The notes beneath the pieces are model-generated. The model was given only the letters and a program-made list of their open reading frames with translations. It was not told the origin of the DNA and ran no database searches. From Ruegeria lacuscaerulensis (GTDB lineage Bacteria; Pseudomonadota; Alphaproteobacteria; Rhodobacterales; Rhodobacteraceae), in contig NZ_WPZL01000003.1 in the NCBI RefSeq assembly GCF_013031245.1, forward strand, positions 124,001 through 188,000: a stretch of 64,000 bases of DNA, in the 5' to 3' direction. Position 1 is the stretch's first letter. The number at the start of each line of letters is the position of its first letter. Positions 1 to 64,000 of this stretch are shown piece after piece. A program made the position numbers and the translations under genes.

Positions 1-2
1 CC

Positions 3-245
3 TACATGGATTACGCAATGCCGCGCGCCGATGACGTGCCCTTCTATGCTGTCGACCATTCCAGCCAGACACCCTGTACCCACAACCCGTTGGGTGTGAA
101 AGGTTGTGGTGAGGCCGGAGCGATCGGCTCTCCGCCGGCGGTGGTCAACGCGGTGCTGGACGCGCTGAATTCGGGTGGCAAGGCGGTGGATCACATCGAC
201 ATGCCGGTAAGCCCGTCGCGCGTCTGGACGGCGATGAACGGTTGA
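3..245 (+). CDS. Molybdenum hydroxylase large subunit (CoxL/XdhB-like), C-terminal end only
   Basis: The reading frame is open at the window edge, so only the last 80 or so residues are present. The segment HNPLGVKGCGEAGAIGSPPA is the C-terminal signature of the molybdopterin-binding large subunit of the CO dehydrogenase/xanthine oxidase family; the GEAG glutamate is the conserved active-site base. The next gene on the same strand encodes the matching FAD subunit, so the two belong to one hydroxylase. Whether it oxidises CO cannot be decided here, because the active-site loop that separates CoxL form I from other family members lies outside the window. Confidence 0.85.
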   Translation, partial: YMDYAMPRADDVPFYAVDHSSQTPCTHNPLGVKGCGEAGAIGSPPAVVNAVLDALNSGGKAVDHIDMPVSPSRVWTAMNG

Positions 246-258
246 GGAGAGAGGAAGG

Positions 259-306
259 ACCGGGGGCCAGCCCCCGGACCCCCGGAGTATTTCCAAAAAG
301 ATGAAG
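259..306 (+). repeat. Short GC-rich dispersed-type repeat with stem-loop
   Basis: Between the large and FAD subunit genes lies a perfect 8-bp inverted repeat (260-267 with 270-277), followed by a CCCCCGGAGTATTT segment and an AAGATGAAG tail. I recall very similar intergenic repeats being common in Rhodobacteraceae genomes. Only one copy is seen in this window, so the repeat status is from memory. It could weaken read-through or act as an mRNA stability element. Confidence 0.4.
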
Positions 307-339
307 AGCGGAAGAGTGCTCTTTGGAAAGGAAGACGAA

Positions 340-1131
340 ATGTACAGTTTCGAGTTTGAGAAGCCCTCGACCATTGCTGACGCGGTCACCGCGTTGGAGG
401 GTGAGGAAGCGCAGGCATTGGGAGGGGGGCAAACCCTGATCCCGACGCTGAAACAACGGCTGGCGGCCCCGTCATCGCTGGTATCTCTGAATGGGATTGC
501 TGAGATGAAGGGGGTGTGCGTCGAGGACGATGGCTCGCTAGCTATTGGCGGTGCAACGACTCATGCGACAGTGGCGCGTGAGGCGGCAGGCAATTACCCG
601 GCGCTTGCGGCACTGGCAGGGCAGATCGGCGACCCGGCGGTGCGCAATCGTGGGACCATTGGCGGTTCGCTGGCCAACAATGACCCGGCGGCTTGTTATC
701 CTGCAGGGGCCTTGGGGTCGGGCGCGACGATCATCACCAACGCGCGTCAGATTTCAGCGGATGACTTTTTTGAGGGCATGTTCACAACAGCGCTTGATGA
801 AGGAGAGATCATCACTTCGGTTCGCTTCCCGGTTCCGCAAGCAGCGAGCTATCAGAAGTTCCTGCAACCCGCATCGCGTTTTGCATTGGTAGGGGTCTAT
901 CTGGCCCGCTTTGCGGACGGCGTCCGGGTAGCCGTCACCGGCGCCAGCGAAGACGGGGTCTTCCGCTGGTCCGAGGCTGAGGAAGCGTTGAACAAGGAAT
1001 TCCGCGGTGACGCGTTGATGGGTTTGCGTATCAACCCGGCCAACATGATTGGCGATCTGCACGGCAGCAAGGAGTACCGCGCGCATCTTGTGGGTGTCAT
1101 GACGAAGCGTGCCGTGGAAGCCTGCGTGTAA
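340..1131 (+). CDS. FAD-binding (medium) subunit of a CO dehydrogenase/xanthine oxidase-type hydroxylase
   Basis: The protein of about 263 residues would pass electrons from the Mo/Fe-S centres to FAD in a three-subunit hydroxylase. Both FAD-contact motifs of the family are visible: ALGGGQTLIPTLKQRL near residue 28 and RNRGTIGGSLANNDPAA near residue 100. The length (usual 260-290) and the C-terminal domain fit CoxM. I place the start at the ATG at 340, not at the upstream in-frame ATG at 301, because a purine-rich GGAAAGGAAG ribosome site lies just before 340 and the family begins with the MYSFEFEKPS segment. It lies downstream of the large subunit gene; the small 2Fe-2S subunit is not in view. 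A terminator follows at once. Confidence 0.85.
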   Translation: MYSFEFEKPSTIADAVTALEGEEAQALGGGQTLIPTLKQRLAAPSSLVSLNGIAEMKGVCVEDDGSLAIGGATTHATVAREAAGNYPALAALAGQIGDPAVRNRGTIGGSLANNDPAACYPAGALGSGATIITNARQISADDFFEGMFTTALDEGEIITSVRFPVPQAASYQKFLQPASRFALVGVYLARFADGVRVAVTGASEDGVFRWSEAEEALNKEFRGDALMGLRINPANMIGDLHGSKEYRAHLVGVMTKRAVEACV

Positions 1132-1146
1132 TCGGCAAACGATCAG

Positions 1147-1172
1147 AGCCCCGGTATTTTATCGGGGCTTTT
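1147..1172 (+). terminator. Rho-independent terminator after the hydroxylase genes
   Basis: AGCCCCG (1147-1153) pairs with CGGGGCT (1163-1169), followed by a short T run. It sits directly downstream of the FAD subunit gene. Confidence 0.75.
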
Positions 1173-2083
1173 CATATGCGCCGAACCCTTGGGGGCTTAG
1201 CCGGTTGCCAATAAGCGCCTGTGTCCTCTCGTGCCTTTTGGTATTCTTCAACCCTTCGGCGGGCTGCGTCCCAACCGGCGTCAAAGAGGTGGCCCAGCAG
1301 ACACTCCAGAACAGCCATGGCACCTGTAAAGCACGAAAAATGATGCAGAGTGCGGGTGCTGACGGTGAAGGCAGCGTCGGGCTCAACTCCGGGTGCGATC
1401 ACGTCGCTGTCTGAGATCAGGATAATCTGCAGCCCGTTCTGTTTGGCAAAGCGCATCGATTGGATCGTGTCGGAAGAATAGGGGTGGATCGTGATGGCAA
1501 TCAGGCAATCGTTTTCGTCGGCGTCCAGCAGGTCGTCAGCAGAACCGATATGTCGTGGAACCAGCTGAATTCCCGGATGTGCCATGTGTCCCGTATAGGA
1601 AAAGTAATAGGCCAGCGCGTAGTTTGCGCGAGTCGCGGTCACGAAGCACCGGTGCGCGGAGGTCATGTGTTCAACGGCATGGCGGACGTTTTCGGGTTTC
1701 ATCAGACGCAGGGAACGTGTGACCGCATTCTGTTCATTTTGAACCAACCTGGCCTGCGTTTTGCTGAAGACGTCTTCAGACCGCATGGTTGTCATCCAGT
1801 CCTAGCCCGGGTCGGCCTCCCGGTCCGTCACCAGCGCGATTCTGAGAGGGTCCCGGTATGCCTCAAAACTGTCAAAGCCCAATCGCTGGGCCAAACGGAC
1901 CAGAACATTTGAACTAGCGCCTATGTCGGCGGCGGAGCCACGGATGGGGTCCAGCCAGAAATCTCCGGGATGGTCGATGATATATTTGGCTGCAGCTTGC
2001 AGGCCGGGGGACATACGCCCGATCTCCAGTCGCAGTCGGTCGGTGAGTTGGCTTGGCGTGTTTTGCATGGAAAGAAAAAACAT
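1172..2083 (-). pseudogene. RpiR/MurR-family transcriptional regulator interrupted by an in-frame TAG
   Basis: Two pieces in the same frame make one RpiR-type regulator. The upstream piece (2083 to 1802) has the N-terminal HTH_6 domain, with AADIGASSNVLVRLAQRLGF as the recognition region. The downstream piece (from about 1795) carries the SIS sugar-phosphate-binding domain. They are separated only by an amber codon at 1802-1804, after the residues EADPG. The two following codons (Asp, Trp) continue the same frame into MTTMRSEDV, so no frameshift is needed to join them. Total length without the stop would be about 300 residues, normal for the family. It is divergent from the BKACE/aminotransferase pair and may once have controlled it. 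A sequencing error, or reinitiation at the ATG at 1795, are alternatives. The start could also be at 2068. Confidence 0.75.
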
Positions 2084-2155
2084 ATGTTATCAAATTAGCA
2101 AGTAGAAAACAAAACGCAGTCGATTAGATGGAATGAGCAGTTCAGAGGTATGTCG

Positions 2156-2935
2156 ATGTCAGAAACACGACCAGCAAACGAAACAGCCCGGTTACCTTAT
2201 GTTCTGGTGGCCCCGAATGGTGCGCGGCGGCAGCACTCGGATCACGCGGAACTTCCTGTTTCCTTGGATCAAATCCTGCACAGCGCGCAGACCTGTTTCG
2301 AGGCCGGCGCGGATGGAATCCATTTACACGTGCGGGATAAACGGGGACGACATTCCTTGGATGCCGGGCAATATCTGGAGACGATCGCCGAGTTGGGCCG
2401 GGTCGTGCCGGACATGGACCTGCAGATCACGACCGAAGCTGCGGGTATTTTCGACGTACCCGCGCAATTTGAGTGTTTGCAGAAGGTGCAACCCGACTGG
2501 GCCTCGATTTCCGTGAGGGAAATAGCGCGAGCGCCGGATCTTGCGGCGCGGGTATACGGTTTGTGCGAGGAGCAGGGGACCCGTGTTCAGCACATTTTGT
2601 ACGACGCAGAGGATGCTGCGTTGCTGGTGCAGTGGCGAAAGGACGGTATCGTTCACAAGGAACAGTCTGACCGTCTGTTGGTCTTGGGCCGCTATACAAC
2701 CGGTCAGCAGTCCTCGCCTCAAGACCTGGATCAGTTCCCGGTCGGCGCGTCAGACTGGATGATTTGTGCTTTTGGTGCGCAAGAACACGCGTGTCTGGTA
2801 GAAGCCGCCGGGCGGGGCGGTGATGTGCGGGTTGGGTTCGAAAACAGCCTGACTGATCGCGACGGGAACACTTGGGAAAACAACGCGGCGTCGGTATCGG
2901 CGCTTATCGCCATGCTGGAAAGGGCAACAAAATGA
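2156..2935 (+). CDS. BKACE (DUF849) beta-keto acid cleavage enzyme
   Basis: The family condenses a beta-keto acid with acetyl-CoA to give acetoacetate and a CoA ester, using a bound divalent metal. The motifs APNGARRQHSDH near the N-terminus and GADGIHLHVRD are family hallmarks; the His pair in HLHVRD is expected to bind the metal. A C-terminal GGDVRVGFENSL matches the CoA-side glycine-rich strand. The protein has about 259 residues, short for the family (270-310). Two ATGs lie at 2150 and 2156; the AGAGG at 2144-2148 is well spaced only for the second. The stop overlaps the start of the aminotransferase (ATGA), so the two are translationally coupled. The substrate is unknown. Confidence 0.85.
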   Translation: MSETRPANETARLPYVLVAPNGARRQHSDHAELPVSLDQILHSAQTCFEAGADGIHLHVRDKRGRHSLDAGQYLETIAELGRVVPDMDLQITTEAAGIFDVPAQFECLQKVQPDWASISVREIARAPDLAARVYGLCEEQGTRVQHILYDAEDAALLVQWRKDGIVHKEQSDRLLVLGRYTTGQQSSPQDLDQFPVGASDWMICAFGAQEHACLVEAAGRGGDVRVGFENSLTDRDGNTWENNAASVSALIAMLERATK

Positions 2936-4248
2936 GTCATGTATTTCCACGCCACACGAAGTCTGATTTGCCCGTAGTCGCAGGTGGTGACGGATGCTAC
3001 CTGATTGACGCGCGGGGTCGGCGTTATCTGGATTGCGGCGACGCAGCCGTGTCCTGTCTGGGCCATTCCAACCCGGCCGTGATCCGAGCGGTAAAAGAGC
3101 AGGTCGAGAAGATCGCCTTTGCGCATACCGGCTTTATGACGTCAGAACCGGCAGAGGCGCTGGCTGACCTGTTGATAGAGCATGCGCCGGGTGATCTGGA
3201 CCGCGTGTATTTTGTATCGGGCGGGTCCGAGGCGACAGAGGCGGCGATCAAACTGGCGCGGCAGTATTATCTGGAGATCGGGCAACCCGAACGGCGGCAC
3301 GTTATCGCGCGGCGTCAAAGCTATCACGGTAATACTCTGGGTGCTCTGTCAGCGGGTGGGAATGAGTGGCGGCGGGCCCAATTCGCGCCGATGTTGATCG
3401 AGATGACCCATATCGCGCCGTGTTTCGAATACGCGGAAAAGCCGGATGGCGAGAGCAGCTATGACTATGGCCAACGGGTGGCCAACGAGCTTGAGGCCGA
3501 AATCCTGCGGCTGGGCTCCGATACGGTCATGGCCTTTATGGCCGAGCCGGTGGTTGGGGCCACCCTTGGTGCAGTTCCCGCGGTCGAGGGGTATTTCCAA
3601 CGCATCCGCGAGATTTGCGACCAGTACGGTGTGTTGCTGATTCTGGACGAAGTGATGTGTGGCATGGGCCGGACGGGGCATCTTTTTGCTTGCGACCACG
3701 ACGGCGTAGCGCCGGATATTCTGTGCATTGCCAAGGGCCTGGGAGCTGGGTACCAGCCGATCGGAGCGATGTTGTGCACAGGCCGGATCTATGGCGCAAT
3801 CCGGGACGGTTCTGGGTTCTTTCAGCACGGGCACACTTATATCGGTCATCCGGTTGCAACCGCTGCGGCGCTGGCCGTGGTACGCGAGTTAACCGAACGG
3901 GACCTGCCCGCACGCGCGGGAGTTATGGGTGGCAAGTTGCAGGCAGCGCTTGAGGCCGCTTTTGGGCAACACCCGAACATAGGCGATCTTCGTGGCCGGG
4001 GGCTGTTTCGCGGCATCGAACTGGTCGCGGATCGCGAGGACAAGACGCCGTTCGATCCGGTGCTCGGCGTAGCCGGAAAGGTCAAGAAGGCCGCGATGGC
4101 TGAAGGGTTGATCTGCTATCCGATGTCCGGCACGCGCGATGGTCGATTGGGTGACCATATCCTGTTGGCACCGCCCTTTATTATCGAAGACGCGCAGATT
4201 GACGAGCTTGTGAGCAAACTGAGCAAGTCAATTTCAGCCGTGCTCTAG
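2932..4248 (+). CDS. Class III PLP-dependent aminotransferase
   Basis: A 438-residue fold-type I aminotransferase of the omega-transaminase group. Visible landmarks are YFVSGGSEATEAAIKLAR (phosphate-binding), SYHGNTLGALS, LILDEVMCGMGRTGHLFACD (PLP-binding Asp), and CIAKGLGAGYQPIGAML with the Schiff-base lysine. The start at 2932 overlaps the BKACE stop (ATGA) and leaves the normal N-terminus MSHVFPRHTK; a longer frame from 2872 would run into the BKACE gene. A joint pathway with the BKACE is likely: a beta-keto or amino-keto acid could be cleaved by one enzyme and aminated or deaminated by the other. The amino donor and acceptor cannot be read from the sequence. Confidence 0.9.
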   Translation: MSHVFPRHTKSDLPVVAGGDGCYLIDARGRRYLDCGDAAVSCLGHSNPAVIRAVKEQVEKIAFAHTGFMTSEPAEALADLLIEHAPGDLDRVYFVSGGSEATEAAIKLARQYYLEIGQPERRHVIARRQSYHGNTLGALSAGGNEWRRAQFAPMLIEMTHIAPCFEYAEKPDGESSYDYGQRVANELEAEILRLGSDTVMAFMAEPVVGATLGAVPAVEGYFQRIREICDQYGVLLILDEVMCGMGRTGHLFACDHDGVAPDILCIAKGLGAGYQPIGAMLCTGRIYGAIRDGSGFFQHGHTYIGHPVATAAALAVVRELTERDLPARAGVMGGKLQAALEAAFGQHPNIGDLRGRGLFRGIELVADREDKTPFDPVLGVAGKVKKAAMAEGLICYPMSGTRDGRLGDHILLAPPFIIEDAQIDELVSKLSKSISAVL

Positions 4249-4257
4249 CGGGATCGG

Positions 4258-4283
4258 GCGCACGGCCTCTTAGCAGCCGTGCG
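4258..4283 (+). terminator. Stem-loop after the aminotransferase (no clear U tract)
   Basis: GCGCACGGC and GCCGTGCGC form a 9-bp stem about 10 nt after the stop codon. No run of T follows, so it may be an mRNA-stabilising hairpin instead of an intrinsic terminator. Confidence 0.45.
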
Positions 4284-4303
4284 CTTCACGGGTCTATAAG
4301 TGC

Positions 4304-4332
4304 AAAAAAGCCTCCTCAATTTGAGGAGGCTT
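4304..4332 (-). terminator. Rho-independent terminator of infC
   Basis: AAGCCTCCTCAA (4308-4319) and TTGAGGAGGCTT (4321-4332) form a strong stem. On the minus strand it is followed by a run of U (plus-strand A run at 4304-4309), right after the infC stop. Confidence 0.85.
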
Positions 4333-4356
4333 TGGAAATTTCAGTCTTCGAAGACC

Positions 4357-4905
4357 TTATTTTTGCGGCAGGGGTCCGATCATCATGATCATCTGACGGC
4401 CTTCCATCTTGGGCATGTTTTCGATCTTGCCCAATTCCTTGACGTCCTCGGCCACACGTTCCAGCAGCTCACGACCCAGGTTCTGGTGCGCCATTTCACG
4501 GCCACGGAAACGCAGGGTGACTTTGACCTTGTCACCATTTTCCAGAAACTTGAACACGTTGCGCATTTTCACATCATAATCATGCGTATCGGTGTTGGGC
4601 CGGAATTTGACCTCTTTCACCTCGATGATCTTCTGTTTCTTGCGGGCTTCGCTCTCGCGTTTTTGCTGTTCGTATTTGAACTTGCCAAAATCCATGATCT
4701 TGCAAACCGGAGGATTGGCGTTCGGTGATATCTCAACCAGATCGAGGCCGGCATCAGCGGCAAGTTGCATGGCTTTGGCGGGATGAACCACCCCGACATT
4801 TTCACCTTCTGCGCCGATCAGGCGAATTTCGGGGGCACGGATCTTGTCATTGACGCGCGGGCCGGTATCTCGTTGCGGCGGCGCGTTGTGAGGTCTGCGA
4901 GCTAT
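4357..4905 (-). CDS. infC: Translation initiation factor IF-3, probable AUA start
   Basis: IF-3 binds the 30S subunit, prevents subunit joining and checks initiator tRNA and start codon. The C-terminal domain is clear ([38 protein letters not shown]), as is the linker [19 protein letters not shown]. The frame runs upstream of the nearest GTG (4791) through [20 protein letters not shown], an essential part of the N-terminal domain, to an ATA at 4903-4905 followed by [19 protein letters not shown]. There is no in-frame ATG before the upstream stop at 4948-4950. AAAGGA lies 8 nt before the ATA. This gives 182 residues, matching the usual 170-185. Rare start codons in infC (AUU in E. coli) serve autoregulation by IF-3, and the same is inferred here. 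Confidence 0.9.
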
Positions 4906-5063
4906 GGGTTCATTCCTTTGATGATTGCAGAATTTCGAGCCCGGAATTTAGACTGCTGCGCGTCCCGTTTCAAGCGTCATCCGCGTCGAAACGGTTGAAA
5001 TTCACAGGATTCCCAGCGGGATTTTGCGCTGGCCAGGCTTATTCCAACGGCCCGCGCGATGGT

Positions 5064-5897
5064 TCAGCCAACAAAGGCCTTTTCGATCACGAATTCCTTG
5101 GGTTCGGAATTGGCGCCTTCGCGCAGGCCGAACTCTTCAAGGATTTCCTTGATGTCCAGGTTGAAGGCCAGCGAACCGCAGACCATGGCCCGGTCGGTGT
5201 CGGGCTTTATGCCGCCGTCGATGCCCAGATCGGCGAAGACGGTGCCGTCCTTCAGCAGGTTGGTGATACGACCCATCCTGGGGCTCTCTTCCCGTGTGGT
5301 GGTCGGGTAGTAGCGGATCTTGTCGGCAAAGCCTTCGCCCATCAGCTCGGCCAGCATTTCGTCCTGACGGATGCTTTCGATCAACTGACGGCCATACTCC
5401 AGCTCGGCCACTTCGCGGCAGGTATGGGTGATGATGACCTCGTCGTAATCCTCATAGGTTTGAGGTTCGCGCAGCAGTGAGGCAAAGGGAGCAAAGCCAG
5501 TGCCGGTGGCGAAGAACCACAGGCGTTTGCCGGGCAGCAGGGCGTCATGCACCAGAGTGCCGACCGGTTTGGGCCGCAGGATGATCTGATCGCCCGGTTT
5601 GATGTGCTGCAGTTTCGAGGTCAGCGGGCCGTCCTGCACCTTGATCGAATAGAACTCCAGCTCTTCATCCCAGGACGGCGAGGCGATGGAATAGGCGCGC
5701 AGCAGCGGCTTGCCGTTGTCGCCCAGAAGGCCGATCATCACAAACTCGCCCGAGCGGAAACGCAGCGAGGCAGGGCGCGATACCTTGAAGGAGAACAGGC
5801 TGTCGGTCCAGTGTTTGACGTCCGTTACAGTCTGGGCGTCCGGCAGAACGGGGGCCTTTACGGCGGTTGCTTCGGTCACGGGCTTCATCTCTGTCAT
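5064..5897 (-). CDS. fpr: Ferredoxin-NADP(+) reductase
   Basis: A 277-residue flavoenzyme exchanging electrons between NADPH and ferredoxin or flavodoxin. The FAD motif LLRAYSIASP (RxYS) and the NADP motif FFATGTGFAPFASLLRE are present. The C-terminus ends EEFGL...EFVIEKAFVG as in bacterial subclass FPRs. It follows the sulfur assimilation operon on the same strand but is separated from DUF934 by a terminator-like hairpin, so it probably has its own promoter. It could still supply electrons for the sulfite reductase encoded nearby; that link is an inference. Confidence 0.92.
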   Translation of the reverse strand: MTEMKPVTEATAVKAPVLPDAQTVTDVKHWTDSLFSFKVSRPASLRFRSGEFVMIGLLGDNGKPLLRAYSIASPSWDEELEFYSIKVQDGPLTSKLQHIKPGDQIILRPKPVGTLVHDALLPGKRLWFFATGTGFAPFASLLREPQTYEDYDEVIITHTCREVAELEYGRQLIESIRQDEMLAELMGEGFADKIRYYPTTTREESPRMGRITNLLKDGTVFADLGIDGGIKPDTDRAMVCGSLAFNLDIKEILEEFGLREGANSEPKEFVIEKAFVG

Positions 5898-5956
5898 CGT
5901 TTCACTGCCGGTCTGCTAAACCGACATCTCCGTTTAAGCTTTGATCCACATCAGGA

Positions 5957-5977
5957 AAAGGGGCAGATTGCCCCTTT
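5957..5977 (-). terminator. Terminator of the sulfur assimilation operon
   Basis: AAAGGGGCA and TGCCCCTTT form a 9-bp stem with a 3-nt loop. On the minus strand it ends in CCCCUUUUCC. It lies between DUF934 and fpr. Confidence 0.65.
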
Positions 5978-6005
5978 CCTTAATTTAAGCTGGCTGTTGG
6001 CGGTC

Positions 6006-6413
6006 TTAACCGCGCAAGCGAGCCTGATAGTTGTTGTCCTGCCAGTTGGCGCGCGCCAGCCACTGATCTTCGGGCTGTCGGTTGGCAAGGGTGTGATCAA
6101 TTTCGACCTCGTCAAAACCGCTGCGGCGGGCCATGGCGTATTGGTCGGCCAGCACATGGCCCTTGGCACGCAGGCGTCCTGTATAGCCCTTCAGGCGCAA
6201 AACACGTGCAATGGTGAAGCCGCGACCATCGGCCGAGGACGGAAAATCCACGCGGACCATCTTCGCGTTTCCCAAACGATCATACAGTTCCTCGGGGTCG
6301 GTATCTGATGGTACGTCCAGCGCAACCACATCATTGGCAGCATCTTCCAGCGTGACATAGCCGTCGGTCCAGTCATCGGGGGCGAACCCCTCATCCGTTA
6401 CGATTACGTTCAT
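6006..6413 (-). CDS. DUF934 protein linked to sulfite reduction
   Basis: A 135-residue protein of the DUF934 family, which is regularly found directly downstream of cysH/cysI in alphaproteobacteria. The conserved region VRVDFPSSADGRGFTIARVLR and the segment LRAKGHVLADQYAMARRSGFDEVE are typical of it. Its biochemical role is not established; an accessory role in sulfite reduction is inferred from position. The start overlaps the cysH stop by 4 nt, so it is translated with cysH. Confidence 0.85.
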   Translation of the reverse strand: MNVIVTDEGFAPDDWTDGYVTLEDAANDVVALDVPSDTDPEELYDRLGNAKMVRVDFPSSADGRGFTIARVLRLKGYTGRLRAKGHVLADQYAMARRSGFDEVEIDHTLANRQPEDQWLARANWQDNNYQARLRG

Positions 6414-7177
6414 GTTTTCTCTCCGGCGCGCACCATCTTGCCATCAACAAAATGGATGCCGCATTCTTCCTTGCTCTGGTCACGCCAACGTCCGGCGCGT
6501 GGGTCTTCGCCCTCTTTGACCGGCGAGGTGCAGGGCGCACAGCCGATCGAAGGGTATCCTTTGGCCACCAGCGGATGCCGGGGCAGGTTGTTTTCGTCCA
6601 TATAGGTACGCACGTCCTCGGGTGCCCAATGGGCCAGCGGATTGACCTTGATCCGGCCGGTGCCATCCTCGACCTCGAAGAACTCGAGCGCGGCGCGTGT
6701 GCCCGCCTGAAACCGTTTGCGCCCTGTGATCCAGCCGCAATACCCGTTCAGGGCATGTTGCAGCGGGAACATCTTGCGCAGATTACAGCACGCATCCATA
6801 TCGCTCAGCCGCAACGCGCCATAAGGGTCTTCGCGCTGAATGTCCTCATCATCCGCGCGGATGATGTGAACGTTCTTCAGGCCCAGACGTTCGCTGACCT
6901 CCTGCTGATATTCCAGCGTTTCGGTGAACAGCATCTGGGTATCGATGAACAGGACGGGCGTGGCCTTGTTGACCACAGCCGCCATGTGCAGCAATACAAC
7001 CGATTCCGCACCGAAGCTGGAGACCAGAGCAAGCTCGTCGATCTCTTCAATTGCGCCGTGCATCACGTCATGGGCGCTGTGGTGGCGAAAACGGGCATTC
7101 AGCTCGTCGACCCGTTCGGTCAGTTCGCGTCTGTCCTGGCCCAGTTCCGTCTGGATCAGGTCAAGCGGCATTGGCAC
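6410..7177 (-). CDS. cysH: Phosphoadenylyl/adenylyl-sulfate reductase
   Basis: The enzyme reduces activated sulfate (PAPS or APS) to sulfite with thioredoxin. The 255-residue protein has the PP-loop segment LVSSFGAESVVLLHM and the C-terminal ECGIHF motif with the catalytic cysteine. It also has the two cysteine pairs DACCNLRK and IGCAPC, which bind a 4Fe-4S cluster. That cluster marks the assimilatory APS reductase type, so APS is the more likely substrate despite the cysH name. It overlaps the cysI end by 17 nt and the DUF934 start by 4 nt. Confidence 0.92.
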   Translation of the reverse strand: MPMPLDLIQTELGQDRRELTERVDELNARFRHHSAHDVMHGAIEEIDELALVSSFGAESVVLLHMAAVVNKATPVLFIDTQMLFTETLEYQQEVSERLGLKNVHIIRADDEDIQREDPYGALRLSDMDACCNLRKMFPLQHALNGYCGWITGRKRFQAGTRAALEFFEVEDGTGRIKVNPLAHWAPEDVRTYMDENNLPRHPLVAKGYPSIGCAPCTSPVKEGEDPRAGRWRDQSKEECGIHFVDGKMVRAGEKT

Positions 7178-8825
7178 GCGCCTCGGGGTAGAGGGCCGCC
7201 TTGAACGGTGCCATGCCGACCCGGCGATACGTTTCGAGGAAGGTCTCCTCGGCGCTTTCCCTTTGGTTCAGATAGGTGTCCACAATGCGTTCAACGGCCG
7301 GCACGATTTCGTCATAGGCAAAGCCCGGGCCCGTGCGGTCGCCGACCGCTGCGGTTTCTGTTGCGTCACCACCCAGAGTAATCTGGTAGTTTTCGACGCC
7401 CGCGCGATCCAGACCCAGAATGCCGATGTGACCGACATGATGGTGGCCACAGGCGTTGATGCAGCCCGAAATCTTGATCTTCAGGTGGCCGATGTCGTGC
7501 TCCAGTTTCAAGTCGTCAAAACGGGTCGCAATTTCCTGTGCAACTGGGATTGCGCGTGCTGTAGCCAGCGCGCAATAGTCCATGCCGGGGCAGGCAATGA
7601 TGTCGCTGATCAGACCGATATTGGCTGTGGCCAGTTCATGCTCTTTCAGCTTCGCGTGGATCGCGGGCAGGTCGGACTTGTGAACATGCGGCAGGATCAC
7701 GTTCTGCTCATGGCTGATGCGCAGTTCGTCATATGCGAACTCTTCGGCCAGATCAGCCATCACGCGCATCTGCTCGGCAGTTGCATCGCCGGGCGTCTGG
7801 CCATGCTTCTTGATCGAGATCGTCACGATTGCATGGTCTGCGTTCTTGTGCGGCGCAATGTTGGTGTCGACCCACGAACGGAAGACCGGATCGTTGGTAT
7901 AGGCGCTTTCGAACGACGCAACCGAACCTTCGCGGAAGGCGGGTGGCGCGAAGTGGCCCTTGATCTCTTCCAGCAGGTTCATGTCTGCGCCCTTGAACTG
8001 CGGGCGAACCTGCAGGAAGCGCTCATTGACCTTGGCGCGGATGGTGTCGATGCCGTTCTCGTGAACGGTGATCTTGATGCGTGCCTTGTACTTGTTGTCG
8101 CGGCGACCAATCTGGTTCCACACGGAAACAGTGGCCTCCAGATACGCCAGCAGATCGTCAAAGGCGACGAACTCGGACAGTTCCTTGCCGATCATCGGGG
8201 TGCGGCCCAGACCGCCGCCCACAATGACACGGGCGCCCAGAACGCCGTCACGCTCGACCAGTTGCAGGCCGATGTCATGCGCCTTGATCACGGCGCGGTC
8301 GTTTTCCGATCCTGTGATGGCGATCTTGAACTTTCGCGGCATGAACTGGAATTCCGGGTGGTCGGTGGACCACTGACGCAGCAGTTCGGCATAGGGGCGC
8401 GGATCGGCGATCTCATCCGCGGCGGCACCGGCGAAATGGTCGGCGGTCACGTTGCGGATGGTGTTGCCCGAGGTCTGTATGGCGTGCATGCCAACCTCGG
8501 CCAGCGCGTCCAACATATCCGGCACGTCTTTCAGTTTCGGCCAATTATACTGGATGTTCTGACGCGTGGTGAAATGGCCATAGCCCTTGTCCCACTTTTC
8601 TGCCAGCAGGGCCAGTTGGCGCATTTGCGCGCTGGACAGCGTGCCATAGGGAATTGCGACCCGCAGCATATAGGCGTGCAGCTGCAAATACAGCCCGTTC
8701 ATCAGGCGTAGGGGTTTGAATTCGTCTTCAGTCAGCGAGCCGTCGATGCGGCGCTCGACCTGAGCGCGGAACTGCGCGTTACGTTCTGCCAAAAATGCTG
8801 TGTCGAACTCGGAGTAGCGATACAT
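7161..8825 (-). CDS. cysI: Nitrite/sulfite reductase hemoprotein (siroheme, 4Fe-4S)
   Basis: A 554-residue siroheme/4Fe-4S reductase converting sulfite to sulfide. The cluster-siroheme cysteines are in CPGMDYC and GCINACGHHHVGHIGILG. The two ferredoxin-like half domains are seen at the N-terminus (MNGLYLQLHAYMLRVAIPYG) and in the middle. There is no separate flavoprotein CysJ nearby, so the electron donor is probably ferredoxin, which the downstream fpr gene could reduce. It lies between DUF2849 and cysH. The siroheme precursor is supplied by CobA, the first gene of the same operon. Confidence 0.92.
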   Translation of the reverse strand: MYRYSEFDTAFLAERNAQFRAQVERRIDGSLTEDEFKPLRLMNGLYLQLHAYMLRVAIPYGTLSSAQMRQLALLAEKWDKGYGHFTTRQNIQYNWPKLKDVPDMLDALAEVGMHAIQTSGNTIRNVTADHFAGAAADEIADPRPYAELLRQWSTDHPEFQFMPRKFKIAITGSENDRAVIKAHDIGLQLVERDGVLGARVIVGGGLGRTPMIGKELSEFVAFDDLLAYLEATVSVWNQIGRRDNKYKARIKITVHENGIDTIRAKVNERFLQVRPQFKGADMNLLEEIKGHFAPPAFREGSVASFESAYTNDPVFRSWVDTNIAPHKNADHAIVTISIKKHGQTPGDATAEQMRVMADLAEEFAYDELRISHEQNVILPHVHKSDLPAIHAKLKEHELATANIGLISDIIACPGMDYCALATARAIPVAQEIATRFDDLKLEHDIGHLKIKISGCINACGHHHVGHIGILGLDRAGVENYQITLGGDATETAAVGDRTGPGFAYDEIVPAVERIVDTYLNQRESAEETFLETYRRVGMAPFKAALYPEARANAA

Positions 8826-8890
8826 GATTAGCTGTCCTTAGTTGCAGCCCCGAACCTTGGGGCCTTGAAGGGGAGAGAGAGGGCCAGAGG

Positions 8891-9205
8891 TCAGGCCCGG
8901 GGCTGCGGGGAAGTTTCCTGTTTGCCGTGGGCATAGTTGGACGGACCAGTCCGGCGGAAGTCTTCCCGGAAATGGGTGGGCTCGGGGCCGTTTTCGCCAG
9001 CGACTGCATCCGCCAGATAGGCGCCAACGATCTTGTTTGCCTGGCGCTCGGCGTCCAGCAGGCGGACCTGCGCGTGGGCTTCGTCGGTGATCAGCTCGGC
9101 CTCGGATAGTTCGCGCGACCAGCGATCGTCTTCGGTCAGGTAGATGACGTCACCTTCCAACAGGTCGTTGGCGGTCACCACTTTGGGGGTAAAAGCGCGG
9201 GCCAT
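8891..9205 (-). CDS. DUF2849 protein in the sulfur operon
   Basis: A 104-residue protein of the DUF2849 family, placed between cobA and cysI as in many Rhodobacteraceae. The residues RAFTPKVVTANDLLEGDVIYLTEDD-like at the N-terminus are typical. Its function is unknown; co-occurrence with siroheme-dependent sulfite reductase suggests an accessory role. Its start codon touches the cobA stop, so the genes are translated together. Confidence 0.8.
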   Translation of the reverse strand: MARAFTPKVVTANDLLEGDVIYLTEDDRWSRELSEAELITDEAHAQVRLLDAERQANKIVGAYLADAVAGENGPEPTHFREDFRRTGPSNYAHGKQETSPQPRA

Positions 9206-9981
9206 CAGGCGTGCTCCTTTTTGAATTCGGTCAGGGCCCGGGCCGCTTGTCGCGGGGCGAGGCCATAAAATGTAAGGGTGGGGCCGTCCATTTCGGCGGC
9301 GGTAAGGTCGGTCGGCAACTGGTTCAGCGTGGTGGCCAGAATGCGCTGATCGGAGCGCGAGGCGTTTTCCACCAGCGTCACCGGCGTATCGCGGTCAGCG
9401 CCGTGCATGATCAGGCGGCCCTGAATGAAACGCGCGGACATTTTGCCCATGTAGATCGCCGCAACAGAACCAGGGCGCGCCAGTGCGTTCCAGTCGTGAT
9501 CGGCAAAGCCCTTCATGTCGTGGCCGGTCAGAATGCGCACAGACGAATTACGGCCACGGCGGGTCAGGCTTTGGCCAATCCCGGCGACGGCTGCCGATGC
9601 AGCAGTGATTCCGGGTACGATCTGCCATGTGATACCTGCAGCCTCGACCGCTTCGATCTCTTCGTCCAGACGTCCGAAAACGGTTGGATCTCCGGATTTC
9701 AGCCGCACCACGCGCTGACCTTTCAAGGCGTAGTCCACCAGCAGGGCGTCGATGTCTTCCTGTTTCCAGGATGGGCCGAATCCGGCCTTGCCGACATCAA
9801 TCAAATCAGCGGACTTTCCGGCCAGTTCCAGAACCTCGGCACTGATCAGGCGATCATGCAGCACGACGTCAGCGCGCTCGAAGGCACTCAGCGCCTTGAG
9901 CGTCAGCAATTCCGGATCGCCCGGGCCCGCGCCGACAAAGTCGACGTGTCCAATGCCATCATGAGAATGCGTAAACTGCAT
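9205..9981 (-). CDS. cobA: Uroporphyrinogen-III C-methyltransferase (siroheme branch)
   Basis: The enzyme methylates uroporphyrinogen III twice using SAM to make precorrin-2, the precursor of siroheme needed by CysI. The 258-residue protein has the family signatures VGAGPGDPELLTLKA, VRLKSGDPTVFGR and VPGITAASAAVAGIG. I start at the ATG at 9981; the same frame extends upstream to 10254, but that part would run through the promoter region and into the divergent lrp gene and does not resemble the family. It is the first gene of the cobA-DUF2849-cysI-cysH-DUF934 operon. Confidence 0.9.
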   Translation of the reverse strand: MQFTHSHDGIGHVDFVGAGPGDPELLTLKALSAFERADVVLHDRLISAEVLELAGKSADLIDVGKAGFGPSWKQEDIDALLVDYALKGQRVVRLKSGDPTVFGRLDEEIEAVEAAGITWQIVPGITAASAAVAGIGQSLTRRGRNSSVRILTGHDMKGFADHDWNALARPGSVAAIYMGKMSARFIQGRLIMHGADRDTPVTLVENASRSDQRILATTLNQLPTDLTAAEMDGPTLTFYGLAPRQAARALTEFKKEHA

Positions 9982-10123
9982 GTTCCGTCTCGGGTTGGTT
10001 TGACTTGACCTGCAATATAGGAAATATTCCCGGTAATACGCTATATGGGCGCATAAATAAGAACATTCGTTCCCTTGGGGTCGCCAAACGGGACGTGAGT
10101 TCCGAAACAAAGGAAAAATTGGA

Positions 10124-10603
10124 ATGTCGGTGCGGATTGATGATACGGATCGGAAAATTCTGGTTGAGCTGCAGCGCGACGCCAGCCAATCGCTGGACGA
10201 AATCGCGGCTCGTGTCGGCAGTTCCAAGACGCCGGTCTGGAATCGAATCCGCAAGCTGAAAGGCGCGGGTGTGATCGGTCAACAGACCGTTCTGCTGGAC
10301 GCCGAAGCGCTGGGGTTCGAGGCGACTTTTTTTGTCCTGATCCGCACCTCGGAACATGAGGCAGAATGGCAGCGCAAGTTCCTCAAGGCGCTACGCGACC
10401 GACCCGAAGTACAGGAGGCGCACCGACTGGCGGGGGACATCGACTATATCCTCAAAGTGCGCGTCAAGAACGCAAGAGCCTATGATGTGTTCTATCAAAC
10501 ACTGATCTCGGAAGTTCGGGTTCACAATGTGACCGCGCTGCTGTCGATGGAAGAGATCAAATCAACGACCATGCTGCCGCTGAACGCGCTGATGGAAAAC
10601 TAA
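10124..10603 (+). CDS. Lrp/AsnC-family regulator divergent from the sulfur operon
   Basis: A 159-residue Lrp/AsnC regulator. The N-terminal HTH (DRKILVELQRDASQSLDEIA) is followed by a RAM ligand-binding domain with GDIDYILKVRVKNARAYDVF. It is transcribed away from cobA across a 142-bp gap, so it probably controls the sulfur operon and itself, responding to a small molecule such as an amino acid (perhaps cysteine); the ligand is an inference. Lrp sites are too degenerate for me to mark an operator with confidence. Confidence 0.88.
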   Translation: MSVRIDDTDRKILVELQRDASQSLDEIAARVGSSKTPVWNRIRKLKGAGVIGQQTVLLDAEALGFEATFFVLIRTSEHEAEWQRKFLKALRDRPEVQEAHRLAGDIDYILKVRVKNARAYDVFYQTLISEVRVHNVTALLSMEEIKSTTMLPLNALMEN

Positions 10604-10609
10604 GACGGC

Positions 10610-11791
10610 TCAGACCTGGACCATTAGTCGGGTCAGCCCGTGGAAGTGGTAGGTGTTCGAGTACTCCGGCTCTGCGGTAAGGCGCATGTTCGAGCATCTC
10701 TCGAACAGCGCAGTCAACGCAATGCGCATTTCCAATCGTGCCAGCGGTGCCCCGACGCAGAAATGCAAACCGCCGCCGAAACTGGTATTGGTGACAATCG
10801 GACGACTGGGGTCAAACGTGTCGGGGTCAGTCCAAACAGCGGGGTCCCGGTTCGCGGCGCCAAGCAACAGAGCGACTTCATCACCGCGTTTGAATTCATG
10901 GCCAAAGACCTCAACGTCCTCATACGCAAAGCGCGTGAACATGTGCAGCGGCGGGTCATAGCGCAGGATTTCTTCGACCAAACCGTCAATTCGATCCTGC
11001 GCAAAGACCAATGGGTCAATGCCCAATTCCAGAACCATTTTGACGCCGTTTCCAAGCGAATGGACCGTTGCCTCATGCCCGGCATTCAGCAGCAGAATGC
11101 AGGTGGCCACCAGTTCGTCGCGCGACAGTTTCTCGCCGTCTTCTTCGGCAGCGATGAGGCGAGTGATCAGATCGTCCTGCGGGTCGTTGCGGCGTTGCTC
11201 GATATAGTCGCCAAGAAAGGCCGTAAAGTCCTGCGCGGCGGCCGCGGCGATGTCCTCGGTCTGACGGGTGCGGCTGGCCTGGTACATTGCCACCATGGCA
11301 TGGGACCAACGCAACAGGTCACGCGACATGTCCTCGGGCACACCCAGCAGGCGGCAGATCGTAATCACCGGCACCTGCGTGCAAAACGCATCCAGCAAGT
11401 CAAAAGGACTCGTGGGAAAGCGGTCAATCAGGGTGTGACTGAGATCCAAAATGGAAGGCTCCAGTGCGGTAATCGCGCGCGAGGTAAAAGCCCGCATGAC
11501 AAGCGCGCGCAGACGAGTGTGCCGGGGCGGCTCGGCCTCAAGGAGGGAATGCGCCTCGACATTTAACCAGGGCGCAAGATGGGCTGGTCTGGGGCGTTGC
11601 AGTTCAGCGGGAACTTCGCGACCAAAACGGCGGTCTTTCAGCAAGGCCTGCACAGCCCGGTGCGAAACCGCCGCAACCTTTTCGTAGTCATCCCAATAGA
11701 CAAGATCACCCTCAGCCCGGGCCATGTCATAAAACGGGTAGGGGTTTTGCACGAAATCCGGTTTGACCGGGGATTGGAACACCGTCTTCAT
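10610..11791 (-). CDS. Cytochrome P450
   Basis: A soluble bacterial P450 of about 393 residues. The heme-binding loop FGGGLHFCVGAPLARLEMR holds the proximal cysteine. The I-helix segment CILLLNAGHEATVHSLGNG has the acid/threonine region, and ILRYDPPLHMFTRFA contains the ExxR-following segment. There is no ferredoxin or ferredoxin reductase gene beside it, and the substrate is unknown. The start is uncertain: ATGs at 11791, 11809 and 11827 are in frame. I chose 11791 because MKTVFQSPVKPDFVQNPYPF is the normal P450 N-terminus and this avoids overlap with the divergent histidine kinase. Confidence 0.88.
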   Translation of the reverse strand: MKTVFQSPVKPDFVQNPYPFYDMARAEGDLVYWDDYEKVAAVSHRAVQALLKDRRFGREVPAELQRPRPAHLAPWLNVEAHSLLEAEPPRHTRLRALVMRAFTSRAITALEPSILDLSHTLIDRFPTSPFDLLDAFCTQVPVITICRLLGVPEDMSRDLLRWSHAMVAMYQASRTRQTEDIAAAAAQDFTAFLGDYIEQRRNDPQDDLITRLIAAEEDGEKLSRDELVATCILLLNAGHEATVHSLGNGVKMVLELGIDPLVFAQDRIDGLVEEILRYDPPLHMFTRFAYEDVEVFGHEFKRGDEVALLLGAANRDPAVWTDPDTFDPSRPIVTNTSFGGGLHFCVGAPLARLEMRIALTALFERCSNMRLTAEPEYSNTYHFHGLTRLMVQV

Positions 11792-11838
11792 GCGGCGCAG
11801 ACTTGCCATGCGGCGCGCTGAATGCAAGACCCTATGTC

Positions 11839-13572
11839 ATGTACCGAGTTTGGGTCATATTGAGTTTTCTGTTTGCCGTCGGGCTGTTGTCCGCCGGAGT
11901 TTGGTCCTACGGCTATCGGCAGGCGCTGTCGCAACTGAGCGAAAAGGCCGAGGCTGACCTTGAACTGGCCGCCGACAGGCTGAGCACACAGATGCAAGGC
12001 TATCAGGAACTGGCAGTGCTGATGGCAAATCATCCCGTCCTTGAAGTGCTGGAAACTCCGGCTCAACGGCGGGCGGCGCAAGCGGTGCTGCTGGATGTGG
12101 CCGATAAGACGGCGGCTGCCAATATGATGTATCTGGACCGGAGCGGTCGGGTCCTTGCCGCGGCTCAGCCGGCAGCGCAGCGCAATATGGCCGGGCATCC
12201 CGCCTTTGAGCGCGCCATGCAGGGCGCGATGGGTAGCGCGCACGGCGTCCAGCCGGTCAGCGGCGATCGGATCTATTCCTATGCAGCACCAGCCTTTAGT
12301 CCCTCGGGGCAGGTGGTGGGCGCGTTGATGGTCGTCGCCGATGTTCAGGACGTTGAGCAGACCTGGCGCGGCAGCACCGAGGCTGTTTTCTTTGTCGATG
12401 GAGATGGGGTGGTCTTTATCTCGAACCGGTCCGACCTGTTGTTCTGGCACCGTGCCGACGAACAACGGGGGCTGACATCTCCGGAAGGTGGAACGGTGGA
12501 TTTCGCCACGACCCAGGTCGGCGAACACGAGCTGTGGAAGCTGAACTGGGGACGTTATCTGCCCCGTCACGCACTACATCTGACGCTGGATCTGCCGGTC
12601 ATAGACATGACCGCAGAAGTTTTGGTCGATGTGGCGCCGGCTCGGCGTCTGGCCGGGTTGCAGGCCGCTACGGTTGCCGCGATCTGTATGGCGTTCGGCG
12701 CGTTGCTGTTTCTGGCGACCGAGCGCAGGCGTACATTGGCCGAGGCCAACACGGTTTTGGAAAGCCGTGTTGCGCAGCGAACCCGCGATCTTACAGTCGC
12801 AAATACCTCACTGCGCCGGGAAGTTCACGAACGGCAAGAAGCAGAGGCAGCCCTGAAGCATGCGCAGGAAGAACTTATTCAGGCCGGCAAGTTGAGTGCG
12901 CTAGGGCAGATGTCGGCCGGAATCAGCCACGAACTGAACCAGCCCCTGATGGCAATCCAGCAATTCGCAGACAACGGGGCGGCATTTCTGACGCGTGGGC
13001 GGGAAGAAAAGGCAGCTGAAAACCTGACCCGTATTTCAGACATGGCGGCCCGGATGGCGAGGATCATCAAAAACCTGCGCGCCTTCGCCCGCAATGAAAG
13101 CGAACCCATGGGCAAGGTTGATCTGGTGCAGGTGATCGACACAGCGGTGGAACTGACCGAGGCGCGGTTGCGGGCCGACGAAGTCGCGATGGAGTGGCAG
13201 CCGCCTGACAAGCCCATCTATGCATGGGGGGGAGAAGTTCGTCTGGTGCAGGTTTTTGTGAATCTGATCAACAACGCCGCCGATGCGATGAGCCAGCAGG
13301 AAGACCGGCTTGTTCGTATTGAAATCAACAACGGAAAGATGCTGGCCGTTACGGTGCGGGATATCGGGCCGGGTATCGAGAACACGGAGAAACTGTTCGA
13401 ACCGTTCTACACGACCAAAGCCGTTGGGACGTCCGACGGGATGGGGCTTGGTCTTTCGATCTCTTATGGTCTGGTCCAGAGTTTTGGCGGCAACATTCGC
13501 GGTGCTAATGCGCAGACCGGCGCGATGTTCACTGTTGAGCTAGAGTATTACAGGGAAGACGAGGTGGCATGA
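11839..13572 (+). CDS. dctB: DctB-like sensor histidine kinase (C4-dicarboxylate sensing)
   Basis: A membrane histidine kinase of 577 residues. There is one TM segment at the N-terminus (VWVILSFLFAVGLLSAGVWS), a periplasmic sensor domain (about residues 30-275, PAS-like as in DctB), and a second TM near residue 280 (LQAATVAAICMAFGALLFL). A coiled coil follows, then the HisKA box GQMSAGISHELNQPLMAIQQ with the phospho-acceptor His, and ATPase boxes FVNLINNAADAMSQ, DIGPGI and DGMGLGLSISYG. It overlaps the regulator gene by 4 nt. The adjacent DctPQM transporter suggests it senses the transported organic acid. A start at 11803 is possible but adds residues unlike the family. Confidence 0.88.
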   Translation: MYRVWVILSFLFAVGLLSAGVWSYGYRQALSQLSEKAEADLELAADRLSTQMQGYQELAVLMANHPVLEVLETPAQRRAAQAVLLDVADKTAAANMMYLDRSGRVLAAAQPAAQRNMAGHPAFERAMQGAMGSAHGVQPVSGDRIYSYAAPAFSPSGQVVGALMVVADVQDVEQTWRGSTEAVFFVDGDGVVFISNRSDLLFWHRADEQRGLTSPEGGTVDFATTQVGEHELWKLNWGRYLPRHALHLTLDLPVIDMTAEVLVDVAPARRLAGLQAATVAAICMAFGALLFLATERRRTLAEANTVLESRVAQRTRDLTVANTSLRREVHERQEAEAALKHAQEELIQAGKLSALGQMSAGISHELNQPLMAIQQFADNGAAFLTRGREEKAAENLTRISDMAARMARIIKNLRAFARNESEPMGKVDLVQVIDTAVELTEARLRADEVAMEWQPPDKPIYAWGGEVRLVQVFVNLINNAADAMSQQEDRLVRIEINNGKMLAVTVRDIGPGIENTEKLFEPFYTTKAVGTSDGMGLGLSISYGLVQSFGGNIRGANAQTGAMFTVELEYYREDEVA

Positions 13573-14798
13573 CGCGTAAGGTACTTCTGGTCGATGATGA
13601 CGCCGCAGTGCGTGAGGCGCTGGCGCAGACGCTGGAACTGGCCGACTATGACGCGGTCACGGCAGGTTCCTTCGTTGCTGCCAAGGACCACATTCGAGCG
13701 GATTTTCCGGGTGTGATCGTTTCGGACATTCGGATGCCTGGCCGCGACGGGTTCCACTTGCTGAACTACACGCATGACATTGATCCGAATCTGCCTGTAA
13801 TCCTTCTGACCGGCGAGGGTGACATTCCCATGGCAGTGCAGGCTATGGGGCAAGGCGCGTTCGACTTTCTTGAAAAACCTTGTGCGGCGGCCGATCTGCT
13901 TGAGGTTCTGGAAAAGGCATTCAACAAACGCACTGAGATTCTGGAACAGCGTGCTTTGAAGCACGAACTTGAGCGCGGAGACCCAGCCGCGCGGTTGTTG
14001 TTCGGTCTGTCCGCTCAGGCCGAGGCGTTGAGAGAACGCGTGCGGACAGTTGCTCCGACCGGTGCCGAGGTGCTGGTGACCGGGCCTGCGGGAAGTGGGA
14101 TTTCCAAGGTGGCCGAAGTTGTCCATCTGATGTCACCGCAAGGGCAGGGGCCGTTTGTCAAAAGGCCCTCGTCCGGATTGTCGGCCGATGATCTGGGGCG
14201 GGTGTGCGAGGATGCGGCGGGGGGCTCTCTGTTCCTGGATGAAATCTCGGCGATGCCCGAAGCCACTCAACATGCTGCACTGGAAATGGTCGAACAGGGC
14301 GTAAGCGCGCGAATTCTGGCGGGTACAACCGCCGATCTTGCGCGTTTGTCCTCTGACGGTCGGTTCCATGCGGACCTTTTCTATCGGCTGGACGTCATGC
14401 GCGTGCGCATTCCTTCGCTGGCGGAACGGCCCGAAGACATTCCTGTGATCTTTCGACACTATGTTTCCCAGGCGGCGGAACAGGCCGGAATTGCAGAGCC
14501 GGAAATAACGTCCGAACATCTGGCGTCGCTAATGGCCAGTGACTGGCCGGGCAACGCGCGATCCCTGATGTCAGCGGCGATGCGGTTCGTATTGGGAATG
14601 CCGGATGAGGTCGCCCAAGCCACGGATCTGGGTCTGAGCGAGCAAATGGCGCGGGTCGAACGGTCGTTGCTGATTGCCGCTTTGGGGCGGCACAACGGTA
14701 AGGCCTCGGATGCCGCCAAAGCTCTGAAGCTGCCGCGCAAGACGTTTTACGACAAGCTGGCGCGCTATCAGATTCGTCCGGAGGATTATCGCAGATAG
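13569..14798 (+). CDS. dctD: DctD-like response regulator lacking the GAFTGA loop and Walker A lysine
   Basis: The N-terminal receiver domain (about residues 1-115, phospho-acceptor in SDIRMPG), a central AAA+ domain and a C-terminal Fis-type HTH (DAAKALKLPRKTFYDKLARY) give the DctD/NtrC layout. Two key features are missing. The Walker A reads GPAGSGIS, with Ile where the catalytic Lys should be. Also, about 25 residues between Walker A and Walker B (GGSLFLDEIS), including the sigma-54 contact loop GAFTGA, are absent. The protein is therefore about 409 residues, where 440-460 is usual. Sensor and arginine-finger parts (GRFHADLFYRLD) remain. It probably does not activate sigma-54; Rhodobacter capsulatus NtrC is a known regulator without GAFTGA that acts with sigma-70. 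Confidence 0.85.
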   Translation: MTRKVLLVDDDAAVREALAQTLELADYDAVTAGSFVAAKDHIRADFPGVIVSDIRMPGRDGFHLLNYTHDIDPNLPVILLTGEGDIPMAVQAMGQGAFDFLEKPCAAADLLEVLEKAFNKRTEILEQRALKHELERGDPAARLLFGLSAQAEALRERVRTVAPTGAEVLVTGPAGSGISKVAEVVHLMSPQGQGPFVKRPSSGLSADDLGRVCEDAAGGSLFLDEISAMPEATQHAALEMVEQGVSARILAGTTADLARLSSDGRFHADLFYRLDVMRVRIPSLAERPEDIPVIFRHYVSQAAEQAGIAEPEITSEHLASLMASDWPGNARSLMSAAMRFVLGMPDEVAQATDLGLSEQMARVERSLLIAALGRHNGKASDAAKALKLPRKTFYDKLARYQIRPEDYRR

Positions 14799-15168
14799 CT
14801 GAAGATCCTCCCGCCCCCTTTTTTCGCATTATCATGCGGTTAAAGGCGTTGGGCCGGGCAGTCCGCTGTCACGGACTGCGGGTGGTTTGAAATTTGGATG
14901 TAATGATTCGGTTTCAATGATTCGAGAACAGTGCGGAAATCCGCACAACAGGTTTCGGACATGTGCGATTTTCCGCACACCGGTGGTGGCTGTTGTTTTC
15001 TTCGGCATTGGCGGCGGCCATAACATTCTAATATCGTAGAGAAAAATATCAAAATCCCATTCGCGTAACAAAAAGTTGAGTGGTGACAGTCGATTCGGTT
15101 CACTTTGCGGCGTGGGGTGCTGATCCGGTGCCCATTGGAGATTGTGAAAGTCTGGGAGGAAGAGGTTA
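14799..15168. other. 370-bp intergenic region between dctD and dctP
   Basis: It holds a stem-loop (14858-14879, GCAGTCCG with CGGACTGC) that may end the dctBD transcript, two related palindromes described separately, and the dctP promoter, which I could not pin down. I found no convincing sigma-54 -24/-12 element (GG-N10-GC) here. No gene is seen. Confidence 0.6.
14931..14979. promoter_or_regulatory. Two palindromic operator candidates upstream of dctP
   Basis: GTGCGGAAATCCGCAC (14931-14946) is a perfect inverted repeat. TGTGCGATTTTCCGCACA (14962-14979) is a close variant. Their centres are 32 bp apart, about three helical turns, so the sites face the same side of the DNA. They lie 190-240 bp upstream of dctP, and the adjacent DctD-like protein is the obvious candidate to bind them. 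Confidence 0.7.
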
Positions 15169-16170
15169 ATGAAATTCCTGACAACGGCTGCAACCGCAGT
15201 TGCGCTGACCGTAACCGCGACAGCAGGCACGGCCGCCTGCGATGACAACGAGATCGTCGTGAAGTTCGCGCATGTAACGAACACTGACAAACACCCCAAA
15301 GGCATTGCGGCCTCGCTGCTGGAACAACGCGTCAATGACGAAATGAACGGCGTGATGTGTGTGGAGGTCTACCCGAACTCGACGCTTTACAATGACGACA
15401 AAGTGCTCGAGGCGATGCTGCAGGGCGATGTGCAGCTGGCCGCGCCGTCGCTGTCTAAGTTCGAAAAATTCACCAAACAGTTCCGCCTGTTCGACCTGCC
15501 GTTCATGTTCAAGAACATCGATGCTGTCGACGCGTTCCAGGCCTCGGCTGAAGGTCAGGCGATGAAGGACAGCATGCAGCGCCGCGGCCTGCAGGGACTG
15601 GCCTTCTGGCACAACGGCATGAAGCAGATGTCGGCCAACAAGCCTTTGGAAGATCCCTCGGATGCGGATGGTCTGAAATTCCGTGTTCAGTCCTCGGACG
15701 TTCTGGTGGCGCAAATGGAAGCCATCGGAGGCAGCCCACAAAAGATGGCCTTCTCGGAGGTTTACGGCGCGCTGCAGCAGGGCGTTGTGGACGGGCAGGA
15801 AAACACCTGGTCAAACATCTACGGCAAGAAGTTCTTCGAGGTGCAGGATGGTATTACCGAGACCAACCACGGCATCATCGACTATCTGGTGGTGACGTCC
15901 GTGGACTGGCTGGACAGCCTGGATCCTGAAGTACGGGATCAGTTCCTTACAATCCTTGCCGAAGTCACCGAGACCCGGAACAAAGAAGCCTTTGCCGTGA
16001 ACGAAGCGGCCAAAGCGTCGATCACCGATGCGGGCGGTATCATTCGTGAGCTGAACCCGGAACAGCGTCAGGCCTGGGTTGATGCGATGAAGCCGGTTTG
16101 GGACAAGTTCGCGGACGATGTTGGTCAGGACAAGATCGACGCCGCTCAGGCGATCAACGCCGGGTTCTGA
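15169..16170 (+). CDS. dctP: TRAP transporter substrate-binding protein (DctP family)
   Basis: A periplasmic solute receptor of 333 residues with a Sec signal peptide (MKFLTTAATAVALTVTATAG, cleavage near residue 23). The DctP fold signatures VKFAHVTNTDKHPKGIAA, LPFMFKN, GLKFRVQSS and YGALQQGVVDGQENTWSN are clear; the conserved Arg in KFRVQSS is expected to bind the substrate carboxylate. It starts the dctPQM operon. The neighbouring DctBD pair and family resemblance suggest a C4-dicarboxylate, but related receptors bind other organic acids, so the ligand is inferred. Confidence 0.92.
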   Translation: MKFLTTAATAVALTVTATAGTAACDDNEIVVKFAHVTNTDKHPKGIAASLLEQRVNDEMNGVMCVEVYPNSTLYNDDKVLEAMLQGDVQLAAPSLSKFEKFTKQFRLFDLPFMFKNIDAVDAFQASAEGQAMKDSMQRRGLQGLAFWHNGMKQMSANKPLEDPSDADGLKFRVQSSDVLVAQMEAIGGSPQKMAFSEVYGALQQGVVDGQENTWSNIYGKKFFEVQDGITETNHGIIDYLVVTSVDWLDSLDPEVRDQFLTILAEVTETRNKEAFAVNEAAKASITDAGGIIRELNPEQRQAWVDAMKPVWDKFADDVGQDKIDAAQAINAGF

Positions 16171-16284
16171 TCCCGGATCAGGCCGCGCGTCCGGGGACTG
16201 GGGAGTTATCGACGCGCAGGCCGGGCGGGCCGAAAAAGGCCCGCCCCAATCCTTCTCATCAACAAAAATTGTGGGGACAGAGAG

Positions 16285-16962
16285 ATGTCTGGTGCGAATT
16301 CAGGCCATGGCGGGCTGGTCGACCATATCGAAGAAACCCTGATCGCGGTGCTGTTGGGCCTGATGACGGCCGTGACCTTTGCCAACGTGATCGCGCGGTT
16401 CGCGTTTAATTCCAATATCTTGTGGGCGCTGGAGCTGACCGTGTTCATGTTCGGCTGGCTGGTCTTGCTGGGCGCGTCTTACGCGGTAAAGAAACACGCC
16501 CATCTAGGGGTTGATGCGATCCTGAACATGCTGGCCCCTGCGCCGCGCCGGATGCTGGCGCTGATTGCGGTGGCCTGTTGTCTGGTGTTCTCGCTGCTGT
16601 TGCTGAAGGGGTCGTACGATTACTGGGCGGTATTTGCCGACCTGCCGCCGACCTCAGGCCGTTGGTTCCCCACAGGGTTCGACACCGGTGCCCGCAGCCA
16701 GAGCTTCTATGAGGTCGATGACATCCCGATGGTCGCCCCGCTGCGCTTTCTGGAAGACCTGATCAACTATGGCGAGGGGTACGAAAAACTGCCCAAGGTT
16801 GTGCCGTACCTTGTGCTTCCGGTTTCGATGCTGCTGCTGGTGATCCGCTTTGCGCAGGTCGCAGTTCAGATCTGGCGCGGTGAAACCGACCGCCTTGTCG
16901 CCAGCCACGAAGTCGAGGACGAGATCGAAGAGGTCCGGGCTCAGCAAGGAGAGCATGACTGA
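16285..16962 (+). CDS. dctQ: TRAP transporter small permease (DctQ)
   Basis: The small membrane subunit, 225 residues. Hydrophobic segments at about 12-35, 50-68, 85-107 and 172-192 give the four TM helices of DctQ; the stretch FANVIARFAFNSNILWALEL is the family motif. It has a periplasmic insert (VFADLPPTSGRWFP) longer than in minimal DctQs. The start follows a GGGGACAGAGAG ribosome site. Its stop overlaps the dctM start. Confidence 0.9.
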   Translation: MSGANSGHGGLVDHIEETLIAVLLGLMTAVTFANVIARFAFNSNILWALELTVFMFGWLVLLGASYAVKKHAHLGVDAILNMLAPAPRRMLALIAVACCLVFSLLLLKGSYDYWAVFADLPPTSGRWFPTGFDTGARSQSFYEVDDIPMVAPLRFLEDLINYGEGYEKLPKVVPYLVLPVSMLLLVIRFAQVAVQIWRGETDRLVASHEVEDEIEEVRAQQGEHD

Positions 16963-18338
16963 TGGACGTAGTACTTCTTTTCTCGATGGTCATCGGCCTG
17001 CTGCTGATCGGTGTTCCGATTGCGGTGTCCCTTGGCCTCAGCTCGACCCTGTTCCTGCTGATCTATTCAGACAGTTCACTGGCCTCGGTTGCCGGCACGT
17101 TGTTCGAAGCGTTCGAGGGGCACTTCACCCTGCTGGCGATCCCGTTCTTCATCCTGGCATCGTCCTTCATGACGACAGGTGGCGTGGCGCGACGGATCAT
17201 CCGGTTCTCAATCGCTTGCGTGGGCCATCTGCCGGGTGGTCTGGCGATTGCGGGTGTGTTCGCCTGTATGCTGTTTGCGGCGCTGTCGGGGTCGTCTCCG
17301 GCGACTGTGGTCGCCATCGGCTCCATCGTCATCGCCGGGATGCGGCAGGTGGGTTATTCAAAGGAATTCGCCGCCGGTGTGATCTGTAACGCGGGTACGC
17401 TGGGCATCCTGATCCCACCGTCCATCGTGATGGTTGTTTACGCAGCCGCCGTTGAAGTCTCGGTCGGGCGTATGTTCCTTGCGGGCGTCATTCCGGGCCT
17501 GATGGCAGGTCTGATGCTGATGGTTACAATCTACGTCATGGCGAAGGTCAAGAACCTGCCCAAGGGTGACTGGAATGGTTGGGGCGAGGTTTTTGTCTCG
17601 GCCCGCGAAGCCGGGTGGGGTTTGTTCCTGATTGTGATCATTCTGGGTGGCATCTACGGTGGTATCTTCACGCCGACCGAGGCCGCCGCGGTGGCTGCGG
17701 TGTACGCGTTCTTCATTGCCAGCTTTGTCTACAAGGACATGGGACCGCTGAGAACCGAAGGGGATGCGCGCAATATCCCATTGCTGAAAAAGCCCTATGC
17801 TCTGATCACGGCATTCTTCCATCCGGACACCAAACACACCTTGTTCGAGGCGGGCAAGCTGACCGTCACGCTGCTGTTCGTCATTGCCAACGCGCTGATC
17901 CTGAAACATGTGCTGACGGACGAACAGGTGCCCCAACATATCGCCAGCGCCATGTTGTCGGCGGGTCTGGGGCCGGTGACATTTCTGATCGTGGTGAACG
18001 TGATCCTGCTGATCGGTGGTCAGTTCATGGAGCCTTCGGGCCTGCTGGTCATCGTGGCGCCTCTGGTCTTTCCGATTGCCATCGAACTGGGCATCGATCC
18101 GATCCATCTGGGCATCATCATGGTGGTCAACATGGAGATTGGAATGATCACGCCTCCGGTCGGTCTGAATCTGTTCGTGACTTCAGGTGTGGCGGGCATG
18201 CCGATGATGAGTGTGGTAAAGGCCGCGCTGCCGTTCCTGGCGGTTCTGTTCGTCTTCCTGATCATGGTGACGTACATCCCGTGGATATCGACCTTCCTGC
18301 CCAATACCTTCATGGGGCCGGAGATCGTGACCAACTAG
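16962..18338 (+). CDS. dctM: TRAP transporter large permease (DctM)
   Basis: The sodium-coupled transport subunit, 458 residues with about 12 TM segments. Typical DctM motifs are LSGSSPATVVAIGSIV, GTLGILIPPSIVMVVYA, GIFTPTEAAAVAAVYAFF and NMEIGMITPPVGLNLFV. It forms a transport complex with DctQ and takes substrate from DctP. It overlaps dctQ by one base and is followed by a strong terminator. Confidence 0.93.
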   Translation: MDVVLLFSMVIGLLLIGVPIAVSLGLSSTLFLLIYSDSSLASVAGTLFEAFEGHFTLLAIPFFILASSFMTTGGVARRIIRFSIACVGHLPGGLAIAGVFACMLFAALSGSSPATVVAIGSIVIAGMRQVGYSKEFAAGVICNAGTLGILIPPSIVMVVYAAAVEVSVGRMFLAGVIPGLMAGLMLMVTIYVMAKVKNLPKGDWNGWGEVFVSAREAGWGLFLIVIILGGIYGGIFTPTEAAAVAAVYAFFIASFVYKDMGPLRTEGDARNIPLLKKPYALITAFFHPDTKHTLFEAGKLTVTLLFVIANALILKHVLTDEQVPQHIASAMLSAGLGPVTFLIVVNVILLIGGQFMEPSGLLVIVAPLVFPIAIELGIDPIHLGIIMVVNMEIGMITPPVGLNLFVTSGVAGMPMMSVVKAALPFLAVLFVFLIMVTYIPWISTFLPNTFMGPEIVTN

Positions 18339-18359
18339 ATGGGTATTTGAAAGTTGGAG

Positions 18360-18390
18360 CCGGGCGGCTGGTACGCCCGGTTTTTCTTTT
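18360..18390 (+). terminator. Rho-independent terminator of dctPQM
   Basis: CCGGGCG and CGCCCGG form a stem at 18360-18380, followed by TTTTTCTTTT. Confidence 0.92.
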
Positions 18391-18429
18391 CCATGGCCTT
18401 GAAGCGCCAGATGGTTTTCTTACCTAACA

Positions 18430-18490
18430 GCTGAGGACGACCTCCCCAAAATGGGCGATCATTCGGGACGACCCGAGTTGAGAAGGGGTG
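18430..18490 (+). ncRNA. Guanidine-II (mini-ykkC) riboswitch
   Basis: Two short hairpins each carry an ACGA tetraloop: GAGG-ACGA-CCTC (18433-18444) and TCGGG-ACGA-CCCGA (18463-18476). They are joined by an 18-nt linker and followed directly by the ribosome site AGAAGGGG. Paired ACGR-loop hairpins are the diagnostic of the guanidine-II class, in which guanidinium promotes loop-loop contact and frees the Shine-Dalgarno region. The gene downstream is an SMR exporter, as expected for the class. Recognised by eye, not by covariance search. Confidence 0.9.
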
Positions 18491-18495
18491 TCCTT

Positions 18496-18807
18496 ATGTC
18501 CTGGATATACCTGTTATTCGCTGGCTTGCTGGAAATCGTCTGGGCCGTGGCAATGAAACAATCTGCCGGTTTCACACGGTTCTGGCCAACCGCCATCATG
18601 GGCGTGTCAATGATCGGGTCTTTCGGGCTGTTGGCCATGGCGATGCGGACGCTGCCATTGGGTACTGCTTACGTCATCTGGACCGGCATCGGCGCGGTCG
18701 GCGCGTTTCTGGTCGGAGTGATGCTGTTGGGAGAAACGGCGAACGCCGCGCGCATCGTCGCGGCGGTTCTGATCGTGACAGGACTGGTGACGATGAAGCT
18801 GGCCTGA
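18496..18807 (+). CDS. gdx: SMR-family guanidinium exporter (Gdx/SugE)
   Basis: A 103-residue, four-TM small multidrug resistance protein. Glu13 in AGLLEIVWAVAMKQSAG is the essential proton/substrate carboxylate, and the W-x3-M-K context is that of the SugE/Gdx subtype and not EmrE. The C-terminal ARIVAAVLIVTGLVTMKLA is the dimer helix. The start at 18496 is fixed by the riboswitch and its ribosome site; an upstream ATG at 18451 lies inside the riboswitch linker. The riboswitch strongly supports guanidinium as substrate, exchanged for protons. Confidence 0.93.
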   Translation: MSWIYLLFAGLLEIVWAVAMKQSAGFTRFWPTAIMGVSMIGSFGLLAMAMRTLPLGTAYVIWTGIGAVGAFLVGVMLLGETANAARIVAAVLIVTGLVTMKLA

Positions 18808-18813
18808 GTGTGC

Positions 18814-19563
18814 TCAGGCCTTTTGCAGGGCGTCGATGATGCCCGAGAAATCTTGCGCCTTAAGGCTGGCACCACCCACCAGCGCGCCATCCACATTCGA
18901 CACGGCAAAGATATCCGAGGCATTGGACGGTTTGACCGAGCCGCCATAAAGCAGGCGGACGGAACGACCGACGCCTTCGCCAAAACGTCGCTCAAGACGA
19001 GTACGGATGAAATCGTGGACCTCTCCGATTTCGTCAAGCGTCGGAACTTTGCCTGTGCCGATCGCCCAGATCGGTTCATAGGCGACAATAAGGTTCTCAC
19101 CTGTTGACTGGTCCGGAATTGAGCCGGACAACTGGCCACCGATGATGTCCAGCGTATTGGCCGCCTCCCGTTGCTCAAGGCTTTCGCCAACACAAACGAT
19201 CGCCTTCAACCCGGCATCCATTGCGACACGCGCCTTGGCTCGGACGTCCTCGTTTTGCTCACCATGGTCCTCGCGGCGTTCGGAATGGCCCAGAATGACG
19301 GCATTCGCACCGGCATCGACCAGCATGTCGGCGCTGATGTCTCCGGTATGCGCCCCCGAGATCGCGGCGTGACAATTCTGTCCCCCAACGGTGATATCTG
19401 TGCCGCGCACTGTTTCCGCTGCTCGGTAAAGCAACGTGGCTGGGGGGCAGATCAGGACGTCGATCGAAGGGTTAGGAAAGGAGCGGGCAAGCTCCTCCAG
19501 CTCGCTCAACGCAGCAGCTGTTCCATTCATCTTCCAATTACCAGCCGCCAGCTTGCGCCGCAT
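18814..19563 (-). CDS. tpiA: Triosephosphate isomerase
   Basis: The glycolytic and gluconeogenic enzyme interconverting DHAP and glyceraldehyde-3-phosphate; 249 residues. Landmarks: AAGNWKMNG (catalytic Lys), ILGHSERR (catalytic His), VAYEPIWAIGTGK (catalytic Glu) and LLYGGSVKPSNA (phosphate loop). The start is at 19563, where CAGGGAGAA gives a ribosome site; the frame is open for 97 more codons upstream, but that extension has no family match and overlaps a pseudogene on the other strand. It stands alone. Confidence 0.95.
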   Translation of the reverse strand: MRRKLAAGNWKMNGTAAALSELEELARSFPNPSIDVLICPPATLLYRAAETVRGTDITVGGQNCHAAISGAHTGDISADMLVDAGANAVILGHSERREDHGEQNEDVRAKARVAMDAGLKAIVCVGESLEQREAANTLDIIGGQLSGSIPDQSTGENLIVAYEPIWAIGTGKVPTLDEIGEVHDFIRTRLERRFGEGVGRSVRLLYGGSVKPSNASDIFAVSNVDGALVGGASLKAQDFSGIIDALQKA

Positions 19564-19689
19564 TTCGCATTCTCCCTGAGATAGTTCATTGTTCTGAAAT
19601 CCGGATAACATCGCCAGCCCGGTCTTACAATTCCGGTTGCAGAGTACGCGGCAAAACGGCAGGTTCCGCGCGTATAAAGTCAGGTCAGA

Positions 19690-20041
19690 ATGATCGAAGT
19701 ACTTGATCTGGAAACACTGGACTGGCGTGACCCGACCGAGTTGGGCAAACTGTTGCACGCCGTTGGAGAAGTGGGGTTTTTGGTCGTGTCCAACAACGGG
19801 TTGAAAGGCGACCGAGTGCTTCGGGCGATCGGTGCGTATCGCGATTTTGTCCACTTGCCCGAAGCCGCGAAAGCGGGCGTCGATATGGCCCGCACCGGGT
19901 CAAATCGCTGTTGGGCGCGTCCCGGTCCGAGCAGGTGGATCCAAATGCGAACCCGGATTTCAATGAGGTGTTTGATTGCGGGATTGAAGTGCCATCAGAC
20001 AACCCATATGCCGCCGCGCAGCGTCGACACCGAAATTGATA
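19690..20041 (+). pseudogene. Remnant of an isopenicillin N synthase-like 2OG/Fe(II) oxygenase
   Basis: The first 75 residues (IEVLDLETLDWRDPTELG, VGEVGFLVVSNNGL, FVHLPEAAKAGVDMARTGSN) match the N-terminal domain of the non-heme dioxygenase family. After about 19905 the reading shifts: another frame continues with LLGASRSEQVDPNANPDFNE and VFDCGIEVPSDNPYAA, then stops near 20041. The catalytic jelly-roll domain with the HxD...H iron ligands is absent, so about two thirds of the gene is lost. The original frame stays open to 20241 without recognisable content. It begins 127 bp from the divergent tpiA start. Confidence 0.8.
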
Positions 20042-20206
20042 CACCGAAGGCGCTGCTACGAGGCAATTTCTACCCTAGTCGCCCTGCTTGGGCAGGGAGT
20101 CGGGACAATGGTATCGGACCTCGCCGGGCTCAGGCGCGACCATTCGCGCAGGCGAGCACCTTACTCAGCGCTTTAATGAAACGTATCTGCACCTTAAGGC
20201 AGCGTC

Positions 20207-20572
20207 TTAATTCTGGGGTGTCAGGCTCTCATCGAATTTGATCGACTCTCCGCATCCGCAAGCGTCCACGACATTTGGATTGCGGAATTTGAAGCCCGAT
20301 TCCAAAAGAGTCACTTCGTAGTCGATCTCGGTTCCGAACAGGAACATCTGCGCCATGGGGGCAATCATGACACGCGCGCCGTCCTGTTCGACGACCTCGT
20401 CATTCGTGTCCGGCTGGTCCACATAGTCCATCGTGTATTCCATGCCGGCGCAGCCGCCTTTCTTGACTCCAATGCGCAAACCCGCATGGCCGCCTGAGGC
20501 CATCAGGCGTGCAATCTGCTCTGCAGCTTTTGGCGTCATTGTCACGGCTTGTTTGCCGGGAATGCCGAACAT
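20207..20572 (-). CDS. A-type iron-sulfur carrier (SufA/IscA/HesB family)
   Basis: A 121-residue A-type carrier that accepts and passes on Fe-S clusters. The three conserved cysteines are in KKGGCAGMEY and ACGCGESIKF. The latter gives C-G-C-G, as the family requires. It may belong with the SufT-like gene at 21371 in Fe-S assembly, though the two are separate units here. Whether it is SufA, IscA or ErpA cannot be settled from sequence alone. Confidence 0.9.
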   Translation of the reverse strand: MFGIPGKQAVTMTPKAAEQIARLMASGGHAGLRIGVKKGGCAGMEYTMDYVDQPDTNDEVVEQDGARVMIAPMAQMFLFGTEIDYEVTLLESGFKFRNPNVVDACGCGESIKFDESLTPQN

Positions 20573-20793
20573 AGTGATCTCCGTCGTCGCGCGTTACCTC
20601 CAATCTAGTGCCGAGAGCCCACAGGCTCAAGACATAGCAGGTATGCTTACCTAACTTTTAAGACCTGGACGCGAGAACATTGTAATCGGAGCGCGGGTTG
20701 GTGCTTGCCTTTTGAAACAAGGTCACCTTAGCCTGAACGCGGAGTCCTCGGGCTGAGGTTGATTTCTAGCAGTTTGATGAAGGGTAGGACAAA

Positions 20794-21129
20794 ATGAACA
20801 ATTATCAGATTTCTAGCAAAAACATGGTATTGTCATTGTTTCTGGGTGCATTTTCCATGACCGCTGGTATCGCATCGGCCGAGACCGAGAACAAACGCCA
20901 TCCGGTGAATTGTGCGACCGCTGAAGGCGACTTGCGGGCAATTGCGGCTGAAAAGAAGCATGCACAGGACCAGCAGGTAGAAAGCGTGATTTCCATAATG
21001 CCCGCTGGAGCGTTGCTGGGGCTGGTGACCGGAACTGAACACAAAAGATTGGAAATGTTATCAGGCGATTACGTCAAGGAATTGGATGAAAGAGCCGCAG
21101 AAATCAAATCCAAGTGTGGGGTCCAGTAG
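20794..21129 (+). CDS. Small secreted protein of unknown function
   Basis: A 111-residue protein with a Sec signal peptide (hydrophobic core VLSLFLGAFSMTAGIASA, cleavage likely after ASA). The mature part of about 78 residues is helical and charged, with two cysteines (VNCATAEGDL and SKCGVQ at the end) that could form a disulfide in the periplasm, and a hydrophobic middle (ISIMPAGALLGLVTG). A GAAGGGTAGGA ribosome site precedes the ATG. I do not recognise the family. A terminator follows. Confidence 0.7.
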   Translation: MNNYQISSKNMVLSLFLGAFSMTAGIASAETENKRHPVNCATAEGDLRAIAAEKKHAQDQQVESVISIMPAGALLGLVTGTEHKRLEMLSGDYVKELDERAAEIKSKCGVQ

Positions 21130-21152
21130 CCAGCCTTTCGACAGGTTTCGAC

Positions 21153-21182
21153 AAAAAAGACCGCTCTCGGGCAAGAGCGGTC
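21153..21182. terminator. Stem-loop terminator, strongest on the minus strand
   Basis: GACCGCTCT (21159-21167) pairs with AGAGCGGTC (21174-21182). Six A residues to its left give a U tract on the minus strand, so it may end the SufT-like transcript (about 190 nt downstream of its stop) as well as the secreted-protein gene on the plus strand. Confidence 0.75.
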
Positions 21183-21370
21183 TCAATTTCAGGCCGGATT
21201 CTTTTGGGGGGTAGACTACTTCTTGTCAGGCCCATACTGCGCGCATTTTGGGACACAGGCACAAGTATGCTGGGACTATTCCCAATCTATGTGACGTTTT
21301 CCCAAAGGGCTGATGACAAAAATGTAAATCTTTTGGGACAGTAGGCAATTTTGCAGGCCAGACGTCCGGC

Positions 21371-21733
21371 TTACATAAAACCAAGTTCCAGCCGAGCCTC
21401 GTCGGACATCATTTCCATGCCCCAAGGGGGCTCCCACGTCAGTTCGACGTCAACTTCTTTGACGCCCGCAACGGGTTCGATAGCTTCGACGATCCAACCA
21501 GGCATGTCCCCTGCAACGGGACAGCCCGGAGCGGTCAGGGTCATTATCACCTTTACGGCGTTTTCCTTGGTAATGTCGATCGTGTAGATCAGGCCAAGAT
21601 CGTAAATATTCACTGGAATTTCAGGATCATAGACCGTGCGACACGCTTCCACTATGGATTCGTACAGGGGGTGCTCAATGGTCGAAGGTGCAATCAGCGG
21701 GGTGCCTTCAAACTGTTCACTCGGATGAGTCAT
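21371..21733 (-). CDS. SufT-like Fe-S assembly protein (MIP18/DUF59 family)
   Basis: A 120-residue protein of the MIP18 family, members of which help mature Fe-S proteins. The signature VYDPEIPVNIYDLGLIYTID and the conserved cysteine segment TLTAPGCPVAGDMPGW are clear, followed by the usual VKEVDVELTWEPPW. It is probably the SUF-associated SufT; the rest of the suf cluster is not in view. It is close in name to PaaD, but there are no phenylacetate genes here. Confidence 0.88.
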   Translation of the reverse strand: MTHPSEQFEGTPLIAPSTIEHPLYESIVEACRTVYDPEIPVNIYDLGLIYTIDITKENAVKVIMTLTAPGCPVAGDMPGWIVEAIEPVAGVKEVDVELTWEPPWGMEMMSDEARLELGFM

Positions 21734-21828
21734 TCGTGCCTCGGGTCTGTTACCTGAGGAATTATATAGGGAAAGGCAACGGCAGCGTCCAGAGGTGCAA
21801 TGGCGCCCCGACAGGGCGCCAGCAAAGT

Positions 21829-22107
21829 TTAATCATTAATGTCGTGCCTGAAAGTTTTGACCTGACCGTGGGGCAGAGCATACACGCGCCGCAGAACCAA
21901 CCATGCGATCAGGGACAGAACTGCGAAGATCAGCAACAGGATGGGAAGAACAGGTGTGACCCCGGGGATCACCAGCAGAATACCGGTGATGGCCGCACCA
22001 ATTGCAAAGCCAAGAAAAATGAACCCGGGCAGCACGATCTCTAGAATGCCGAGGGCCAGTGCCGCTGCCAGCCAGATCCACCAAGTAAGCCAGAAAGGAT
22101 CGGCCAT
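21829..22107 (-). CDS. Short NfeD-like membrane protein
   Basis: A 92-residue protein with two or three TM helices (WWIWLAAALALGILEIVLPG, AIGAAITGILLVIPG, LPILLLIFAVLSLIAWLVL). This is the NfeD membrane region, but without the C-terminal OB-fold of full-length NfeD; here it ends a few residues after the last helix. It follows the stomatin gene with a 1-base overlap. NfeD and SPFH proteins are commonly paired and thought to act together in membrane microdomains. Confidence 0.85.
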   Translation of the reverse strand: MADPFWLTWWIWLAAALALGILEIVLPGFIFLGFAIGAAITGILLVIPGVTPVLPILLLIFAVLSLIAWLVLRRVYALPHGQVKTFRHDIND

Positions 22108-22997
22108 TACTTTCCTCCTCTCAGCATTTTAAAGGCGTCGCCAAATGCTTCAAGCGCGTTTGCCGGAACGACGATCGTCTGCGATCCGGTGCCGTTGCCA
22201 AGAGCGTTCAGGGCTTCGACCTGTTTGAGGGCAACCTGATACTGCGCAGCTTCGATACCGTTGTCCTGAATGGCCTTGGCGACAACACCTGTGGCATAGG
22301 CTTCTGCTTCGGCCTGAATTCGCCGCGCCTTAGCTGTCTGCTCCGCTGCATAGAGCTCAGCATCAGCCTGCAATTCAACAGAGCGTTTCTGACCTTCGGC
22401 CTCAGTCACCTGCGCGCGACGTGCACGTTCGGCGTTCAGCTGCTGCAACATCGCATCACGGGTGGCCTGATCCAGGTTCACGTCAAGAATTTCGGCGCGG
22501 GTCACTTCGATACCCCAGTCATCCACGGCAGTTTCGACGCTTTCCTGAATGCGTTCGATGAGTTGAGCGCGGTTGGATTGTACCTCATCCAGGTCCATCT
22601 TGCCGATTTCAGCACGCACGATCCCGGCAACGGTGGTTGCGATCGCGCCATCTACGTCACGAATTCGGTACACCGTCTTTTCCGGTTCCAGAATGCGGTA
22701 AAAGACAGATGTATCGATCTGCACCAGAACGTTATCCTTGGTGATTGCGTCCTGTGTTGCGTTGGGCAGTTGGCGTTCAAGAATGGATATCTTGTGACGT
22801 GCAACATCGAGAAAAGGAACAATAAAGTTTATACCCGGGCCCAGCACCGAGTGCAGGCGCCCGAACCGTTCGACCACGTACTTCTCGGACTGCGGGACGA
22901 TTTTTACGCCTTTGAAAATGACGGCGATGATCAAAACGGCCGCCAGCAGATAGATGATGTTCGACGTCAGCAATCCGATAATCTGGTCTTCAGTCAT
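22107..22997 (-). CDS. SPFH/Band 7 (stomatin-like, QmcA-type) membrane protein
   Basis: A 296-residue protein with one N-terminal TM helix (IIYLLAAVLIIAVIFKG) followed by the SPFH domain (VPQSEKYVVERFGRLHSVLGP to about residue 190). A coiled coil rich in Ala, Glu and Arg (NAERARRAQVTEAEGQKRSV) follows. The closest group is QmcA/paraslipin, which forms membrane-bound oligomers and is linked to FtsH control. It is co-transcribed with the NfeD-like gene. Confidence 0.9.
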   Translation of the reverse strand: MTEDQIIGLLTSNIIYLLAAVLIIAVIFKGVKIVPQSEKYVVERFGRLHSVLGPGINFIVPFLDVARHKISILERQLPNATQDAITKDNVLVQIDTSVFYRILEPEKTVYRIRDVDGAIATTVAGIVRAEIGKMDLDEVQSNRAQLIERIQESVETAVDDWGIEVTRAEILDVNLDQATRDAMLQQLNAERARRAQVTEAEGQKRSVELQADAELYAAEQTAKARRIQAEAEAYATGVVAKAIQDNGIEAAQYQVALKQVEALNALGNGTGSQTIVVPANALEAFGDAFKMLRGGK

Positions 22998-23171
22998 TTC
23001 TGTCCTCTTTTATTGTGTACATCGGTATACATTAGGGGGTTGAGTCGCCCGATTTCAACTCTGGTATGGAGGGATTGGGTGGGGATGCAAATCTCTGAAC
23101 TTGCGGATGACAGGTGGATTTTTCAGAATGTGACCGCTTTGCATCCCGCTTTGTTTGCGGTATCGGGCGAT

Positions 23172-24083
23172 ATGAAACTGATAATCGACACTGATCCCGG
23201 CATCGATGACGCAATGGCGATTGCCTATGCAGCTGCTGCGCCTGAAATTGACCTGATTGGTCTGACCACTGTGTTCGGCAACACGCACGTGCATCAGTCC
23301 AGCCGTAACGCGCGGTTCCTGCTGCACAAACTGGGTCTGGATGCGCCTGTGGCCGAAGGTGCCGCATTTGCAACGGGGGAGACCAGCCACGCGCCGTCGG
23401 AGCATGTGCACGGACCCGAAGGCTTTGGCGACATCACTGATGTTCCGCAAATCGGTTCGAACCACTCTTTGCCCGCCGCAGAATTTCTGGTCGAAATGGC
23501 CCGTGTACATAAGAACGAGTTGGTTGTTTGCGCGGTTGGCCCTCTGACAAATATCGCCGATGCAATGCGACTGGATTCAGACTTCGCACGCAATCTCAAG
23601 CGTTTGGTGATCATGGGCGGCGCCGTCTTTTGTCCGGGCAACATCACCGAACATGCTGAAGCCAATATCTATCACGATGCCAAAGCGGCGGATGAAGTAT
23701 TTGCCGCGCCGCCTGACACTGTTCTGGTTGGTTTGGACGTCACGCTGAAAACCCTCTACGAAACTGCCGACTTTGAGGCGCTGGCCATCCGGTCGCCTGA
23801 CATGGGTGCATTTTTGCGTGATATTTCTCGGTTTTACCTGAAGTTCTACAAAGAAATCGGTGGGCTTGAGGGGTGTGGACTGCATGACTCGACCGCTGTG
23901 ATCGCCTGCACTCATGAACCAATGTTCGACATGGTCGAAACCGGCCTGCAGGTCACTGTCGAGGGGCCAGAGATCGGGGCAACGCGGCCCGTATCGACAC
24001 GTCCCATAGTCCGCGTGTGCCGGGATGTGGACGGGGCAGGGGTTGTCAACCTCTTCACCGAACGTGTCGCGTCGCTGCCCTGA
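23172..24083 (+). CDS. Inosine-uridine preferring nucleoside hydrolase
   Basis: The enzyme hydrolyses the N-glycosidic bond of ribonucleosides. The 303-residue protein has the calcium-binding motif IIDTDPGIDDAMAI at its N-terminus. It also has LVIMGGAVFCPGNIT and the C-terminal active-site His in LHDSTAVIA. The start at 23172 gives the standard N-terminus MKLIIDTDPGIDD; the frame continues far upstream, but that part overlaps the stomatin gene on the other strand and is not conserved. The base preference is not readable. Confidence 0.9.
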   Translation: MKLIIDTDPGIDDAMAIAYAAAAPEIDLIGLTTVFGNTHVHQSSRNARFLLHKLGLDAPVAEGAAFATGETSHAPSEHVHGPEGFGDITDVPQIGSNHSLPAAEFLVEMARVHKNELVVCAVGPLTNIADAMRLDSDFARNLKRLVIMGGAVFCPGNITEHAEANIYHDAKAADEVFAAPPDTVLVGLDVTLKTLYETADFEALAIRSPDMGAFLRDISRFYLKFYKEIGGLEGCGLHDSTAVIACTHEPMFDMVETGLQVTVEGPEIGATRPVSTRPIVRVCRDVDGAGVVNLFTERVASLP

Positions 24084-24146
24084 CGGGTTGCAAAGACTGA
24101 TCGGATCAGGCAAATGCTGCCCGGTTCAGCGACCCCGAGGCACCCC

Positions 24147-25277
24147 ATGACCGAGCGTTTTTCTTTTGAGCTAAAGGCAACAGACGGCAAGGCCAGAACC
24201 GGCGTGATAAACACACCGCGTGGCGAAGTGCGCACGCCTGCCTTCATGCCTGTCGGAACCGCGGCGACGGTCAAGGCGATGATGCCCGAGAGCGTGCGCG
24301 CGACGGGGGCCGATATTCTGCTGGGCAATACTTATCACCTGATGCTGCGCCCGACCGCTGAGCGGATCGACCGGCTTGGTGGTCTGCACAAATTTATGAA
24401 TTGGGAACGGCCCATCCTGACCGACTCGGGCGGGTTTCAGGTCATGTCGCTGGCCGGGCTGCGCAATTTGACTGAAAAGGGCGTCACGTTCAAATCTCAT
24501 ATCGACGGCTCCAAGCATGAGCTGACGCCGGAACGGTCGATGGAAATTCAGCGCCTGCTTGGGTCGGACATAGTGATGTGTTTCGATGAATGCCCGGCCT
24601 TGCCAGCGGACCGGGACCGCATTGCCGAGTCGATGCGCCTGTCGATGCGTTGGGCCGAGCGGTCGCGTGAGGCTTTTGGTGATCGGCCGGGTCATGCGCT
24701 GTTCGGCATCATGCAGGGTGGGCTAGAGCAAGACCTGCGTGAAGAAAGCGCCGAGGCTCTCAAACAGATTGGGTTCGAGGGTTACGCCGTCGGCGGTCTG
24801 GCCGTGGGCGAAGGGCAGGAGGCCATGTTCGACTGCCTGGATTATGCACCCGGATTCCTACCGGAAGACAAGCCACGTTACCTGATGGGTGTCGGAAAGC
24901 CCGACGACATCGTCGGCGCGGTCGCGCGCGGCATCGACATGATGGATTGCGTTCTGCCTTCACGATCCGGTCGCACGGGTCAGGTGTTCACTCGCTACGG
25001 AGTCGTAAACATCAAAAACGCCCGCCACTCCGACGATCCGCGCCCGCTGGATGAGGCCTGCACGTGTCCGGCCTGTTCAAGTTACTCCAGAGCTTACCTG
25101 CACCACGTGTTCCGCGCCAACGAGATGATCTCGGGCATGCTGCTGACCTGGCACAATCTACATTATTTCCAGGAAATCATGCAGGGTATGCGAGATGCGA
25201 TTTCGGCAGGGACCTTTGACGTTTGGCAGGCTGATTTCCACGCGCAGCGTGCACAAGGCGACATCGAGCCTATTTGA
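24147..25277 (+). CDS. tgt: tRNA-guanine transglycosylase
   Basis: It exchanges guanine 34 for the queuosine precursor preQ1 in tRNAs with GUN anticodons. The 376-residue protein has [12 protein letters not shown] with a catalytic Asp, [18 protein letters not shown] with the nucleophilic Asp region just before it (DMMDC), and the zinc site [18 protein letters not shown]. The start at 24147 gives the usual MTERFSFEL. queA is not adjacent. Confidence 0.95.
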
Positions 25278-25382
25278 TCACCCTCATACAGTTTCTTTTC
25301 GCAAAACTGGTGGATATGTCGGCGCGATACCTTGCAGTCCGAAAATCCTCGGGTCATTCTGATCGTGACAAATGACGATGAG

Positions 25383-25412
25383 GTTGAAATGGGGCAATGC
25401 TTGCCCCACCTT
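25383..25412 (+). promoter_or_regulatory. Possible RpoH (sigma-32) promoter of lon, overlapping an inverted repeat
   Basis: TTGAAA (25384-25389), 14 bp, then CCCCACCTT fits the heat-shock pattern CTTGAAA-N13-15-CCCCATnT. The spacer and -10 region also form the perfect repeat TGGGGCAA-TGC-TTGCCCCA (25390-25408), which could be a tgt terminator stem instead, although no T run follows. The lon start is about 80 nt downstream. Confidence 0.5.
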
Positions 25413-25490
25413 AATTGTCCAAGACAGGAGATGGCCGAGCGTTGCCTCAATGAGGGACCAGAGCTGTCTTGCCAATGATAAGGATTGAGC

Positions 25491-27899
25491 ATGCAAGAGC
25501 CCCTTAATTCCTCTTACCCGGTACTGCCGCTGCGCGATATCGTGGTTTTCCCACACATGATCGTGCCGCTGTTTGTGGGGCGGGAAAAATCCGTCCGCGC
25601 GCTGGAAGAAGTGATGCAGGACGACAAGCAGATTTTGCTGTCCAGCCAAATTGATCCGGGCGACGATGACCCGAATGAAGAGGGTATCTACCGTTCGGGC
25701 GTATTGGCCAATGTTCTGCAATTGCTGAAACTTCCTGATGGCACTGTTAAGGTGCTGGTTGAGGGTCAGGCGCGTGTGCAGATCACGGAATTTCTTGAAA
25801 ACGAAGAGTTTTTCGAAGCTCGCGCCGAATACCTGACCGAGATTCCAGGCGACGTGACAACCACCGAGGCACTGCTGCGCACCGTCGCGGATGAGTTCGA
25901 GCGTTACGCCAAAGTGCGCAAGAACATCCCTGAAGAGGCACTGGCCGCCGTGGGCGAAACCACCGAGCCCGCCAAGCTGGCCGACCTCGTGTCGGGGCAC
26001 TTGGGCATCGAGGTCGAGCAAAAGCAGGAACTGCTGGAAACCCTCAGCGTCAGTGAACGGCTTGAGAAGGTCTATGGCCTGATGCAGGGCGAGATGTCGG
26101 TTCTGCAAGTCGAGAAAAAGATCAAGACCCGCGTCAAATCCCAGATGGAGAAGACGCAGCGCGAGTACTATCTGAATGAGCAGATGAAGGCCATTCAGAA
26201 GGAGCTTGGCGATGGTGAGGACGGCTCGAATGAAGTGGCCGAACTGGAAGCCAAGATCGCTGAGACCAAGCTGTCGCAAGAGGCGCGCGAAAAGGCCGAG
26301 GGCGAGCTGAAAAAGCTGCGCAACATGAGCCCGATGTCTGCCGAAGCGACCGTCGTGCGCAACTATCTGGACTGGATCCTGTCGCTGCCGTGGGGCACCA
26401 AATCCCGGGTCAAAAAGGATTTGGGCCGCGCGCAGGATGTTCTGGATGCCGATCACTATGGTCTTGAAAAGGTCAAGGAGCGGATCGTTGAATATCTGGC
26501 CGTTCAGCAGCGCTCGAAAAAGCTGAAAGGCCCGATCCTGTGCCTTGTTGGTCCTCCGGGCGTGGGTAAAACCTCGCTTGGTAAGTCGGTAGCCAAAGCC
26601 ACGGGGCGCGAGTTCATTCGAATCTCGTTGGGTGGTGTGCGCGACGAATCCGAGATTCGCGGCCACCGCCGGACCTATATCGGTTCGATGCCCGGCAAAA
26701 TTATCCAGGCGCTGAAAAAGGCGAAAACCACGAACCCGCTGATCCTGCTCGACGAGATCGACAAGATGGGTCAGGACTTCCGTGGCGACCCGGCCTCAGC
26801 GATGCTTGAGGTGCTGGATCCTGAGCAGAACAACACGTTCATGGACCACTATCTTGAGGTGGAATATGACCTGTCGAACGTGATGTTTCTGACCACGTCC
26901 AACAGCTACAACATGCCCGGGCCTCTGCTGGACCGGATGGAGATCATCCCTCTGGCCGGTTACACCGAAGAGGAAAAAAGCGAGATCGCCAAACAGCACC
27001 TGATCGCCAAGCAGGTTAAGAACCATGGTCTGAAGGCCAAGGAGTTCGAACTGACCGATGAGGCGCTGCAAAAGATCATCCGCACCTATACGCGCGAAGC
27101 GGGTGTGCGGAACCTTGAGCGTGAGATTGCCAAAGTAGCGCGAAAATCGCTGACCAAGATTATCAAGAAAGAGGCGGAAGAAGTCACTGTAACGCCCGAC
27201 AATCTGGATGAATTCCTTGGTGTGCCGAAATTCCGTTATGGCCTCGCCGAGCAGGACGATCAAGTCGGTGTTGTCACCGGTCTGGCGTGGACGTCCGTGG
27301 GTGGCGACCTGCTGCATATCGAAGCGCTGAAACTGCCCGGCAAAGGGCGGATGAAGACCACGGGTAAGCTGGGCGATGTGATGAAAGAATCCATCGACGC
27401 CGCTTCGTCCTATGTGCGGTCAATCTCGCCTCAGATCGGGGTGAAACCGCCGAAATTCGACACGCTGGATATTCACGTCCACGTTCCGGATGGGGCGACG
27501 CCCAAGGACGGTCCTTCGGCTGGTCTGGCGATGGTGACCTCAATCGTGTCCGTGCTGACAGGTATTCCGGTGCGCAAGGACATTGCAATGACTGGCGAGG
27601 TTTCGTTGCGCGGTAACGCGATGCCGATTGGCGGGCTGAAAGAAAAACTTCTGGCTGCACTGCGTGGTGGTATCAAAACGGTTCTGATCCCTGAAGAAAA
27701 CGAAAAGGATCTGGCCGAAATCCCGGACAACGTGAAGGAGGGGCTGGAGATTATTCCGGTCACCCATGTTTCGGAAGTCTTGAAACATGCGCTGGTTCGG
27801 ACGCCTGAGGCGGTCGAGTGGGACGAAGCTGCGGAAGAGGCTGCCGCGGCGGCTGCCAAGGCTGCGGAAAGCGCCGGTCCTTCGGCAACTGCGCATTAA
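25491..27899 (+). CDS. lon: ATP-dependent Lon protease
   Basis: A cytoplasmic AAA+ serine protease degrading damaged and regulatory proteins; 802 residues, the normal length. The N-terminal substrate domain begins YPVLPLRDIVVFPHMIVPLF. The ATPase has Walker A GPPGVGKTS and Walker B LILLDEID. The proteolytic domain has the Ser in KDGPSAGLAM and the Lys in GGLKEKLLAA. An Ala-rich tail follows. The ATG at 25491 is preferred; a TTG two codons upstream is an alternative. A strong terminator follows; the hupB gene often found after lon is not there. Confidence 0.97.
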   Translation: MQEPLNSSYPVLPLRDIVVFPHMIVPLFVGREKSVRALEEVMQDDKQILLSSQIDPGDDDPNEEGIYRSGVLANVLQLLKLPDGTVKVLVEGQARVQITEFLENEEFFEARAEYLTEIPGDVTTTEALLRTVADEFERYAKVRKNIPEEALAAVGETTEPAKLADLVSGHLGIEVEQKQELLETLSVSERLEKVYGLMQGEMSVLQVEKKIKTRVKSQMEKTQREYYLNEQMKAIQKELGDGEDGSNEVAELEAKIAETKLSQEAREKAEGELKKLRNMSPMSAEATVVRNYLDWILSLPWGTKSRVKKDLGRAQDVLDADHYGLEKVKERIVEYLAVQQRSKKLKGPILCLVGPPGVGKTSLGKSVAKATGREFIRISLGGVRDESEIRGHRRTYIGSMPGKIIQALKKAKTTNPLILLDEIDKMGQDFRGDPASAMLEVLDPEQNNTFMDHYLEVEYDLSNVMFLTTSNSYNMPGPLLDRMEIIPLAGYTEEEKSEIAKQHLIAKQVKNHGLKAKEFELTDEALQKIIRTYTREAGVRNLEREIAKVARKSLTKIIKKEAEEVTVTPDNLDEFLGVPKFRYGLAEQDDQVGVVTGLAWTSVGGDLLHIEALKLPGKGRMKTTGKLGDVMKESIDAASSYVRSISPQIGVKPPKFDTLDIHVHVPDGATPKDGPSAGLAMVTSIVSVLTGIPVRKDIAMTGEVSLRGNAMPIGGLKEKLLAALRGGIKTVLIPEENEKDLAEIPDNVKEGLEIIPVTHVSEVLKHALVRTPEAVEWDEAAEEAAAAAAKAAESAGPSATAH

Positions 27900-27921
27900 G
27901 ACACTGATTTGAAACCGAAAG

Positions 27922-27947
27922 GGCGGGGATCAGTCCCCGCCTTTTTT
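27922..27947 (+). terminator. Rho-independent terminator of lon
   Basis: GGCGGGGA and TCCCCGCC form an 8-bp stem with loop TCAG, followed by six T. Confidence 0.93.
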
Positions 27948-27951
27948 GTAT

Positions 27952-29538
27952 TCAGAAACCTATGATGGGTTTCTTTGGGTCCAAAACCTCTTCTTCTGAG
28001 ATGTAGGTTTGGAACTTCTTGGCAGGCAAGGCCGACCGGACCGCGAGGCCGAAAATGACCGCCGAAAACAGCACGCAGAGTACAATGTCCCAACCAAACG
28101 GGATTTGTTTTTGCGCGCCTTCTCCGAACTGCCCGAGAAACGAGATCAACCCGATACCGGTGAAATAGGGAACAAGCCACAAGGCCTCGGTCACATCCAT
28201 TTCGTCCAGACGGTTCCAAAACCGAACCAGAAGCAGCAACATGCCGACAGCCAGCGCAACACCCAGTCGCCAGACGGTGTCCCAACCGCTCCAGTAAACG
28301 ATTAGTGTCGCAATGGCGAATGCCGATACAGCAACCAGTTTGACGGCAGGGATGCGGATAGATCTGGGATGATCCGGCATCAACTGGCGAAGGCACACCA
28401 CAGCGATTGGCCCGACCGCGAAAGACAAAACAATGGCGGCGCCATTCAGAGCAATGACAGTGGTGAACGGTACCGTCAGCAAGAACAAAATCCCGATCAA
28501 AAAGTTAAGCGCCAAAGCCCACAGGGGTACTCCGAACGAAGAAAGGATTTGCAGGCATTTTGGCAGGAAACCGTTCTGTGAAAGGGCCAGCGCGATCCGC
28601 GCGTTGGAGCCCGTTGACACCAGCCCGTTTCCAAAGGGTCCAATCACGGAGCCGACATTCAGGAAGCTCAGGAACCAAACGATCCCGACCGACAGGATGA
28701 CGCCATCCAATGGACCCTGACCCCCAAAGTTCAGACTTGCCCAGCCATTCTTCAGCATTTCAGGGTCCAGCGCGCCGATAAACGCAATCTGTAGCCCGGT
28801 ATAGATGGCTGCACACAGAATAATGGACAATACCAGTGCGGCGGGAATGGCTATTTTCGGATTTCGAACCTCTCCCGCCATATCGACCACATGGCGGAAG
28901 CCGATGAAGGAAAAAATGACACCTCCGGTCGATACCGCCGCCATAATGCCCTGCAAACCGTAGGGTGCGAATCCGCCGGGTTGCGTGAAATTCGTGGTGT
29001 CAAAGCGACTTGCAATCAGCAAACCTGAAAGCACGATTGGAATGGCGATCTTGGCCCAGGTCAACGCTGCGTTGACCTGAGTGAAGAACTTAACCCCCAA
29101 CGCGTTGACCGCGACAAACAACAGCATGAAGAACAAAGCCACTGTGATGCCCGCACCGGTCAAGTCACCCGTATCGGCCGCGTGCAGCCAAGGAGCATAA
29201 GGAGCGAGGTATTTAAGCATAGCTTCAACCTCGATCGGGGCTGTTGTGTTGTACCCAATCCATGCCGTCCATCCCATGGCCATCGACACAATGTTGCCAT
29301 GCGAGAAGTGGGGCACCCGTGCAATCCCTCCGGGTATTGGCAGCATGGCCGAGATTTCAGCAAACGTTATGGCCAGAAAGAACATGGCCACTGCACCGAT
29401 AATCCAGGAAAGAACTGCGGCAGGGCCTGCATGTTGAACCGCAAGAAGCGGGCCGAAAAGCCATCCAGACCCGATGATACCGCCCACCGAAATAAACGTG
29501 AGGCCGACCAGGCCAATATCCCGTTTCAATTTGGCCAT
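27952..29538 (-). CDS. APC-family amino acid permease
   Basis: A 528-residue membrane transporter with about 12 predicted TM helices. The first helix motif FISVGGIIGSGWLFGPLLA has the GSG substrate-contact turn of the amino acid-polyamine-organocation superfamily. Helix 6 shows GGVIFSFIGFRHVVDMAGEV. It ends with an acidic cytoplasmic tail. The substrate is unknown. It is the last gene before the accessory region at the tRNA-Val locus and runs towards lon, ending just after the lon terminator. Confidence 0.88.
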   Translation of the reverse strand: MAKLKRDIGLVGLTFISVGGIIGSGWLFGPLLAVQHAGPAAVLSWIIGAVAMFFLAITFAEISAMLPIPGGIARVPHFSHGNIVSMAMGWTAWIGYNTTAPIEVEAMLKYLAPYAPWLHAADTGDLTGAGITVALFFMLLFVAVNALGVKFFTQVNAALTWAKIAIPIVLSGLLIASRFDTTNFTQPGGFAPYGLQGIMAAVSTGGVIFSFIGFRHVVDMAGEVRNPKIAIPAALVLSIILCAAIYTGLQIAFIGALDPEMLKNGWASLNFGGQGPLDGVILSVGIVWFLSFLNVGSVIGPFGNGLVSTGSNARIALALSQNGFLPKCLQILSSFGVPLWALALNFLIGILFLLTVPFTTVIALNGAAIVLSFAVGPIAVVCLRQLMPDHPRSIRIPAVKLVAVSAFAIATLIVYWSGWDTVWRLGVALAVGMLLLLVRFWNRLDEMDVTEALWLVPYFTGIGLISFLGQFGEGAQKQIPFGWDIVLCVLFSAVIFGLAVRSALPAKKFQTYISEEEVLDPKKPIIGF

Positions 29539-31128
29539 GCGCGACCCCGTTCAGTGGAGCCGATAGATCACACGGCCGATGCTCGCACGATACGCAGCTG
29601 AAATACTGGCTGGCAAGCCGTGCAAACTCAAGACTTTAACAGGAGAGGGGTGCGGTGGGTGATAACAGATTTGAACTCCTGACACCTTCGAAATGTCTCA
29701 GCTGGCGCAAAACGGGTAGTTAAGGAAAACCATGCCATGCAAAATCAACGTGTTATGGCTATACTAAATAGGGGCTGCATACATTCCAACACTATATATA
29801 GTAGTACAAAAACGCACACACTGATTATTGGTAAGGCGAAACAGGGAAGTAGAGCAGCTACTTATAACTCTCCTCTGAGGAGAGTATGACTGGTCACCGC
29901 AAGTCTTTCATTTATGCGTCCCAATAAACCAAAAATGGCGTATCCAATTTGGCGGCCAAAACCGTCGTTCGCCTGATCAATCAGACCAACGTTGCGTTAT
30001 TTGCCCCTTAAAGGAAGAAAAATCGGCTTGCTAATGTAGCCACTCCGATCCCCTGCACAGTTATCTGTACTTAAAAAGATAAACGATCACTTTAGATCAC
30101 TGAACGTTAAGATCAATCGGGGCCGTGATGACGCAATTTTAAGTAATTCGTCAACCCGTCTCGCGACTGAGATAAATTTAAACTGAACAACCCCAAAAAG
30201 GGATGCCTTGAACAGTTTGATACCGACAACACCAATAGAGGTTAGTCTTAGGGCTTGTTCTTGTTTCAGAGCCAGAACATAGCGGAAGCTGCAAAAGCGG
30301 TTGCGGACTAGAACACCTGCGGACACCTGCCGTATCGGGTCGGGCATCCCTGGTCATCGCCGATTGGCAGAATTGCGGAAGCAACTGGAATCGGTTGATG
30401 GCGTAGGAGGTGGGAGCGGAGCGTTTTGGGTATCAAAATAAATAACGAAACCAATAAGATAGGTAGCGTACACGTTTTCCGGCGTAGTCGGTGCAGGAGA
30501 GCGCAAGCCATCTCGATACCTGAATGTCAGAGGCCCAAATCCTGCTCCTGTAATAAGTATTGGCGTGCAACACCAACCTTTAACTCCGCCCAGCGCAGGG
30601 CTTTCCGCGTTCCGCGAAAACAACCGGAAGCAATGTGGAGGCAACATGGGCGAAAGTATCCAGTGGCAAGTCAGCAACTACCATAACTCCACTAATGATC
30701 CGCAATGGTCGTAATGATCCAATTAGCTGCCCAATTACATCTGGGCAATTGGAGATTGCGGACAAATAACACGATCTTACGTTGTTCAATCTTGCCGTAG
30801 AAAGCGGGCCACGCGGAAGAGGTGGAAAATCATGGGCCGAGCCAAGCCGCCGGGCCAGGTCCAGAGATTTCTCGCAAGCCACGATCCGATATGAAAAATC
30901 TTTCACCTACGCCGCTATCGTTTCTCTGCGCCTCTCTAATGCTACGCCCGATCACACTCCTCCCATCTTTGGATAGGCAATGTGACTGAATTGGGTGTCA
31001 GAAGGCGGTCGTCCCCAGCAATTCTCTGTCGCCACTCAACAATTTGGCAATGCCTCAGATTACGATCCGCAAGAATAGATATTTTTGAATAAGCTGCTAT
31101 ACTGCGCATCAGTGTTTTTGAGTGAAAT
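29539..31128. other. 1.6-kb region without a recognisable gene (decayed island)
   Basis: Every frame on both strands is broken into pieces under about 110 codons, none with a family I recognise. Base composition is lower in GC than in the neighbouring genes. The left part holds the degenerate tRNA-Val remnant (29654) and a 19-bp near-perfect palindrome (29867-29885, ACTCTCCTC-T-GAGGAGAGT). It looks like mobile DNA in decay; fragments of old genes are likely but not identifiable by eye. Confidence 0.6.
29654..29691 (-). repeat. Degenerate 3' end of tRNA-Val (old attachment site, copy A)
   Basis: This 38-bp stretch matches the 3' half of the intact tRNA-Val gene at 50668-50742 with two mismatches, starting one base inside its 3' CCA and running into the anticodon stem. 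It has no upstream half and so is not a tRNA gene. It marks the outer edge of the older island at this locus. Confidence 0.8.
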
Positions 31129-32943
31129 GTGTTAAAGAGTGTTGCTGTGCAGGTAGATTTGATTGAGGGACGGACCGCGATCGCCGAGTTGCGTTCGCAA
31201 TGGGATGCAGTTTATCAGGCGGATCCCGAGGCCCATTATTTCCTGTCATATGAATGGCTTTTCGGAACTGCGGAAGCAGCCGGAGCTGGTAGCTTTGTTA
31301 TTGCGGTCCGGGCGCCCCAAGGCGAACCGGGGTATGCGGCCTTTCTTCCGGTTCGACTGACAACCAAGCACGATTCCGAAGGATTTTACAATGAGATTAT
31401 CCTGACCGGAAACTACGTCTCGGACTATAACGGGTTCATTTGCAAGCCAGAATTTGAAGAGATGGCCATACCGGCGCTTGCTCAACGGCTGCAAAAAATG
31501 AACTGGCGACGTCTTCGCCTTCTTAACTTACCGACTTCCTTCAAGCGGCTGGATCTGTTCCTCAAGGCGTTCTCGGGTGAGATACTCAAGTTGAAGCACT
31601 TGAAAACGATTGAACCCGACGGCACCAATAACGGGGTATGCCCTCATACCATTCTCACCGGAGATTGGGACGACTTCCTCAGTCAAAGAGTCAGCAAAAA
31701 TACCCGTCAAAAGATTCGGCGTTTTCTGCGTCAGGTTGAAAGCTCGGACGCGTATCGTTTTACGCACACAACAAGTGAAACGCTTGACCGCGACATGGAT
31801 ATTCTGAACCGGCTGTGGGTCGACAAATGGGGGGAACGCAAGGGCAAGCGGTTGAATGCCATTCTGAAAACCCAGCGCAGAATGCTCCGTACGGCTTGTG
31901 CAACGAATACCCTGTTCATGCCGATGCTCTGGCACGGAGACCGCCCGATTTGCGTGCTTACAATTCTGGTCGACCAGAAAGACAAGACCTACAATTTCTA
32001 TATCGGAGCGCGAGACACGAGGTTCCAAGGCCCGCCTCCGGGTCTGGTCCTTCATGCCTATGCCATTAGGCATGCCATTTCGCAGGGCTTCGGCAAGTAC
32101 GATTTCCTGCGCGGCGACGAGCCTTACAAGTACTCTTTCGGATCAGAGGACGCAAAAATCAGGTCGCTGCTTCTGATTACGCAAAGTGGAAAAAACTTAG
32201 GGGAGAAGCTCGACCGGCGTTGCCTGCGCTATGTGCTGCAACGTTCAGGCGCGTTCTATAACGCCGGAGATCTGGCTGCTGCAGAACGCGGCTATGCGCA
32301 AATTCTGGATGCCGAGCCGAACGCTCTGCACGTACGCTACATGCACGGGGTTATAGCCGCAAGACTGGGCGACAACGACACCGCCTACCGGGAGTTCGCG
32401 AAACTTGTCGAACATAAGCCACATTCGCTCAAGACATGGCTGAGACTGGGGCGTGCGCTGATGGCTGGGAAAAAGGGCGCGGGCGAGGCGCAAAAGACCG
32501 GCACCGGTTTGTTAAACGATTCCATGGACGTAGCGAAAATCATTTCCCTGTTTGGGCGCGCGCTTTTGAAGCTTGATCTGGCCGATCACGCATTGGCCGT
32601 AGTCAAGGCAGCATTGCGCCTTGATCCGGACAACGCGGACCTGCAGGGCGCCCTCGCAAAAGCGCTGCGCATTAGGAGGCCGGGGACCACCCTTCGGGAC
32701 GGTCAACAGGCGCTCAAGAACTCGGGCATAGATATCAAAACGGACAAAATACCGGTGCCGAATGGTTCAAATACGCAGACGAACGCAAAGATTGTCACAG
32801 CCTTGGATATCGACGCCCAACGCAACCTCGCGTTTGACACAATGAGTCGGAAAACAACGGAAACCGCTCTGGAGCGTGTGATGGTTGCTTCCAATTCGAC
32901 CAGGGTCACGCCAACCAAGTCGCCCGATATGCAGCGGCGCTGA
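31129..32943 (+). CDS. GNAT/FemAB-type acyltransferase fused to TPR repeats
   Basis: A 604-residue protein in three parts. Residues about 1-365 form a double-GNAT acyltransferase of the CelD/BioF2-like family, with RVSKNTRQKIRRFLRQ and the diagnostic YDFLRGDEPYKYSFG. Residues about 370-520 hold several TPR units (YNAGDLAAAERGYAQILDAE, LADHALAVVKAALRLDPDNA). The last 85 residues are a low-complexity tail rich in Ser, Thr and Asn. Such acyltransferases often act on polysaccharides or envelope components. The start is a GTG at 31129, with another GTG at 31147 possible. It is the only intact gene in the older island, so it may be its cargo. Confidence 0.75.
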   Translation: MLKSVAVQVDLIEGRTAIAELRSQWDAVYQADPEAHYFLSYEWLFGTAEAAGAGSFVIAVRAPQGEPGYAAFLPVRLTTKHDSEGFYNEIILTGNYVSDYNGFICKPEFEEMAIPALAQRLQKMNWRRLRLLNLPTSFKRLDLFLKAFSGEILKLKHLKTIEPDGTNNGVCPHTILTGDWDDFLSQRVSKNTRQKIRRFLRQVESSDAYRFTHTTSETLDRDMDILNRLWVDKWGERKGKRLNAILKTQRRMLRTACATNTLFMPMLWHGDRPICVLTILVDQKDKTYNFYIGARDTRFQGPPPGLVLHAYAIRHAISQGFGKYDFLRGDEPYKYSFGSEDAKIRSLLLITQSGKNLGEKLDRRCLRYVLQRSGAFYNAGDLAAAERGYAQILDAEPNALHVRYMHGVIAARLGDNDTAYREFAKLVEHKPHSLKTWLRLGRALMAGKKGAGEAQKTGTGLLNDSMDVAKIISLFGRALLKLDLADHALAVVKAALRLDPDNADLQGALAKALRIRRPGTTLRDGQQALKNSGIDIKTDKIPVPNGSNTQTNAKIVTALDIDAQRNLAFDTMSRKTTETALERVMVASNSTRVTPTKSPDMQRR

Positions 32944-32977
32944 GCCCGTCCAACGTGATCATAACTTTGCGCGACCA

Positions 32978-33327
32978 TTATGCAGTGGGGTAGGCGACAA
33001 AGTCTGCTGATCGCAGCTTGCTGACCTTTCTACTGGTGAGTTTGGAGCACCTGCGCAGGAACCCGTTGATTGCGAAATTCTCATTCTCCGCGCATCTTTT
33101 TGCGCCGGTAACGTTGTCTCGGTATTTTCGAAGCACTTCACCCAAAGTCATCTCGGACCCACTCGTGCCGAAGGTGGGAGCTAACAGTCCTCTGTCTGCG
33201 CTCAACTCTGTCTCACGCCCCACTTCGCCGCATCAGCACGCATTAGAAAGGACCTAGATTGGGTTCGCCCGTCCTTCCGCACCTTTGCCTGCCACTTCCC
33301 ACTAGGCCGTTTTACGATTGTTGCCAT
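32978..33327 (-). pseudogene. Tyrosine integrase remnant (frameshifted, catalytic domain deleted)
   Basis: From the ATG at 33325-33327 the frame reads MATIVKRPSGKWQAKVRKDG and on to RADAAKWG, the arm-binding start of a phage-type integrase. One base later it shifts frame at about 33220 and continues in the other frame as RETELSADRGLLAPTFGTSG, MTLGEVLRKYRDNVTGAKRC and ENENFAINGFLRRCSKLTSR. This is the core-binding SAM-like domain. It stops after SADFVAYPTA; the catalytic domain with the R-H-R-Y residues is missing. It lies next to attachment copy B, just as the intact integrase lies next to copy C, so it is the dead integrase of the older island. It is not related closely in sequence to the intact one. 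Confidence 0.85.
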
Positions 33328-33454
33328 GGCCCCAATCTCCTGTGTTGGAGACTTCTTTTCCGTTTAAGTGCAGTGGAGGCGCAGCGGAAACAGTTTCACA
33401 CGCAGCAAAGCAAGGGGCGCTAGTCGCGTAAGACCTTGAGGCCATGCGAGGAAT

Positions 33455-33487
33455 AATGGTGGGTGATAAGAGATTTGAACTCCTGAC
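33455..33487 (-). repeat. attachment site copy B: 33-bp exact repeat of the tRNA-Val 3' end
   Basis: These 33 bp are identical to 50666-50698, the 3' end of the intact tRNA-Val gene plus two flanking bases. Sequences outside the 33 bp differ on both sides. It is the left boundary (attL/attR) of the 17.2-kb element. Confidence 0.93.
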
Positions 33488-33536
33488 TAATTGTTAAATA
33501 TCAATAACTTACGTGTGATTTTGTAACCGTGTAACC

Positions 33537-33552
33537 GGCCCTAAAATGGGCC
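33537..33552. repeat. Stem-loop GGCCC-N6-GGGCC, copy 1
   Basis: A 16-bp inverted repeat downstream of the PIN-like gene. A near-identical one with the same ACCGG-type left flank lies at 34914-34929, downstream of the membrane protein gene. Each may end transcription of the gene to its right, though no U tract is seen. Confidence 0.5.
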
Positions 33553-33565
33553 TATTGACTTCGCG

Positions 33566-34774
33566 TCAATCCATCCACTTCTTGGACTCCTGATACGATC
33601 TGGAAGTTTCTCGCAAAACAATATTGCATTCGTGCAGCACTTCTTCTGTCGATTTCAGTTCTTTTAGAGCCTGCCGTTCCTTTTCGTCATCACCCAACAA
33701 CCTGTGAACTTCTATCGATTGTTTAATGAAGTCGACTTTCTCTCGTAAGTGATTTCGTTGGTTGACCAGTTCACTAATTTTGGCCCGGCTTTCAAACTGC
33801 TCTCTGTGTAGGGCGGCTGAGGCTCTCCGTCTTTCATAAATTTGGTCGGCTGCTGTATCCAAATAGTCAGAGAACTTTACTTTCGCCGCCTTAGAAACTT
33901 GTTTTTCGTGGTCAGCTTTCACTTCCTTAAGGGTTTCCTCGCTGACAGCGGAACCAAGATTTTCCTTTGCCAATTGGACAAACCTATCAGGCGAGTAGAT
34001 CAGAATTGACTGCCCTGTTTCATTGCAAAACTCGCTGATCAACTCTGGGCGCGGAGCAATTGTTTTTCCTGACTGGACTTGCCACCAATCCTCTTTGGAG
34101 TCATCCGTCACAAAGATAACGTCAATGTTGCTGTTCTTCGCCTCGGAGATTGTTTGAAGCCATACAATCAAGTCACCGTATATCCGACGCCAGTCAGCGT
34201 GGGTTTTCGGGTCTTTTACTTTTGCTTTATCTTTGTATCCCGGAGGAATGCTCTCTTTGTAGCGCTTTTCTCCCTTATCAAAGATGTCCTTGTAGTCGTC
34301 TTCAGAATATGGGTTTCCGACGCGCCCATCAAAAATGTCCGCTAATGAGCTTTTAATGTCGTCTTTGGTGATCCTCGTCTCCTGTGAACTTAGGCTTTTT
34401 TCCAGTTCTTTGGAGATTTTCTTCAATACAGCGGTCAGCTCGCTGTGGTTGCCGTCCGAAATAAAAGGGTGACGATTGGAGCCTGAGAACGTTTTTTCAA
34501 TCTTCGATAGTTCCGCTGCGGTGTTCCTGTAAGCCTGTTCTTGTTCGCTGATCACGCCCAAGCGGTTCGAGAAGTATTCAAAGGCGCTTTGCTCAGGAAG
34601 CCACAGCCTATCCTTCAACTCACTAATGATGCGAACAAACTCTTTTCGTGTCTTATCCGAATAGCGATACAGGTTGAGCAGGACATTCGCGTCAAACACA
34701 AAGGTTGCCGACTGCCAAAGCTCGTCAATGGTTTCCTGAGTTTCGCTAAAATGGCCCGGGAATTTTGAACGCAT
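33566..34774 (-). CDS. PIN-like domain protein, probable defence or RNase cargo
   Basis: A 402-residue protein of the PIN-like (PIN_8) type. The first acidic residue lies in TFVFDANVLLNLYRYS, which is the PIN strand-1 motif. Further acidic residues are in VIFVTDDSKEDWWQVQSG (the second cluster), and HADWRRIYGDLIVWLQTI lies between. The middle is lysine-rich with predicted helices (YKDKAKVKDPKTH). The C-terminal 120 residues look like a long coiled coil (SELVNQRNHLREKVDFIKQS). Metal-dependent RNA cleavage is expected from the fold. Similar proteins occur as single genes in mobile elements and some are linked to phage defence. It is the last gene before the left boundary and has no antitoxin-like neighbour. 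Confidence 0.75.
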   Translation of the reverse strand: MRSKFPGHFSETQETIDELWQSATFVFDANVLLNLYRYSDKTRKEFVRIISELKDRLWLPEQSAFEYFSNRLGVISEQEQAYRNTAAELSKIEKTFSGSNRHPFISDGNHSELTAVLKKISKELEKSLSSQETRITKDDIKSSLADIFDGRVGNPYSEDDYKDIFDKGEKRYKESIPPGYKDKAKVKDPKTHADWRRIYGDLIVWLQTISEAKNSNIDVIFVTDDSKEDWWQVQSGKTIAPRPELISEFCNETGQSILIYSPDRFVQLAKENLGSAVSEETLKEVKADHEKQVSKAAKVKFSDYLDTAADQIYERRRASAALHREQFESRAKISELVNQRNHLREKVDFIKQSIEVHRLLGDDEKERQALKELKSTEEVLHECNIVLRETSRSYQESKKWMD

Positions 34775-34840
34775 GAACTGCCCCTAGAATCTTTTGAGGG
34801 ACTGTGATCTGGCGAGAGGGAATGTGCAACCCAATGAAGA

Positions 34841-34863
34841 AACCCGCCAGCTTGCACCGGCGG
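34841..34863 (-). terminator. Stem-loop terminator after the membrane protein gene (copy 1 of a repeat)
   Basis: The 23-bp core is also found at 35961-35983. On the minus strand CCGCCGGTGCAAGCTGGCGG is followed by GUUUCUU. It lies between the membrane protein gene and the PIN-like gene, so each has its own unit. Confidence 0.7.
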
Positions 34864-34913
34864 CTGGATTGTTTATGGGGCGGCGTTAGGGATAGTTACA
34901 GCGGTCGCAAACC

Positions 34914-34929
34914 GGCCCTAATATGGGCC
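34914..34929. repeat. Stem-loop GGCCC-N6-GGGCC, copy 2
   Basis: It matches the stem-loop at 33537-33552 except in the loop (TAATAT against TAAAAT). It lies just downstream of the membrane protein gene. Confidence 0.5.
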
Positions 34930-34974
34930 GGATGACGTAACGTTACTGCAATGGGGTTGTTGAGTTGGAGGCCA

Positions 34975-35859
34975 TCACATCGGCTTCTGAAATGCCGTCA
35001 TCATCACCAATGTAGATGTTGTAAGTGTCGGAACTAGAAGGGCGCCAAATCCAAGCAGGAAAAACAGACCCACCATCGCGCGAGCAAGGAATTTCGAAAA
35101 GCTGAGCGAGTAGAATTCAACAAAGAAGACTTCTTTGGATCTTCCTTCCGCTTCTGCGTGCATTAGATGTAGAAGCGCAAAGGTTGCGGCGTTACCAGCG
35201 GTCATTATTTCCATTATGTTGTCAGTTTGTAGATAACCTGAACCAGTATAAATGGTGTAGGGTGAGCCTTCGAAAAATGTGCCGGGTGTCTCATAGGAAA
35301 GCTCTAGGTCAGGCAATTTGCTCGGCGATATATCCCTCCAAAGATTGCCAATAAGATCGTGAAGATAACCTGATGCCTCACTTGGGAATGAAAGTGATTG
35401 GCCATAAAAAAAGGGGCTTCTTGCTTCACCTTCGTTGGCATTGAGAAACCTACTAACGGTTTCAGTTAGCTTATTCGCGATCAATGTCTGCGAAGCCACT
35501 CCCTGCATTTCAGTGATGTATCCTGAAACATCCGAGTGTTTTCTAAGCGCGTCGGGCGCAAGGATGACGAAGAGCAAATTTCCGAGGCCTAAGAACAGCA
35601 AGCCAAAATACAAAAATACAAGCCTTTGGCCGTGTAGTTCTGAGAACCAGTCATACGTATTTGGTATTCCACCCGGAAGCTCCTGTTGAAAGAAGTTAAT
35701 AAACGATGGATTGAAGACTACTAGGTAACCGACAAATGGAATTAGTATCGTCAATCGACCTATATTCGACCGACCTACTGCACCAAGTTTGTCCCATCTC
35801 ACAGAATTACTAAGCTTTTCGAGAAACACCCGGGTTGCAAGGCTAATTGAAAACCGCAA
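34975..35859 (-). CDS. Unknown membrane protein in the element's cargo end
   Basis: A 294-residue protein with a TM helix near residue 38 (LTILIPFVGYLVVFNPSF), a second near 82 (LVFLYFGLLFLGLGNLLFVI) and a third near the C-terminus (AMVGLFFLLGFGALLVPTLT). A soluble region of about 150 residues lies between the second and third. No family is recognised. Base use is AT-richer than in the phage genes. With the PIN-like gene it forms the variable far end of the element, where defence or fitness genes often sit; that role is a guess. Confidence 0.7.
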   Translation of the reverse strand: MRFSISLATRVFLEKLSNSVRWDKLGAVGRSNIGRLTILIPFVGYLVVFNPSFINFFQQELPGGIPNTYDWFSELHGQRLVFLYFGLLFLGLGNLLFVILAPDALRKHSDVSGYITEMQGVASQTLIANKLTETVSRFLNANEGEARSPFFYGQSLSFPSEASGYLHDLIGNLWRDISPSKLPDLELSYETPGTFFEGSPYTIYTGSGYLQTDNIMEIMTAGNAATFALLHLMHAEAEGRSKEVFFVEFYSLSFSKFLARAMVGLFFLLGFGALLVPTLTTSTLVMMTAFQKPM

Positions 35860-35960
35860 AGAACTGTTAATCCTTCAATAATTTGTCGAAGAGTTTACCC
35901 CAAGGTAGCTAACGAAAGTCATTGCGCCGTGTCGAGTGGTGTTCGTGATTTTCTACGAAA

Positions 35961-35986
35961 AACCCGCCAGCTTGCACCGGCGGGTT
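35961..35986 (-). terminator. Stem-loop terminator (copy 2 of the repeat)
   Basis: AACCCGCC (35961-35968) pairs with GGCGGGTT (35979-35986), followed on the minus strand by UUUCG. It lies just downstream of the 113-residue gene at 36011. Confidence 0.8.
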
Positions 35987-36010
35987 CGTCGAATTCCGAA
36001 TTGTGTGTCG

Positions 36011-36352
36011 CTAGGCTGCGACGCCGCCGCGCACTTCTGCGATCAAGTCCTTGGCTGTTTCCCAAAGCGCTTCGCTAGGGCGCTTCACCTCTACCTGGAC
36101 AGCATCGGAAGAAACCAAATGCCGAGCCGTGATAGGGCCAACCAGTGTGTCATTGAAAATCTCAACCTGCGCAAACTTCGAGCGATCAAACTCGCCTTTA
36201 GGCAGGTCTTTAGAAGGCGTTTTCCAGTGGTCGTTCTTCGGGTTGCCGTGCATCTCATGCAAGAAGGCGTCGAATTCTCGCCGCCCCATGAGAAGTGTCA
36301 CAGTGTCAGTCAGAGTTGCTCCATTCGTTGAAGTCGCGTATTCTGATGCCAT
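36011..36352 (-). CDS. Unknown 113-residue protein of the element
   Basis: The start at 36352 (MASEYATSTNGATLTDTVTL) is set by AAAGGAGCC seven bases upstream; the frame extends to 36376 without reason. The protein is soluble, mixed alpha/beta by eye, with segments RREFDAFLHEMHGNPKNDHW, AQVEIFNDTLVGPITARHLV and EALWETAKDLIAEVRGGVAA. No family is recognised. It is followed by its own terminator and preceded by another small gene, so this may be an early or regulatory unit of the element. Confidence 0.65.
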   Translation of the reverse strand: MASEYATSTNGATLTDTVTLLMGRREFDAFLHEMHGNPKNDHWKTPSKDLPKGEFDRSKFAQVEIFNDTLVGPITARHLVSSDAVQVEVKRPSEALWETAKDLIAEVRGGVAA

Positions 36353-36482
36353 AAATGGCTCCTTTCTGGTGGTCATTGATATGAAAGTGGCGCGGCTCTG
36401 TTTGCCGACGGTTCCGCGTCACAACTCCCTTATAGCATAAAAATGATAGGAAGTTCGTAGGAAAATTAGGACCGTATCGGTC

Positions 36483-36689
36483 CTATGCCGCCTCCGCGAC
36501 CTGAGCATCATCCAGCACTGAAACAGGCCAGATGTTCCCGATCTCACCCAGAGCCGCGACAATTTCGGTCTCAGGGTCGGTGCCGCATTCTTCGAACGGC
36601 TCAGATACCAGCTTTTCCAGCTTGGCTTTCAGTGCGTGGTAGATGTGATCCGGCAGATAGACTTCTTGTGGATTAGTGGGGGTCTGCAC
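36483..36689 (-). CDS. Unknown 68-residue protein of the element (GTG start)
   Basis: The start is a GTG at 36687-36689 with AGAGGAA nine bases before it, giving a protein that begins VQTPTNPQEVYLPDHIYHAL. The frame is open further upstream, but that part has no ribosome site. A helix (IYHALKAKLEKLVSEPFEEC) is followed by an acidic C-terminus. A perfect palindrome lies about 100 bp upstream. No family is recognised. Confidence 0.6.
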   Translation of the reverse strand: MQTPTNPQEVYLPDHIYHALKAKLEKLVSEPFEECGTDPETEIVAALGEIGNIWPVSVLDDAQVAEAA

Positions 36690-36786
36690 GAAATTATTCC
36701 TCTTTAAGATGATTTGGTGTGTGCAGATTCGCATGAGCGGAATCTGGTGCGCAAGAGGAAAAATGGCGTAACCTATAGATTTTATT

Positions 36787-36806
36787 GTAAGTAAATTCTT
36801 ACTTAC
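36787..36806. promoter_or_regulatory. 20-bp palindrome, operator candidate
   Basis: GTAAGTAA-ATTC-TTACTTAC is a perfect inverted repeat in the 219-bp gap upstream of the 68-residue gene. Its size and symmetry fit a dimeric repressor site. No repressor gene is recognised in the element. Confidence 0.6.
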
Positions 36807-36908
36807 CGCTGAAGAAATGAACCCCGCGCCGGGTGACTTACATCGCATTGATGATCCTGCGCGGGGTTCGGAGAGGGCATAGTTGGAAGCCAGCCCCTGC
36901 ATGTGATA

Positions 36909-37079
36909 TTATAACAAAAAGTCTCCCAGATGTTCAAGAAATTTGTCCTGTTCCCGATGTTTTTCTGCGAGTGAGCGCAGCTCTGCCGGGATTGTTTTCA
37001 GGTTCATTTGTTCATCACCGCCCCGGACCTGTTTGGGCCACGAGATCGTGAGTGCCTCAAGAAGAGATCGTGCTGTCAT
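36909..37079 (-). CDS. Unknown 56-residue protein of the element
   Basis: The short frame begins MTARSLLEALTISWPKQVRG after a GGAG ribosome site about ten bases upstream. It contains a helical region (TIPAELRSLAEKHREQDKFL) and ends with HLGDFLL. A second ATG inside (MNLKTIPAEL) is possible. The C-terminal half looks like an amphipathic helix of the kind seen in small phage regulators. No family is recognised; reality is inferred from the ribosome site, spacing and neighbouring operators. Confidence 0.55.
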   Translation of the reverse strand: MTARSLLEALTISWPKQVRGGDEQMNLKTIPAELRSLAEKHREQDKFLEHLGDFLL

Positions 37080-37749
37080 TTCTACGTAACTCCTGCGCGC
37101 TCGCTAAAGCTCGCTTTCGGGCGCTTCGCGCCCACCGTTTCTGTTTTTCAGCCGGAAGAAGGACGAAAGGCACAGAAAAAATGATAATCAATAATCCCTG
37201 CAGAAATAGGACTTTCCCCCTAGGACAGCACAAACGCTAATCTGTGATGTCCTAGGGGGATGTTCTGCATATAACAGGTGGTGAAGGGCTTCTAACACTA
37301 GGTGGCTTCCATTGACCTAGCAGCGCCCCGATCCCGGTCTTTCAACCAAGCGGTTACAGCCTTTCGGCTGAGCATCACGCCCGGCTTTCCTCCAACCTGA
37401 GCGTGACCGGTTGTTGTGACCCAGAGCCGAAGCTCACCGCACATTGCAACCGTCTTTCTGTGCCATTTCGTCATATGACCGGCGGCAACCACTTGGGGCG
37501 TCCGGTGATCTCCACCGGGGAGCGATCCAAAGCGATCTTTCCTGCACCTTCCAGCTAGGCGACTCGCTGCCCGGTCATGTTCCCGGCGCTGGCGTCTTAT
37601 GTTGGGCTGGTATCTCGGCGTCGGCGAGCGTCATTGAAAGTATCGGCTCGAACCTGACTGCTTGGTGCTTTGTGCTGCCTTAAAGGCAAGAACAAGAATA
37701 CCAAAACCCAGACTCAGCTACAAGGCGATTTTCAGCAAGATTCCCAAAT
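37080..37749. other. 670-bp region after the tape measure gene, regulatory and possibly truncated
   Basis: In a complete siphophage the tail tip genes would follow the tape measure gene here, and none do. The region holds a large inverted repeat (37216-37259), GC-rich hairpins near 37105-37135 (GGGCG-CGAA-GCGCCC on the minus strand), and a possible 64-codon frame at 37298-37492 on the minus strand. That frame lacks a good ribosome site and I do not call it a gene. Confidence 0.5.
37216..37259. promoter_or_regulatory. Inverted repeat with 12-bp perfect arms, operator pair or hairpin
   Basis: CCCCCTAGGACA (37216-37227) and TGTCCTAGGGGG (37248-37259) are perfect reverse complements 20 bp apart. 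Each arm contains the self-complementary hexamer CCTAGG, and the centres of the hexamers are about 32-33 bp apart (three turns). It lies upstream of the small-gene unit. Confidence 0.6.
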
Positions 37750-40110
37750 TCAGCGCGCACCTTGCCGCCGGTTGTTCGCCATGTTCCCCGGTCTTCCTTG
37801 TCTACGCATTTCGTCTACCACAACCCCTCTCATGGACGCTTCAAGTTGCGCCGACATGCGCTCAGCCAGATCGGCGTTTTGCTGCGGAGTGCCAGCGGAC
37901 CCATTGACGGTGATCGGCGAGTTGATTGTGACGTTCGGTGCGGCAGCAGCGCCCACAGACTCAGAGCGCGCCGCTGAGACCGCCTGAACGGGTGCCCGGC
38001 CACCCACATACCCGCCAGACGCATACCCCCGCTTAGCGGAGCTGTGCAGCGCCTCTAGGTTTCTGACGCCAATGCGGTTGGTGGCCTCTTTGGACATGAC
38101 GTATTCGCCGCGGTGAACGACACCAGCCGGTTGAAGCTTGGGGCCATCTCCGGTGTAGCCACCTTCGGCGAAGCCGCCCAACAAAGTCGCGAAGCTGTTC
38201 ATCCAGCCTTGACCGCCACCTGCCAAACCACCAAGCATCTGAAGAATGAACTTCTGCGCGGCGTAGCGGGCTAGGTCTTTCATCAGGTTCGCCATAGCTT
38301 CCCTGAAAGTCATGGTGCCTCTGATGAGACCATCAAAGGCATTCGCTGCTGAATTTTCGATGTGCATTCTGGCCTCATCGATTTTCTGCAGCCCCCGTGC
38401 GGCCAATTCTGATTTTTTAGCGCTATCGGCATATGCCTGAGCAAGTTTTGAGATTTCGCTGCGAAGCTCCGGAGTAACTGTCCTGCCGGACATTTGCGCC
38501 TGATGCAGCATTTCGGCTTCACGGCGCGCCGTCGCAATTGCAGCAGTGTATTCACCCCCGGCAGCGGCACTTGCGACAAACGCAGCGGCTTCAAGTTCCA
38601 AAAGTGTGATCTCTGAGCGCAATGCAGTTGTCGCACGTGCGAAGTCGTCACCCCTGCCAGCGCCACCGCGCCCAGTGTCTACGTTCTCATGCAGCATCGG
38701 CGGAGCGACCCGGGGGCGGGGCGATGATGTCGGGGCCAGATCAGATGCAGGCTGATTGCCTTCGAACTGGCGGCGTTCAACTTCGGCCTGACCGTCACCA
38801 CGACCAGAGGATGTATAACCGCCGTTGTCCGGCAGCTGGGTTTTCAGAAGAGCGGCTTTGCCAATCGCTTTGTCCAGCGAATCGCCGATTCCACCAATGG
38901 CGGAAATCACATTTGCGAAACGGGCACCGTCGATCTCTGCCAGCTCCGTGGCTACTTCGCGTGCCTCTCCGACCAGTTCACCGATTTCCTTTTCAAATTC
39001 GCTGGCTTCGATCTGGCCGCCTTCAAGGGCATCGACCAGCCGTTTCAGGTCGCCCATGATATCAGCCAGGGCGAACCGGGCATCAGTGTTGTCGATCTCG
39101 AACACACGCACGCCGTCCGGGCCGGTCATACGGTTGATCAGGTTGAACAGCTCATCATACGTCCCGTGTAGGTCGCGCAGATCATCAGCATGGGCAGTAA
39201 GGGCTGCTTTGTTGCCTTCCAGCCCCTTAGCCAGTTCTTCGCCCAGCACAGCCTCAGCGCGTTCGATATCGCCGAAAATGCCTTCAAGGTTCTTCTTGGC
39301 GCTGAGAATGCCAGAAACACCTTCAGACATTGCTACGGCCAGCCGCTTGCCGAATGCACCCATCCGGGTTGTCATCTCGTCGAACTTGCGGGTGACTTCA
39401 TCTGCCGATGCAACAACGTCATCATCCAGCACCGCGCCCAGCTCGTGGGCTTTGGCGATTGTGTTTCTCAGCTCAGCGTCACTTTGAGCCATCAGCGCAA
39501 CAAACCGTTCGCCGCCCGTGCCGCCGAAAATCTCATCGGCGACACGAATACGACCTGCGCGATCCAGACGCCGCGACCGCTGTAGAATTTCAAGCATCAG
39601 CTCAGAAGGTTTTTCCAACCGTTTGCTGAGTTGTTCGGCACTGAAGCCAAGGCGCTCGAACATTTCGGCACCGCCACCCTTGCCGGTTTCAATGAATTCA
39701 TCAGCCCGGATGTTCAGTTCTTTGAAAGAGTCGATCATCGCATCCACTTCGATGCGGTTTTGCTGCGCGATGAAACGCCACTCCTGATGCTCTTTGAGCG
39801 ACAACCCAGCGCGTTCGGCTTCGTCGCCAAGCTCGGCAATGCCTCTGGTGGTGTCAGAGATAGCCCTGAGCGTCGAAGTGGAGGCGACACCGGCGGCCAG
39901 CGGAACGGCCATGCGCGCGAAACTGGCAGCTACGTTCCGGCCCATCTTGGCATAAGTGGCGTCGATACGTTTGGCCGATTGTTGCGCGCGACGTTCCATC
40001 TGTTGTGCGCCGCGGCGTTGTGCACGGTTTGCACGCTGCAGACCCTTTTCAAGTTTGTCGATCCGGGCTTCGATAGGGACTATTAGGCCGGGCAGTGTTG
40101 CGTCGTTCAT
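37750..40110 (-). CDS. Phage tail tape measure protein (lambda gpH type)
   Basis: A 786-residue protein that would set tail length and be ejected with DNA. The N-terminal helical region (NRAQRRGAQQMERRAQQSAK) is followed by long coiled-coil segments. The C-terminal domain has the usual glycine-rich FAEGGYTGDGPKLQPAGVVH and RGEYVMSKEATNRIGVRNLE. The segment AFDGLIRGTMTFREAMANLM-like near residue 610 is typical of lambda-family tape measures. The start overlaps the TerL stop by 4 nt. It is intact, although no tail tube or baseplate gene is visible, which is unusual. Confidence 0.9.
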   Translation of the reverse strand: MNDATLPGLIVPIEARIDKLEKGLQRANRAQRRGAQQMERRAQQSAKRIDATYAKMGRNVAASFARMAVPLAAGVASTSTLRAISDTTRGIAELGDEAERAGLSLKEHQEWRFIAQQNRIEVDAMIDSFKELNIRADEFIETGKGGGAEMFERLGFSAEQLSKRLEKPSELMLEILQRSRRLDRAGRIRVADEIFGGTGGERFVALMAQSDAELRNTIAKAHELGAVLDDDVVASADEVTRKFDEMTTRMGAFGKRLAVAMSEGVSGILSAKKNLEGIFGDIERAEAVLGEELAKGLEGNKAALTAHADDLRDLHGTYDELFNLINRMTGPDGVRVFEIDNTDARFALADIMGDLKRLVDALEGGQIEASEFEKEIGELVGEAREVATELAEIDGARFANVISAIGGIGDSLDKAIGKAALLKTQLPDNGGYTSSGRGDGQAEVERRQFEGNQPASDLAPTSSPRPRVAPPMLHENVDTGRGGAGRGDDFARATTALRSEITLLELEAAAFVASAAAGGEYTAAIATARREAEMLHQAQMSGRTVTPELRSEISKLAQAYADSAKKSELAARGLQKIDEARMHIENSAANAFDGLIRGTMTFREAMANLMKDLARYAAQKFILQMLGGLAGGGQGWMNSFATLLGGFAEGGYTGDGPKLQPAGVVHRGEYVMSKEATNRIGVRNLEALHSSAKRGYASGGYVGGRAPVQAVSAARSESVGAAAAPNVTINSPITVNGSAGTPQQNADLAERMSAQLEASMRGVVVDEMRRQGRPGNMANNRRQGAR

Positions 40111-41747
40111 GCTGCTTCCTCAAGGATATCCGCCAACGTTTTGTAGTTGGGGTCGTTGTATTTCGATTGATTGGACTCTGCGGCGACTGCCCGTGACACG
40201 GCCATAACAGCGGCAAAGGCACCGTCTATGTGGTCGTGTCTCGGATCGGCCTTGAACATTGTGATTTTGCCGGTGTCGCCTGTCACCGCAGCGACGTTGG
40301 CAAAGTGATTGCGGAGCACCGGATTGCCGTCATGGCGGATATTGCGACCGTTCACAGTGCGGACGAATTCGCCGGTGGCCGGTGCCATAGTCGCCGGGCC
40401 TTGGCGCATCTCGATCATAGGCAGGCCCTTGTCGTGCAACTCCATTGCAGCCACACGGAACTTCCACGGATCGTAAGCGACTTCTTCGACTGAATAGTCT
40501 GCGCACAGTTTCTCAATCAGGTCTTGAACATCTTTTTGCGGAATAACCGGACCGTCACTGGCGGTGATAAACCCATCGTCAATCCAGCGCTGATACGGCA
40601 AGCCTTCCAACTTTTCGCGCTCTTGAAGCCCTTCGCCAGCCACGAAAAACCACGGCTTAATAGCTATCCGCTTGTCCGGGAATCGCCACGCTGCAACCAC
40701 GGCGGCAAGGTCGCCAGACTGCGCGTAGTCAACGCCAAGGTAGCAGGGAAGTTGCAACAAATCAGTTTCATCAGTCGGGAAACAGCATTCGTCATAGGTG
40801 TCGAAGTCAAACAATGGTTCTCGGCTGTTGGCGTGCCAGACATTCAGGCGGTATTGCTGAAACTCGAAACGCTTGGATGAGTTTTCTTGCGCTTCCTGCG
40901 CATCAGACCGAACACCTTTGAGATCACAAAACCCGTCTTTCAAGCCGGGATTGAGCTTGTGCCAGACTTTCTCATCTAACCAGTCGTCACCCTCTTCAGG
41001 TTCAAAGATGATTGGCAGAAACGCAGGGTTGTCGATTTCGCCAAGCGCCACCTTGCGCGCATATTCATAGCGCTCAGCCGCAAGACCTTCGCGGCCACGG
41101 CCTGCGGTCGTGGCAACTACCGTCAACCCGCCAACGCGCTTTGTCATACCGCTCTTGAGCGCTTCCCACATTTCGCGGCCCGCCTTGTTTCGCCAAACGT
41201 GGATTTCATCAGCCAGGACAAATGTCGGCGTGGTGCCATGCACATTTTTGCCTTCGCTAGAAACAGCTCTAAGCCGGGAACTATCCGGTTTAGATTTAAT
41301 GGATTGAGGCGCGTTGCTCGGTTCGTAGATTCTGGCGGCACGGTTTAAGCTCTTTTGGTGACGCACCAGCTCAGCGGCTTCTTCAAAGCCGGTCGCGGCC
41401 TGCGTTCGATCCGCCGCAGCAAAGATGATCTGGCCGCCCGGCAGCTTCTGCGGCCCTAGCAAGTGAAGGATAGAAAGCGCCGCCGCTAGTGACGTTTTCC
41501 GGTTGCCGCGCGGGATCATCAGAAACACCTCACGCACCAGCCGTTCGCCGTCTTCGTCAACCGGGCCATAGATGCGCCGCACAATCCGTTCCTGCCATTC
41601 AGCCCATTTGATTTTCTGCTTAGGCTCAAGGCTCTTTGGGTGCCGCAGACCACGCAGAAAACGAACGGCGCGTTCCCCATGTCCAAGAGGGTCCGGGATC
41701 TCGCTGCCGTCGAACAGCCAATGCGGATATGTGCTTTTCTTTGGCAT
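40107..41747 (-). CDS. Terminase large subunit
   Basis: The DNA packaging motor and nuclease, 546 residues. Walker A-type region MIPRGNRKTSLAAALSILHL and Walker B FVLADEIHVW define the ATPase; the C-terminal nuclease domain begins LGVDYAQSGDLAAVVAAWRF with its first catalytic Asp, and a later acidic part lies in DPRHDHIDGAFAAVMA. It belongs to the HK97/lambdoid terminase group. It is coupled to TerS upstream (1-base gap) and to the tape measure gene downstream. Confidence 0.93.
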   Translation of the reverse strand: MPKKSTYPHWLFDGSEIPDPLGHGERAVRFLRGLRHPKSLEPKQKIKWAEWQERIVRRIYGPVDEDGERLVREVFLMIPRGNRKTSLAAALSILHLLGPQKLPGGQIIFAAADRTQAATGFEEAAELVRHQKSLNRAARIYEPSNAPQSIKSKPDSSRLRAVSSEGKNVHGTTPTFVLADEIHVWRNKAGREMWEALKSGMTKRVGGLTVVATTAGRGREGLAAERYEYARKVALGEIDNPAFLPIIFEPEEGDDWLDEKVWHKLNPGLKDGFCDLKGVRSDAQEAQENSSKRFEFQQYRLNVWHANSREPLFDFDTYDECCFPTDETDLLQLPCYLGVDYAQSGDLAAVVAAWRFPDKRIAIKPWFFVAGEGLQEREKLEGLPYQRWIDDGFITASDGPVIPQKDVQDLIEKLCADYSVEEVAYDPWKFRVAAMELHDKGLPMIEMRQGPATMAPATGEFVRTVNGRNIRHDGNPVLRNHFANVAAVTGDTGKITMFKADPRHDHIDGAFAAVMAVSRAVAAESNQSKYNDPNYKTLADILEEAA

Positions 41748-41748
41748 G

Positions 41749-42135
41749 TCAGATTTTGGTCAGGTCTTCGTCATCGTCATCCGACTGCACCGCCCCGATC
41801 CGGGCGCGGCTTGTCGGCGTAAGACCGTATTCGGCGGCGAATTGGCGTGCTGTCTGCATGTAGCGAATTTGCAGCCCGCCCAATTTCAGATCAGGCAAGA
41901 CGCCAGCGCTCATGGTGTCTGCGATCAATCTGGATGCACCAACAGCCACGCAATAAGCCTCAATGCCTGCCATGTCGGCTTTTGTGATGACGCGCCGGGC
42001 GATTAGCTGGGGCATAATGCGTTTCCACTCAGCTTTTGCATGGGCCGAAAGGAATTTCGGCACTGGCGGCGCTTTGGTCAAAGCTTCGGCATCGGGGGAA
42101 AGGGGCGGCTTCACGCCTCGCGAATGCACACTCAT
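41749..42135 (-). CDS. Terminase small subunit (P27 family)
   Basis: A 128-residue DNA-recognition subunit of the terminase. The segment FLSAHAKAEWKRIMPQLIAR and the helices ITKADMAGIEAYCVAVGASR are typical of P27-type TerS. The acidic C-terminus (SDDDDEDLTKI) may contact TerL. I start at 42135, where the ATG overlaps the stop of the head closure gene by 4 nt; a start at 42153 is possible. Confidence 0.88.
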   Translation of the reverse strand: MSVHSRGVKPPLSPDAEALTKAPPVPKFLSAHAKAEWKRIMPQLIARRVITKADMAGIEAYCVAVGASRLIADTMSAGVLPDLKLGGLQIRYMQTARQFAAEYGLTPTSRARIGAVQSDDDDEDLTKI

Positions 42136-42452
42136 GCGGCCACCACAGAACAACGCAGCTCAAGGCCGCGTTTCCGGCCCAGCTCTGCAATCTCGTCAAT
42201 GTCATAGGTGGTGCTGTCTAAGGTCACGCGATCAACCGTGGTGATCCCGCTCAGATACCGGGTGCGGAACACCGCGCCGCCAGCATCACCTTCGCCAAAG
42301 CTGGTCAGGTATTCCTCTGCTCTGAGCTGCACCAACTCTGCCCGAACCGTCGCCACGGGTGCCCATGTCTTTGACACGGCACCAGACGCGGCTACGGTCT
42401 CGGTTTCGCGTTCAATGGTGATCTGCTTATCCAGTTTGCCTGCCCGGATCAT
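42132..42452 (-). CDS. Phage head closure protein (SPP1 gp16/HK97 gp7-like)
   Basis: A 106-residue head-tail joining protein. The start MIRAGKLDKQITIERETETV and the motifs GAVSKTWAPVATVRAELVQL and YDIDEIAELGRKRGLELRCS are those of the family. GGAGG lies 8 bases before the ATG at 42452, which is why I prefer it to the upstream ATG at 42467. It closes the portal channel after packaging. Confidence 0.88.
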   Translation of the reverse strand: MIRAGKLDKQITIERETETVAASGAVSKTWAPVATVRAELVQLRAEEYLTSFGEGDAGGAVFRTRYLSGITTVDRVTLDSTTYDIDEIAELGRKRGLELRCSVVAA

Positions 42453-42454
42453 GG

Positions 42455-42871
42455 TCACGGCCTCCATCGGACAACACCCGAAACCGTGGCGACGCCGTGG
42501 CAGTATGCTTTGTCGGGGTCAGGGTCGCGCATGTATTTGAAGCTGGGGCGGCCATAGGCGTCGATATCGGTCTCAACCAAATTGGGCGCATCCCAGAGCG
42601 CATGAGCAACCGCAGCACCGATCTGCCGTGCCATATCTGCGCCGTCTTCAATCGCCCAAACATGCAGGTCCAGCCAAACGCGCGTCAGATGCCAATCACC
42701 AGAACGGCCAAGATTGGCGGTGTCAGGGTTCGCCAGAATGACACAAGGCAGCTTATCCGGTCGTGTCGATCCAGCCCGGATATGGTCAGCGGGAACAAGG
42801 TTGGTCACTGCAGAGCTGGCGATCAGTGCCGATCTGATTTGTGTCTGGAACTCGATATCGGGCGCGATCAT
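42455..42871 (-). CDS. DUF3168 tail completion protein
   Basis: A 138-residue protein of the DUF3168 (lambda gpU-like) family that ends the tail at the head side. Conserved parts: QTQIRSALIASSAVTNLVPA, PCVILANPDT, LDLHVWAIEDGADMARQIGA and YCHGVATVSGVVR. It overlaps the HK97-gp10 gene by 4 nt. Confidence 0.88.
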   Translation of the reverse strand: MIAPDIEFQTQIRSALIASSAVTNLVPADHIRAGSTRPDKLPCVILANPDTANLGRSGDWHLTRVWLDLHVWAIEDGADMARQIGAAVAHALWDAPNLVETDIDAYGRPSFKYMRDPDPDKAYCHGVATVSGVVRWRP

Positions 42872-43302
42872 GCTTTGCCCTCCGCTGCCTTCTTAATTGC
42901 CTGACCGATTGCACGGTTGATGCGCCGTTGTGCACGGGGCTTTGCTAGCCGGGCACCGGGCCGCATAAACGGCTGTGCTTCCTGTTTGACGGTGCCGAAT
43001 TCCTGCAAGTGGCCGTGCCGCACATCTTCGTTGCCGACAGTGACAAGTGCCTGATTGGGGCCAGCGGTGCGCCTGCCGCCACCTTCGGCGTAAGCCGGTG
43101 TGGTCTCGCCCGGTGCGGTGACGGTGATAGACTCTTTCAGGTCGCCTTCATCAACAGGCACCAGAGCGCGCATGGCGGCGGCGTATTCCTCGGCGCTTTT
43201 GATAAGTGCAGGACGCAAGGACTTTGCGATATCACCAGCCATCGACCCAAAACGGGCGCTCAGGATGTTAGATTGCTCAGTCAGGCTCTTATTCTTGGAC
43301 AT
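42868..43302 (-). CDS. HK97-gp10-like tail-component protein
   Basis: A 144-residue head-tail connector of the HK97-gp10 family. The marks are ALVPVDEGDLKESITVTAPG, ALVTVGNEDVRHGHLQEFGT and QEAQPFMRPGARLAKPRAQR. It overlaps the connector gene upstream by 14 nt and the DUF3168 gene by 4 nt. Confidence 0.9.
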   Translation of the reverse strand: MSKNKSLTEQSNILSARFGSMAGDIAKSLRPALIKSAEEYAAAMRALVPVDEGDLKESITVTAPGETTPAYAEGGGRRTAGPNQALVTVGNEDVRHGHLQEFGTVKQEAQPFMRPGARLAKPRAQRRINRAIGQAIKKAAEGKA

Positions 43303-43588
43303 AGCCAGTCACCGGATTCTTGTAAGGGGAAAGCAGTTCACGGACGCCAAAGGGCACCGGGGCCGTGGTCATACCGAATGACGCGGCCTCACGTTGCTCA
43401 TACCAATAGGCTGCAAGCTGCAAAGCGGCTTCGGTCAGGGGTGCATCACCGGCAACAAAGGGCGTCCCGGTGTAGTGGCCGATCCATGTTTCGGCGGCGT
43501 CCAGCTTATGCGCCAGCAGGGCATCATCAAGGTCATGATCAAGGTTGAGCTGCGATTTCAGCAACGCAACAGGTGTCAGTGCGGCCAT
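43289..43588 (-). CDS. Head-tail connector (gp6-like)
   Basis: A 99-residue helical adaptor that docks on the portal. It matches the phage gp6-like group (LLKSQLNLDHDLDDALLAHK, LDAAETWIGHYTGTPF, LTEAALQLAAYWYEQREAAS, GVRELLSPYK). It is the first gene after the opposite-strand insert and probably has to be transcribed through that region. Confidence 0.9.
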   Translation of the reverse strand: MAALTPVALLKSQLNLDHDLDDALLAHKLDAAETWIGHYTGTPFVAGDAPLTEAALQLAAYWYEQREAASFGMTTAPVPFGVRELLSPYKNPVTGYVQE

Positions 43589-43732
43589 CAGCTCGCCTCT
43601 CTTTCTGAAAAAGTTATTTTCGGTGTGTCTTGTGCGGAGGTCCCCACGCCGGTCCCCTCAGAGGCCCTAAAGTTCGAGACCACCCCCGTTAGGACTCTTT
43701 TGGTGTCGACCGGTCCAACGAACCTTCGTCTT

Positions 43733-43761
43733 TTGCTTGGAGGCTGATTGTGGCTTGATAA
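43733..43761 (+). promoter_or_regulatory. Sigma-70 promoter of the opposite-strand gene
   Basis: TTGCTT, a 17-bp spacer and TGATAA lie 30 bp before the gene start at 43792. This allows independent expression from within the structural gene cluster. Confidence 0.6.
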
Positions 43762-43791
43762 GTTATGGAAGAGTGTCGCTGGGAGAACTTT

Positions 43792-44358
43792 ATGCGCGGA
43801 GTAAAAGATCAAGAAGAAATCGACCAACTTAAGGCAGAACGCGCTTTGATTGGAACTTACATTGACCACGCTTATGACCTTGAGAAAGTTAAGTGGCTGT
43901 TGGATGCGTGCCCTGCTTTTGATGCCCATGTCAAAGATGCCTGGCACCTTATTCTCCCGTTCAAAGGTCGAGGGTTTGCCGTCGACGTTTCGATGAATCC
44001 GGAAGACTACGACATAGAGAAAGCTCGCGCCGAGATTGATAGACTCAAGGTTGCGCATGGGGAACTTCCCTGCATCGTGTTCGACGCGGTTAACGACCAC
44101 AAATACTTCTTGAAACTTGGTGGAATGAAGAAAGATGAAGTCATAAAAGTCATCGGCGAGATAGGTGACATTGCTGTTAAATGTTGGAATGATGACCAAT
44201 TGGACCGGTCGATTTTCAAGAACGAAGTCAACCGCAAGGTTATGCGTTACCTTAGAAGAAGACGCCTTCTCAGCGTGGCAAAAAAATCTCTGCCGATCGT
44301 AGGTCCGCTTCTTGGTGGCGTTGTAGATATTAAGGAGCTGGCGAAGGAACTGGTGTAA
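43792..44358 (+). CDS. Unknown moron-like gene on the opposite strand within the capsid cluster
   Basis: A 188-residue protein, the only plus-strand gene in the element. The start at 43792 has GGGAGA six bases upstream; an ATG at 43765 is possible. The N-terminal half is helical (DQEEIDQLKAERALIGTYID), the middle has an alpha/beta look (AWHLILPFKGRGFAVDVSMN, LPCIVFDAVNDHKYFLKLGG). The C-terminus is basic then hydrophobic (RKVMRYLRRRRLLSVAKKSL, IVGPLLGGVVDIKELAKEL), which might touch the membrane. No family is recognised. Its own promoter, AT-rich base use and reverse direction fit a phage moron, which commonly act in defence, exclusion or host fitness. Confidence 0.7.
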   Translation: MRGVKDQEEIDQLKAERALIGTYIDHAYDLEKVKWLLDACPAFDAHVKDAWHLILPFKGRGFAVDVSMNPEDYDIEKARAEIDRLKVAHGELPCIVFDAVNDHKYFLKLGGMKKDEVIKVIGEIGDIAVKCWNDDQLDRSIFKNEVNRKVMRYLRRRRLLSVAKKSLPIVGPLLGGVVDIKELAKELV

Positions 44359-44366
44359 ATTCATAA

Positions 44367-44705
44367 CTAGCTTTCCTGCCGTTGCTTGTGGCGACTGTGA
44401 CAGGATATGCAGAGCGGTTGCCAGTTTGAGCGATCCCAGAACAGGCGCATGTCGCCACGATGAGCGATGATGTGATCTACAAGCGTGGCCTTTGCCCTAC
44501 AGCCGGGCCATGCGCAGCGATCATTGATCCTTAGGAAGGTGTCACGAGCTGCGCGCCACTTGCTGCCGTAGCCTCTTGCCGACGCAGACGGGCGGCGCGC
44601 GTCATGGCGTTTGTTTCGGGCACGGGCGCGCGCAACCTGACAGGCGCAGCGCTCACCATGCGGAACGATGCTGCCACATGTGCAGATATGAGGCGGACGG
44701 GGCAT
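44367..44705 (-). CDS. HNH endonuclease
   Basis: A 112-residue HNH nuclease. Two zinc-binding cysteine pairs (CAWPGC and CISC) frame the catalytic core LVDHIIAHRGDMRLFWDRSN, and an early cysteine group (CTCGSIVPHGERCAC) may bind another zinc. HNH proteins next to terminases often help DNA packaging cleavage; here it is separated from TerL by several genes, so a homing or packaging role is open. Confidence 0.9.
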   Translation of the reverse strand: MPRPPHICTCGSIVPHGERCACQVARARARNKRHDARRPSASARGYGSKWRAARDTFLRINDRCAWPGCRAKATLVDHIIAHRGDMRLFWDRSNWQPLCISCHSRHKQRQES

Positions 44706-44709
44706 CAGA

Positions 44710-45000
44710 TTACCAAAGCAACGTGAACGTTACGTCTTCCGGTATGAGGTTGCTGCCAGTGACGTGAATGCGTGTCGGGCGTATCCGGTGGATGACACCG
44801 GGCAGCAGCCGCAAGGTGACGGTGATCCCGTTTTGTAGGGTCATGAGGATAGGCAGCGGGGTTGCCCAATGGCTGTTCAAGACAAGCGCACCGGGCATAA
44901 CAGGCAGGTCAGCGTTATCATCTGCCTGCACTTCTACGGCGTTCTCATAGGGTCCGTCAGGGGATTGGCCGTAACCGCTATAGGGGTCAACAATAGGCAT
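44710..45000 (-). CDS. Spike-base-like protein (Rcc01079-like family)
   Basis: A 96-residue small beta protein resembling the spike base family found in Rhodobacterales gene transfer agents and phages. It has the acidic start VQADDNADLPVMPGALVLNS and the ending ILMTLQNGITVTLRLLPGVI followed by a conserved VTGSNLIPEDVTFTLLW. It would belong to a capsid or tail spike. The assignment is from memory of the family pattern. It overlaps the tail chaperone gene by one base. Confidence 0.65.
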   Translation of the reverse strand: MPIVDPYSGYGQSPDGPYENAVEVQADDNADLPVMPGALVLNSHWATPLPILMTLQNGITVTLRLLPGVIHRIRPTRIHVTGSNLIPEDVTFTLLW

Positions 45001-45623
45001 TAGATCATTTGTCCTTCTCGTATTGTGCTGAGCGCGCGCAGGTTTGCCAGCCCGGCGCGGTCAAACTCAGGATCAAAGCCGTTCTGAACATTCTCTTGGC
45101 GTTGTTCCTCGGTAGGGCCTTGCTGTTCATCGGTTGCGCCGTGGATAGCCATGAGCTTGCTCATATGGGCTTCAAAGGCGTCTGTGATTTCTTGGGGCGT
45201 GGCATTCCAAGCGGTCTCGGGCGGCCAGCCCATCCAGCCGGTTGCGTAGCCATAGAGCTGCTTAAACAGATCGGCCCAAGGTAAGGGATCGGTGCTGGTC
45301 GATTTGGTTTCGCTATCGTCTGCACTGGTCGGGAACAGAGCCGTGATAAACTCAAAAAGAGCTGCGATAGCCGCGTTGGCGAACCCGGACAGGGGTTGCG
45401 TTGCGACATACCCAAACAGAGCATCAGTAGCCGTTCTTCCAGCCCCAGCGGTGATAATGTGCCAGACAGTGAACGTGTCGAATTCTTCCAGCTTGCGTAG
45501 CAGTTCGGGAAAGCCGCCGTGCAGCCGTTCAAGGCGCATAGCAGCCCGCAAAGACGGGCGCAGGAATACGGTGTGATCACCGTATCCCAATGCGATTGCG
45601 TCATATGCGAGCTGCGGTTTCAT
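45000..45623 (-). CDS. Phage tail assembly chaperone-like protein (TAC_6-like)
   Basis: A 207-residue protein. The segment GWPPETAWNATPQEITDAFE matches the short tail assembly chaperone of Rhodobacterales phages and gene transfer agents (a WMTPxE-like motif). The N-terminal 110 residues (FLRPSLRAAMRLERLHGGFP) resemble a longer chaperone (gpG-like) part, so this may be a fused or frameshift-free version of a normally two-part chaperone. It follows the capsid gene by 8 bp. Confidence 0.65.
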   Translation of the reverse strand: MKPQLAYDAIALGYGDHTVFLRPSLRAAMRLERLHGGFPELLRKLEEFDTFTVWHIITAGAGRTATDALFGYVATQPLSGFANAAIAALFEFITALFPTSADDSETKSTSTDPLPWADLFKQLYGYATGWMGWPPETAWNATPQEITDAFEAHMSKLMAIHGATDEQQGPTEEQRQENVQNGFDPEFDRAGLANLRALSTIREGQMI

Positions 45624-45631
45624 AGATTGGG

Positions 45632-47179
45632 TTAGGCCGCCATTTTCAGCTTACGGAACGCAGCAGGCAGAACCACACCAGCACCAGTCCGGCGGCGCGC
45701 ATGGTAGCGAACCAGACCGTTGATACGCTGCGTGTAGGGGTCACTCAGCACGGCCAGCGCCAGACGGTCATAGATGCGATAGCCGCGTTTGAAGTCACCA
45801 AAGATGATCGGCTCTGCATCAGCGCCAATATCCGGCATGTCCACGGCCTCAATAACCGGGCGGCCAAGGATCGTTTCGGGCTGGCCTGCCTGATAGGACG
45901 GTTGCCACAGATAGTTGCCATGACCGTCTTTCAGCGTGCGAATGACTGCCAGCGTCTGGGCATTCATCACCCACGAACCGTTGTTCCGGTAGGTGGCCGG
46001 CAGAGCATACATCAGGGCAATCAGCTCATCAGGGTCTATAGCTGTCTGAGCGGTTGCTGTGGTGTTGCCGATGGTTGCATCAGCCATGAACCCGGCAGGT
46101 TCAAGAGCGGTGCTGCCGTTGACGTAGGCGAGATTTTCTTTCTGGGCGAAGTCTTCGGCCAGAGCCAGATTGACCTCGCTCAGAACGTTGTCACTGTCTT
46201 CGGCGAGCTGCAGCGAGATATCAACGTAGGTTGCGATTTCGTTGATTGCGATCTTGGATTGATCAAAGGCGGGCTGGCTGCCGGTCCGGGTGGTGGTCTC
46301 ATCAACCCAGACGGCATTCGTGATGCCGGTGCGTTTCGGTAGGATGACGCTACCGCGTGCGGTGGTGCGCACGTCAGCGATGGAACGGACAGGGCTGAAT
46401 TCGACCAGATTGCGGATGAACTCAGACTGCACGTCTTCCGGTGCCAGAATGTGGTCGGACGTGTCGCTGGCGGTGGTCAGGGATTTCTTTTCGCCAGTGG
46501 ACAAGTAAGCAGCGAAAGCTTTGACTTCTTCGCCGCCCATGACGGGGTTTGCCGGGCCGGTGATCTGGGGCCGGTTGCCTTTGGCTTCCAGTTTGTCCAG
46601 GCGGGCGATGACTTTGTCGAATGCCTTGATGTCGATCTGGGGCACCTGCGGTGTATCGTTGGCCGGGGTCACGGCCTTCTGCTCGGTCTCGATTTCTTCG
46701 TTTTTCAATTTGGGGGTCTCCATAGAGGGGGTCAGGGGGTCATCCGATTTGATGGACGTGATCTGTGCGCCCGGATGACACGGGACGGCGACAACAGAGA
46801 TTTCGTGCAGGTGGGCAGCGGTGATGGTGCGGCCCTTGGCGTGGCGTTTGTGCTGTTTGGTGACAAAGCCGATGGACAGGCCGGAAATGGCCTTGCTGCG
46901 GATCATGGCGCGCACTTCACGGGCACGCTCAACGTCATCCACCAACAGGCGGCCTTTGACGGTCAGGCCTTCGTCGGTTTCGGTGATCCGATCCCAAACG
47001 CCGATGACTTGCCCTTGATCGTGAGCAAACAGCATCGGCAGATTTTCAGGGGATGTGATCGCTCCCTTTTCGATCACATCCCCAACCCGGTCAGCAGAGC
47101 CGAAGGGCCAAGCAATGCCGGTGATTTCGCCTGCGTCGGTGACTTCGAATGCGGCTTTGATCTCAATACGGTCGGTCAT
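45632..47179 (-). CDS. Prohead protease-major capsid protein fusion (HK97 fold)
   Basis: A 515-residue protein joining two normally separate products. Residues 1-165 are an HK97-type prohead protease (IAWPFGSADRVGDVIEKGAI, MLFAHDQGQVIGVWD with the catalytic His, ISGLSIGFVT with the Ser). A Lys/Glu-rich linker or scaffold (about 170-205) follows, then the HK97 major capsid domain (YVDISLQLAEDSDN, PATYRNNGSWVMNAQTLAVI, IIFGDFKRGYRIYDR). Cleavage by the protease part would free the capsid protein. The start overlaps the upstream membrane gene by 4 nt. Such fusions are known in some phages. Confidence 0.92.
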   Translation of the reverse strand: MTDRIEIKAAFEVTDAGEITGIAWPFGSADRVGDVIEKGAITSPENLPMLFAHDQGQVIGVWDRITETDEGLTVKGRLLVDDVERAREVRAMIRSKAISGLSIGFVTKQHKRHAKGRTITAAHLHEISVVAVPCHPGAQITSIKSDDPLTPSMETPKLKNEEIETEQKAVTPANDTPQVPQIDIKAFDKVIARLDKLEAKGNRPQITGPANPVMGGEEVKAFAAYLSTGEKKSLTTASDTSDHILAPEDVQSEFIRNLVEFSPVRSIADVRTTARGSVILPKRTGITNAVWVDETTTRTGSQPAFDQSKIAINEIATYVDISLQLAEDSDNVLSEVNLALAEDFAQKENLAYVNGSTALEPAGFMADATIGNTTATAQTAIDPDELIALMYALPATYRNNGSWVMNAQTLAVIRTLKDGHGNYLWQPSYQAGQPETILGRPVIEAVDMPDIGADAEPIIFGDFKRGYRIYDRLALAVLSDPYTQRINGLVRYHARRRTGAGVVLPAAFRKLKMAA

Positions 47180-47388
47180 TCGGCGGCCTCACTCGGAGCC
47201 GCTGAAGGGTCGCTATCCAATGGCCAGACAAGTCCTGTCATACCCGCAAGAAAGCCGCTGATGCTCAAAAAGGTATCGGGGCTATACCAAGATATGCCTG
47301 CCACGATTGACGCATTGGCTAAAATGAGGGTGAGCGTTGTGGCGAGCATGAAAATTTTCGCCATACGAAATGAACGTAGTTTAGGCAT
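47176..47388 (-). CDS. Small two-TM membrane protein of the element
   Basis: A 70-residue protein with TM helices at about 10-31 (FMLATTLTLILANASIVAGI) and 41-57 (FLSISGFLAGMTGLVWP) and a short acidic tail. The ATG at 47388 overlaps the end of the tail chaperone gene, and its stop overlaps the capsid fusion start by 4 nt, so it is a real gene in the operon. Size and topology would fit a holin or a superinfection-exclusion protein, but there is no endolysin gene nearby. Confidence 0.65.
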   Translation of the reverse strand: MPKLRSFRMAKIFMLATTLTLILANASIVAGISWYSPDTFLSISGFLAGMTGLVWPLDSDPSAAPSEAAE

Positions 47389-47749
47389 GAGCGACCTCAC
47401 TCAGAGCTGCCGAAAGGTCGCCTGTTTGGGCTGCATCGATGGTGTCAGGTTTACCGCCCCAGCGCGCATCCAGAACGTCCAGCGCCAGCGGATACAGATC
47501 ATCAATCGGAGTGTTCCGGGCGTAGGTGTCTGTAAGTTGTGCCGCGCGTTCCGGTTTGGTGCCGCCACCGATCAGGCCAAGCCGGATGATCTCAATCAGA
47601 TCAGCCAGTTTGAACTGCATGTTCACGGCGCGCATGTAGAACGCGCCAATGCCAAGATCGGCGATGCGCTCAAGCTCAGTGATCATGTCATCGGTCAGGG
47701 CGAATGTGTATTCGCCATCGCCGAAAAAGGCGGTGTGGGTCAGGTTCAT
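47381..47749 (-). CDS. Tail assembly chaperone of the GTA-gp10 type (TAC_11-like)
   Basis: A 122-residue protein. FFGDGEYTFALTDDMITELE followed by an ELERIADLGIGAFYMR segment matches the GTA-gp10/Phage_TAC_11 group. In normal phages this gene sits near the tape measure; here it follows the portal, overlapping it by 4 nt. That position is unusual. Confidence 0.75.
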   Translation of the reverse strand: MNLTHTAFFGDGEYTFALTDDMITELERIADLGIGAFYMRAVNMQFKLADLIEIIRLGLIGGGTKPERAAQLTDTYARNTPIDDLYPLALDVLDARWGGKPDTIDAAQTGDLSAALSEVAHA

Positions 47750-48924
47750 TCAACCTGTTCCTTCTGGGTTGTGGTGTAGGGATTACTCAGCTCATCGCCG
47801 CCTTCACGGGGCGGCAGATTGAGGCCAGCGCGAACGTCATTCGCAGATAGAACACCCATGCTGCGATACTGACCGTATGCGGTTGCACGGGCTGCCGTGT
47901 CGGTGGTCAGCAGATCGTCAGTGACGGCTTCAAAGTAGAAGTCATCCTGTTCTTCAGGCGTCAGTAGGCATTGCGCGTATGCATCCGTCCAATCTTTCAG
48001 CCACGGCTTGAGCGTGACGGTGTGAAATTGGCGGAACATCTCTTCAGTGTTTGACCATGTGCCGCGCGATAGCTCGAACAACATGGTGGGCGGCACCCGG
48101 AAGACACGGGCGATTTCGTTGATTTGCTCAAGGCGGTTTTCGGCAAACTGAGCATCGGCAAGGGTCATGGAAATGGCCTTGTATTCCATGCCCTCATCAA
48201 GGACTGCCGGTGAGCCGTTTCGACTGCCGGAGTGTTGGGCCGCCCAGTCCTTAATAAAATTCAGTTTGCCGACCGCATCCATATCGCTCTGGATTTGGAT
48301 CACGCCGGAGGGCCGCGCACCATTCTTGAGGGAGGTTGCCATGTGATTCTCAAAGCTGATTGCCAGCGCGATAGCTTCACGGCCAAGAGTGATCGGTGCC
48401 ACTCCGCCGACAGCCTCAATGCGCAGCACATCCCGGTAGGAAAGCCGCACTTGCCCGGTATCGGTGGAAACGCGAAAGAACGGTTCGCCGTCCGGCTCCT
48501 GATCCCGTTGGACTTTGCCCGGTTCCAGCCGGAGCAGCTCATACGGTGTGTCATCAGAAAGGCGAACCACCTGAGCATGACCGGCACCATGCAGCAGTGC
48601 GTCGATGGTCAGTTGTTCGCGTAGCTTGGCGGCGCTGGTCCACGGGTTCACGCGGCCATGCACCAGCCGATAGGCCGGGTGATCTGTCAGGGTGTCTTTG
48701 GATGCGCGGTCATACAGCTTGACCGGCAGCGCGCCGATGGTCTCTGAGATGAGCGACACGGCGCAGTTGACCGCAGGAACACGCATGGCGTTGCTGGGGC
48801 CGACTGACACGCCGGTTGCGGTCGGCAACACCCCGAACAGTGTCAGGGCGTCCGGGTCGGTCAGGGTCAGCGCCTTTTCCTCAACGCCGAATCCGAGTGC
48901 TTTTTTGATCTTGGTAAGGGCCAT
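47746..48924 (-). CDS. Phage portal protein (HK97 family)
   Basis: A 392-residue portal that forms the DNA gate at one capsid vertex. Typical parts: MRVPAVNCAVSLISETIGAL, YRLVHGRVNPWTSAAKLREQ, LSYRDVLRIEAVG, and the C-terminal IARVFRVPPTMLFELSRGTW. The start at 48924 gives MALTKIKKALGFG; a longer frame to 48963 is open but has no better ribosome site. It is the first structural gene after the integrase. Confidence 0.92.
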   Translation of the reverse strand: MALTKIKKALGFGVEEKALTLTDPDALTLFGVLPTATGVSVGPSNAMRVPAVNCAVSLISETIGALPVKLYDRASKDTLTDHPAYRLVHGRVNPWTSAAKLREQLTIDALLHGAGHAQVVRLSDDTPYELLRLEPGKVQRDQEPDGEPFFRVSTDTGQVRLSYRDVLRIEAVGGVAPITLGREAIALAISFENHMATSLKNGARPSGVIQIQSDMDAVGKLNFIKDWAAQHSGSRNGSPAVLDEGMEYKAISMTLADAQFAENRLEQINEIARVFRVPPTMLFELSRGTWSNTEEMFRQFHTVTLKPWLKDWTDAYAQCLLTPEEQDDFYFEAVTDDLLTTDTAARATAYGQYRSMGVLSANDVRAGLNLPPREGGDELSNPYTTTQKEQVE

Positions 48925-49012
48925 GCGATCCACGTGAGAATAGTAGTGTGGCAAAAATACCACACTGTGAATCGCGATAAAAGGTAAATGTTATGTAATA
49001 ACAAACTAAGTG

Positions 49013-50578
49013 TCAGCTTAGGTCGTATAAGGGCAGTTTGTTGATTGCGTCGATCTTAGCTTTAAGGCTCACATCGCCGTAATTGTCGGAGGCGTCGTTA
49101 CTGGAATGGCCCTGAATGGCGTCATAGACGCGCTTCAAGATGCCAAGTTCAATGCACTGGCTCTTGAAACGGTGTCGCCAAGCATGGGTAGGGCGCACGT
49201 CGTCTGGAACAAGCTCCATTTCTTGCAGCCAACTGGCTAGCCGGTTTGATATTTGCGTGGCGGCTGCGAGGTATTTCTCAGGATCAGTGCCGTGGTGGAA
49301 TAGGGGGCCAGACTCTGAGCTTTGGGCGAACTCAATGAACCCTTCATCAATGATCTGGGGATGCAGCGGCACGTCGCGGTATTCACCTGTTTTGATTGTT
49401 CCGGCGTCCGGCGTAAGTCTGGCAACCCATGTGCCGCCTTCCTTACGGATGTCCTCTTTCCGTAGCTGGGTGATTTCGGTGACACGTGTGCCGGTGAAGG
49501 CACCAATGATCGGCACCCAGCGCTTGGCCGCGATCATGTGTTTGGTTTCCCGGATGCGGCCTTGCTCGTCTTGTGTCGGGGCATAGGAACGAGACGCCTT
49601 GAGGATTTTCACGGCCTCTGTGTCGGTGAACCCTTTCTCTCGGGATTGAACTTGCTTCGGCTTCGGTTGTTTCACTTGCGCGGCTACGTTGTCGCTGAGC
49701 CTATCATTCTCCACAGCCCAATTCAGCAGCGAGCGCACGGTTGAGAGATACTTATCGCTCACCGTGCGCGGCGAGAGGGATTTCAACAGTTGGTCACGCC
49801 ACGCGATGATGTCCTTCTTTGTCAGCCGGGCGGCGTCATCGTGGCGAACGAACTTCTTTAGGGTTTCAACAGCCAAGCCGAGTTGCTTGCCACCGTCACG
49901 CATGGACCCTGTTTGCTGGCGCATTTTCACATAGTCGGTCCAGAGCTGTTTGAGGCTCACAGGCTCAGGTGCTTTTTCCGGAGGCTGTGCGTTCACAATG
50001 ATCGGGGCAGTGGGTGTGCCGGTGAAGTCGCCTTCATCGCGCTCAGCAGAGCGCGCAAGGGCTTCCAGCTCTGCGTGACACAAGGCACGGGCTATCTCGC
50101 GCCATTCTATGCTACCGCGTGCAGCATCTAGATTGCCAGCAGCCCGGAAGCGTTCGATCTGTGCGCCGACCAGTTCGCCCAGCTCTGCGTCATTGGCATT
50201 CCCGGCTATGGCTGCACGCAGGCGTTCTACCAGCAGGTCATCAATACCAACAGCAGAGTAGCGTGGATCATTTCTGAGTTGGTCATCAAAGGCCATGCGC
50301 TGGTAGTAGTGGCTGTGTGCGATCTGGCCGGGTGCCAGCGGGTAGCGGGCAGGGGTGTTCGGTGCCTGATTTGGGTTCGCCTTTTGCTCTGCAACCGCGA
50401 TCTGGTGTTGAAGCTCAGCGACCGCGCCGGGGAGTAACTTGAGCGCCTGACGGTAATCGCCTCCTAGCGGGGTGCGCAGCTCTGTCTTACCGACGATTCC
50501 CCGTAGGTCTTTTGGCACCACTAGCCGGGCATGATACCGCCCGGAACGGGTGACGAAGTGACGAACTTTGCCTGCCAT
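49013..50578 (-). CDS. int: Tyrosine integrase of the 17-kb element
   Basis: A 521-residue site-specific recombinase. The N-terminal part (KVRHFVTRSGRYHARLVVPK) is the DUF6538-type region of alphaproteobacterial integrases. A core-binding domain follows at about 225-310. The catalytic domain shows the first Arg in GAFTGTRVTEITQLR, His-x-x-Arg in THAWRHRFKS, the second His in IQGHSSNDAS, and the Tyr nucleophile in DNYGDVS. All catalytic residues are present, so the element may be mobile. The start at 50578 has AAAGGTG seven bases upstream. It lies 88 bp from the attachment site in the tRNA gene. Confidence 0.93.
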   Translation of the reverse strand: MAGKVRHFVTRSGRYHARLVVPKDLRGIVGKTELRTPLGGDYRQALKLLPGAVAELQHQIAVAEQKANPNQAPNTPARYPLAPGQIAHSHYYQRMAFDDQLRNDPRYSAVGIDDLLVERLRAAIAGNANDAELGELVGAQIERFRAAGNLDAARGSIEWREIARALCHAELEALARSAERDEGDFTGTPTAPIIVNAQPPEKAPEPVSLKQLWTDYVKMRQQTGSMRDGGKQLGLAVETLKKFVRHDDAARLTKKDIIAWRDQLLKSLSPRTVSDKYLSTVRSLLNWAVENDRLSDNVAAQVKQPKPKQVQSREKGFTDTEAVKILKASRSYAPTQDEQGRIRETKHMIAAKRWVPIIGAFTGTRVTEITQLRKEDIRKEGGTWVARLTPDAGTIKTGEYRDVPLHPQIIDEGFIEFAQSSESGPLFHHGTDPEKYLAAATQISNRLASWLQEMELVPDDVRPTHAWRHRFKSQCIELGILKRVYDAIQGHSSNDASDNYGDVSLKAKIDAINKLPLYDLS

Positions 50579-50665
50579 GGGAACACCTTTTGTAACCAAA
50601 GTTGTAACCTTCAAACGGACATATGCCCTTGTTTGCAAGGCTTTTCTTTTAATTCAAAAGGTTAG

Positions 50666-50698
50666 AATGGTGGGTGATAAGAGATTTGAACTCCTGAC
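50666..50698 (-). repeat. attachment site copy C, in the intact tRNA-Val gene
   Basis: These 33 bp, identical to 33455-33487, cover the tRNA 3' end from the variable loop to CCA plus two bases. Integration here leaves the tRNA gene whole. Confidence 0.93.
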
Positions 50699-50742
50699 AT
50701 CTTCGATGTGAACGAAGCGCTCTACCACTGAGCTAATCACCC
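50668..50742 (-). tRNA. tRNA-Val (anticodon CAC)
   Basis: A 75-nt tRNA with encoded CCA. The acceptor stem GGGTGAT/ATCACCC, D-arm AGCTCAGTGGTAGAGC, anticodon arm CTTCG-TTCACAT-CGAAG (anticodon CAC, reading GUG) and T-arm AGGAG-TTCAAAT-CTCTT all pair. Its 3' half is the insertion site of two islands. Confidence 0.96.
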
Positions 50743-50862
50743 GTGAGGCCGTCTGTTATCCGAAGTTAACTTCTGTCGCAAGAGGTGAAAGGCCGGGTGG
50801 AGAACAGTTTTCGATTGGCAACGCGAGGCGCAGTGACTGCATTAAAGTGGGAAAAGAGTTAC

Positions 50863-50890
50863 AAAAAAACGGGGCAGTGGCTGCCCCGTT
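50863..50890 (-). terminator. Rho-independent terminator of the M10 protease gene
   Basis: AACGGGGCAG (50868-50877) and CTGCCCCGTT (50881-50890) pair with a 3-nt loop, followed on the minus strand by a U run (plus-strand A run from 50863). It could act on both strands, as A residues also follow on the right. Confidence 0.85.
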
Positions 50891-50913
50891 AAAAAACATA
50901 CCCTGCGAACCTG

Positions 50914-52863
50914 TTAGAGAATGAAATCATCCTCAGTCAGGTCATATAAGCCATTGAGATAGATGATCATTTCCGGGTACTTGTCGCCGTCAGTGTCAAC
51001 AAGAACCAAGGTTCTGTCATTATCCGTGCCAATCCCGTCCTTCTTGACGTAGAAAACCTCGCCCTCATCCGAAGTCCCCGCGCGAACAGTCCCGTTGAAA
51101 ATAAAGGCGTCATCTGACGCCAGGACGGTACTAGCATCAATTGCGCTGAGGTCGATCTTATCCACACCTTGTTGGAAGTCTTTGATGACGTCGGCATCCG
51201 CAGCGGTGGCGCCACTTTCGTTAATTGCATTGAAGACGAAGGTATCCAAGCCTTGTCCTCCGGTCATTGTGTCGCGCCCAAGCCCGCCGATAAGGGTGTC
51301 GGCACCATTATCGCCGTTCAGGAAGTCGATACCGCCATCACCATTCAGGACGTCAACGCCGGCTCCTCCGACCATGATGTCCAATCCATAGCCGCCACTT
51401 ATTGTGTCGTTACCGTCGCCACCATTCAGAATGTCTTTGCCTCCGCCGCCGCTGAGATCGTCGTTGCCCGATCCTCCGATCAGTGAGTCTTTGCCGTCCT
51501 GACCGTCAAGCGTATCGTTGCCCGCGTGCCCCTCCAACCGATTGTCGGACGCGTTACCGGTAATCTGGTCATCCTTGGTGGTGCCTTGGACATTTTCAAT
51601 TTTGGTGATTGTGTCCAGGCCGTACCCTGTGTCCTGGGCTGCCGTGTCTGACAGGTCCACGGTAACCGCCGACGTTCCGTTGTACCGCAACCAATCGACA
51701 CCATCGCCACCATTGATGATGTCCTTACCGTCATAGTCGAAAAAAACGAAATTGTCCGCGCCGCTTCCGCCGTACATCGTGTCTTTGCCTGTCCCACCCA
51801 TCAACGTGTCGTTGCCACCTCCACCATAGAGGGTGTCATTGCCGTTCAGCCCCGAGAGCGTATCGTCTCCGACGCGGCCAGTAAGGATGTTGTTGGCTTG
51901 ATTGCCGATTAGGAGGTCATTGCCATTACCGCCCATGGCGTTTTCGATGACCACTCCATTTGCAATGGTATAGCCGCCACGGATACCTTTTGCGTGCGAC
52001 GGAACTCCACCTGCATCATTGCCTTGCAGGTCAGCGTCGTTCAGGTTGATCTGGACATCAAGGTTGACGTCTTTGGCTGAAATTGTGTCAATTCCGCCGG
52101 TATCCCAGATGGCTGACCAGTAAGTGCCGGGGCCGTTTGTTCCGTCAATCTTGTAGGTATCGTTCCCGGTGTTGTTGGACCTAGTACCGTAAATTGCCTG
52201 CAACGCGGCGATGTCCAGAGCCATCGGACCTGCAGCATCGCCGTAAGTGTAGGATGTGATCGGCAGTTTTTCTGCGTAGCCGGGATTGTAGGACATAACC
52301 GTATAAATGCCCTGGTTCTGATTGTCAGTACCATAGTCGCCAAACGGTTGTGACACGCCCGGAAACTTGGTGGAACTTCCGCCTGTATCGTGCGGATGCG
52401 CCAGACCAAGTCCGTGCAGAATCTCATGGACGACTGTCGAAAATCCAAAGCCGCCTTTTTGCAGTCCAGCGTCAGTATATATGACCGAGTCATAGACAAA
52501 GATGCCATACAGTGAATTGACACCAAAACTATCTAGTAGGGGAACGTCTCCTGGCACCTGATGAAATCCGACATAACCCGAGCCGCCAAGTGTATTCTGG
52601 CTGAGGGTCGCGTAGGCTAAATCGGTGTTTAGAGATGTCGATTGCACGAACTCAACCGGAATGATGGTTTCGATGATGTCGAACGCTTTACTGATTGCAG
52701 ATTTTAGTTGTGCCGATACCGGAGCTTCTCCGGTATTGTCGAAACGATACGTGAGGTTCAACCGACCAGGGGATGACGAAGCCCAAGATGTTCCCCAAAT
52801 CAGACTGTCGACATAGGTGTTTCCGGTCGAACTTGCCCCGGGAGAGTTCGTAGTGTACGCCAT
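50914..52863 (-). CDS. Secreted M10 metalloprotease with RTX repeats (serralysin-like)
   Basis: A 649-residue zinc metalloprotease. The catalytic zinc motif is HEILHGLGLAHPH with the Met-turn in YTVMSYNPGY. Residues about 330-560 hold many Ca-binding nonapeptides (GGNGNDLL, GGGGNDTLMGG, GGDGNDTISGG). The C-terminus DLTEDDFIL is a type I secretion signal. There is no N-terminal signal peptide, consistent with export in one step by a T1SS; no T1SS genes are in the window. Calcium would drive folding outside the cell. A Peptidase_M10_C-like domain follows the repeats. It lies just outside the tRNA-Val element. Confidence 0.93.
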   Translation of the reverse strand: MAYTTNSPGASSTGNTYVDSLIWGTSWASSSPGRLNLTYRFDNTGEAPVSAQLKSAISKAFDIIETIIPVEFVQSTSLNTDLAYATLSQNTLGGSGYVGFHQVPGDVPLLDSFGVNSLYGIFVYDSVIYTDAGLQKGGFGFSTVVHEILHGLGLAHPHDTGGSSTKFPGVSQPFGDYGTDNQNQGIYTVMSYNPGYAEKLPITSYTYGDAAGPMALDIAALQAIYGTRSNNTGNDTYKIDGTNGPGTYWSAIWDTGGIDTISAKDVNLDVQINLNDADLQGNDAGGVPSHAKGIRGGYTIANGVVIENAMGGNGNDLLIGNQANNILTGRVGDDTLSGLNGNDTLYGGGGNDTLMGGTGKDTMYGGSGADNFVFFDYDGKDIINGGDGVDWLRYNGTSAVTVDLSDTAAQDTGYGLDTITKIENVQGTTKDDQITGNASDNRLEGHAGNDTLDGQDGKDSLIGGSGNDDLSGGGGKDILNGGDGNDTISGGYGLDIMVGGAGVDVLNGDGGIDFLNGDNGADTLIGGLGRDTMTGGQGLDTFVFNAINESGATAADADVIKDFQQGVDKIDLSAIDASTVLASDDAFIFNGTVRAGTSDEGEVFYVKKDGIGTDNDRTLVLVDTDGDKYPEMIIYLNGLYDLTEDDFIL

Positions 52864-53452
52864 ACTGCTACCAATTCCTTCTTAACGTAAACGCAACTGG
52901 TGACCAGGTGAGCGGTTTAAAATCCAATTGCGTCAAAATCTTCGTTCAAACCCCAATACAGATTCGAATCTGGTTTCATTAGTTTAGGACCGTCTTATTC
53001 CAAGCTTGTATATGCAAGCGGGTTGTCCAAATTTCTAAGCGACAGAGGTTCATCTGCATCTCTTGCAAAAAATTTGTGGCTGAAACGTGGCAGGTGAACG
53101 GCGTTTGCCGCCACGTCAATCAGGTGACTGCCGTCGTGTTTGTACACAGCCTGGTTCTATTTGATATTATGCACAATTTAACTTAGCGACACACATACTA
53201 CGCGTGTTTTTCACAAGTGCTCGCCATGGCGTAGTTGACACTCTGGTTTCACTTATCAGACCGAAGGGGCGGGGATATTGGGATGCAATTTCCTCACAGG
53301 CAAGTGTCGGTCTTGGCTGGGTCTTGCAAGTTATCGATCAAGGAAGAAATCAAACAAAAATTGCGTTCTTCGAAAAAACTTCAAAACGCCGCTTGACGCT
53401 GCCCGACCGTAGCCATAATACACCCCAACGTTCAGCAACGAACGGGCAGCGG
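52864..53452. other. 590-bp gap between the M10 protease and the tRNA-Asp genes
   Basis: It holds the protease promoter region (AT-rich near 52870-53040), a hairpin near 53083-53113 (ACGTGGC with GCCACGT and an inner GGC/GCC pair) and the tRNA promoter at its right end. A long frame from 53204 runs through the tRNA genes and is not real. Confidence 0.6.
53393..53421 (+). promoter_or_regulatory. Sigma-70 promoter of the tRNA-Asp pair
   Basis: TTGACG, a 17-bp spacer and TAATAC lie 31 bp before the first tRNA. Confidence 0.8.
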
Positions 53453-53529
53453 GCGGTTGTAGCTCAGTTGGTTAGAGTACCGGCCTGTCACGCCGGGGGT
53501 CGCGGGTTCGAGCCCCGTCAACCGCGCCA
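53453..53529 (+). tRNA. tRNA-Asp (anticodon GTC), first copy
   Basis: 77 nt with encoded CCA. Acceptor stem GCGGTTG/CAACCGC, anticodon loop CTGTCAC giving GTC, D-arm and T-arm intact. Confidence 0.97.
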
Positions 53530-53581
53530 TCGCTGCCAGCCTTTGATCCGGGTTAATGGATCACACATAGACCCTAAATGC

Positions 53582-53658
53582 GCGGTTGTAGCTCAGTTGG
53601 TTAGAGTACCGGCCTGTCACGCCGGGGGTCGCGGGTTCGAGCCCCGTCAACCGCGCCA
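53582..53658 (+). tRNA. tRNA-Asp (anticodon GTC), second copy
   Basis: Identical to the first copy, 52 bp downstream, probably in the same transcript. No clear terminator is visible. Confidence 0.97.
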
Positions 53659-53751
53659 TTTCCCTTAAAGATACCGATGATCTCTCGCTCCGGCACGGGG
53701 CGGACGTCGGATTGGGCGTTTGTGTCAGGAGTTGTCGGCAATAAACCGTTA

Positions 53752-53766
53752 GTTCACACTTTGTTC
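53752..53766 (+). promoter_or_regulatory. LexA box upstream of uvrA
   Basis: GTTCACACTTTGTTC fits the alphaproteobacterial SOS operator GTTC-N7-GTTC exactly. It lies 68 bp before the uvrA start, so uvrA is expected to be induced by DNA damage. Confidence 0.85.
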
Positions 53767-53833
53767 TAACTTTTTTGTTGGAGACTCAGTGCCGCTCGCC
53801 TATTTCTAGGACACTTGTGTGTTGGGGGCCAAA

Positions 53834-56692
53834 ATGGCTGAGCTGAAGAATATCGAGGTGCGCGGTGCGCGCGAACATAACCTCAAGAGCATCGACGTAG
53901 ACATCCCGCGCGATCAGCTGGTGGTGATCACAGGGCTGTCCGGCTCGGGCAAGTCGTCTTTGGCGTTCGACACGATCTACGCCGAGGGCCAGCGCCGCTA
54001 TGTCGAAAGTCTGTCCGCTTACGCACGCCAGTTCCTGGACATGATGGAAAAGCCGGATGTGGACCATATCAGCGGCCTGTCCCCGGCGATTTCTATCGAA
54101 CAGAAAACTACGTCGAAGAATCCGCGCTCGACGGTTGGAACGGTCACCGAAATTTACGACTATATTCGCCTGTTGTTTGCCCGCGCCGGGACGCCTTACA
54201 GCCCCGCCACCGGCCAGCCGATCGAGGCGCAGCAGGTGCAGGACATGGTCGACCGCATCATGGCAATGGAGGAGGGGACGCGTGGCTATCTGCTGGCACC
54301 CATCGTGCGGGACCGTAAGGGTGAGTACAAAAAGGAATTCCTTGAACTCAGAAAACAGGGCTTTCAGCGCGTCAAGGTGGATGGTGAGTTCTATGAACTC
54401 GACGAACCGCCAACGCTGGATAAGAAGTTCCGCCACGACATCGACGTTGTCGTCGACCGACTGGTCGTGCGCGAAGGCATGGAGACCCGGCTTGCGGACA
54501 GCTTGCGTACCGCGCTGGACCTGGCCGACGGAATCGCGATTCTGGAAACCGCACCGCGAGAAGGTGATCCCGAGCGTATTACATTCAGCGAGAGTTTTGC
54601 CTGTCCTGTCAGCGGCTTTACGATACCCGAGATCGAGCCGCGCCTGTTTTCATTCAACGCCCCGTTCGGGGCTTGCCCGGATTGTGACGGTCTGGGGGTC
54701 GAACTGTTCTTCGACGAACGGCTCGTTGTACCGGACCAAACGCTGAAACTTTACGACGGTGCGCTGGCGCCATGGCGCAAGGGCAAATCCCCCTATTTCC
54801 TTCAAACGATCGAGGCGATTGCCCGGCATTACGAGTTCGACAAGAACACGCCGTGGAAAGACCTGCCAGCGAATGTTCAGCAGGTCTTCCTGCGTGGCTC
54901 TGGCGATGAGGAAATCCAGTTCCGCTATGACGAAGGCGGGCGGGTGTATCAAGTCACCCGCAGCTTTGAGGGCGTGATTCCCAATATGGAACGCCGCTAT
55001 CGCGAAACCGACAGCGCCTGGATTCGGGAAGAGTTCGAGCGGTATCAGAACAATCGACCATGTGGGTCATGTCACGGGTACCGCCTGCGGCCAGAAGCAC
55101 TGGCCGTTAAGATTGCCGGTCTGCACGTCGGGCAGTTGGTTCAGATGTCGATCAGAGAGGCTCTGGCCTGGGTTGAGGACGCGCCGAACCATCTTAGCAA
55201 TCAAAAGAACGAGATCGCCCACGCCATTCTCAAAGAGATTCGCGAGCGGTTGGGTTTTCTGAATAACGTTGGATTGGAATACCTTACGCTATCTCGTTCA
55301 AGTGGAACCCTGTCTGGTGGCGAAAGTCAGCGGATTCGTCTGGCCAGTCAGATTGGCTCGGGTCTGACCGGTGTTCTTTATGTTCTGGACGAGCCTTCGA
55401 TTGGCTTGCACCAGCGCGACAACGACCGTCTGCTGGGAACGCTGAAAAACCTCCGCGATCAGGGCAACACGGTGATCGTCGTCGAACATGACGAGGAAGC
55501 AATCCGCGAGGCTGACTATGTGTTCGACATCGGTCCGGGGGCCGGTGTCCACGGTGGACAGGTTGTCAGCAAAGGGACGCCGGATAAGATTGCCAATGAT
55601 GCAGCCTCGTTGACTGGTCAATATCTGGCCGGCACCCGCGAAATTCCGATTCCGGTTGATCGGCGCAAAGGCAACAAGAAGAAGGTCTCGGTCGTCAAGG
55701 CGACCGGTAACAACCTGAAGCATGTCACTGCCGATTTCCCGCTGGGTAAGTTCGTCTGCGTGACCGGAGTGTCTGGTGGCGGCAAGTCGACGCTGACTAT
55801 TGAGACGCTGTTTAAGACTGCCTCCATGCGCCTGAACGGGGCGCGTCAGACGCCCGCGCCGTGCGAAACGATCAAGGGGCTGGAGCATCTGGACAAGGTC
55901 ATTGACATAGATCAGCGTCCCATTGGGCGGACTCCGCGTTCAAATCCAGCGACTTACACAGGGGCTTTCACCCCAATTCGAGACTGGTTCGCGGGTCTGC
56001 CCGAGGCCAAGACACGCGGTTACAAACCGGGGCGGTTCAGCTTCAACGTCAAAGGTGGGCGGTGCGAAGCGTGTCAGGGCGATGGCGTTATTAAGATCGA
56101 GATGCACTTTCTTCCAGACGTTTACGTTACCTGCGAAACCTGCAAGGGCGCGCGGTACAACCGCGAAACTTTGGAGGTGAAATTCAAAGGCAAGTCCATT
56201 GCCGATGTCCTCGATATGACCGTCGAAGATGCGCAGGAGTTTTTCAAGGCCGTGCCCTCGATCAGGGACAAGATGGATGCGCTGGCACGTGTTGGTTTGG
56301 GTTATATAAAGGTTGGGCAACAGGCAACGACGCTCTCGGGCGGTGAAGCGCAGCGTGTGAAGTTGTCAAAAGAACTGTCCAAACGTTCGACCGGCCGGAC
56401 GCTATACATCCTGGATGAACCCACGACGGGGCTTCATTTCGAAGACGTCCGTAAGCTGCTGGAAGTTTTGCATGAATTGGTCGATCAGGGGAACACGGTC
56501 ATTGTGATCGAACATAATCTGGACGTCGTCAAAACTGCGGACCACATTATCGATATCGGCCCAGAAGGCGGCGATGGCGGCGGCGAAATCGTAGCCACCG
56601 GAACGCCCGAGGATGTGGCTGCGGTCGATCGCAGCCATACCGGCAGGTATCTGAAACAGATGTTGGACGGGGCCAGAGTGGCTGCGGAATAG
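53834..56692 (+). CDS. uvrA: Excinuclease ABC subunit A
   Basis: The damage-recognition ATPase of nucleotide excision repair; 952 residues. It has two ABC units: Walker [16 protein letters not shown] and [15 protein letters not shown], signatures [12 protein letters not shown] and [12 protein letters not shown]. Zinc modules appear at [12 protein letters not shown] and [16 protein letters not shown]...CETC. The UvrB-binding domain lies in the first half. The ATG at 53834 begins [18 protein letters not shown]; an upstream start at 53819 adds 5 residues without support. It is under the LexA box. Confidence 0.97.
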
Positions 56693-56702
56693 TGGCTGGC
56701 TG

Positions 56703-57104
56703 TTAATATAGAATGTCAGCCACTGCACCAATCAGGTTCAGAACCTTTTGCGTGTCGGGGTCAACGCGATAGACGTAATCCCCCGCGCGGACATAATAAC
56801 CGTCCCGCCGCAGGCCATAACGGTAGGGGTCATTGATCCAGCGATAGTCGCGGGTGATGTAATCGCCTTTGTTGTACAGTTTCTTCGCCTGGCCTGGCGG
56901 TACGCACGGCACTGCTTTTTTTGCCAGGCCGGGCGGGCAGTGACCCGCCTTGCCTTGGACGACTACGTTGGTTTCTGGCGCTACCCGGAACACTTTGTCG
57001 ACTTTTTGGTTCTTTCCATTGCCCTTGCCGTTTCCAGCCATAGCTGTGGCAGGGGTGATGGCAATCGCCAGCATCGTCATCATAACAACCAGAGTTCGCG
57101 ACAT
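56703..57104 (-). CDS. RcnB-like periplasmic protein
   Basis: A 133-residue protein with a signal peptide (LVVMMTMLAIAITPATAMA). The mature part starts with a Gly/Lys/Asn-rich stretch (GNGKGNGKNQKVDK), and has CPPGLAKKAVPCVPPGQAKK and the C-terminal RYGLRRDGYYVRAGDYVYRV with DPDTQKVLNLIGAVADILY. The last part is the RcnB-type domain (W/Y-rich, inner membrane/periplasmic), known from metal homeostasis in enterobacteria. The metal link is not shown here. The start at 57104 gives the signal peptide; the frame runs to 57206. Confidence 0.75.
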   Translation of the reverse strand: MSRTLVVMMTMLAIAITPATAMAGNGKGNGKNQKVDKVFRVAPETNVVVQGKAGHCPPGLAKKAVPCVPPGQAKKLYNKGDYITRDYRWINDPYRYGLRRDGYYVRAGDYVYRVDPDTQKVLNLIGAVADILY

Positions 57105-57202
57105 CGTATTTCCCTTAACGTACCCACTTAATTTCAGAAATAGATGGCTGTAGGCTGACCGCTGGTCAACCCCGTGGGCGGTATGCCGCCCACGGCGCGC
57201 GT

Positions 57203-58075
57203 TCACTCGCGTCCGCGCTTTTCGAACCGAGGTAACATGGCCGAGAAATCCTTGCCCAATCCGCCTTCGCTTTCGACGAATTGCTCATAAAGCGCAGTTG
57301 CAGCCTGTCCCATGGGTGTGTCGGCGTCCGAACTTTCGGCGGCCTGCTGACTCAATCGTAAGTCTTTCAGCATCAATTCCGCCGCAAAGCCGGGCTGGTA
57401 CCCGTTGTCTGCAGGGCTGTCCGGTCCGACGCCCGGGGCAGGGCAGTAGGCGTTCATCGTCCAGCTGTAACCCGAGGACGTGCTGACCACGTCAAACATC
57501 TTTTGACGGTCCAGCCCAAGTTTGTCGGCCAGCGCGAAGGCTTCGCAGGTTGCGATCATGGTGACGCCCAAAATCATGTTGTTGCAGATCTTGGCGGCCT
57601 GACCGGCACCGGACTCGCCACAATGAACGGCCTTCTGACCCATGATGTCGAATAGCGGGGCGGCTTTGGCGAACGCAGTGTCGCTTCCGCCGGCCATGAA
57701 GGTGAGGGTTCCGGCAGCTGCACCGCCGATGCCGCCCGAAACTGGAGCGTCGACCGCAAGGATGCCTGCCTCTTTCGATTGATCCGCAACGGCCCGGGCG
57801 CTGTCGACATCGACGGTCGAGCAGTCGATCCAAACCGATCCGGCCTGCATGGCAGGAACAACCTCATCTGCGACAGCACGCAAGATATTCCCGTTCGGCA
57901 GCATCGTAATCACGATTTCGGCGCCTGAGGCGGCCTCGGCACCGGACCCGGCCATGGTGACACCCGGAACATCGACATCGGCCATGTCAAAGCCTGTTAC
58001 CTCATGTCCGGCCTTGGCCAGGTTAGCCGCCATCGGATTGCCCATGTTCCCAAGGCCGATAAAACCGATTTTCAT
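57203..58075 (-). CDS. mmsB: 3-hydroxyisobutyrate dehydrogenase
   Basis: A 290-residue NAD-dependent enzyme oxidising 3-hydroxyisobutyrate to methylmalonate semialdehyde in valine breakdown. It has the nucleotide fold IGFIGLGNMGNPMAANLAKA, the substrate motif DAPVSGGIGGAAAGTLTFMA and the catalytic lysine in GAGQAAKICNNMI. It is the third gene of the valine operon, 3 bp after the hydrolase gene. MmsA, which uses its product, is encoded 5.8 kb away at the window end. Confidence 0.92.
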   Translation of the reverse strand: MKIGFIGLGNMGNPMAANLAKAGHEVTGFDMADVDVPGVTMAGSGAEAASGAEIVITMLPNGNILRAVADEVVPAMQAGSVWIDCSTVDVDSARAVADQSKEAGILAVDAPVSGGIGGAAAGTLTFMAGGSDTAFAKAAPLFDIMGQKAVHCGESGAGQAAKICNNMILGVTMIATCEAFALADKLGLDRQKMFDVVSTSSGYSWTMNAYCPAPGVGPDSPADNGYQPGFAAELMLKDLRLSQQAAESSDADTPMGQAATALYEQFVESEGGLGKDFSAMLPRFEKRGRE

Positions 58076-58078
58076 GTC

Positions 58079-59119
58079 CTACTCCTCCTCGAATGTCAGT
58101 GTGTCTGTGCACAGAGGCTGCAACATCTTTGAAACCGCTACCGTCGGCACCGATTGGTCAGCAAACTGCCAGCGCGGATTGCGGTCCTTGTCGATGATCT
58201 GAGCGCGAATACCTTCCAGAAAATCACCATGCTCCATGGCTCGGAAAGTATAGCGGTACTCCAGCTCCAACGCTTTGCGCAGTGTCAGGCTCGGGCCGCG
58301 AAGCCGGTGCAGTATTTCAACCGTGCAGGCCATGGATAGTGGTGAATTGCGTCCCATCTGCTTCATTGCCGCAGAGGACGTATCCTGATCAGAGTGGCGC
58401 AGAGCATTCAGTATGTCCCCCAATGTTTCGCCGTCAAACAGGACGTCAATTTCGGCCTGCAGTTCTCGCAGTTCGCTATCGGGCGGAGTCGTGGAATGCT
58501 GCTCCAGAATTTCAACATTGCCTGACACTTCGAGCATTTCGATCAGATCGGCCCATTGCTCGATTGGGATGAAGCGATCAGCGAAACCGGCAAAAATGGC
58601 ATCTCCGGGACCCATGCGATGACCAGTGGTTCCCAGATATTCACCCAGCCGACCGGGCGCCAACGCCAGCATCAAAGTGCTTCCGACATCCGGCACCAGA
58701 CCGATCGAGCATTCTGGCAGAGCGATTTGTGAGTTTTCACCGACAACGCGATGGCTGCCGTGGCAGCCAATGCCCACGCCTCCGCCCATCGTAAAGCCCT
58801 GCAGAAAACTGACAACAGGTTTGGGGTATTCAAAGATCAGTGCGTTCAGCCGGTATTCGTCGCGCCAAAAGGTACGACCGAACTCATAGTCTCCTTTAAT
58901 GCCAGTTGCATAGAGCTGAGCGATGTCGCCACCCGCGCAAAAGGCTTTTTCACCTTCGGCGTCAAAGATGACCAAATCCACCGCATCGTCCTCGCGCCAA
59001 TTGCGCAGAGCAGTATCGATGGCCATGCACATGTCATAGGTCATCGCGTTCAGCGCCTTGGGCCGCGTCATCGTGATGCGTCCGGCGCGTCCCGTGATGC
59101 GAATGTCTATTTCAGGCAT
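58079..59119 (-). CDS. 3-hydroxyisobutyryl-CoA hydrolase (enoyl-CoA hydratase superfamily)
   Basis: A 346-residue crotonase-fold enzyme. The oxyanion-hole segments KAFCAGGDIAQLYATG and GGGVGIGCHGSHRVVGE, and the catalytic Glu region ALPECSIGLVPDVGSTLMLA, belong to the HIBCH group. The length exceeds simple hydratases (about 260) and fits HIBCH (350-380). It frees 3-hydroxyisobutyrate, the substrate of the next enzyme. The start at 59119 begins MPEIDIRITGRAGRI; the extension to 59260 overlaps the acyl-CoA dehydrogenase gene. Confidence 0.9.
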   Translation of the reverse strand: MPEIDIRITGRAGRITMTRPKALNAMTYDMCMAIDTALRNWREDDAVDLVIFDAEGEKAFCAGGDIAQLYATGIKGDYEFGRTFWRDEYRLNALIFEYPKPVVSFLQGFTMGGGVGIGCHGSHRVVGENSQIALPECSIGLVPDVGSTLMLALAPGRLGEYLGTTGHRMGPGDAIFAGFADRFIPIEQWADLIEMLEVSGNVEILEQHSTTPPDSELRELQAEIDVLFDGETLGDILNALRHSDQDTSSAAMKQMGRNSPLSMACTVEILHRLRGPSLTLRKALELEYRYTFRAMEHGDFLEGIRAQIIDKDRNPRWQFADQSVPTVAVSKMLQPLCTDTLTFEEE

Positions 59120-59126
59120 TGGGACC

Positions 59127-60269
59127 TCAGCGATCTGCGAGCATTTGGCGAGCAACAATGACACGCATGATTTCGTTCGTACCTTCCAGAATCTGGTGCA
59201 CACGCAGGTCGCGGACAAGCTTTTCAATGCCGTAATCCGCAAGATAGCCGTAGCCACCATGCAGTTGCAGGCACTGATCGACCACTTTCGAGCCTGTCTC
59301 GGTCACGAATTTCTTGGCCATGGCGCAGAACTTGGTGGCATCGGGTGCGCCCTGATCCAGTTTCCAGGCGGCCTGGCGCAGGAATGTGCGGGCGGCCTGA
59401 AGCTCGATCTCCATATCGGCGAGCCGGAATTGCAGCGCCTGAAACTGGTCGATGGATTGCCCAAAGGCCTTACGTTCCGACATGTATTGCAGCGTCATGT
59501 TCAGCCCGGCTTGTGCGGCACCCAATGAGCAGGACGCGATATTCAATCGACCACCATCCAGACCCTTCATCGCGTATTTGAATCCGTCGCCCTCGACGCC
59601 TACAAGGTTACGCGAAGGTATTTTGCAATCATCGAATTGCACCTGCGCCGTGGGCTGGCTTTTCCAACCCATCTTTTGTTCCAGCGCGCCAAAGCTTAGG
59701 CCGTGTGTACCATCCTCGACATATACGGTTGAGATACCCTTGGGGCCGTCCTGACCGGTGCGAACCATACACACATATGCATCCGAATAGCCGCCACCAG
59801 AGATAAAAGCCTTGGTCCCGTTCAGCGTGTAGCCCTCGTTCGTGCGATCCGCGCGGGTTTTCAGCGCGGCCGCATCTGAGCCCGAACCGGGCTCGGTCAG
59901 GCAATAGCTGAGGACCGTATTCAGGCTCAGCACATCGGGCATAATTCGAGATTTCAGATCGTCACTTGCGAAACTGTCCAGCATCTTGGCGCACATGTTG
60001 TGGATCGACAGGAACGCTGCGACCGAAGGGCAGGCCATCGACAGGGCCTCGAACACCAGCGTTGCGTCCAGACGGCTCAGGCCCGACCCGCCGCTGTCTT
60101 CCGAAACGTAAAGCCCGCCGAATCCCAGCTCGCCAATGCGCGGCCAGAGGTCCTTGGGAATGGTGCCTTCGGCCTCCCATTGCCGGGCGTAAGGGGCGAT
60201 GTTTTCCTGACCGAAATCATACGCCATGTCGAAGATTGCGGTTTGCTCTTCTGTTGGTGCAAAATCCAA
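59127..60269 (-). CDS. Acyl-CoA dehydrogenase, probably isobutyryl-CoA dehydrogenase
   Basis: A 380-residue FAD enzyme. The FAD/substrate motifs YCLTEPGSGSDAAALKT, AFISGGGYSDAYVCMVR and the C-terminal LHGGYGYLADYGIEKLVRDL, with the catalytic Glu in QILEGTNEIMRVIVARQ, are those of ACAD8-type dehydrogenases. It is the first gene of the valine operon, followed by the hydrolase and mmsB. The chain specificity is inferred from the operon; the enoyl-CoA hydratase step must be supplied elsewhere. Confidence 0.9.
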   Translation of the reverse strand: MDFAPTEEQTAIFDMAYDFGQENIAPYARQWEAEGTIPKDLWPRIGELGFGGLYVSEDSGGSGLSRLDATLVFEALSMACPSVAAFLSIHNMCAKMLDSFASDDLKSRIMPDVLSLNTVLSYCLTEPGSGSDAAALKTRADRTNEGYTLNGTKAFISGGGYSDAYVCMVRTGQDGPKGISTVYVEDGTHGLSFGALEQKMGWKSQPTAQVQFDDCKIPSRNLVGVEGDGFKYAMKGLDGGRLNIASCSLGAAQAGLNMTLQYMSERKAFGQSIDQFQALQFRLADMEIELQAARTFLRQAAWKLDQGAPDATKFCAMAKKFVTETGSKVVDQCLQLHGGYGYLADYGIEKLVRDLRVHQILEGTNEIMRVIVARQMLADR

Positions 60270-60388
60270 GGCTTGCCTCCCACGCTGCCAAATGAATTGA
60301 ACGAGTGTTTATTTCTCAATTCTTACAGAAATTTTGCACAGGCAGCAATCTTTGGAGTGCGACGTTCTCCCATGGTTAAATGCAATTC

Positions 60389-61504
60389 TCAAAGATCAGC
60401 GTGGTATTCTTCGATCAGGTGCTGAACTACAGCTTTGCCCGGATCTTCTCCCTTTGCCGCGGCCTCGGCATGGACGCGGCGTTGACGGGTGGCTGAGGTT
60501 CCGTTTTGTGCGATCTGCTGCAGGCGCGCCAGTTCGGTCATGGTTCCCATCGCCTCGGCGTCTTCGGCGAGCATTCCCATCAATTCGCCCATCAGTTCGG
60601 TCATCGGTTTAATCGAACGATCGCCAAAGTCGATCAGGCCTTCGCCTACGCCATAACGCTGCGCCCGCCAGCGGTTTTCGCCAATGAGGAACTGATCATA
60701 ATGGCGCCACCTCAGGTTCCGATCCTTCAGGCGGCAAAGCATGCGCGTCAAAGCCTGAACCAAAGCGGCCAATGACAGCGTATGTTCCAGCCTCGGCTGC
60801 ACGTCCATTATGCGGGTTTCGAGTGTCGGGAACTGATGCGACGGTCGCAGATCCCACCAGATTTTCGTCGTGTCCTCGATCACCCCAAGCTCGACCAGAA
60901 TGCCGGTTGTGCGTTCGTAGTCAGACCAACTGGCCAGAACTGGCGGCAATCCCGTCCGTGGCAGGTTGTCAAAGACCGTCAGACGGTAAGAAGACAGCCC
61001 CGTATCCTCGCCATTCCAATAAGGGGAAGAGGTCGACAGCGCCAGAAGGTGGGGCAGGAAGTACGAAAACTGCGGCATCAGATCGGCGCGCAAGGCCGGG
61101 TCTTCGACACCGACATGAACGTGCATTCCGCAAATCAGCATGCGGCGCGCGACTCCACCCAAAGCGTGTTGTAGCGCGTCATAGCGGTCTTTTCGGGTGT
61201 GATGTTGCTTTTTCCAATCTGCAAAGGGGTGACATGAAACGGCAATTGGGGCGAGGTTGTATTCGGCCGCCCGTTCCGCCACGCAGGACCGCAGACGCTT
61301 CAGGTCTTCGCGTGCAGACTTAACTGTTGTGTGGGGCCGGGTGCCGACCTCGATCTGGCATTGCAGGAATTCGGGGCTGACCTGTCCTTCGAAGTCAGCC
61401 TGACAGGCTTCCATCAAGGCGGCCGGCGCTTCGGCGAGTTGCAGGCTGTCGCGATCGACCAGCAAATACTCTTCTTCGATGCCCAGCGTATATTCCTGCT
61501 GCAT
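60389..61504 (-). CDS. YbdK-type carboxylate-amine ligase (glutamate-cysteine ligase 2 family)
   Basis: A 371-residue ATP-grasp-like ligase of the GCS2 family. Typical parts: [20 protein letters not shown] at the start, [20 protein letters not shown], the [16 protein letters not shown] metal-binding segment, and [21 protein letters not shown]. coli YbdK has weak glutamate-cysteine ligase activity; the true substrate is unknown. I start at 61504 ([13 protein letters not shown]); an 84-residue upstream extension overlaps the methyltransferase gene and has no match. Confidence 0.9.
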
Positions 61505-61642
61505 GGCGGACCTCGTGTTGTATTTCGGAACAGTGAATACGGATTTTTGCTTTTTGCCAAGTGTTTGCCTGTCGGGTTCTTGCAGAGCCCCCATCGGCAG
61601 CGCTAAGGAACGGGGCAGGTTAGTCCCATCCGGAGCGCTCAT

Positions 61643-62494
61643 GTGAAACCCAGGAAATTCCCACGGCTCAATGCCGCTCTTGACCGGTTTGGTGTGAAAC
61701 TGATCGACAAAGTGACCGAGAGGGATGAGCGCGCCCGGCTTGAGGCTTTTGAACAATCAGGGGGGCTGGCACGGCCGGCTTACGCTTTGTCTCCGGGGAT
61801 GGAAGGGTTCGATATTGGGCCGTTGGTTCAGGAATACGGTCAATACGCGGATTCTTTGGCGGCGCTGAAAGATCCCAGCCGGAACCAGACCGGTTATCGT
61901 ATCGGAAACGGGTACTACGATAGCCCCGACGCAGATGCGTTGTATCTGATGATCCGGCGTTACAAACCCAGGCGTGTAATCGAGGTTGGCTGCGGAAATT
62001 CGACCCGCGTGACACGCCAGGCAATCATCGACGGCGGACTTGAGACAACGATCACTGCGGTTGATCCATATCCACGCGCAGACATCGCCCATGTCGTCGA
62101 TCAGTTCGAGCAAAAACGGCTGGAAGAAGTCGATCCGGCGCTTTTCGAAAAACTTGAAGCTGGCGATGTCTTGTTCATCGACTCCAGCCATGTTGTCCGC
62201 ATGAGCAACGATGTGGCGCATCTGTTCTGCCGGATCATCCCGGCGCTGAAACCGGGCGTCGTTATCCACGTGCACGATGTTTTTCTGCCCTACGAATACC
62301 CCAAGCGGTTTTTCTACGACTGCCCAGGCTGGGGAGAGCAGTACATGCTGCACGCTTTGCTGCAATCTGGTGCATATTCAATGCTTTGGCCCGGATATTA
62401 CCTTCAGCAGGATCGCCCTGATGCGGTCGATTCATTGCCGTTCCTGAAAGAGGGCCGGGCGCAGAGTATTTGGGTTCAGGTCAAAGAAAATTGA
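61643..62494 (+). CDS. Class I SAM-dependent methyltransferase
   Basis: A 283-residue protein. The SAM-binding motif I is [17 protein letters not shown] and motif [17 protein letters not shown] metal or acid pair is suggested by [20 protein letters not shown]. The rest ([20 protein letters not shown]) is typical of Methyltransf_24 proteins, some of which act on sugars or cephalosporin-like compounds. The start is a GTG at 61643, after CGGAG. It is divergent from the ligase gene. The substrate is unknown. Confidence 0.82.
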
Positions 62495-62565
62495 TTTCCA
62501 AGTGATCCGAGGCGGCTGAGCCCCCGTACCCCTTTCCATAACAAGCTGGAGAGGAGAAGACAGCC

Positions 62566-63042
62566 ATGTTTCGCCGTACATTCATGGGCGCTGCCGCCGC
62601 ACTTGCACTTGCTTTGCCTGTTAAGGCTCAGGCCGCGGATATTGTGGACACCGCCGTTTCGGCCGGGTCTTTCAATACGCTGGTCGCCGCCGTTCAGGCC
62701 GCAGGTCTGGTCGATACGTTGAAGGGCGACGGTCCGTTTACCGTATTTGCGCCGACTGATGAGGCGTTCGCGGCGTTGCCTGAAGGTACGGTGGAAACGT
62801 TGCTTCTGCCCGAAAACAAAGCGCAATTGGTCGAGATTTTGACGTATCACGTGGTTCCGGCCAAGGTCATGTCGGGTGACATCGCCGGTAAGCGTGCCAA
62901 GGTTCTGACCGTGCAGGGCGACCGTCTCAGTGTGAACGCGAAGAACGGTGTGAAGGTAAATGGTGCCGAAGTAGTTCAGGCGGATATCGAAGCCAGCAAC
63001 GGCGTCATCCACGTAGTCGACGCGGTGATTCTTCCGGAATAA
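62566..63042 (+). CDS. Secreted fasciclin (FAS1) domain protein
   Basis: A 158-residue protein with a signal peptide ([19 protein letters not shown]) and a single FAS1 domain. The H-box [19 protein letters not shown] and the second box [16 protein letters not shown] are clear, as is [15 protein letters not shown]1 domains mediate adhesion; single-domain bacterial forms are poorly understood. A GGAGAGGAG ribosome site precedes the ATG. Confidence 0.92.
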
Positions 63043-63062
63043 GCGCTATTTCATAGATCAAA

Positions 63063-63091
63063 AAGCCCCGGTCCATTTGGCCGGGGCTTTG
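63063..63091. terminator. Bidirectional terminator between the fasciclin and L,D-transpeptidase genes
   Basis: AAAGCCCCGG (63063-63072) and CCGGGGCTTT (63082-63091) pair perfectly, with A and T runs on the outside, and serve two converging genes. Confidence 0.9.
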
Positions 63092-63095
63092 TTCG

Positions 63096-63698
63096 TCAGA
63101 CTAACCTGACCTGTGTTCCGATTTGCACCAGAGGATACAATTCCTCGACATGCTGATTGTAAAGGCCGATGCAGCCGGAAGAGCTTTGACGTCCGATTTT
63201 CCGCGTGTCATGCGTGCCGTGCACCAGATAGGCGGGCCAGTCCAAATACATGGCGCGCGTGCCAAGCGGGTTGCCGGGATCGCCACCTTCCATCCGCACG
63301 GGCAACGACGGGTCACGTTCACGCATAGACGAAGTCGGAGTCCAGCTTGGGTTCTCGGTCTTGCGCACGACCTTGGTATAGCCGCGTTTGGTCAGTTCTT
63401 CGCTCATGGGAACCGAGCTGGGGTATAGCTTGTAAGTTCCATCTGGCCCCCAATAGTGGACAGCGCGGCTGGTAATATCGGCTAACAGACAGCCAACACC
63501 CAACTCATCAAAGTGGTCCTGCCAGTTCTGCTGTGAGAATGAGGAAACGTTGCGGCGTACCGGCAGCTGAGTGCTGATCGCTTCTTCATCCAGCGGGAAA
63601 GCGTCGGTGCTTTGTTGTGCACGCAAAACGGCAGGCGTCGCCAGAAGCGACGCTGCGCCCAACAAGGCAGAGCGGCGGGTCATGCGGGGATTTGACAA
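63096..63698 (-). CDS. L,D-transpeptidase (YkuD family)
   Basis: A 200-residue exported protein that could cross-link or modify peptidoglycan. The N-terminus MTRRSALLGAASLLATPAVL has twin arginine-like residues before a hydrophobic core, so Tat or Sec export is likely. The YkuD active site is in LVHGTHDTRKIGRQSSSGCI with the catalytic Cys, followed by GLYNQHVEELYPLV. The usual GCIRM reads GCIGL here, a mild variation. It probably acts in the periplasm. Confidence 0.9.
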   Translation of the reverse strand: MSNPRMTRRSALLGAASLLATPAVLRAQQSTDAFPLDEEAISTQLPVRRNVSSFSQQNWQDHFDELGVGCLLADITSRAVHYWGPDGTYKLYPSSVPMSEELTKRGYTKVVRKTENPSWTPTSSMRERDPSLPVRMEGGDPGNPLGTRAMYLDWPAYLVHGTHDTRKIGRQSSSGCIGLYNQHVEELYPLVQIGTQVRLV

Positions 63699-63835
63699 AT
63701 TGGCCTCCGGTTCAGGAACTGCTCGAGCAATAATTTGCTGCTAAATTATTGACCGTGGACCTGATTTTCTAGGGCTCAGCGACTGAATTTATCGTGAAGC
63801 GGCCAAAAAGGATCAGAATTGGCGGTGCATTGCCG

Positions 63836-63862
63836 AAAAAACCCGGCCTGAGACAGGCCGGG
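63836..63862 (-). terminator. Rho-independent terminator of mmsA
   Basis: CCCGGCCTG (63842-63850) and CAGGCCGGG (63854-63862) pair with a 3-nt loop; the minus strand continues with a U run (plus-strand A run at 63836-63841). Confidence 0.88.
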
Positions 63863-63892
63863 CTGATTGGTGCCACTGGTCCGGTGTTCGGA

Positions 63893-64000
63893 TCAGTCCA
63901 TTGCTTTGAAGTTGAACTCGCCGCCTTCCTTGATCCCGGACGGCCAGCGCGCCGTTACTGTCTTGGTGCGGGTGTAGAACTTGAAGCTGTCCGGGCCATG
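63893..64000 (-). CDS. mmsA: Methylmalonate-semialdehyde dehydrogenase, C-terminal end only
   Basis: The last 35 residues, cut by the window edge. HGPDSFKFYTRTKTVTARWP followed by a short tail is the C-terminus of CoA-acylating MmsA, which converts methylmalonate semialdehyde to propionyl-CoA. This is the step after MmsB, so it completes the valine route, though the gene is separated from the operon at 57.2-60.3 kb by four others. Confidence 0.85.
   Translation of the reverse strand, partial: HGPDSFKFYTRTKTVTARWPSGIKEGGEFNFKAMD

Follow-up and report, generated by a model that had tools for sequence, protein, structure and literature searches.

An integrated element with its own head and tail assembly genes

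The window analyzed here is a stretch of 64,000 nucleotides (64 kb) from Ruegeria lacuscaerulensis contig NZ_WPZL01000003.1, and all coordinates refer to it. Positions 33455..50698 hold an integrated element of ~17.2 kb bounded by an exact 33-bp direct repeat (no strand assigned), with attL at 33455..33487 and attR at 50666..50698, the latter overlapping the minus-strand gene for tRNA-Val(cac) (50668-50742) at its 3' end. The initial annotation had described these repeats, and they proved to be the window's only two copies: no third copy was found allowing up to 3 mismatches over the 33 bp, and 100 shuffled sequences yielded no repeat of this type. A tyrosine integrase of 541 aa with an intact frame is encoded at 49013..50638 (minus strand; phrog_1, 9.5e-34); its matches to XerC-like profiles fell far under the cut-off. 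In this respect the element has what is expected of a cf-PICI, an integrase and a chromosomal att site.

The genes running from the integrase to a PIN_8 gene are uninterrupted minus-strand frames, assigned with Pfam and PHROGs. The head genes comprise a portal of 405 aa (47746..48963; PF04860, 1.1e-86) and a prohead protease fused to the major capsid protein (515 aa; 45632..47179; PF05065, 6.1e-76, and PF04586, 7.6e-21). An HNH endonuclease (44367..44705; PF01844, phrog_589) is packaging-associated by position. Four neck proteins follow, namely head-tail adaptor Ad1 (43289..43588; PF05135, 3e-12), the neck/HK97 gp10-like protein Ne1 (42868..43302; PF04883, 1.6e-9), the gp17-like tail completion protein Tc (42455..42871; PF11367, 1e-12), and head closure protein Hc1 (42132..42467; PF05521, 1.4e-17). 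The small terminase TerS (41749..42153; PF05119, 2.6e-15), whose real start is possibly more internal, precedes the large terminase TerL (546 aa; 40107..41747; PF20441, PF03354, and phrog_9, 1.1e-132). All of these lie on the minus strand. The cf-PICI set of own capsid, protease, portal, connectors, TerS, TerL, and HNH is therefore complete. Frames and profile matches bear out the earlier view that the integrase, portal, protease-capsid, four neck proteins, TerS, TerL, and tape measure protein (TMP) are intact. The description of these genes as mostly joined by 4-bp overlaps was right for four junctions (portal/TAC, 74-aa ORF/capsid, Ne1/Tc, and TerL/TMP) but generous for the rest, which are overlaps of 1 to 22 bp or short gaps.

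The TMP (786 aa; 37750..40110, minus strand; phrog_10574, 2e-117) has a lambda-H-like C-terminus that matches TIGR01541 at 2e-9, under that model's cut-off; PF09718 and PF06199 had no match anywhere in the window's genome. A 122-aa protein of the GTA-gp10 family (47381..47749, minus strand; PF11836, 1.4e-23; phrog_8985, 4.3e-24) belongs to a family that we take to be a tail assembly chaperone (TAC). In PHROGs, phrog_8985 carries the label tail tube. A second protein, of 207 aa (45000..45623, minus strand), has a predicted fold with a mean pLDDT of 87.9. Searched against viral predicted structures, this fold was closest to an RcapNL protein (E 7e-4) and then to a tail assembly protein (E 1.2e-3); solved structures in the PDB gave no match by sequence or by fold. 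Together with its position, these predicted structures suggest that the 207-aa protein is chaperone-like, a second tail chaperone. The neighboring 96-aa protein (44710..45000, minus strand) matches a tail-fibre profile weakly (phrog_12296, 3e-5), and its cluster occurs in 5/35 of the att-bounded elements described below. The combination expected for a chimeric tail, an encoded TMP and TAC with the tube absent, is thus found here, with one of the two chaperones assigned by fold only.

The initial annotation had seen no tail tube, baseplate, endolysin, replication, or repressor gene, and we likewise recognized none: Pfam and PHROGs searches of 20 window proteins (a set without ORFs below 60 aa and the 74-aa ORF) gave no tail tube, baseplate, lysin, primase, or repressor family, and two tube profiles were negative against all six-frame ORFs of the element. 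Nor was a tail tip gene, excision factor, or inducer gene recognized in the element. The tube, tip, lysis, and replication genes of a complete temperate phage are accordingly missing from the recognized set. An Stl-like repressor matched no family among the 20 proteins, and the element also has small proteins without a family. PF05930 or PF12728 served as the AlpA criterion for PICMI (PMC10803314). Each of the 35 genomes carrying an att-bounded element described below was searched in full: PF05930 had no match inside an element (by contig coordinates); among the PF12728 matches listed (to about E 4e-4), one lay inside an element (L082) and none in the window's element. Primase was absent both from the 20 window proteins and from the complete Pfam tally of 109 of 167 downstream proteins (at least 100 aa) of relatives.

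A candidate cos site and cargo genes

Conserved DNA lies between the HNH and Ad1 genes, with a core at 43641..43657 (minus strand) inside a wider block at about 43603-43687. At up to 2 mismatches the core matches once in the 64 kb, where 0.07 matches would be expected. It was found in 31 of 35 att-bounded type-A elements, every time between HNH and Ad1 (31/31), and missed in the other four at up to 2 mismatches, the core having been derived from these same sequences. This site is a good candidate for cos. An ORF at 43588-44364 on the minus strand was set aside as protein-coding and is probably not a gene, since its conserved end is the DNA site and its remainder is antisense to a plus-strand cargo gene at 43765..44358. 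That 197-aa gene has homologues in the same slot of relatives L096 and L241 and no Pfam or PADLOC match.

Four minus-strand genes lie beyond the TMP. Two encode small conserved proteins: u139 (36483..36902), in which about 60 aa are conserved and whose family occurs in 38/173 loci, and u121 (36011..36376), with its family in 13/173. The other two encode a 294-aa protein (34975..35859; low GC, 0.45) with membrane-like segments, as judged by eye, and no Pfam match, and a PIN_8 domain protein (33566..34774; PF18476, 5.7e-64) with no PADLOC match. We infer that this terminal pair is cargo, occupying a downstream slot in which relatives carry phage-defence genes.

The reduced layout recurs under constraint

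The initial annotation had proposed looking for this block in related genomes, and it does recur. Gene order is identical in L001 and L003-L007 and partial in the shorter L002, and dozens of loci from the Rhodobacterales and Rhizobiales repeat the reduced gene set and order, at tRNA sites of several types. We collected 173 loci, 74 of type A and 45 of type B, with some replicons entered twice; every locus was retrieved through the TMP, so the universality of that gene is partly by selection. Type B was defined by lack of the 207-aa gene before Ad1, and therefore includes a few truncated contigs (such as L002, L100, L118, and L122).

An att scan covered 37 loci, of which L035 and L065 lacked a repeat and were excluded. 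A repeat overlaps a tRNA or abuts one in 34 of the remaining 35 elements (none was found for L023); for L021 and L057, shorter repeats overlapping a tRNA (17 and 15 bp) were preferred to longer ones. These elements average 17.67 kb with an SD of 0.57. The segments on either side of the TMP end are inversely correlated in length (r = -0.82, n = 35), and the observed length SD was attained in 0 of 100,000 permutations. Compensation persisted with one element per genus (n = 22; 0/20,000 permutations), and the length result was unchanged when L021, L057, and four further rows, whose repeats do not exceed 17 bp, were dropped (n = 29). Inverse segment lengths with a near-constant total are as expected of a packaged genome. 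The contig of one type-B relative is 17,661 bp long and carries a 95-bp terminal repeat, corresponding to a circle of 17,566 bp. The intact frames had been read as a sign of selection, and dN/dS agreed: values were 0.02-0.50 across 14 genes and 6 Ruegeria pairs (0.10-0.17 for the TMP). The core genes in the Ruegeria relatives are under purifying selection.

These data bear on whether the element is a reduced or decaying prophage, a siphophage that has lost its tail, lysis, and replication genes and whose remainder is drifting. The element's genes for head and neck are ordinary HK97-type genes, and a decayed family remnant does exist: L058 retains the capsid, the TMP, and a piece of Ne1 amid apparent host genes. 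Against this, the same reduced set spans two orders and several tRNA types, with compensated length and purifying selection. Searched with the TMP, the window's genome and 100 relatives yielded 9 genomes with a match; only three other matches were near full length, and all three are Ruegeria elements of the same reduced layout (by contig coordinates). These matches included no complete prophage; a full-length one sharing these genes at this site is what the initial annotation had named as the mark of a deletion product. With one gene order shared by dozens of loci, the recent reduction that it had entertained is contradicted, and we regard a decaying prophage as very improbable. The satellite-like option that it had also raised gains from the same recurrence, length constraint, and selection.

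A different possibility is a very small phage that is autonomous, its proteins for tube, tip, and lysis having diverged beyond recognition. Several conserved small proteins have no assigned function (u139 and u121 here, CL2 and CL4 in relatives), the family of the 122-aa chaperone bears the PHROGs tube label, and a gpM-like minor tail cluster occurs in 5/35 elements. Type-B relatives also encode a tube. By profile, the tube is present in 37/39 type-B loci and in 7/7 type-C phage loci (6 replicons), and absent in 64/71 type-A loci. The unassigned genes, however, are small and patchy among elements, the roughly 4 kb past the TMP offers scant space for tip, receptor-binding, and lysin genes, and the two tube profiles found no match in 33/35 att-bounded elements. 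We therefore consider a self-sufficient phage unlikely.

The GTA-gp10 family of the 122-aa chaperone, and the GTAs that are common in the hosts' group (PMC8224337), could instead point to a domesticated GTA-like particle that packages host DNA, or to a satellite using a host GTA tail. The att sites, integrase, mobile distribution, and candidate cos site speak against a gene transfer agent, for which no att site or integrase would be expected. No second PF04860 portal or PF05065 capsid was found elsewhere in the window's genome, which leaves no resident HK97-type helper in view either. The genome's GTA cluster has collapsed to one 835-aa ORF joining a terminase N-terminus to the tail hub, which makes the host GTA an unlikely tail source in this strain. 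Taken together, a GTA-based explanation has very little probability.

The tape measure resembles those of complete siphophages

In all six satellites tested, the TMP was the top-scoring match to type-C phages. For four of them it was 38-45% identical to the best phage over 680-711 aa, versus 31-34% for the best portal match; in the other two, the likeness was weaker (30%) or N-terminal only. Short HNH stretches equal or exceed this likeness (up to 63% over 38 aa). Between phages the TMP reached 37-51%, above the portal in 10/10 pairs. The type-C phages owe their inclusion to TMP similarity, so part of their TMP likeness stems from how they were selected.

A first TMP tree of 69 rows had 9 label changes. 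The second, of 65 rows, omitted L058 (a decayed satellite counted as phage), L054 (ambiguous), and L155 and L049 (long branches), and retained 5 label changes, or 2 for satellite versus phage. The arrangement of all satellites in one clade was rejected (p = 0.0016). A portal tree splits satellites from phages, with long-branch warnings on its 7 phages, and the cos core is absent from the 7 type-C loci. TMP swaps in L088 and L079, hinted at by the first tree, were not significant (p = 0.49) and are not claimed.

A probable satellite that may build a chimeric tail

The element is probably an integrated capsid-forming phage satellite that supplies its own TMP and chaperones and takes the tube and tip of a helper into a chimeric tail. 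A siphophage of the RcapNL-like kind would infect and the element would excise, to be copied by helper or host replication. A 17-kb unit would be packaged into the element's own small head, and its TMP and chaperones would template a tail from helper tube subunits and tip. The resulting particle would owe its tail length and injection protein to the satellite, and helper lysis genes would serve release.

The TMP might alternatively act outside a satellite tail, by hindering helper tail assembly or in injection only. That a satellite protein can hinder helper tails is known from Rta (PMC12987554). The TMP is nonetheless accompanied by chaperones and keeps a phage-like length (medians of 794.5, 775, and 774 aa in types A, B, and C), and we give this alternative a low probability.

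Beyond the chimeric-tail satellite itself, the family may display graded outsourcing of the tail, a broader view that we favor slightly less than its negation. Type B and some type A would keep tube, chaperone, and TMP and need the helper tip alone; canonical type A would have dropped the tube and kept the TMP and two chaperones. The TMP would be a compatibility and injection module swapped with helpers in a large alphaproteobacterial satellite family, with head and cos remaining satellite-specific.

Comparison with known systems

RcapNL (a Rhodobacter phage) and the type-C prophages L051 and L103 are complete phages with homologous TMP, HNH, terminase, and portal, and with a similar chaperone fold. 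RcapNL differs in its 40.5-kb size, its tube, tip-region genes, regulator, and integrase, and its conventional gene order; its annotated cohesive end is unlike the candidate cos.

The cf-PISP satellite-plasmids of Vibrio are capsid-forming satellites maintained as plasmids (PMC13230959). By analogy, relatives L107 (a circle) and L154 (with ParA) may have such a lifestyle; the window's element differs in being tRNA-integrated with TMP and chaperones. The Streptomyces satellite MulchRoom (14.8 kb) shares an integrase, own capsid and packaging genes, HNH, absence of primase, and a tail thought to be helper-derived. It differs in its direct terminal repeats, virulent helper, and other host phylum, and tail genes are not reported in its description (PMC10690885).

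Like cf-PICIs, the element is integrated, has its own capsid, protease, portal, connectors, TerS, TerL, and HNH, and would use a helper tail (PMC10690885 and PMC10803314). The cf-PICI average of 14 kb compares with 17.7 kb in the present family, and Alphaproteobacteria are outside the main-host list of PMC10803314, while PMC10690885 describes a wide distribution across Bacteria. A search of titles and abstract beginnings, with the founding cf-PICI paper's list outside the comparison, returned no description of this alphaproteobacterial family. The statement that a TMP is unlike such satellites is now outdated, as PLE and some cf-PICIs are reported to have (putative) tmp genes (PMC12987554). 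Compared with cf-PICIs as published, the window's element lacks AlpA and primase. Detectors requiring either would overlook this family. In type A, moreover, TMP and chaperone(s) stand beside the head genes throughout, in loci found via the TMP.

PLE of Vibrio cholerae remodels its helper's capsid (PMC10945586). It is not known to have a capsid gene of its own. Chimeric satellite tails were demonstrated for PLE in 2026, and its satellite TMP and TAC with a helper tube are the working model here; PLE differs in its contractile tail, encoded hub protein, and other gene set (PMC12987554). Chimeric satellite tails in PLE, and putative tmp genes in some cf-PICIs, are thus already reported in that source. 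If our reading is correct, chimeric tails, so far proven for PLE in the literature consulted, would extend to capsid-making satellites, carried by a widespread lineage of marine and soil Alphaproteobacteria that also has a cargo slot for phage-defence genes. A comparison of types A and B could then show which parts of the tail a virus parasite is able to outsource, and raises the question whether the TMP is retained for length control, chaperone match, or DNA injection.

Boundaries, gene content and selection

The 17.2-kb element is delimited by exact 33-bp repeats at 33455-33487 and 50666-50698, as the initial annotation had described. A tRNA-Val gene has its 3' end in the right copy, and the integrase ORF starts ~28 bp inward of this copy. 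On the minus strand, the genes run integrase, portal, chaperone (122 aa, 47381-47749), a 74-aa ORF, protease-capsid, a 207-aa chaperone-like protein (45000-45623), a 96-aa protein, HNH, adaptor, neck, tail completion, head closure, small and large terminase (TerS, TerL) and tape measure protein (TMP), followed by small genes and then by 294-aa and PIN_8 cargo. A cargo gene at 43765-44358 is the only recognised element gene on the plus strand. Tail tube, lysis, replication and repressor genes had been reported missing; the scan of 20 window proteins detected no tube, tip, lysis, primase or repressor family.

Two features of the left side are of note. An att-like third copy (30 bp, 97%) at 29654-29683, 3.8 kb left of attL, marks another segment, which contains a GNAT/TPR gene and adjoins the satellite in tandem. 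In several congeners, sequence flanking another tRNA-Val gene matches the left flank (32996-33454), for instance at 83% in congener genome G020.

The initial annotation had proposed comparing dN/dS among related elements. Four elements, the window's and one each from R. halocynthiae, R. arenilitoris and R. haliotis, were compared in six pairs over 14 genes; dN/dS was 0.02 to 0.50, and 0.095-0.171 for TMP. A number of dS values were above 1 and are approximate.

Family and distribution

Scoring of 7,992 candidates yielded 371 TMP homologues; among the 120 listed, many are 780-830 aa, and those named are largely Rhodobacterales. TMP scans of viral contigs and species genomes, together with loci from searches of relatives' genomes, gave at least 173 loci with TMP homologues. 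Sorted by gene order, they comprise 74 loci of type A (the window layout), 45 of type B, seven of type C and 47 that are short, unclassified or of other kinds. A number of replicons entered twice, once from each of two collections (e.g. L001/L018, L107/L053), so the figures do not count independent elements. Type B is laid out similarly but lacks the 207-aa chaperone gene ahead of the adaptor, and it includes a few incomplete contigs. Type C comprises ordinary siphophages, two of the seven loci being one replicon. The 207-aa protein, a type-A marker, was present in 10 of 394 genomes sampled across the bacterial family, and TMP in 9 of 101 genomes, the window's own included (near full length in four). 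Type-A elements were also found in Rhizobium, Ensifer, Hoeflea and Nitratireductor. Elements of both types, A and B (L020, L050), lie together on one Roseovarius MAG contig (NZ_JAUCYU010000007.1). In a Tropicimonas genome, a decayed satellite remnant (L058) and a type-B element (L055) have TMPs that share 82% identity.

Constraint on total length

Direct repeats set the element ends in 35 of 37 loci with flanks, and 34 of these 35 lie at a tRNA gene (Val, Thr, Met, Leu, Gln, Pro, Ser or Arg). The att-bounded length is 17,665 ± 569 bp (range 16,471-19,239; n = 35). The length through the end of TMP (SD 918) and the length remaining (SD 972) are correlated at -0.82. When downstream parts were permuted, the mean SD was 1,332 and the minimum 704, the observed SD being reached in 0/100,000 permutations; with one element per genus (n = 22), the outcome was 0/20,000. 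This inverse variation is the pattern expected if the whole length has to fit a capsid. A small T number would be expected for the capsid, and a tail measuring about 0.15 nm for each TMP residue.

One type-B relative, a contig of 17,661 bp, has a 95-bp terminal repeat and hence corresponds to a circle of 17,566 bp; the Limimaricola hongkongensis contig L053 (19,042 bases, 14,875 of them compared) is identical and crosses the circle join. A metagenome contig (L154) bears satellite genes and a ParA-like protein at 8897-9523, which suggests that the satellite family may have plasmid-like members.

A candidate cos site

A 258-aa ORF ahead of the adaptor was considered as a protein and rejected: its conservation is confined to the last 60 residues, and DNA comparison pointed to a nucleotide site instead. 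Compared across relatives, this site upstream of the adaptor has the core GGGGACCGGCGNGGGGA, with one window match at ≤2 mismatches versus 0.07 expected. The core is present at ≥15/17 positions in 31 of 35 att-bounded type-A elements, 31/31 between HNH and adaptor; because it was read from the same sequences, this and the following core counts are descriptive and no test, the fixed position being the independent part. Among the 43 type-B loci at least 9 kb long, 32 have the core, which in 21 of them lies roughly 80-420 bp upstream of the called portal start; none of the seven type-C phage loci has it. In a shuffle control, 14/700 composition-shuffled elements reached the ≥15/17 score. HNH, terminase and cos are linked. 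With HNH, TerS and TerL close by, a candidate cos site is the natural reading of the conserved core.

Tail genes

A GTA-g9-like tube was detected by profile in all seven type-C loci, one of which seeded one of the two tube profiles. The profile from L107 (phrog_158 on two members) recovered a tube in 37 of 39 type-B loci spanning capsid to TMP, with another kind in one more. Only 7 of 71 type-A loci have a tube, and in this subset the protease and capsid genes are separate, where visible; both tube-bearing members of the 35 att-bounded elements belong to it. Thus, canonical type A has no tube but retains TMP and chaperones. In 5/35 elements, the gene after TMP belongs to a gpM-like minor tail cluster (by clustering; PF05939 on a representative).

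The 207-aa protein has a predicted fold of a strand hairpin plus helices (mean pLDDT 87.9). Among viral proteins, it matches best a protein of the complete Rhodobacter phage RcapNL (E 7e-4), with a tail assembly protein next (1.2e-3). Judging from length, the matched protein is probably the RcapNL 190-aa protein, which is placed between the tube gene and the tape measure genes. The family of the 122-aa protein is named 'tail tube' by PHROGs, and its Pfam model, Phage_TAC_11, is described as GTA-gp10 tail tube protein. We read it as a putative chaperone, partly in view of the GTA literature.

Relation to phages and a possible helper

In comparisons of six satellites with the seven phage loci, TMP was the highest-scoring match in all six. 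Identity to the best phage TMP was 38-45% over 680-711 aa in four satellites, 30% over 724 aa in a fifth and 50% over an N-terminal stretch of 266 aa in the last. Best matches were 31-34% for portal, 24-31% for TerL and up to 63% over short stretches for HNH; tail completion and the 207-aa protein had no match in this comparison. As controls, phage-phage identities were 37-51% (TMP) and 24-41% (portal), and satellite-satellite identities 32-61% and 43-72%. The TMPs look like one shared pool and the heads distinct. The portal tree separates satellites from phages, with long-branch warnings on the phages, whereas in the TMP N-domain tree a single clade of all satellites was rejected (p = 0.0016). 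Because the phages were themselves detected by way of TMP, this picture is no more than suggestive.

The genome of Oceanicola sp. 22II-s10i contains a type-C prophage as well as a type-A element. In the window's genome, the single PF04860 portal and single PF05065 capsid both lie within the element, so an HK97-type helper would need to come by infection. The host GTA cluster looks collapsed into one 835-aa ORF (G000:C19, L277 16447-18954), in which a terminase N-terminal domain is joined to GTA_TIM, Phage-tail_3 and Rcc01698_C domains.

Cargo, replication and regulators

Downstream cargo was scanned in 109 of 167 relatives' proteins of ≥100 aa, at most two per cluster. These included Abi_alpha, Abi_C, AIPR, BglII, DpnI, MT-A70, TIR and FRG families, and AbiU and AbiJ by PADLOC. 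The Pfam tally of the 109 held no primase; one protein weakly matches a Rep family (PF23343, 1.8e-4). Replication of the window element may be driven by a helper.

Because AlpA proteins are small, the 35 genomes with att-bounded elements were searched whole. PF05930 had no match within any of the 35 elements by contig coordinates. Among the PF12728 matches listed (to E ~4e-4), one lies within an element (L082) and one adjoins TMP in type-B element L050. The HTH_17 (excisionase/AlpA-like) domains, at G132:C7:8743-8904 in tube-bearing type-A L082 and G103:C8:206118-206258 in L050, set both apart from other elements.

Comparison with known satellites

When the AlpA and primase criteria were applied, the element showed neither, and it is therefore not filed as a PICI. 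It is described only as working like a capsid-forming satellite. The head-and-packaging logic is common to cf-PICIs (PMC10690885, PMC10803314), and MulchRoom of Streptomyces (PMC10690885) likewise has no primase. Some cf-PICIs have putative tmp genes, and in PLE of Vibrio cholerae the use of satellite TMP and tail assembly chaperone in chimeric tails is a proven mechanism, according to a further report (PMC12987554).
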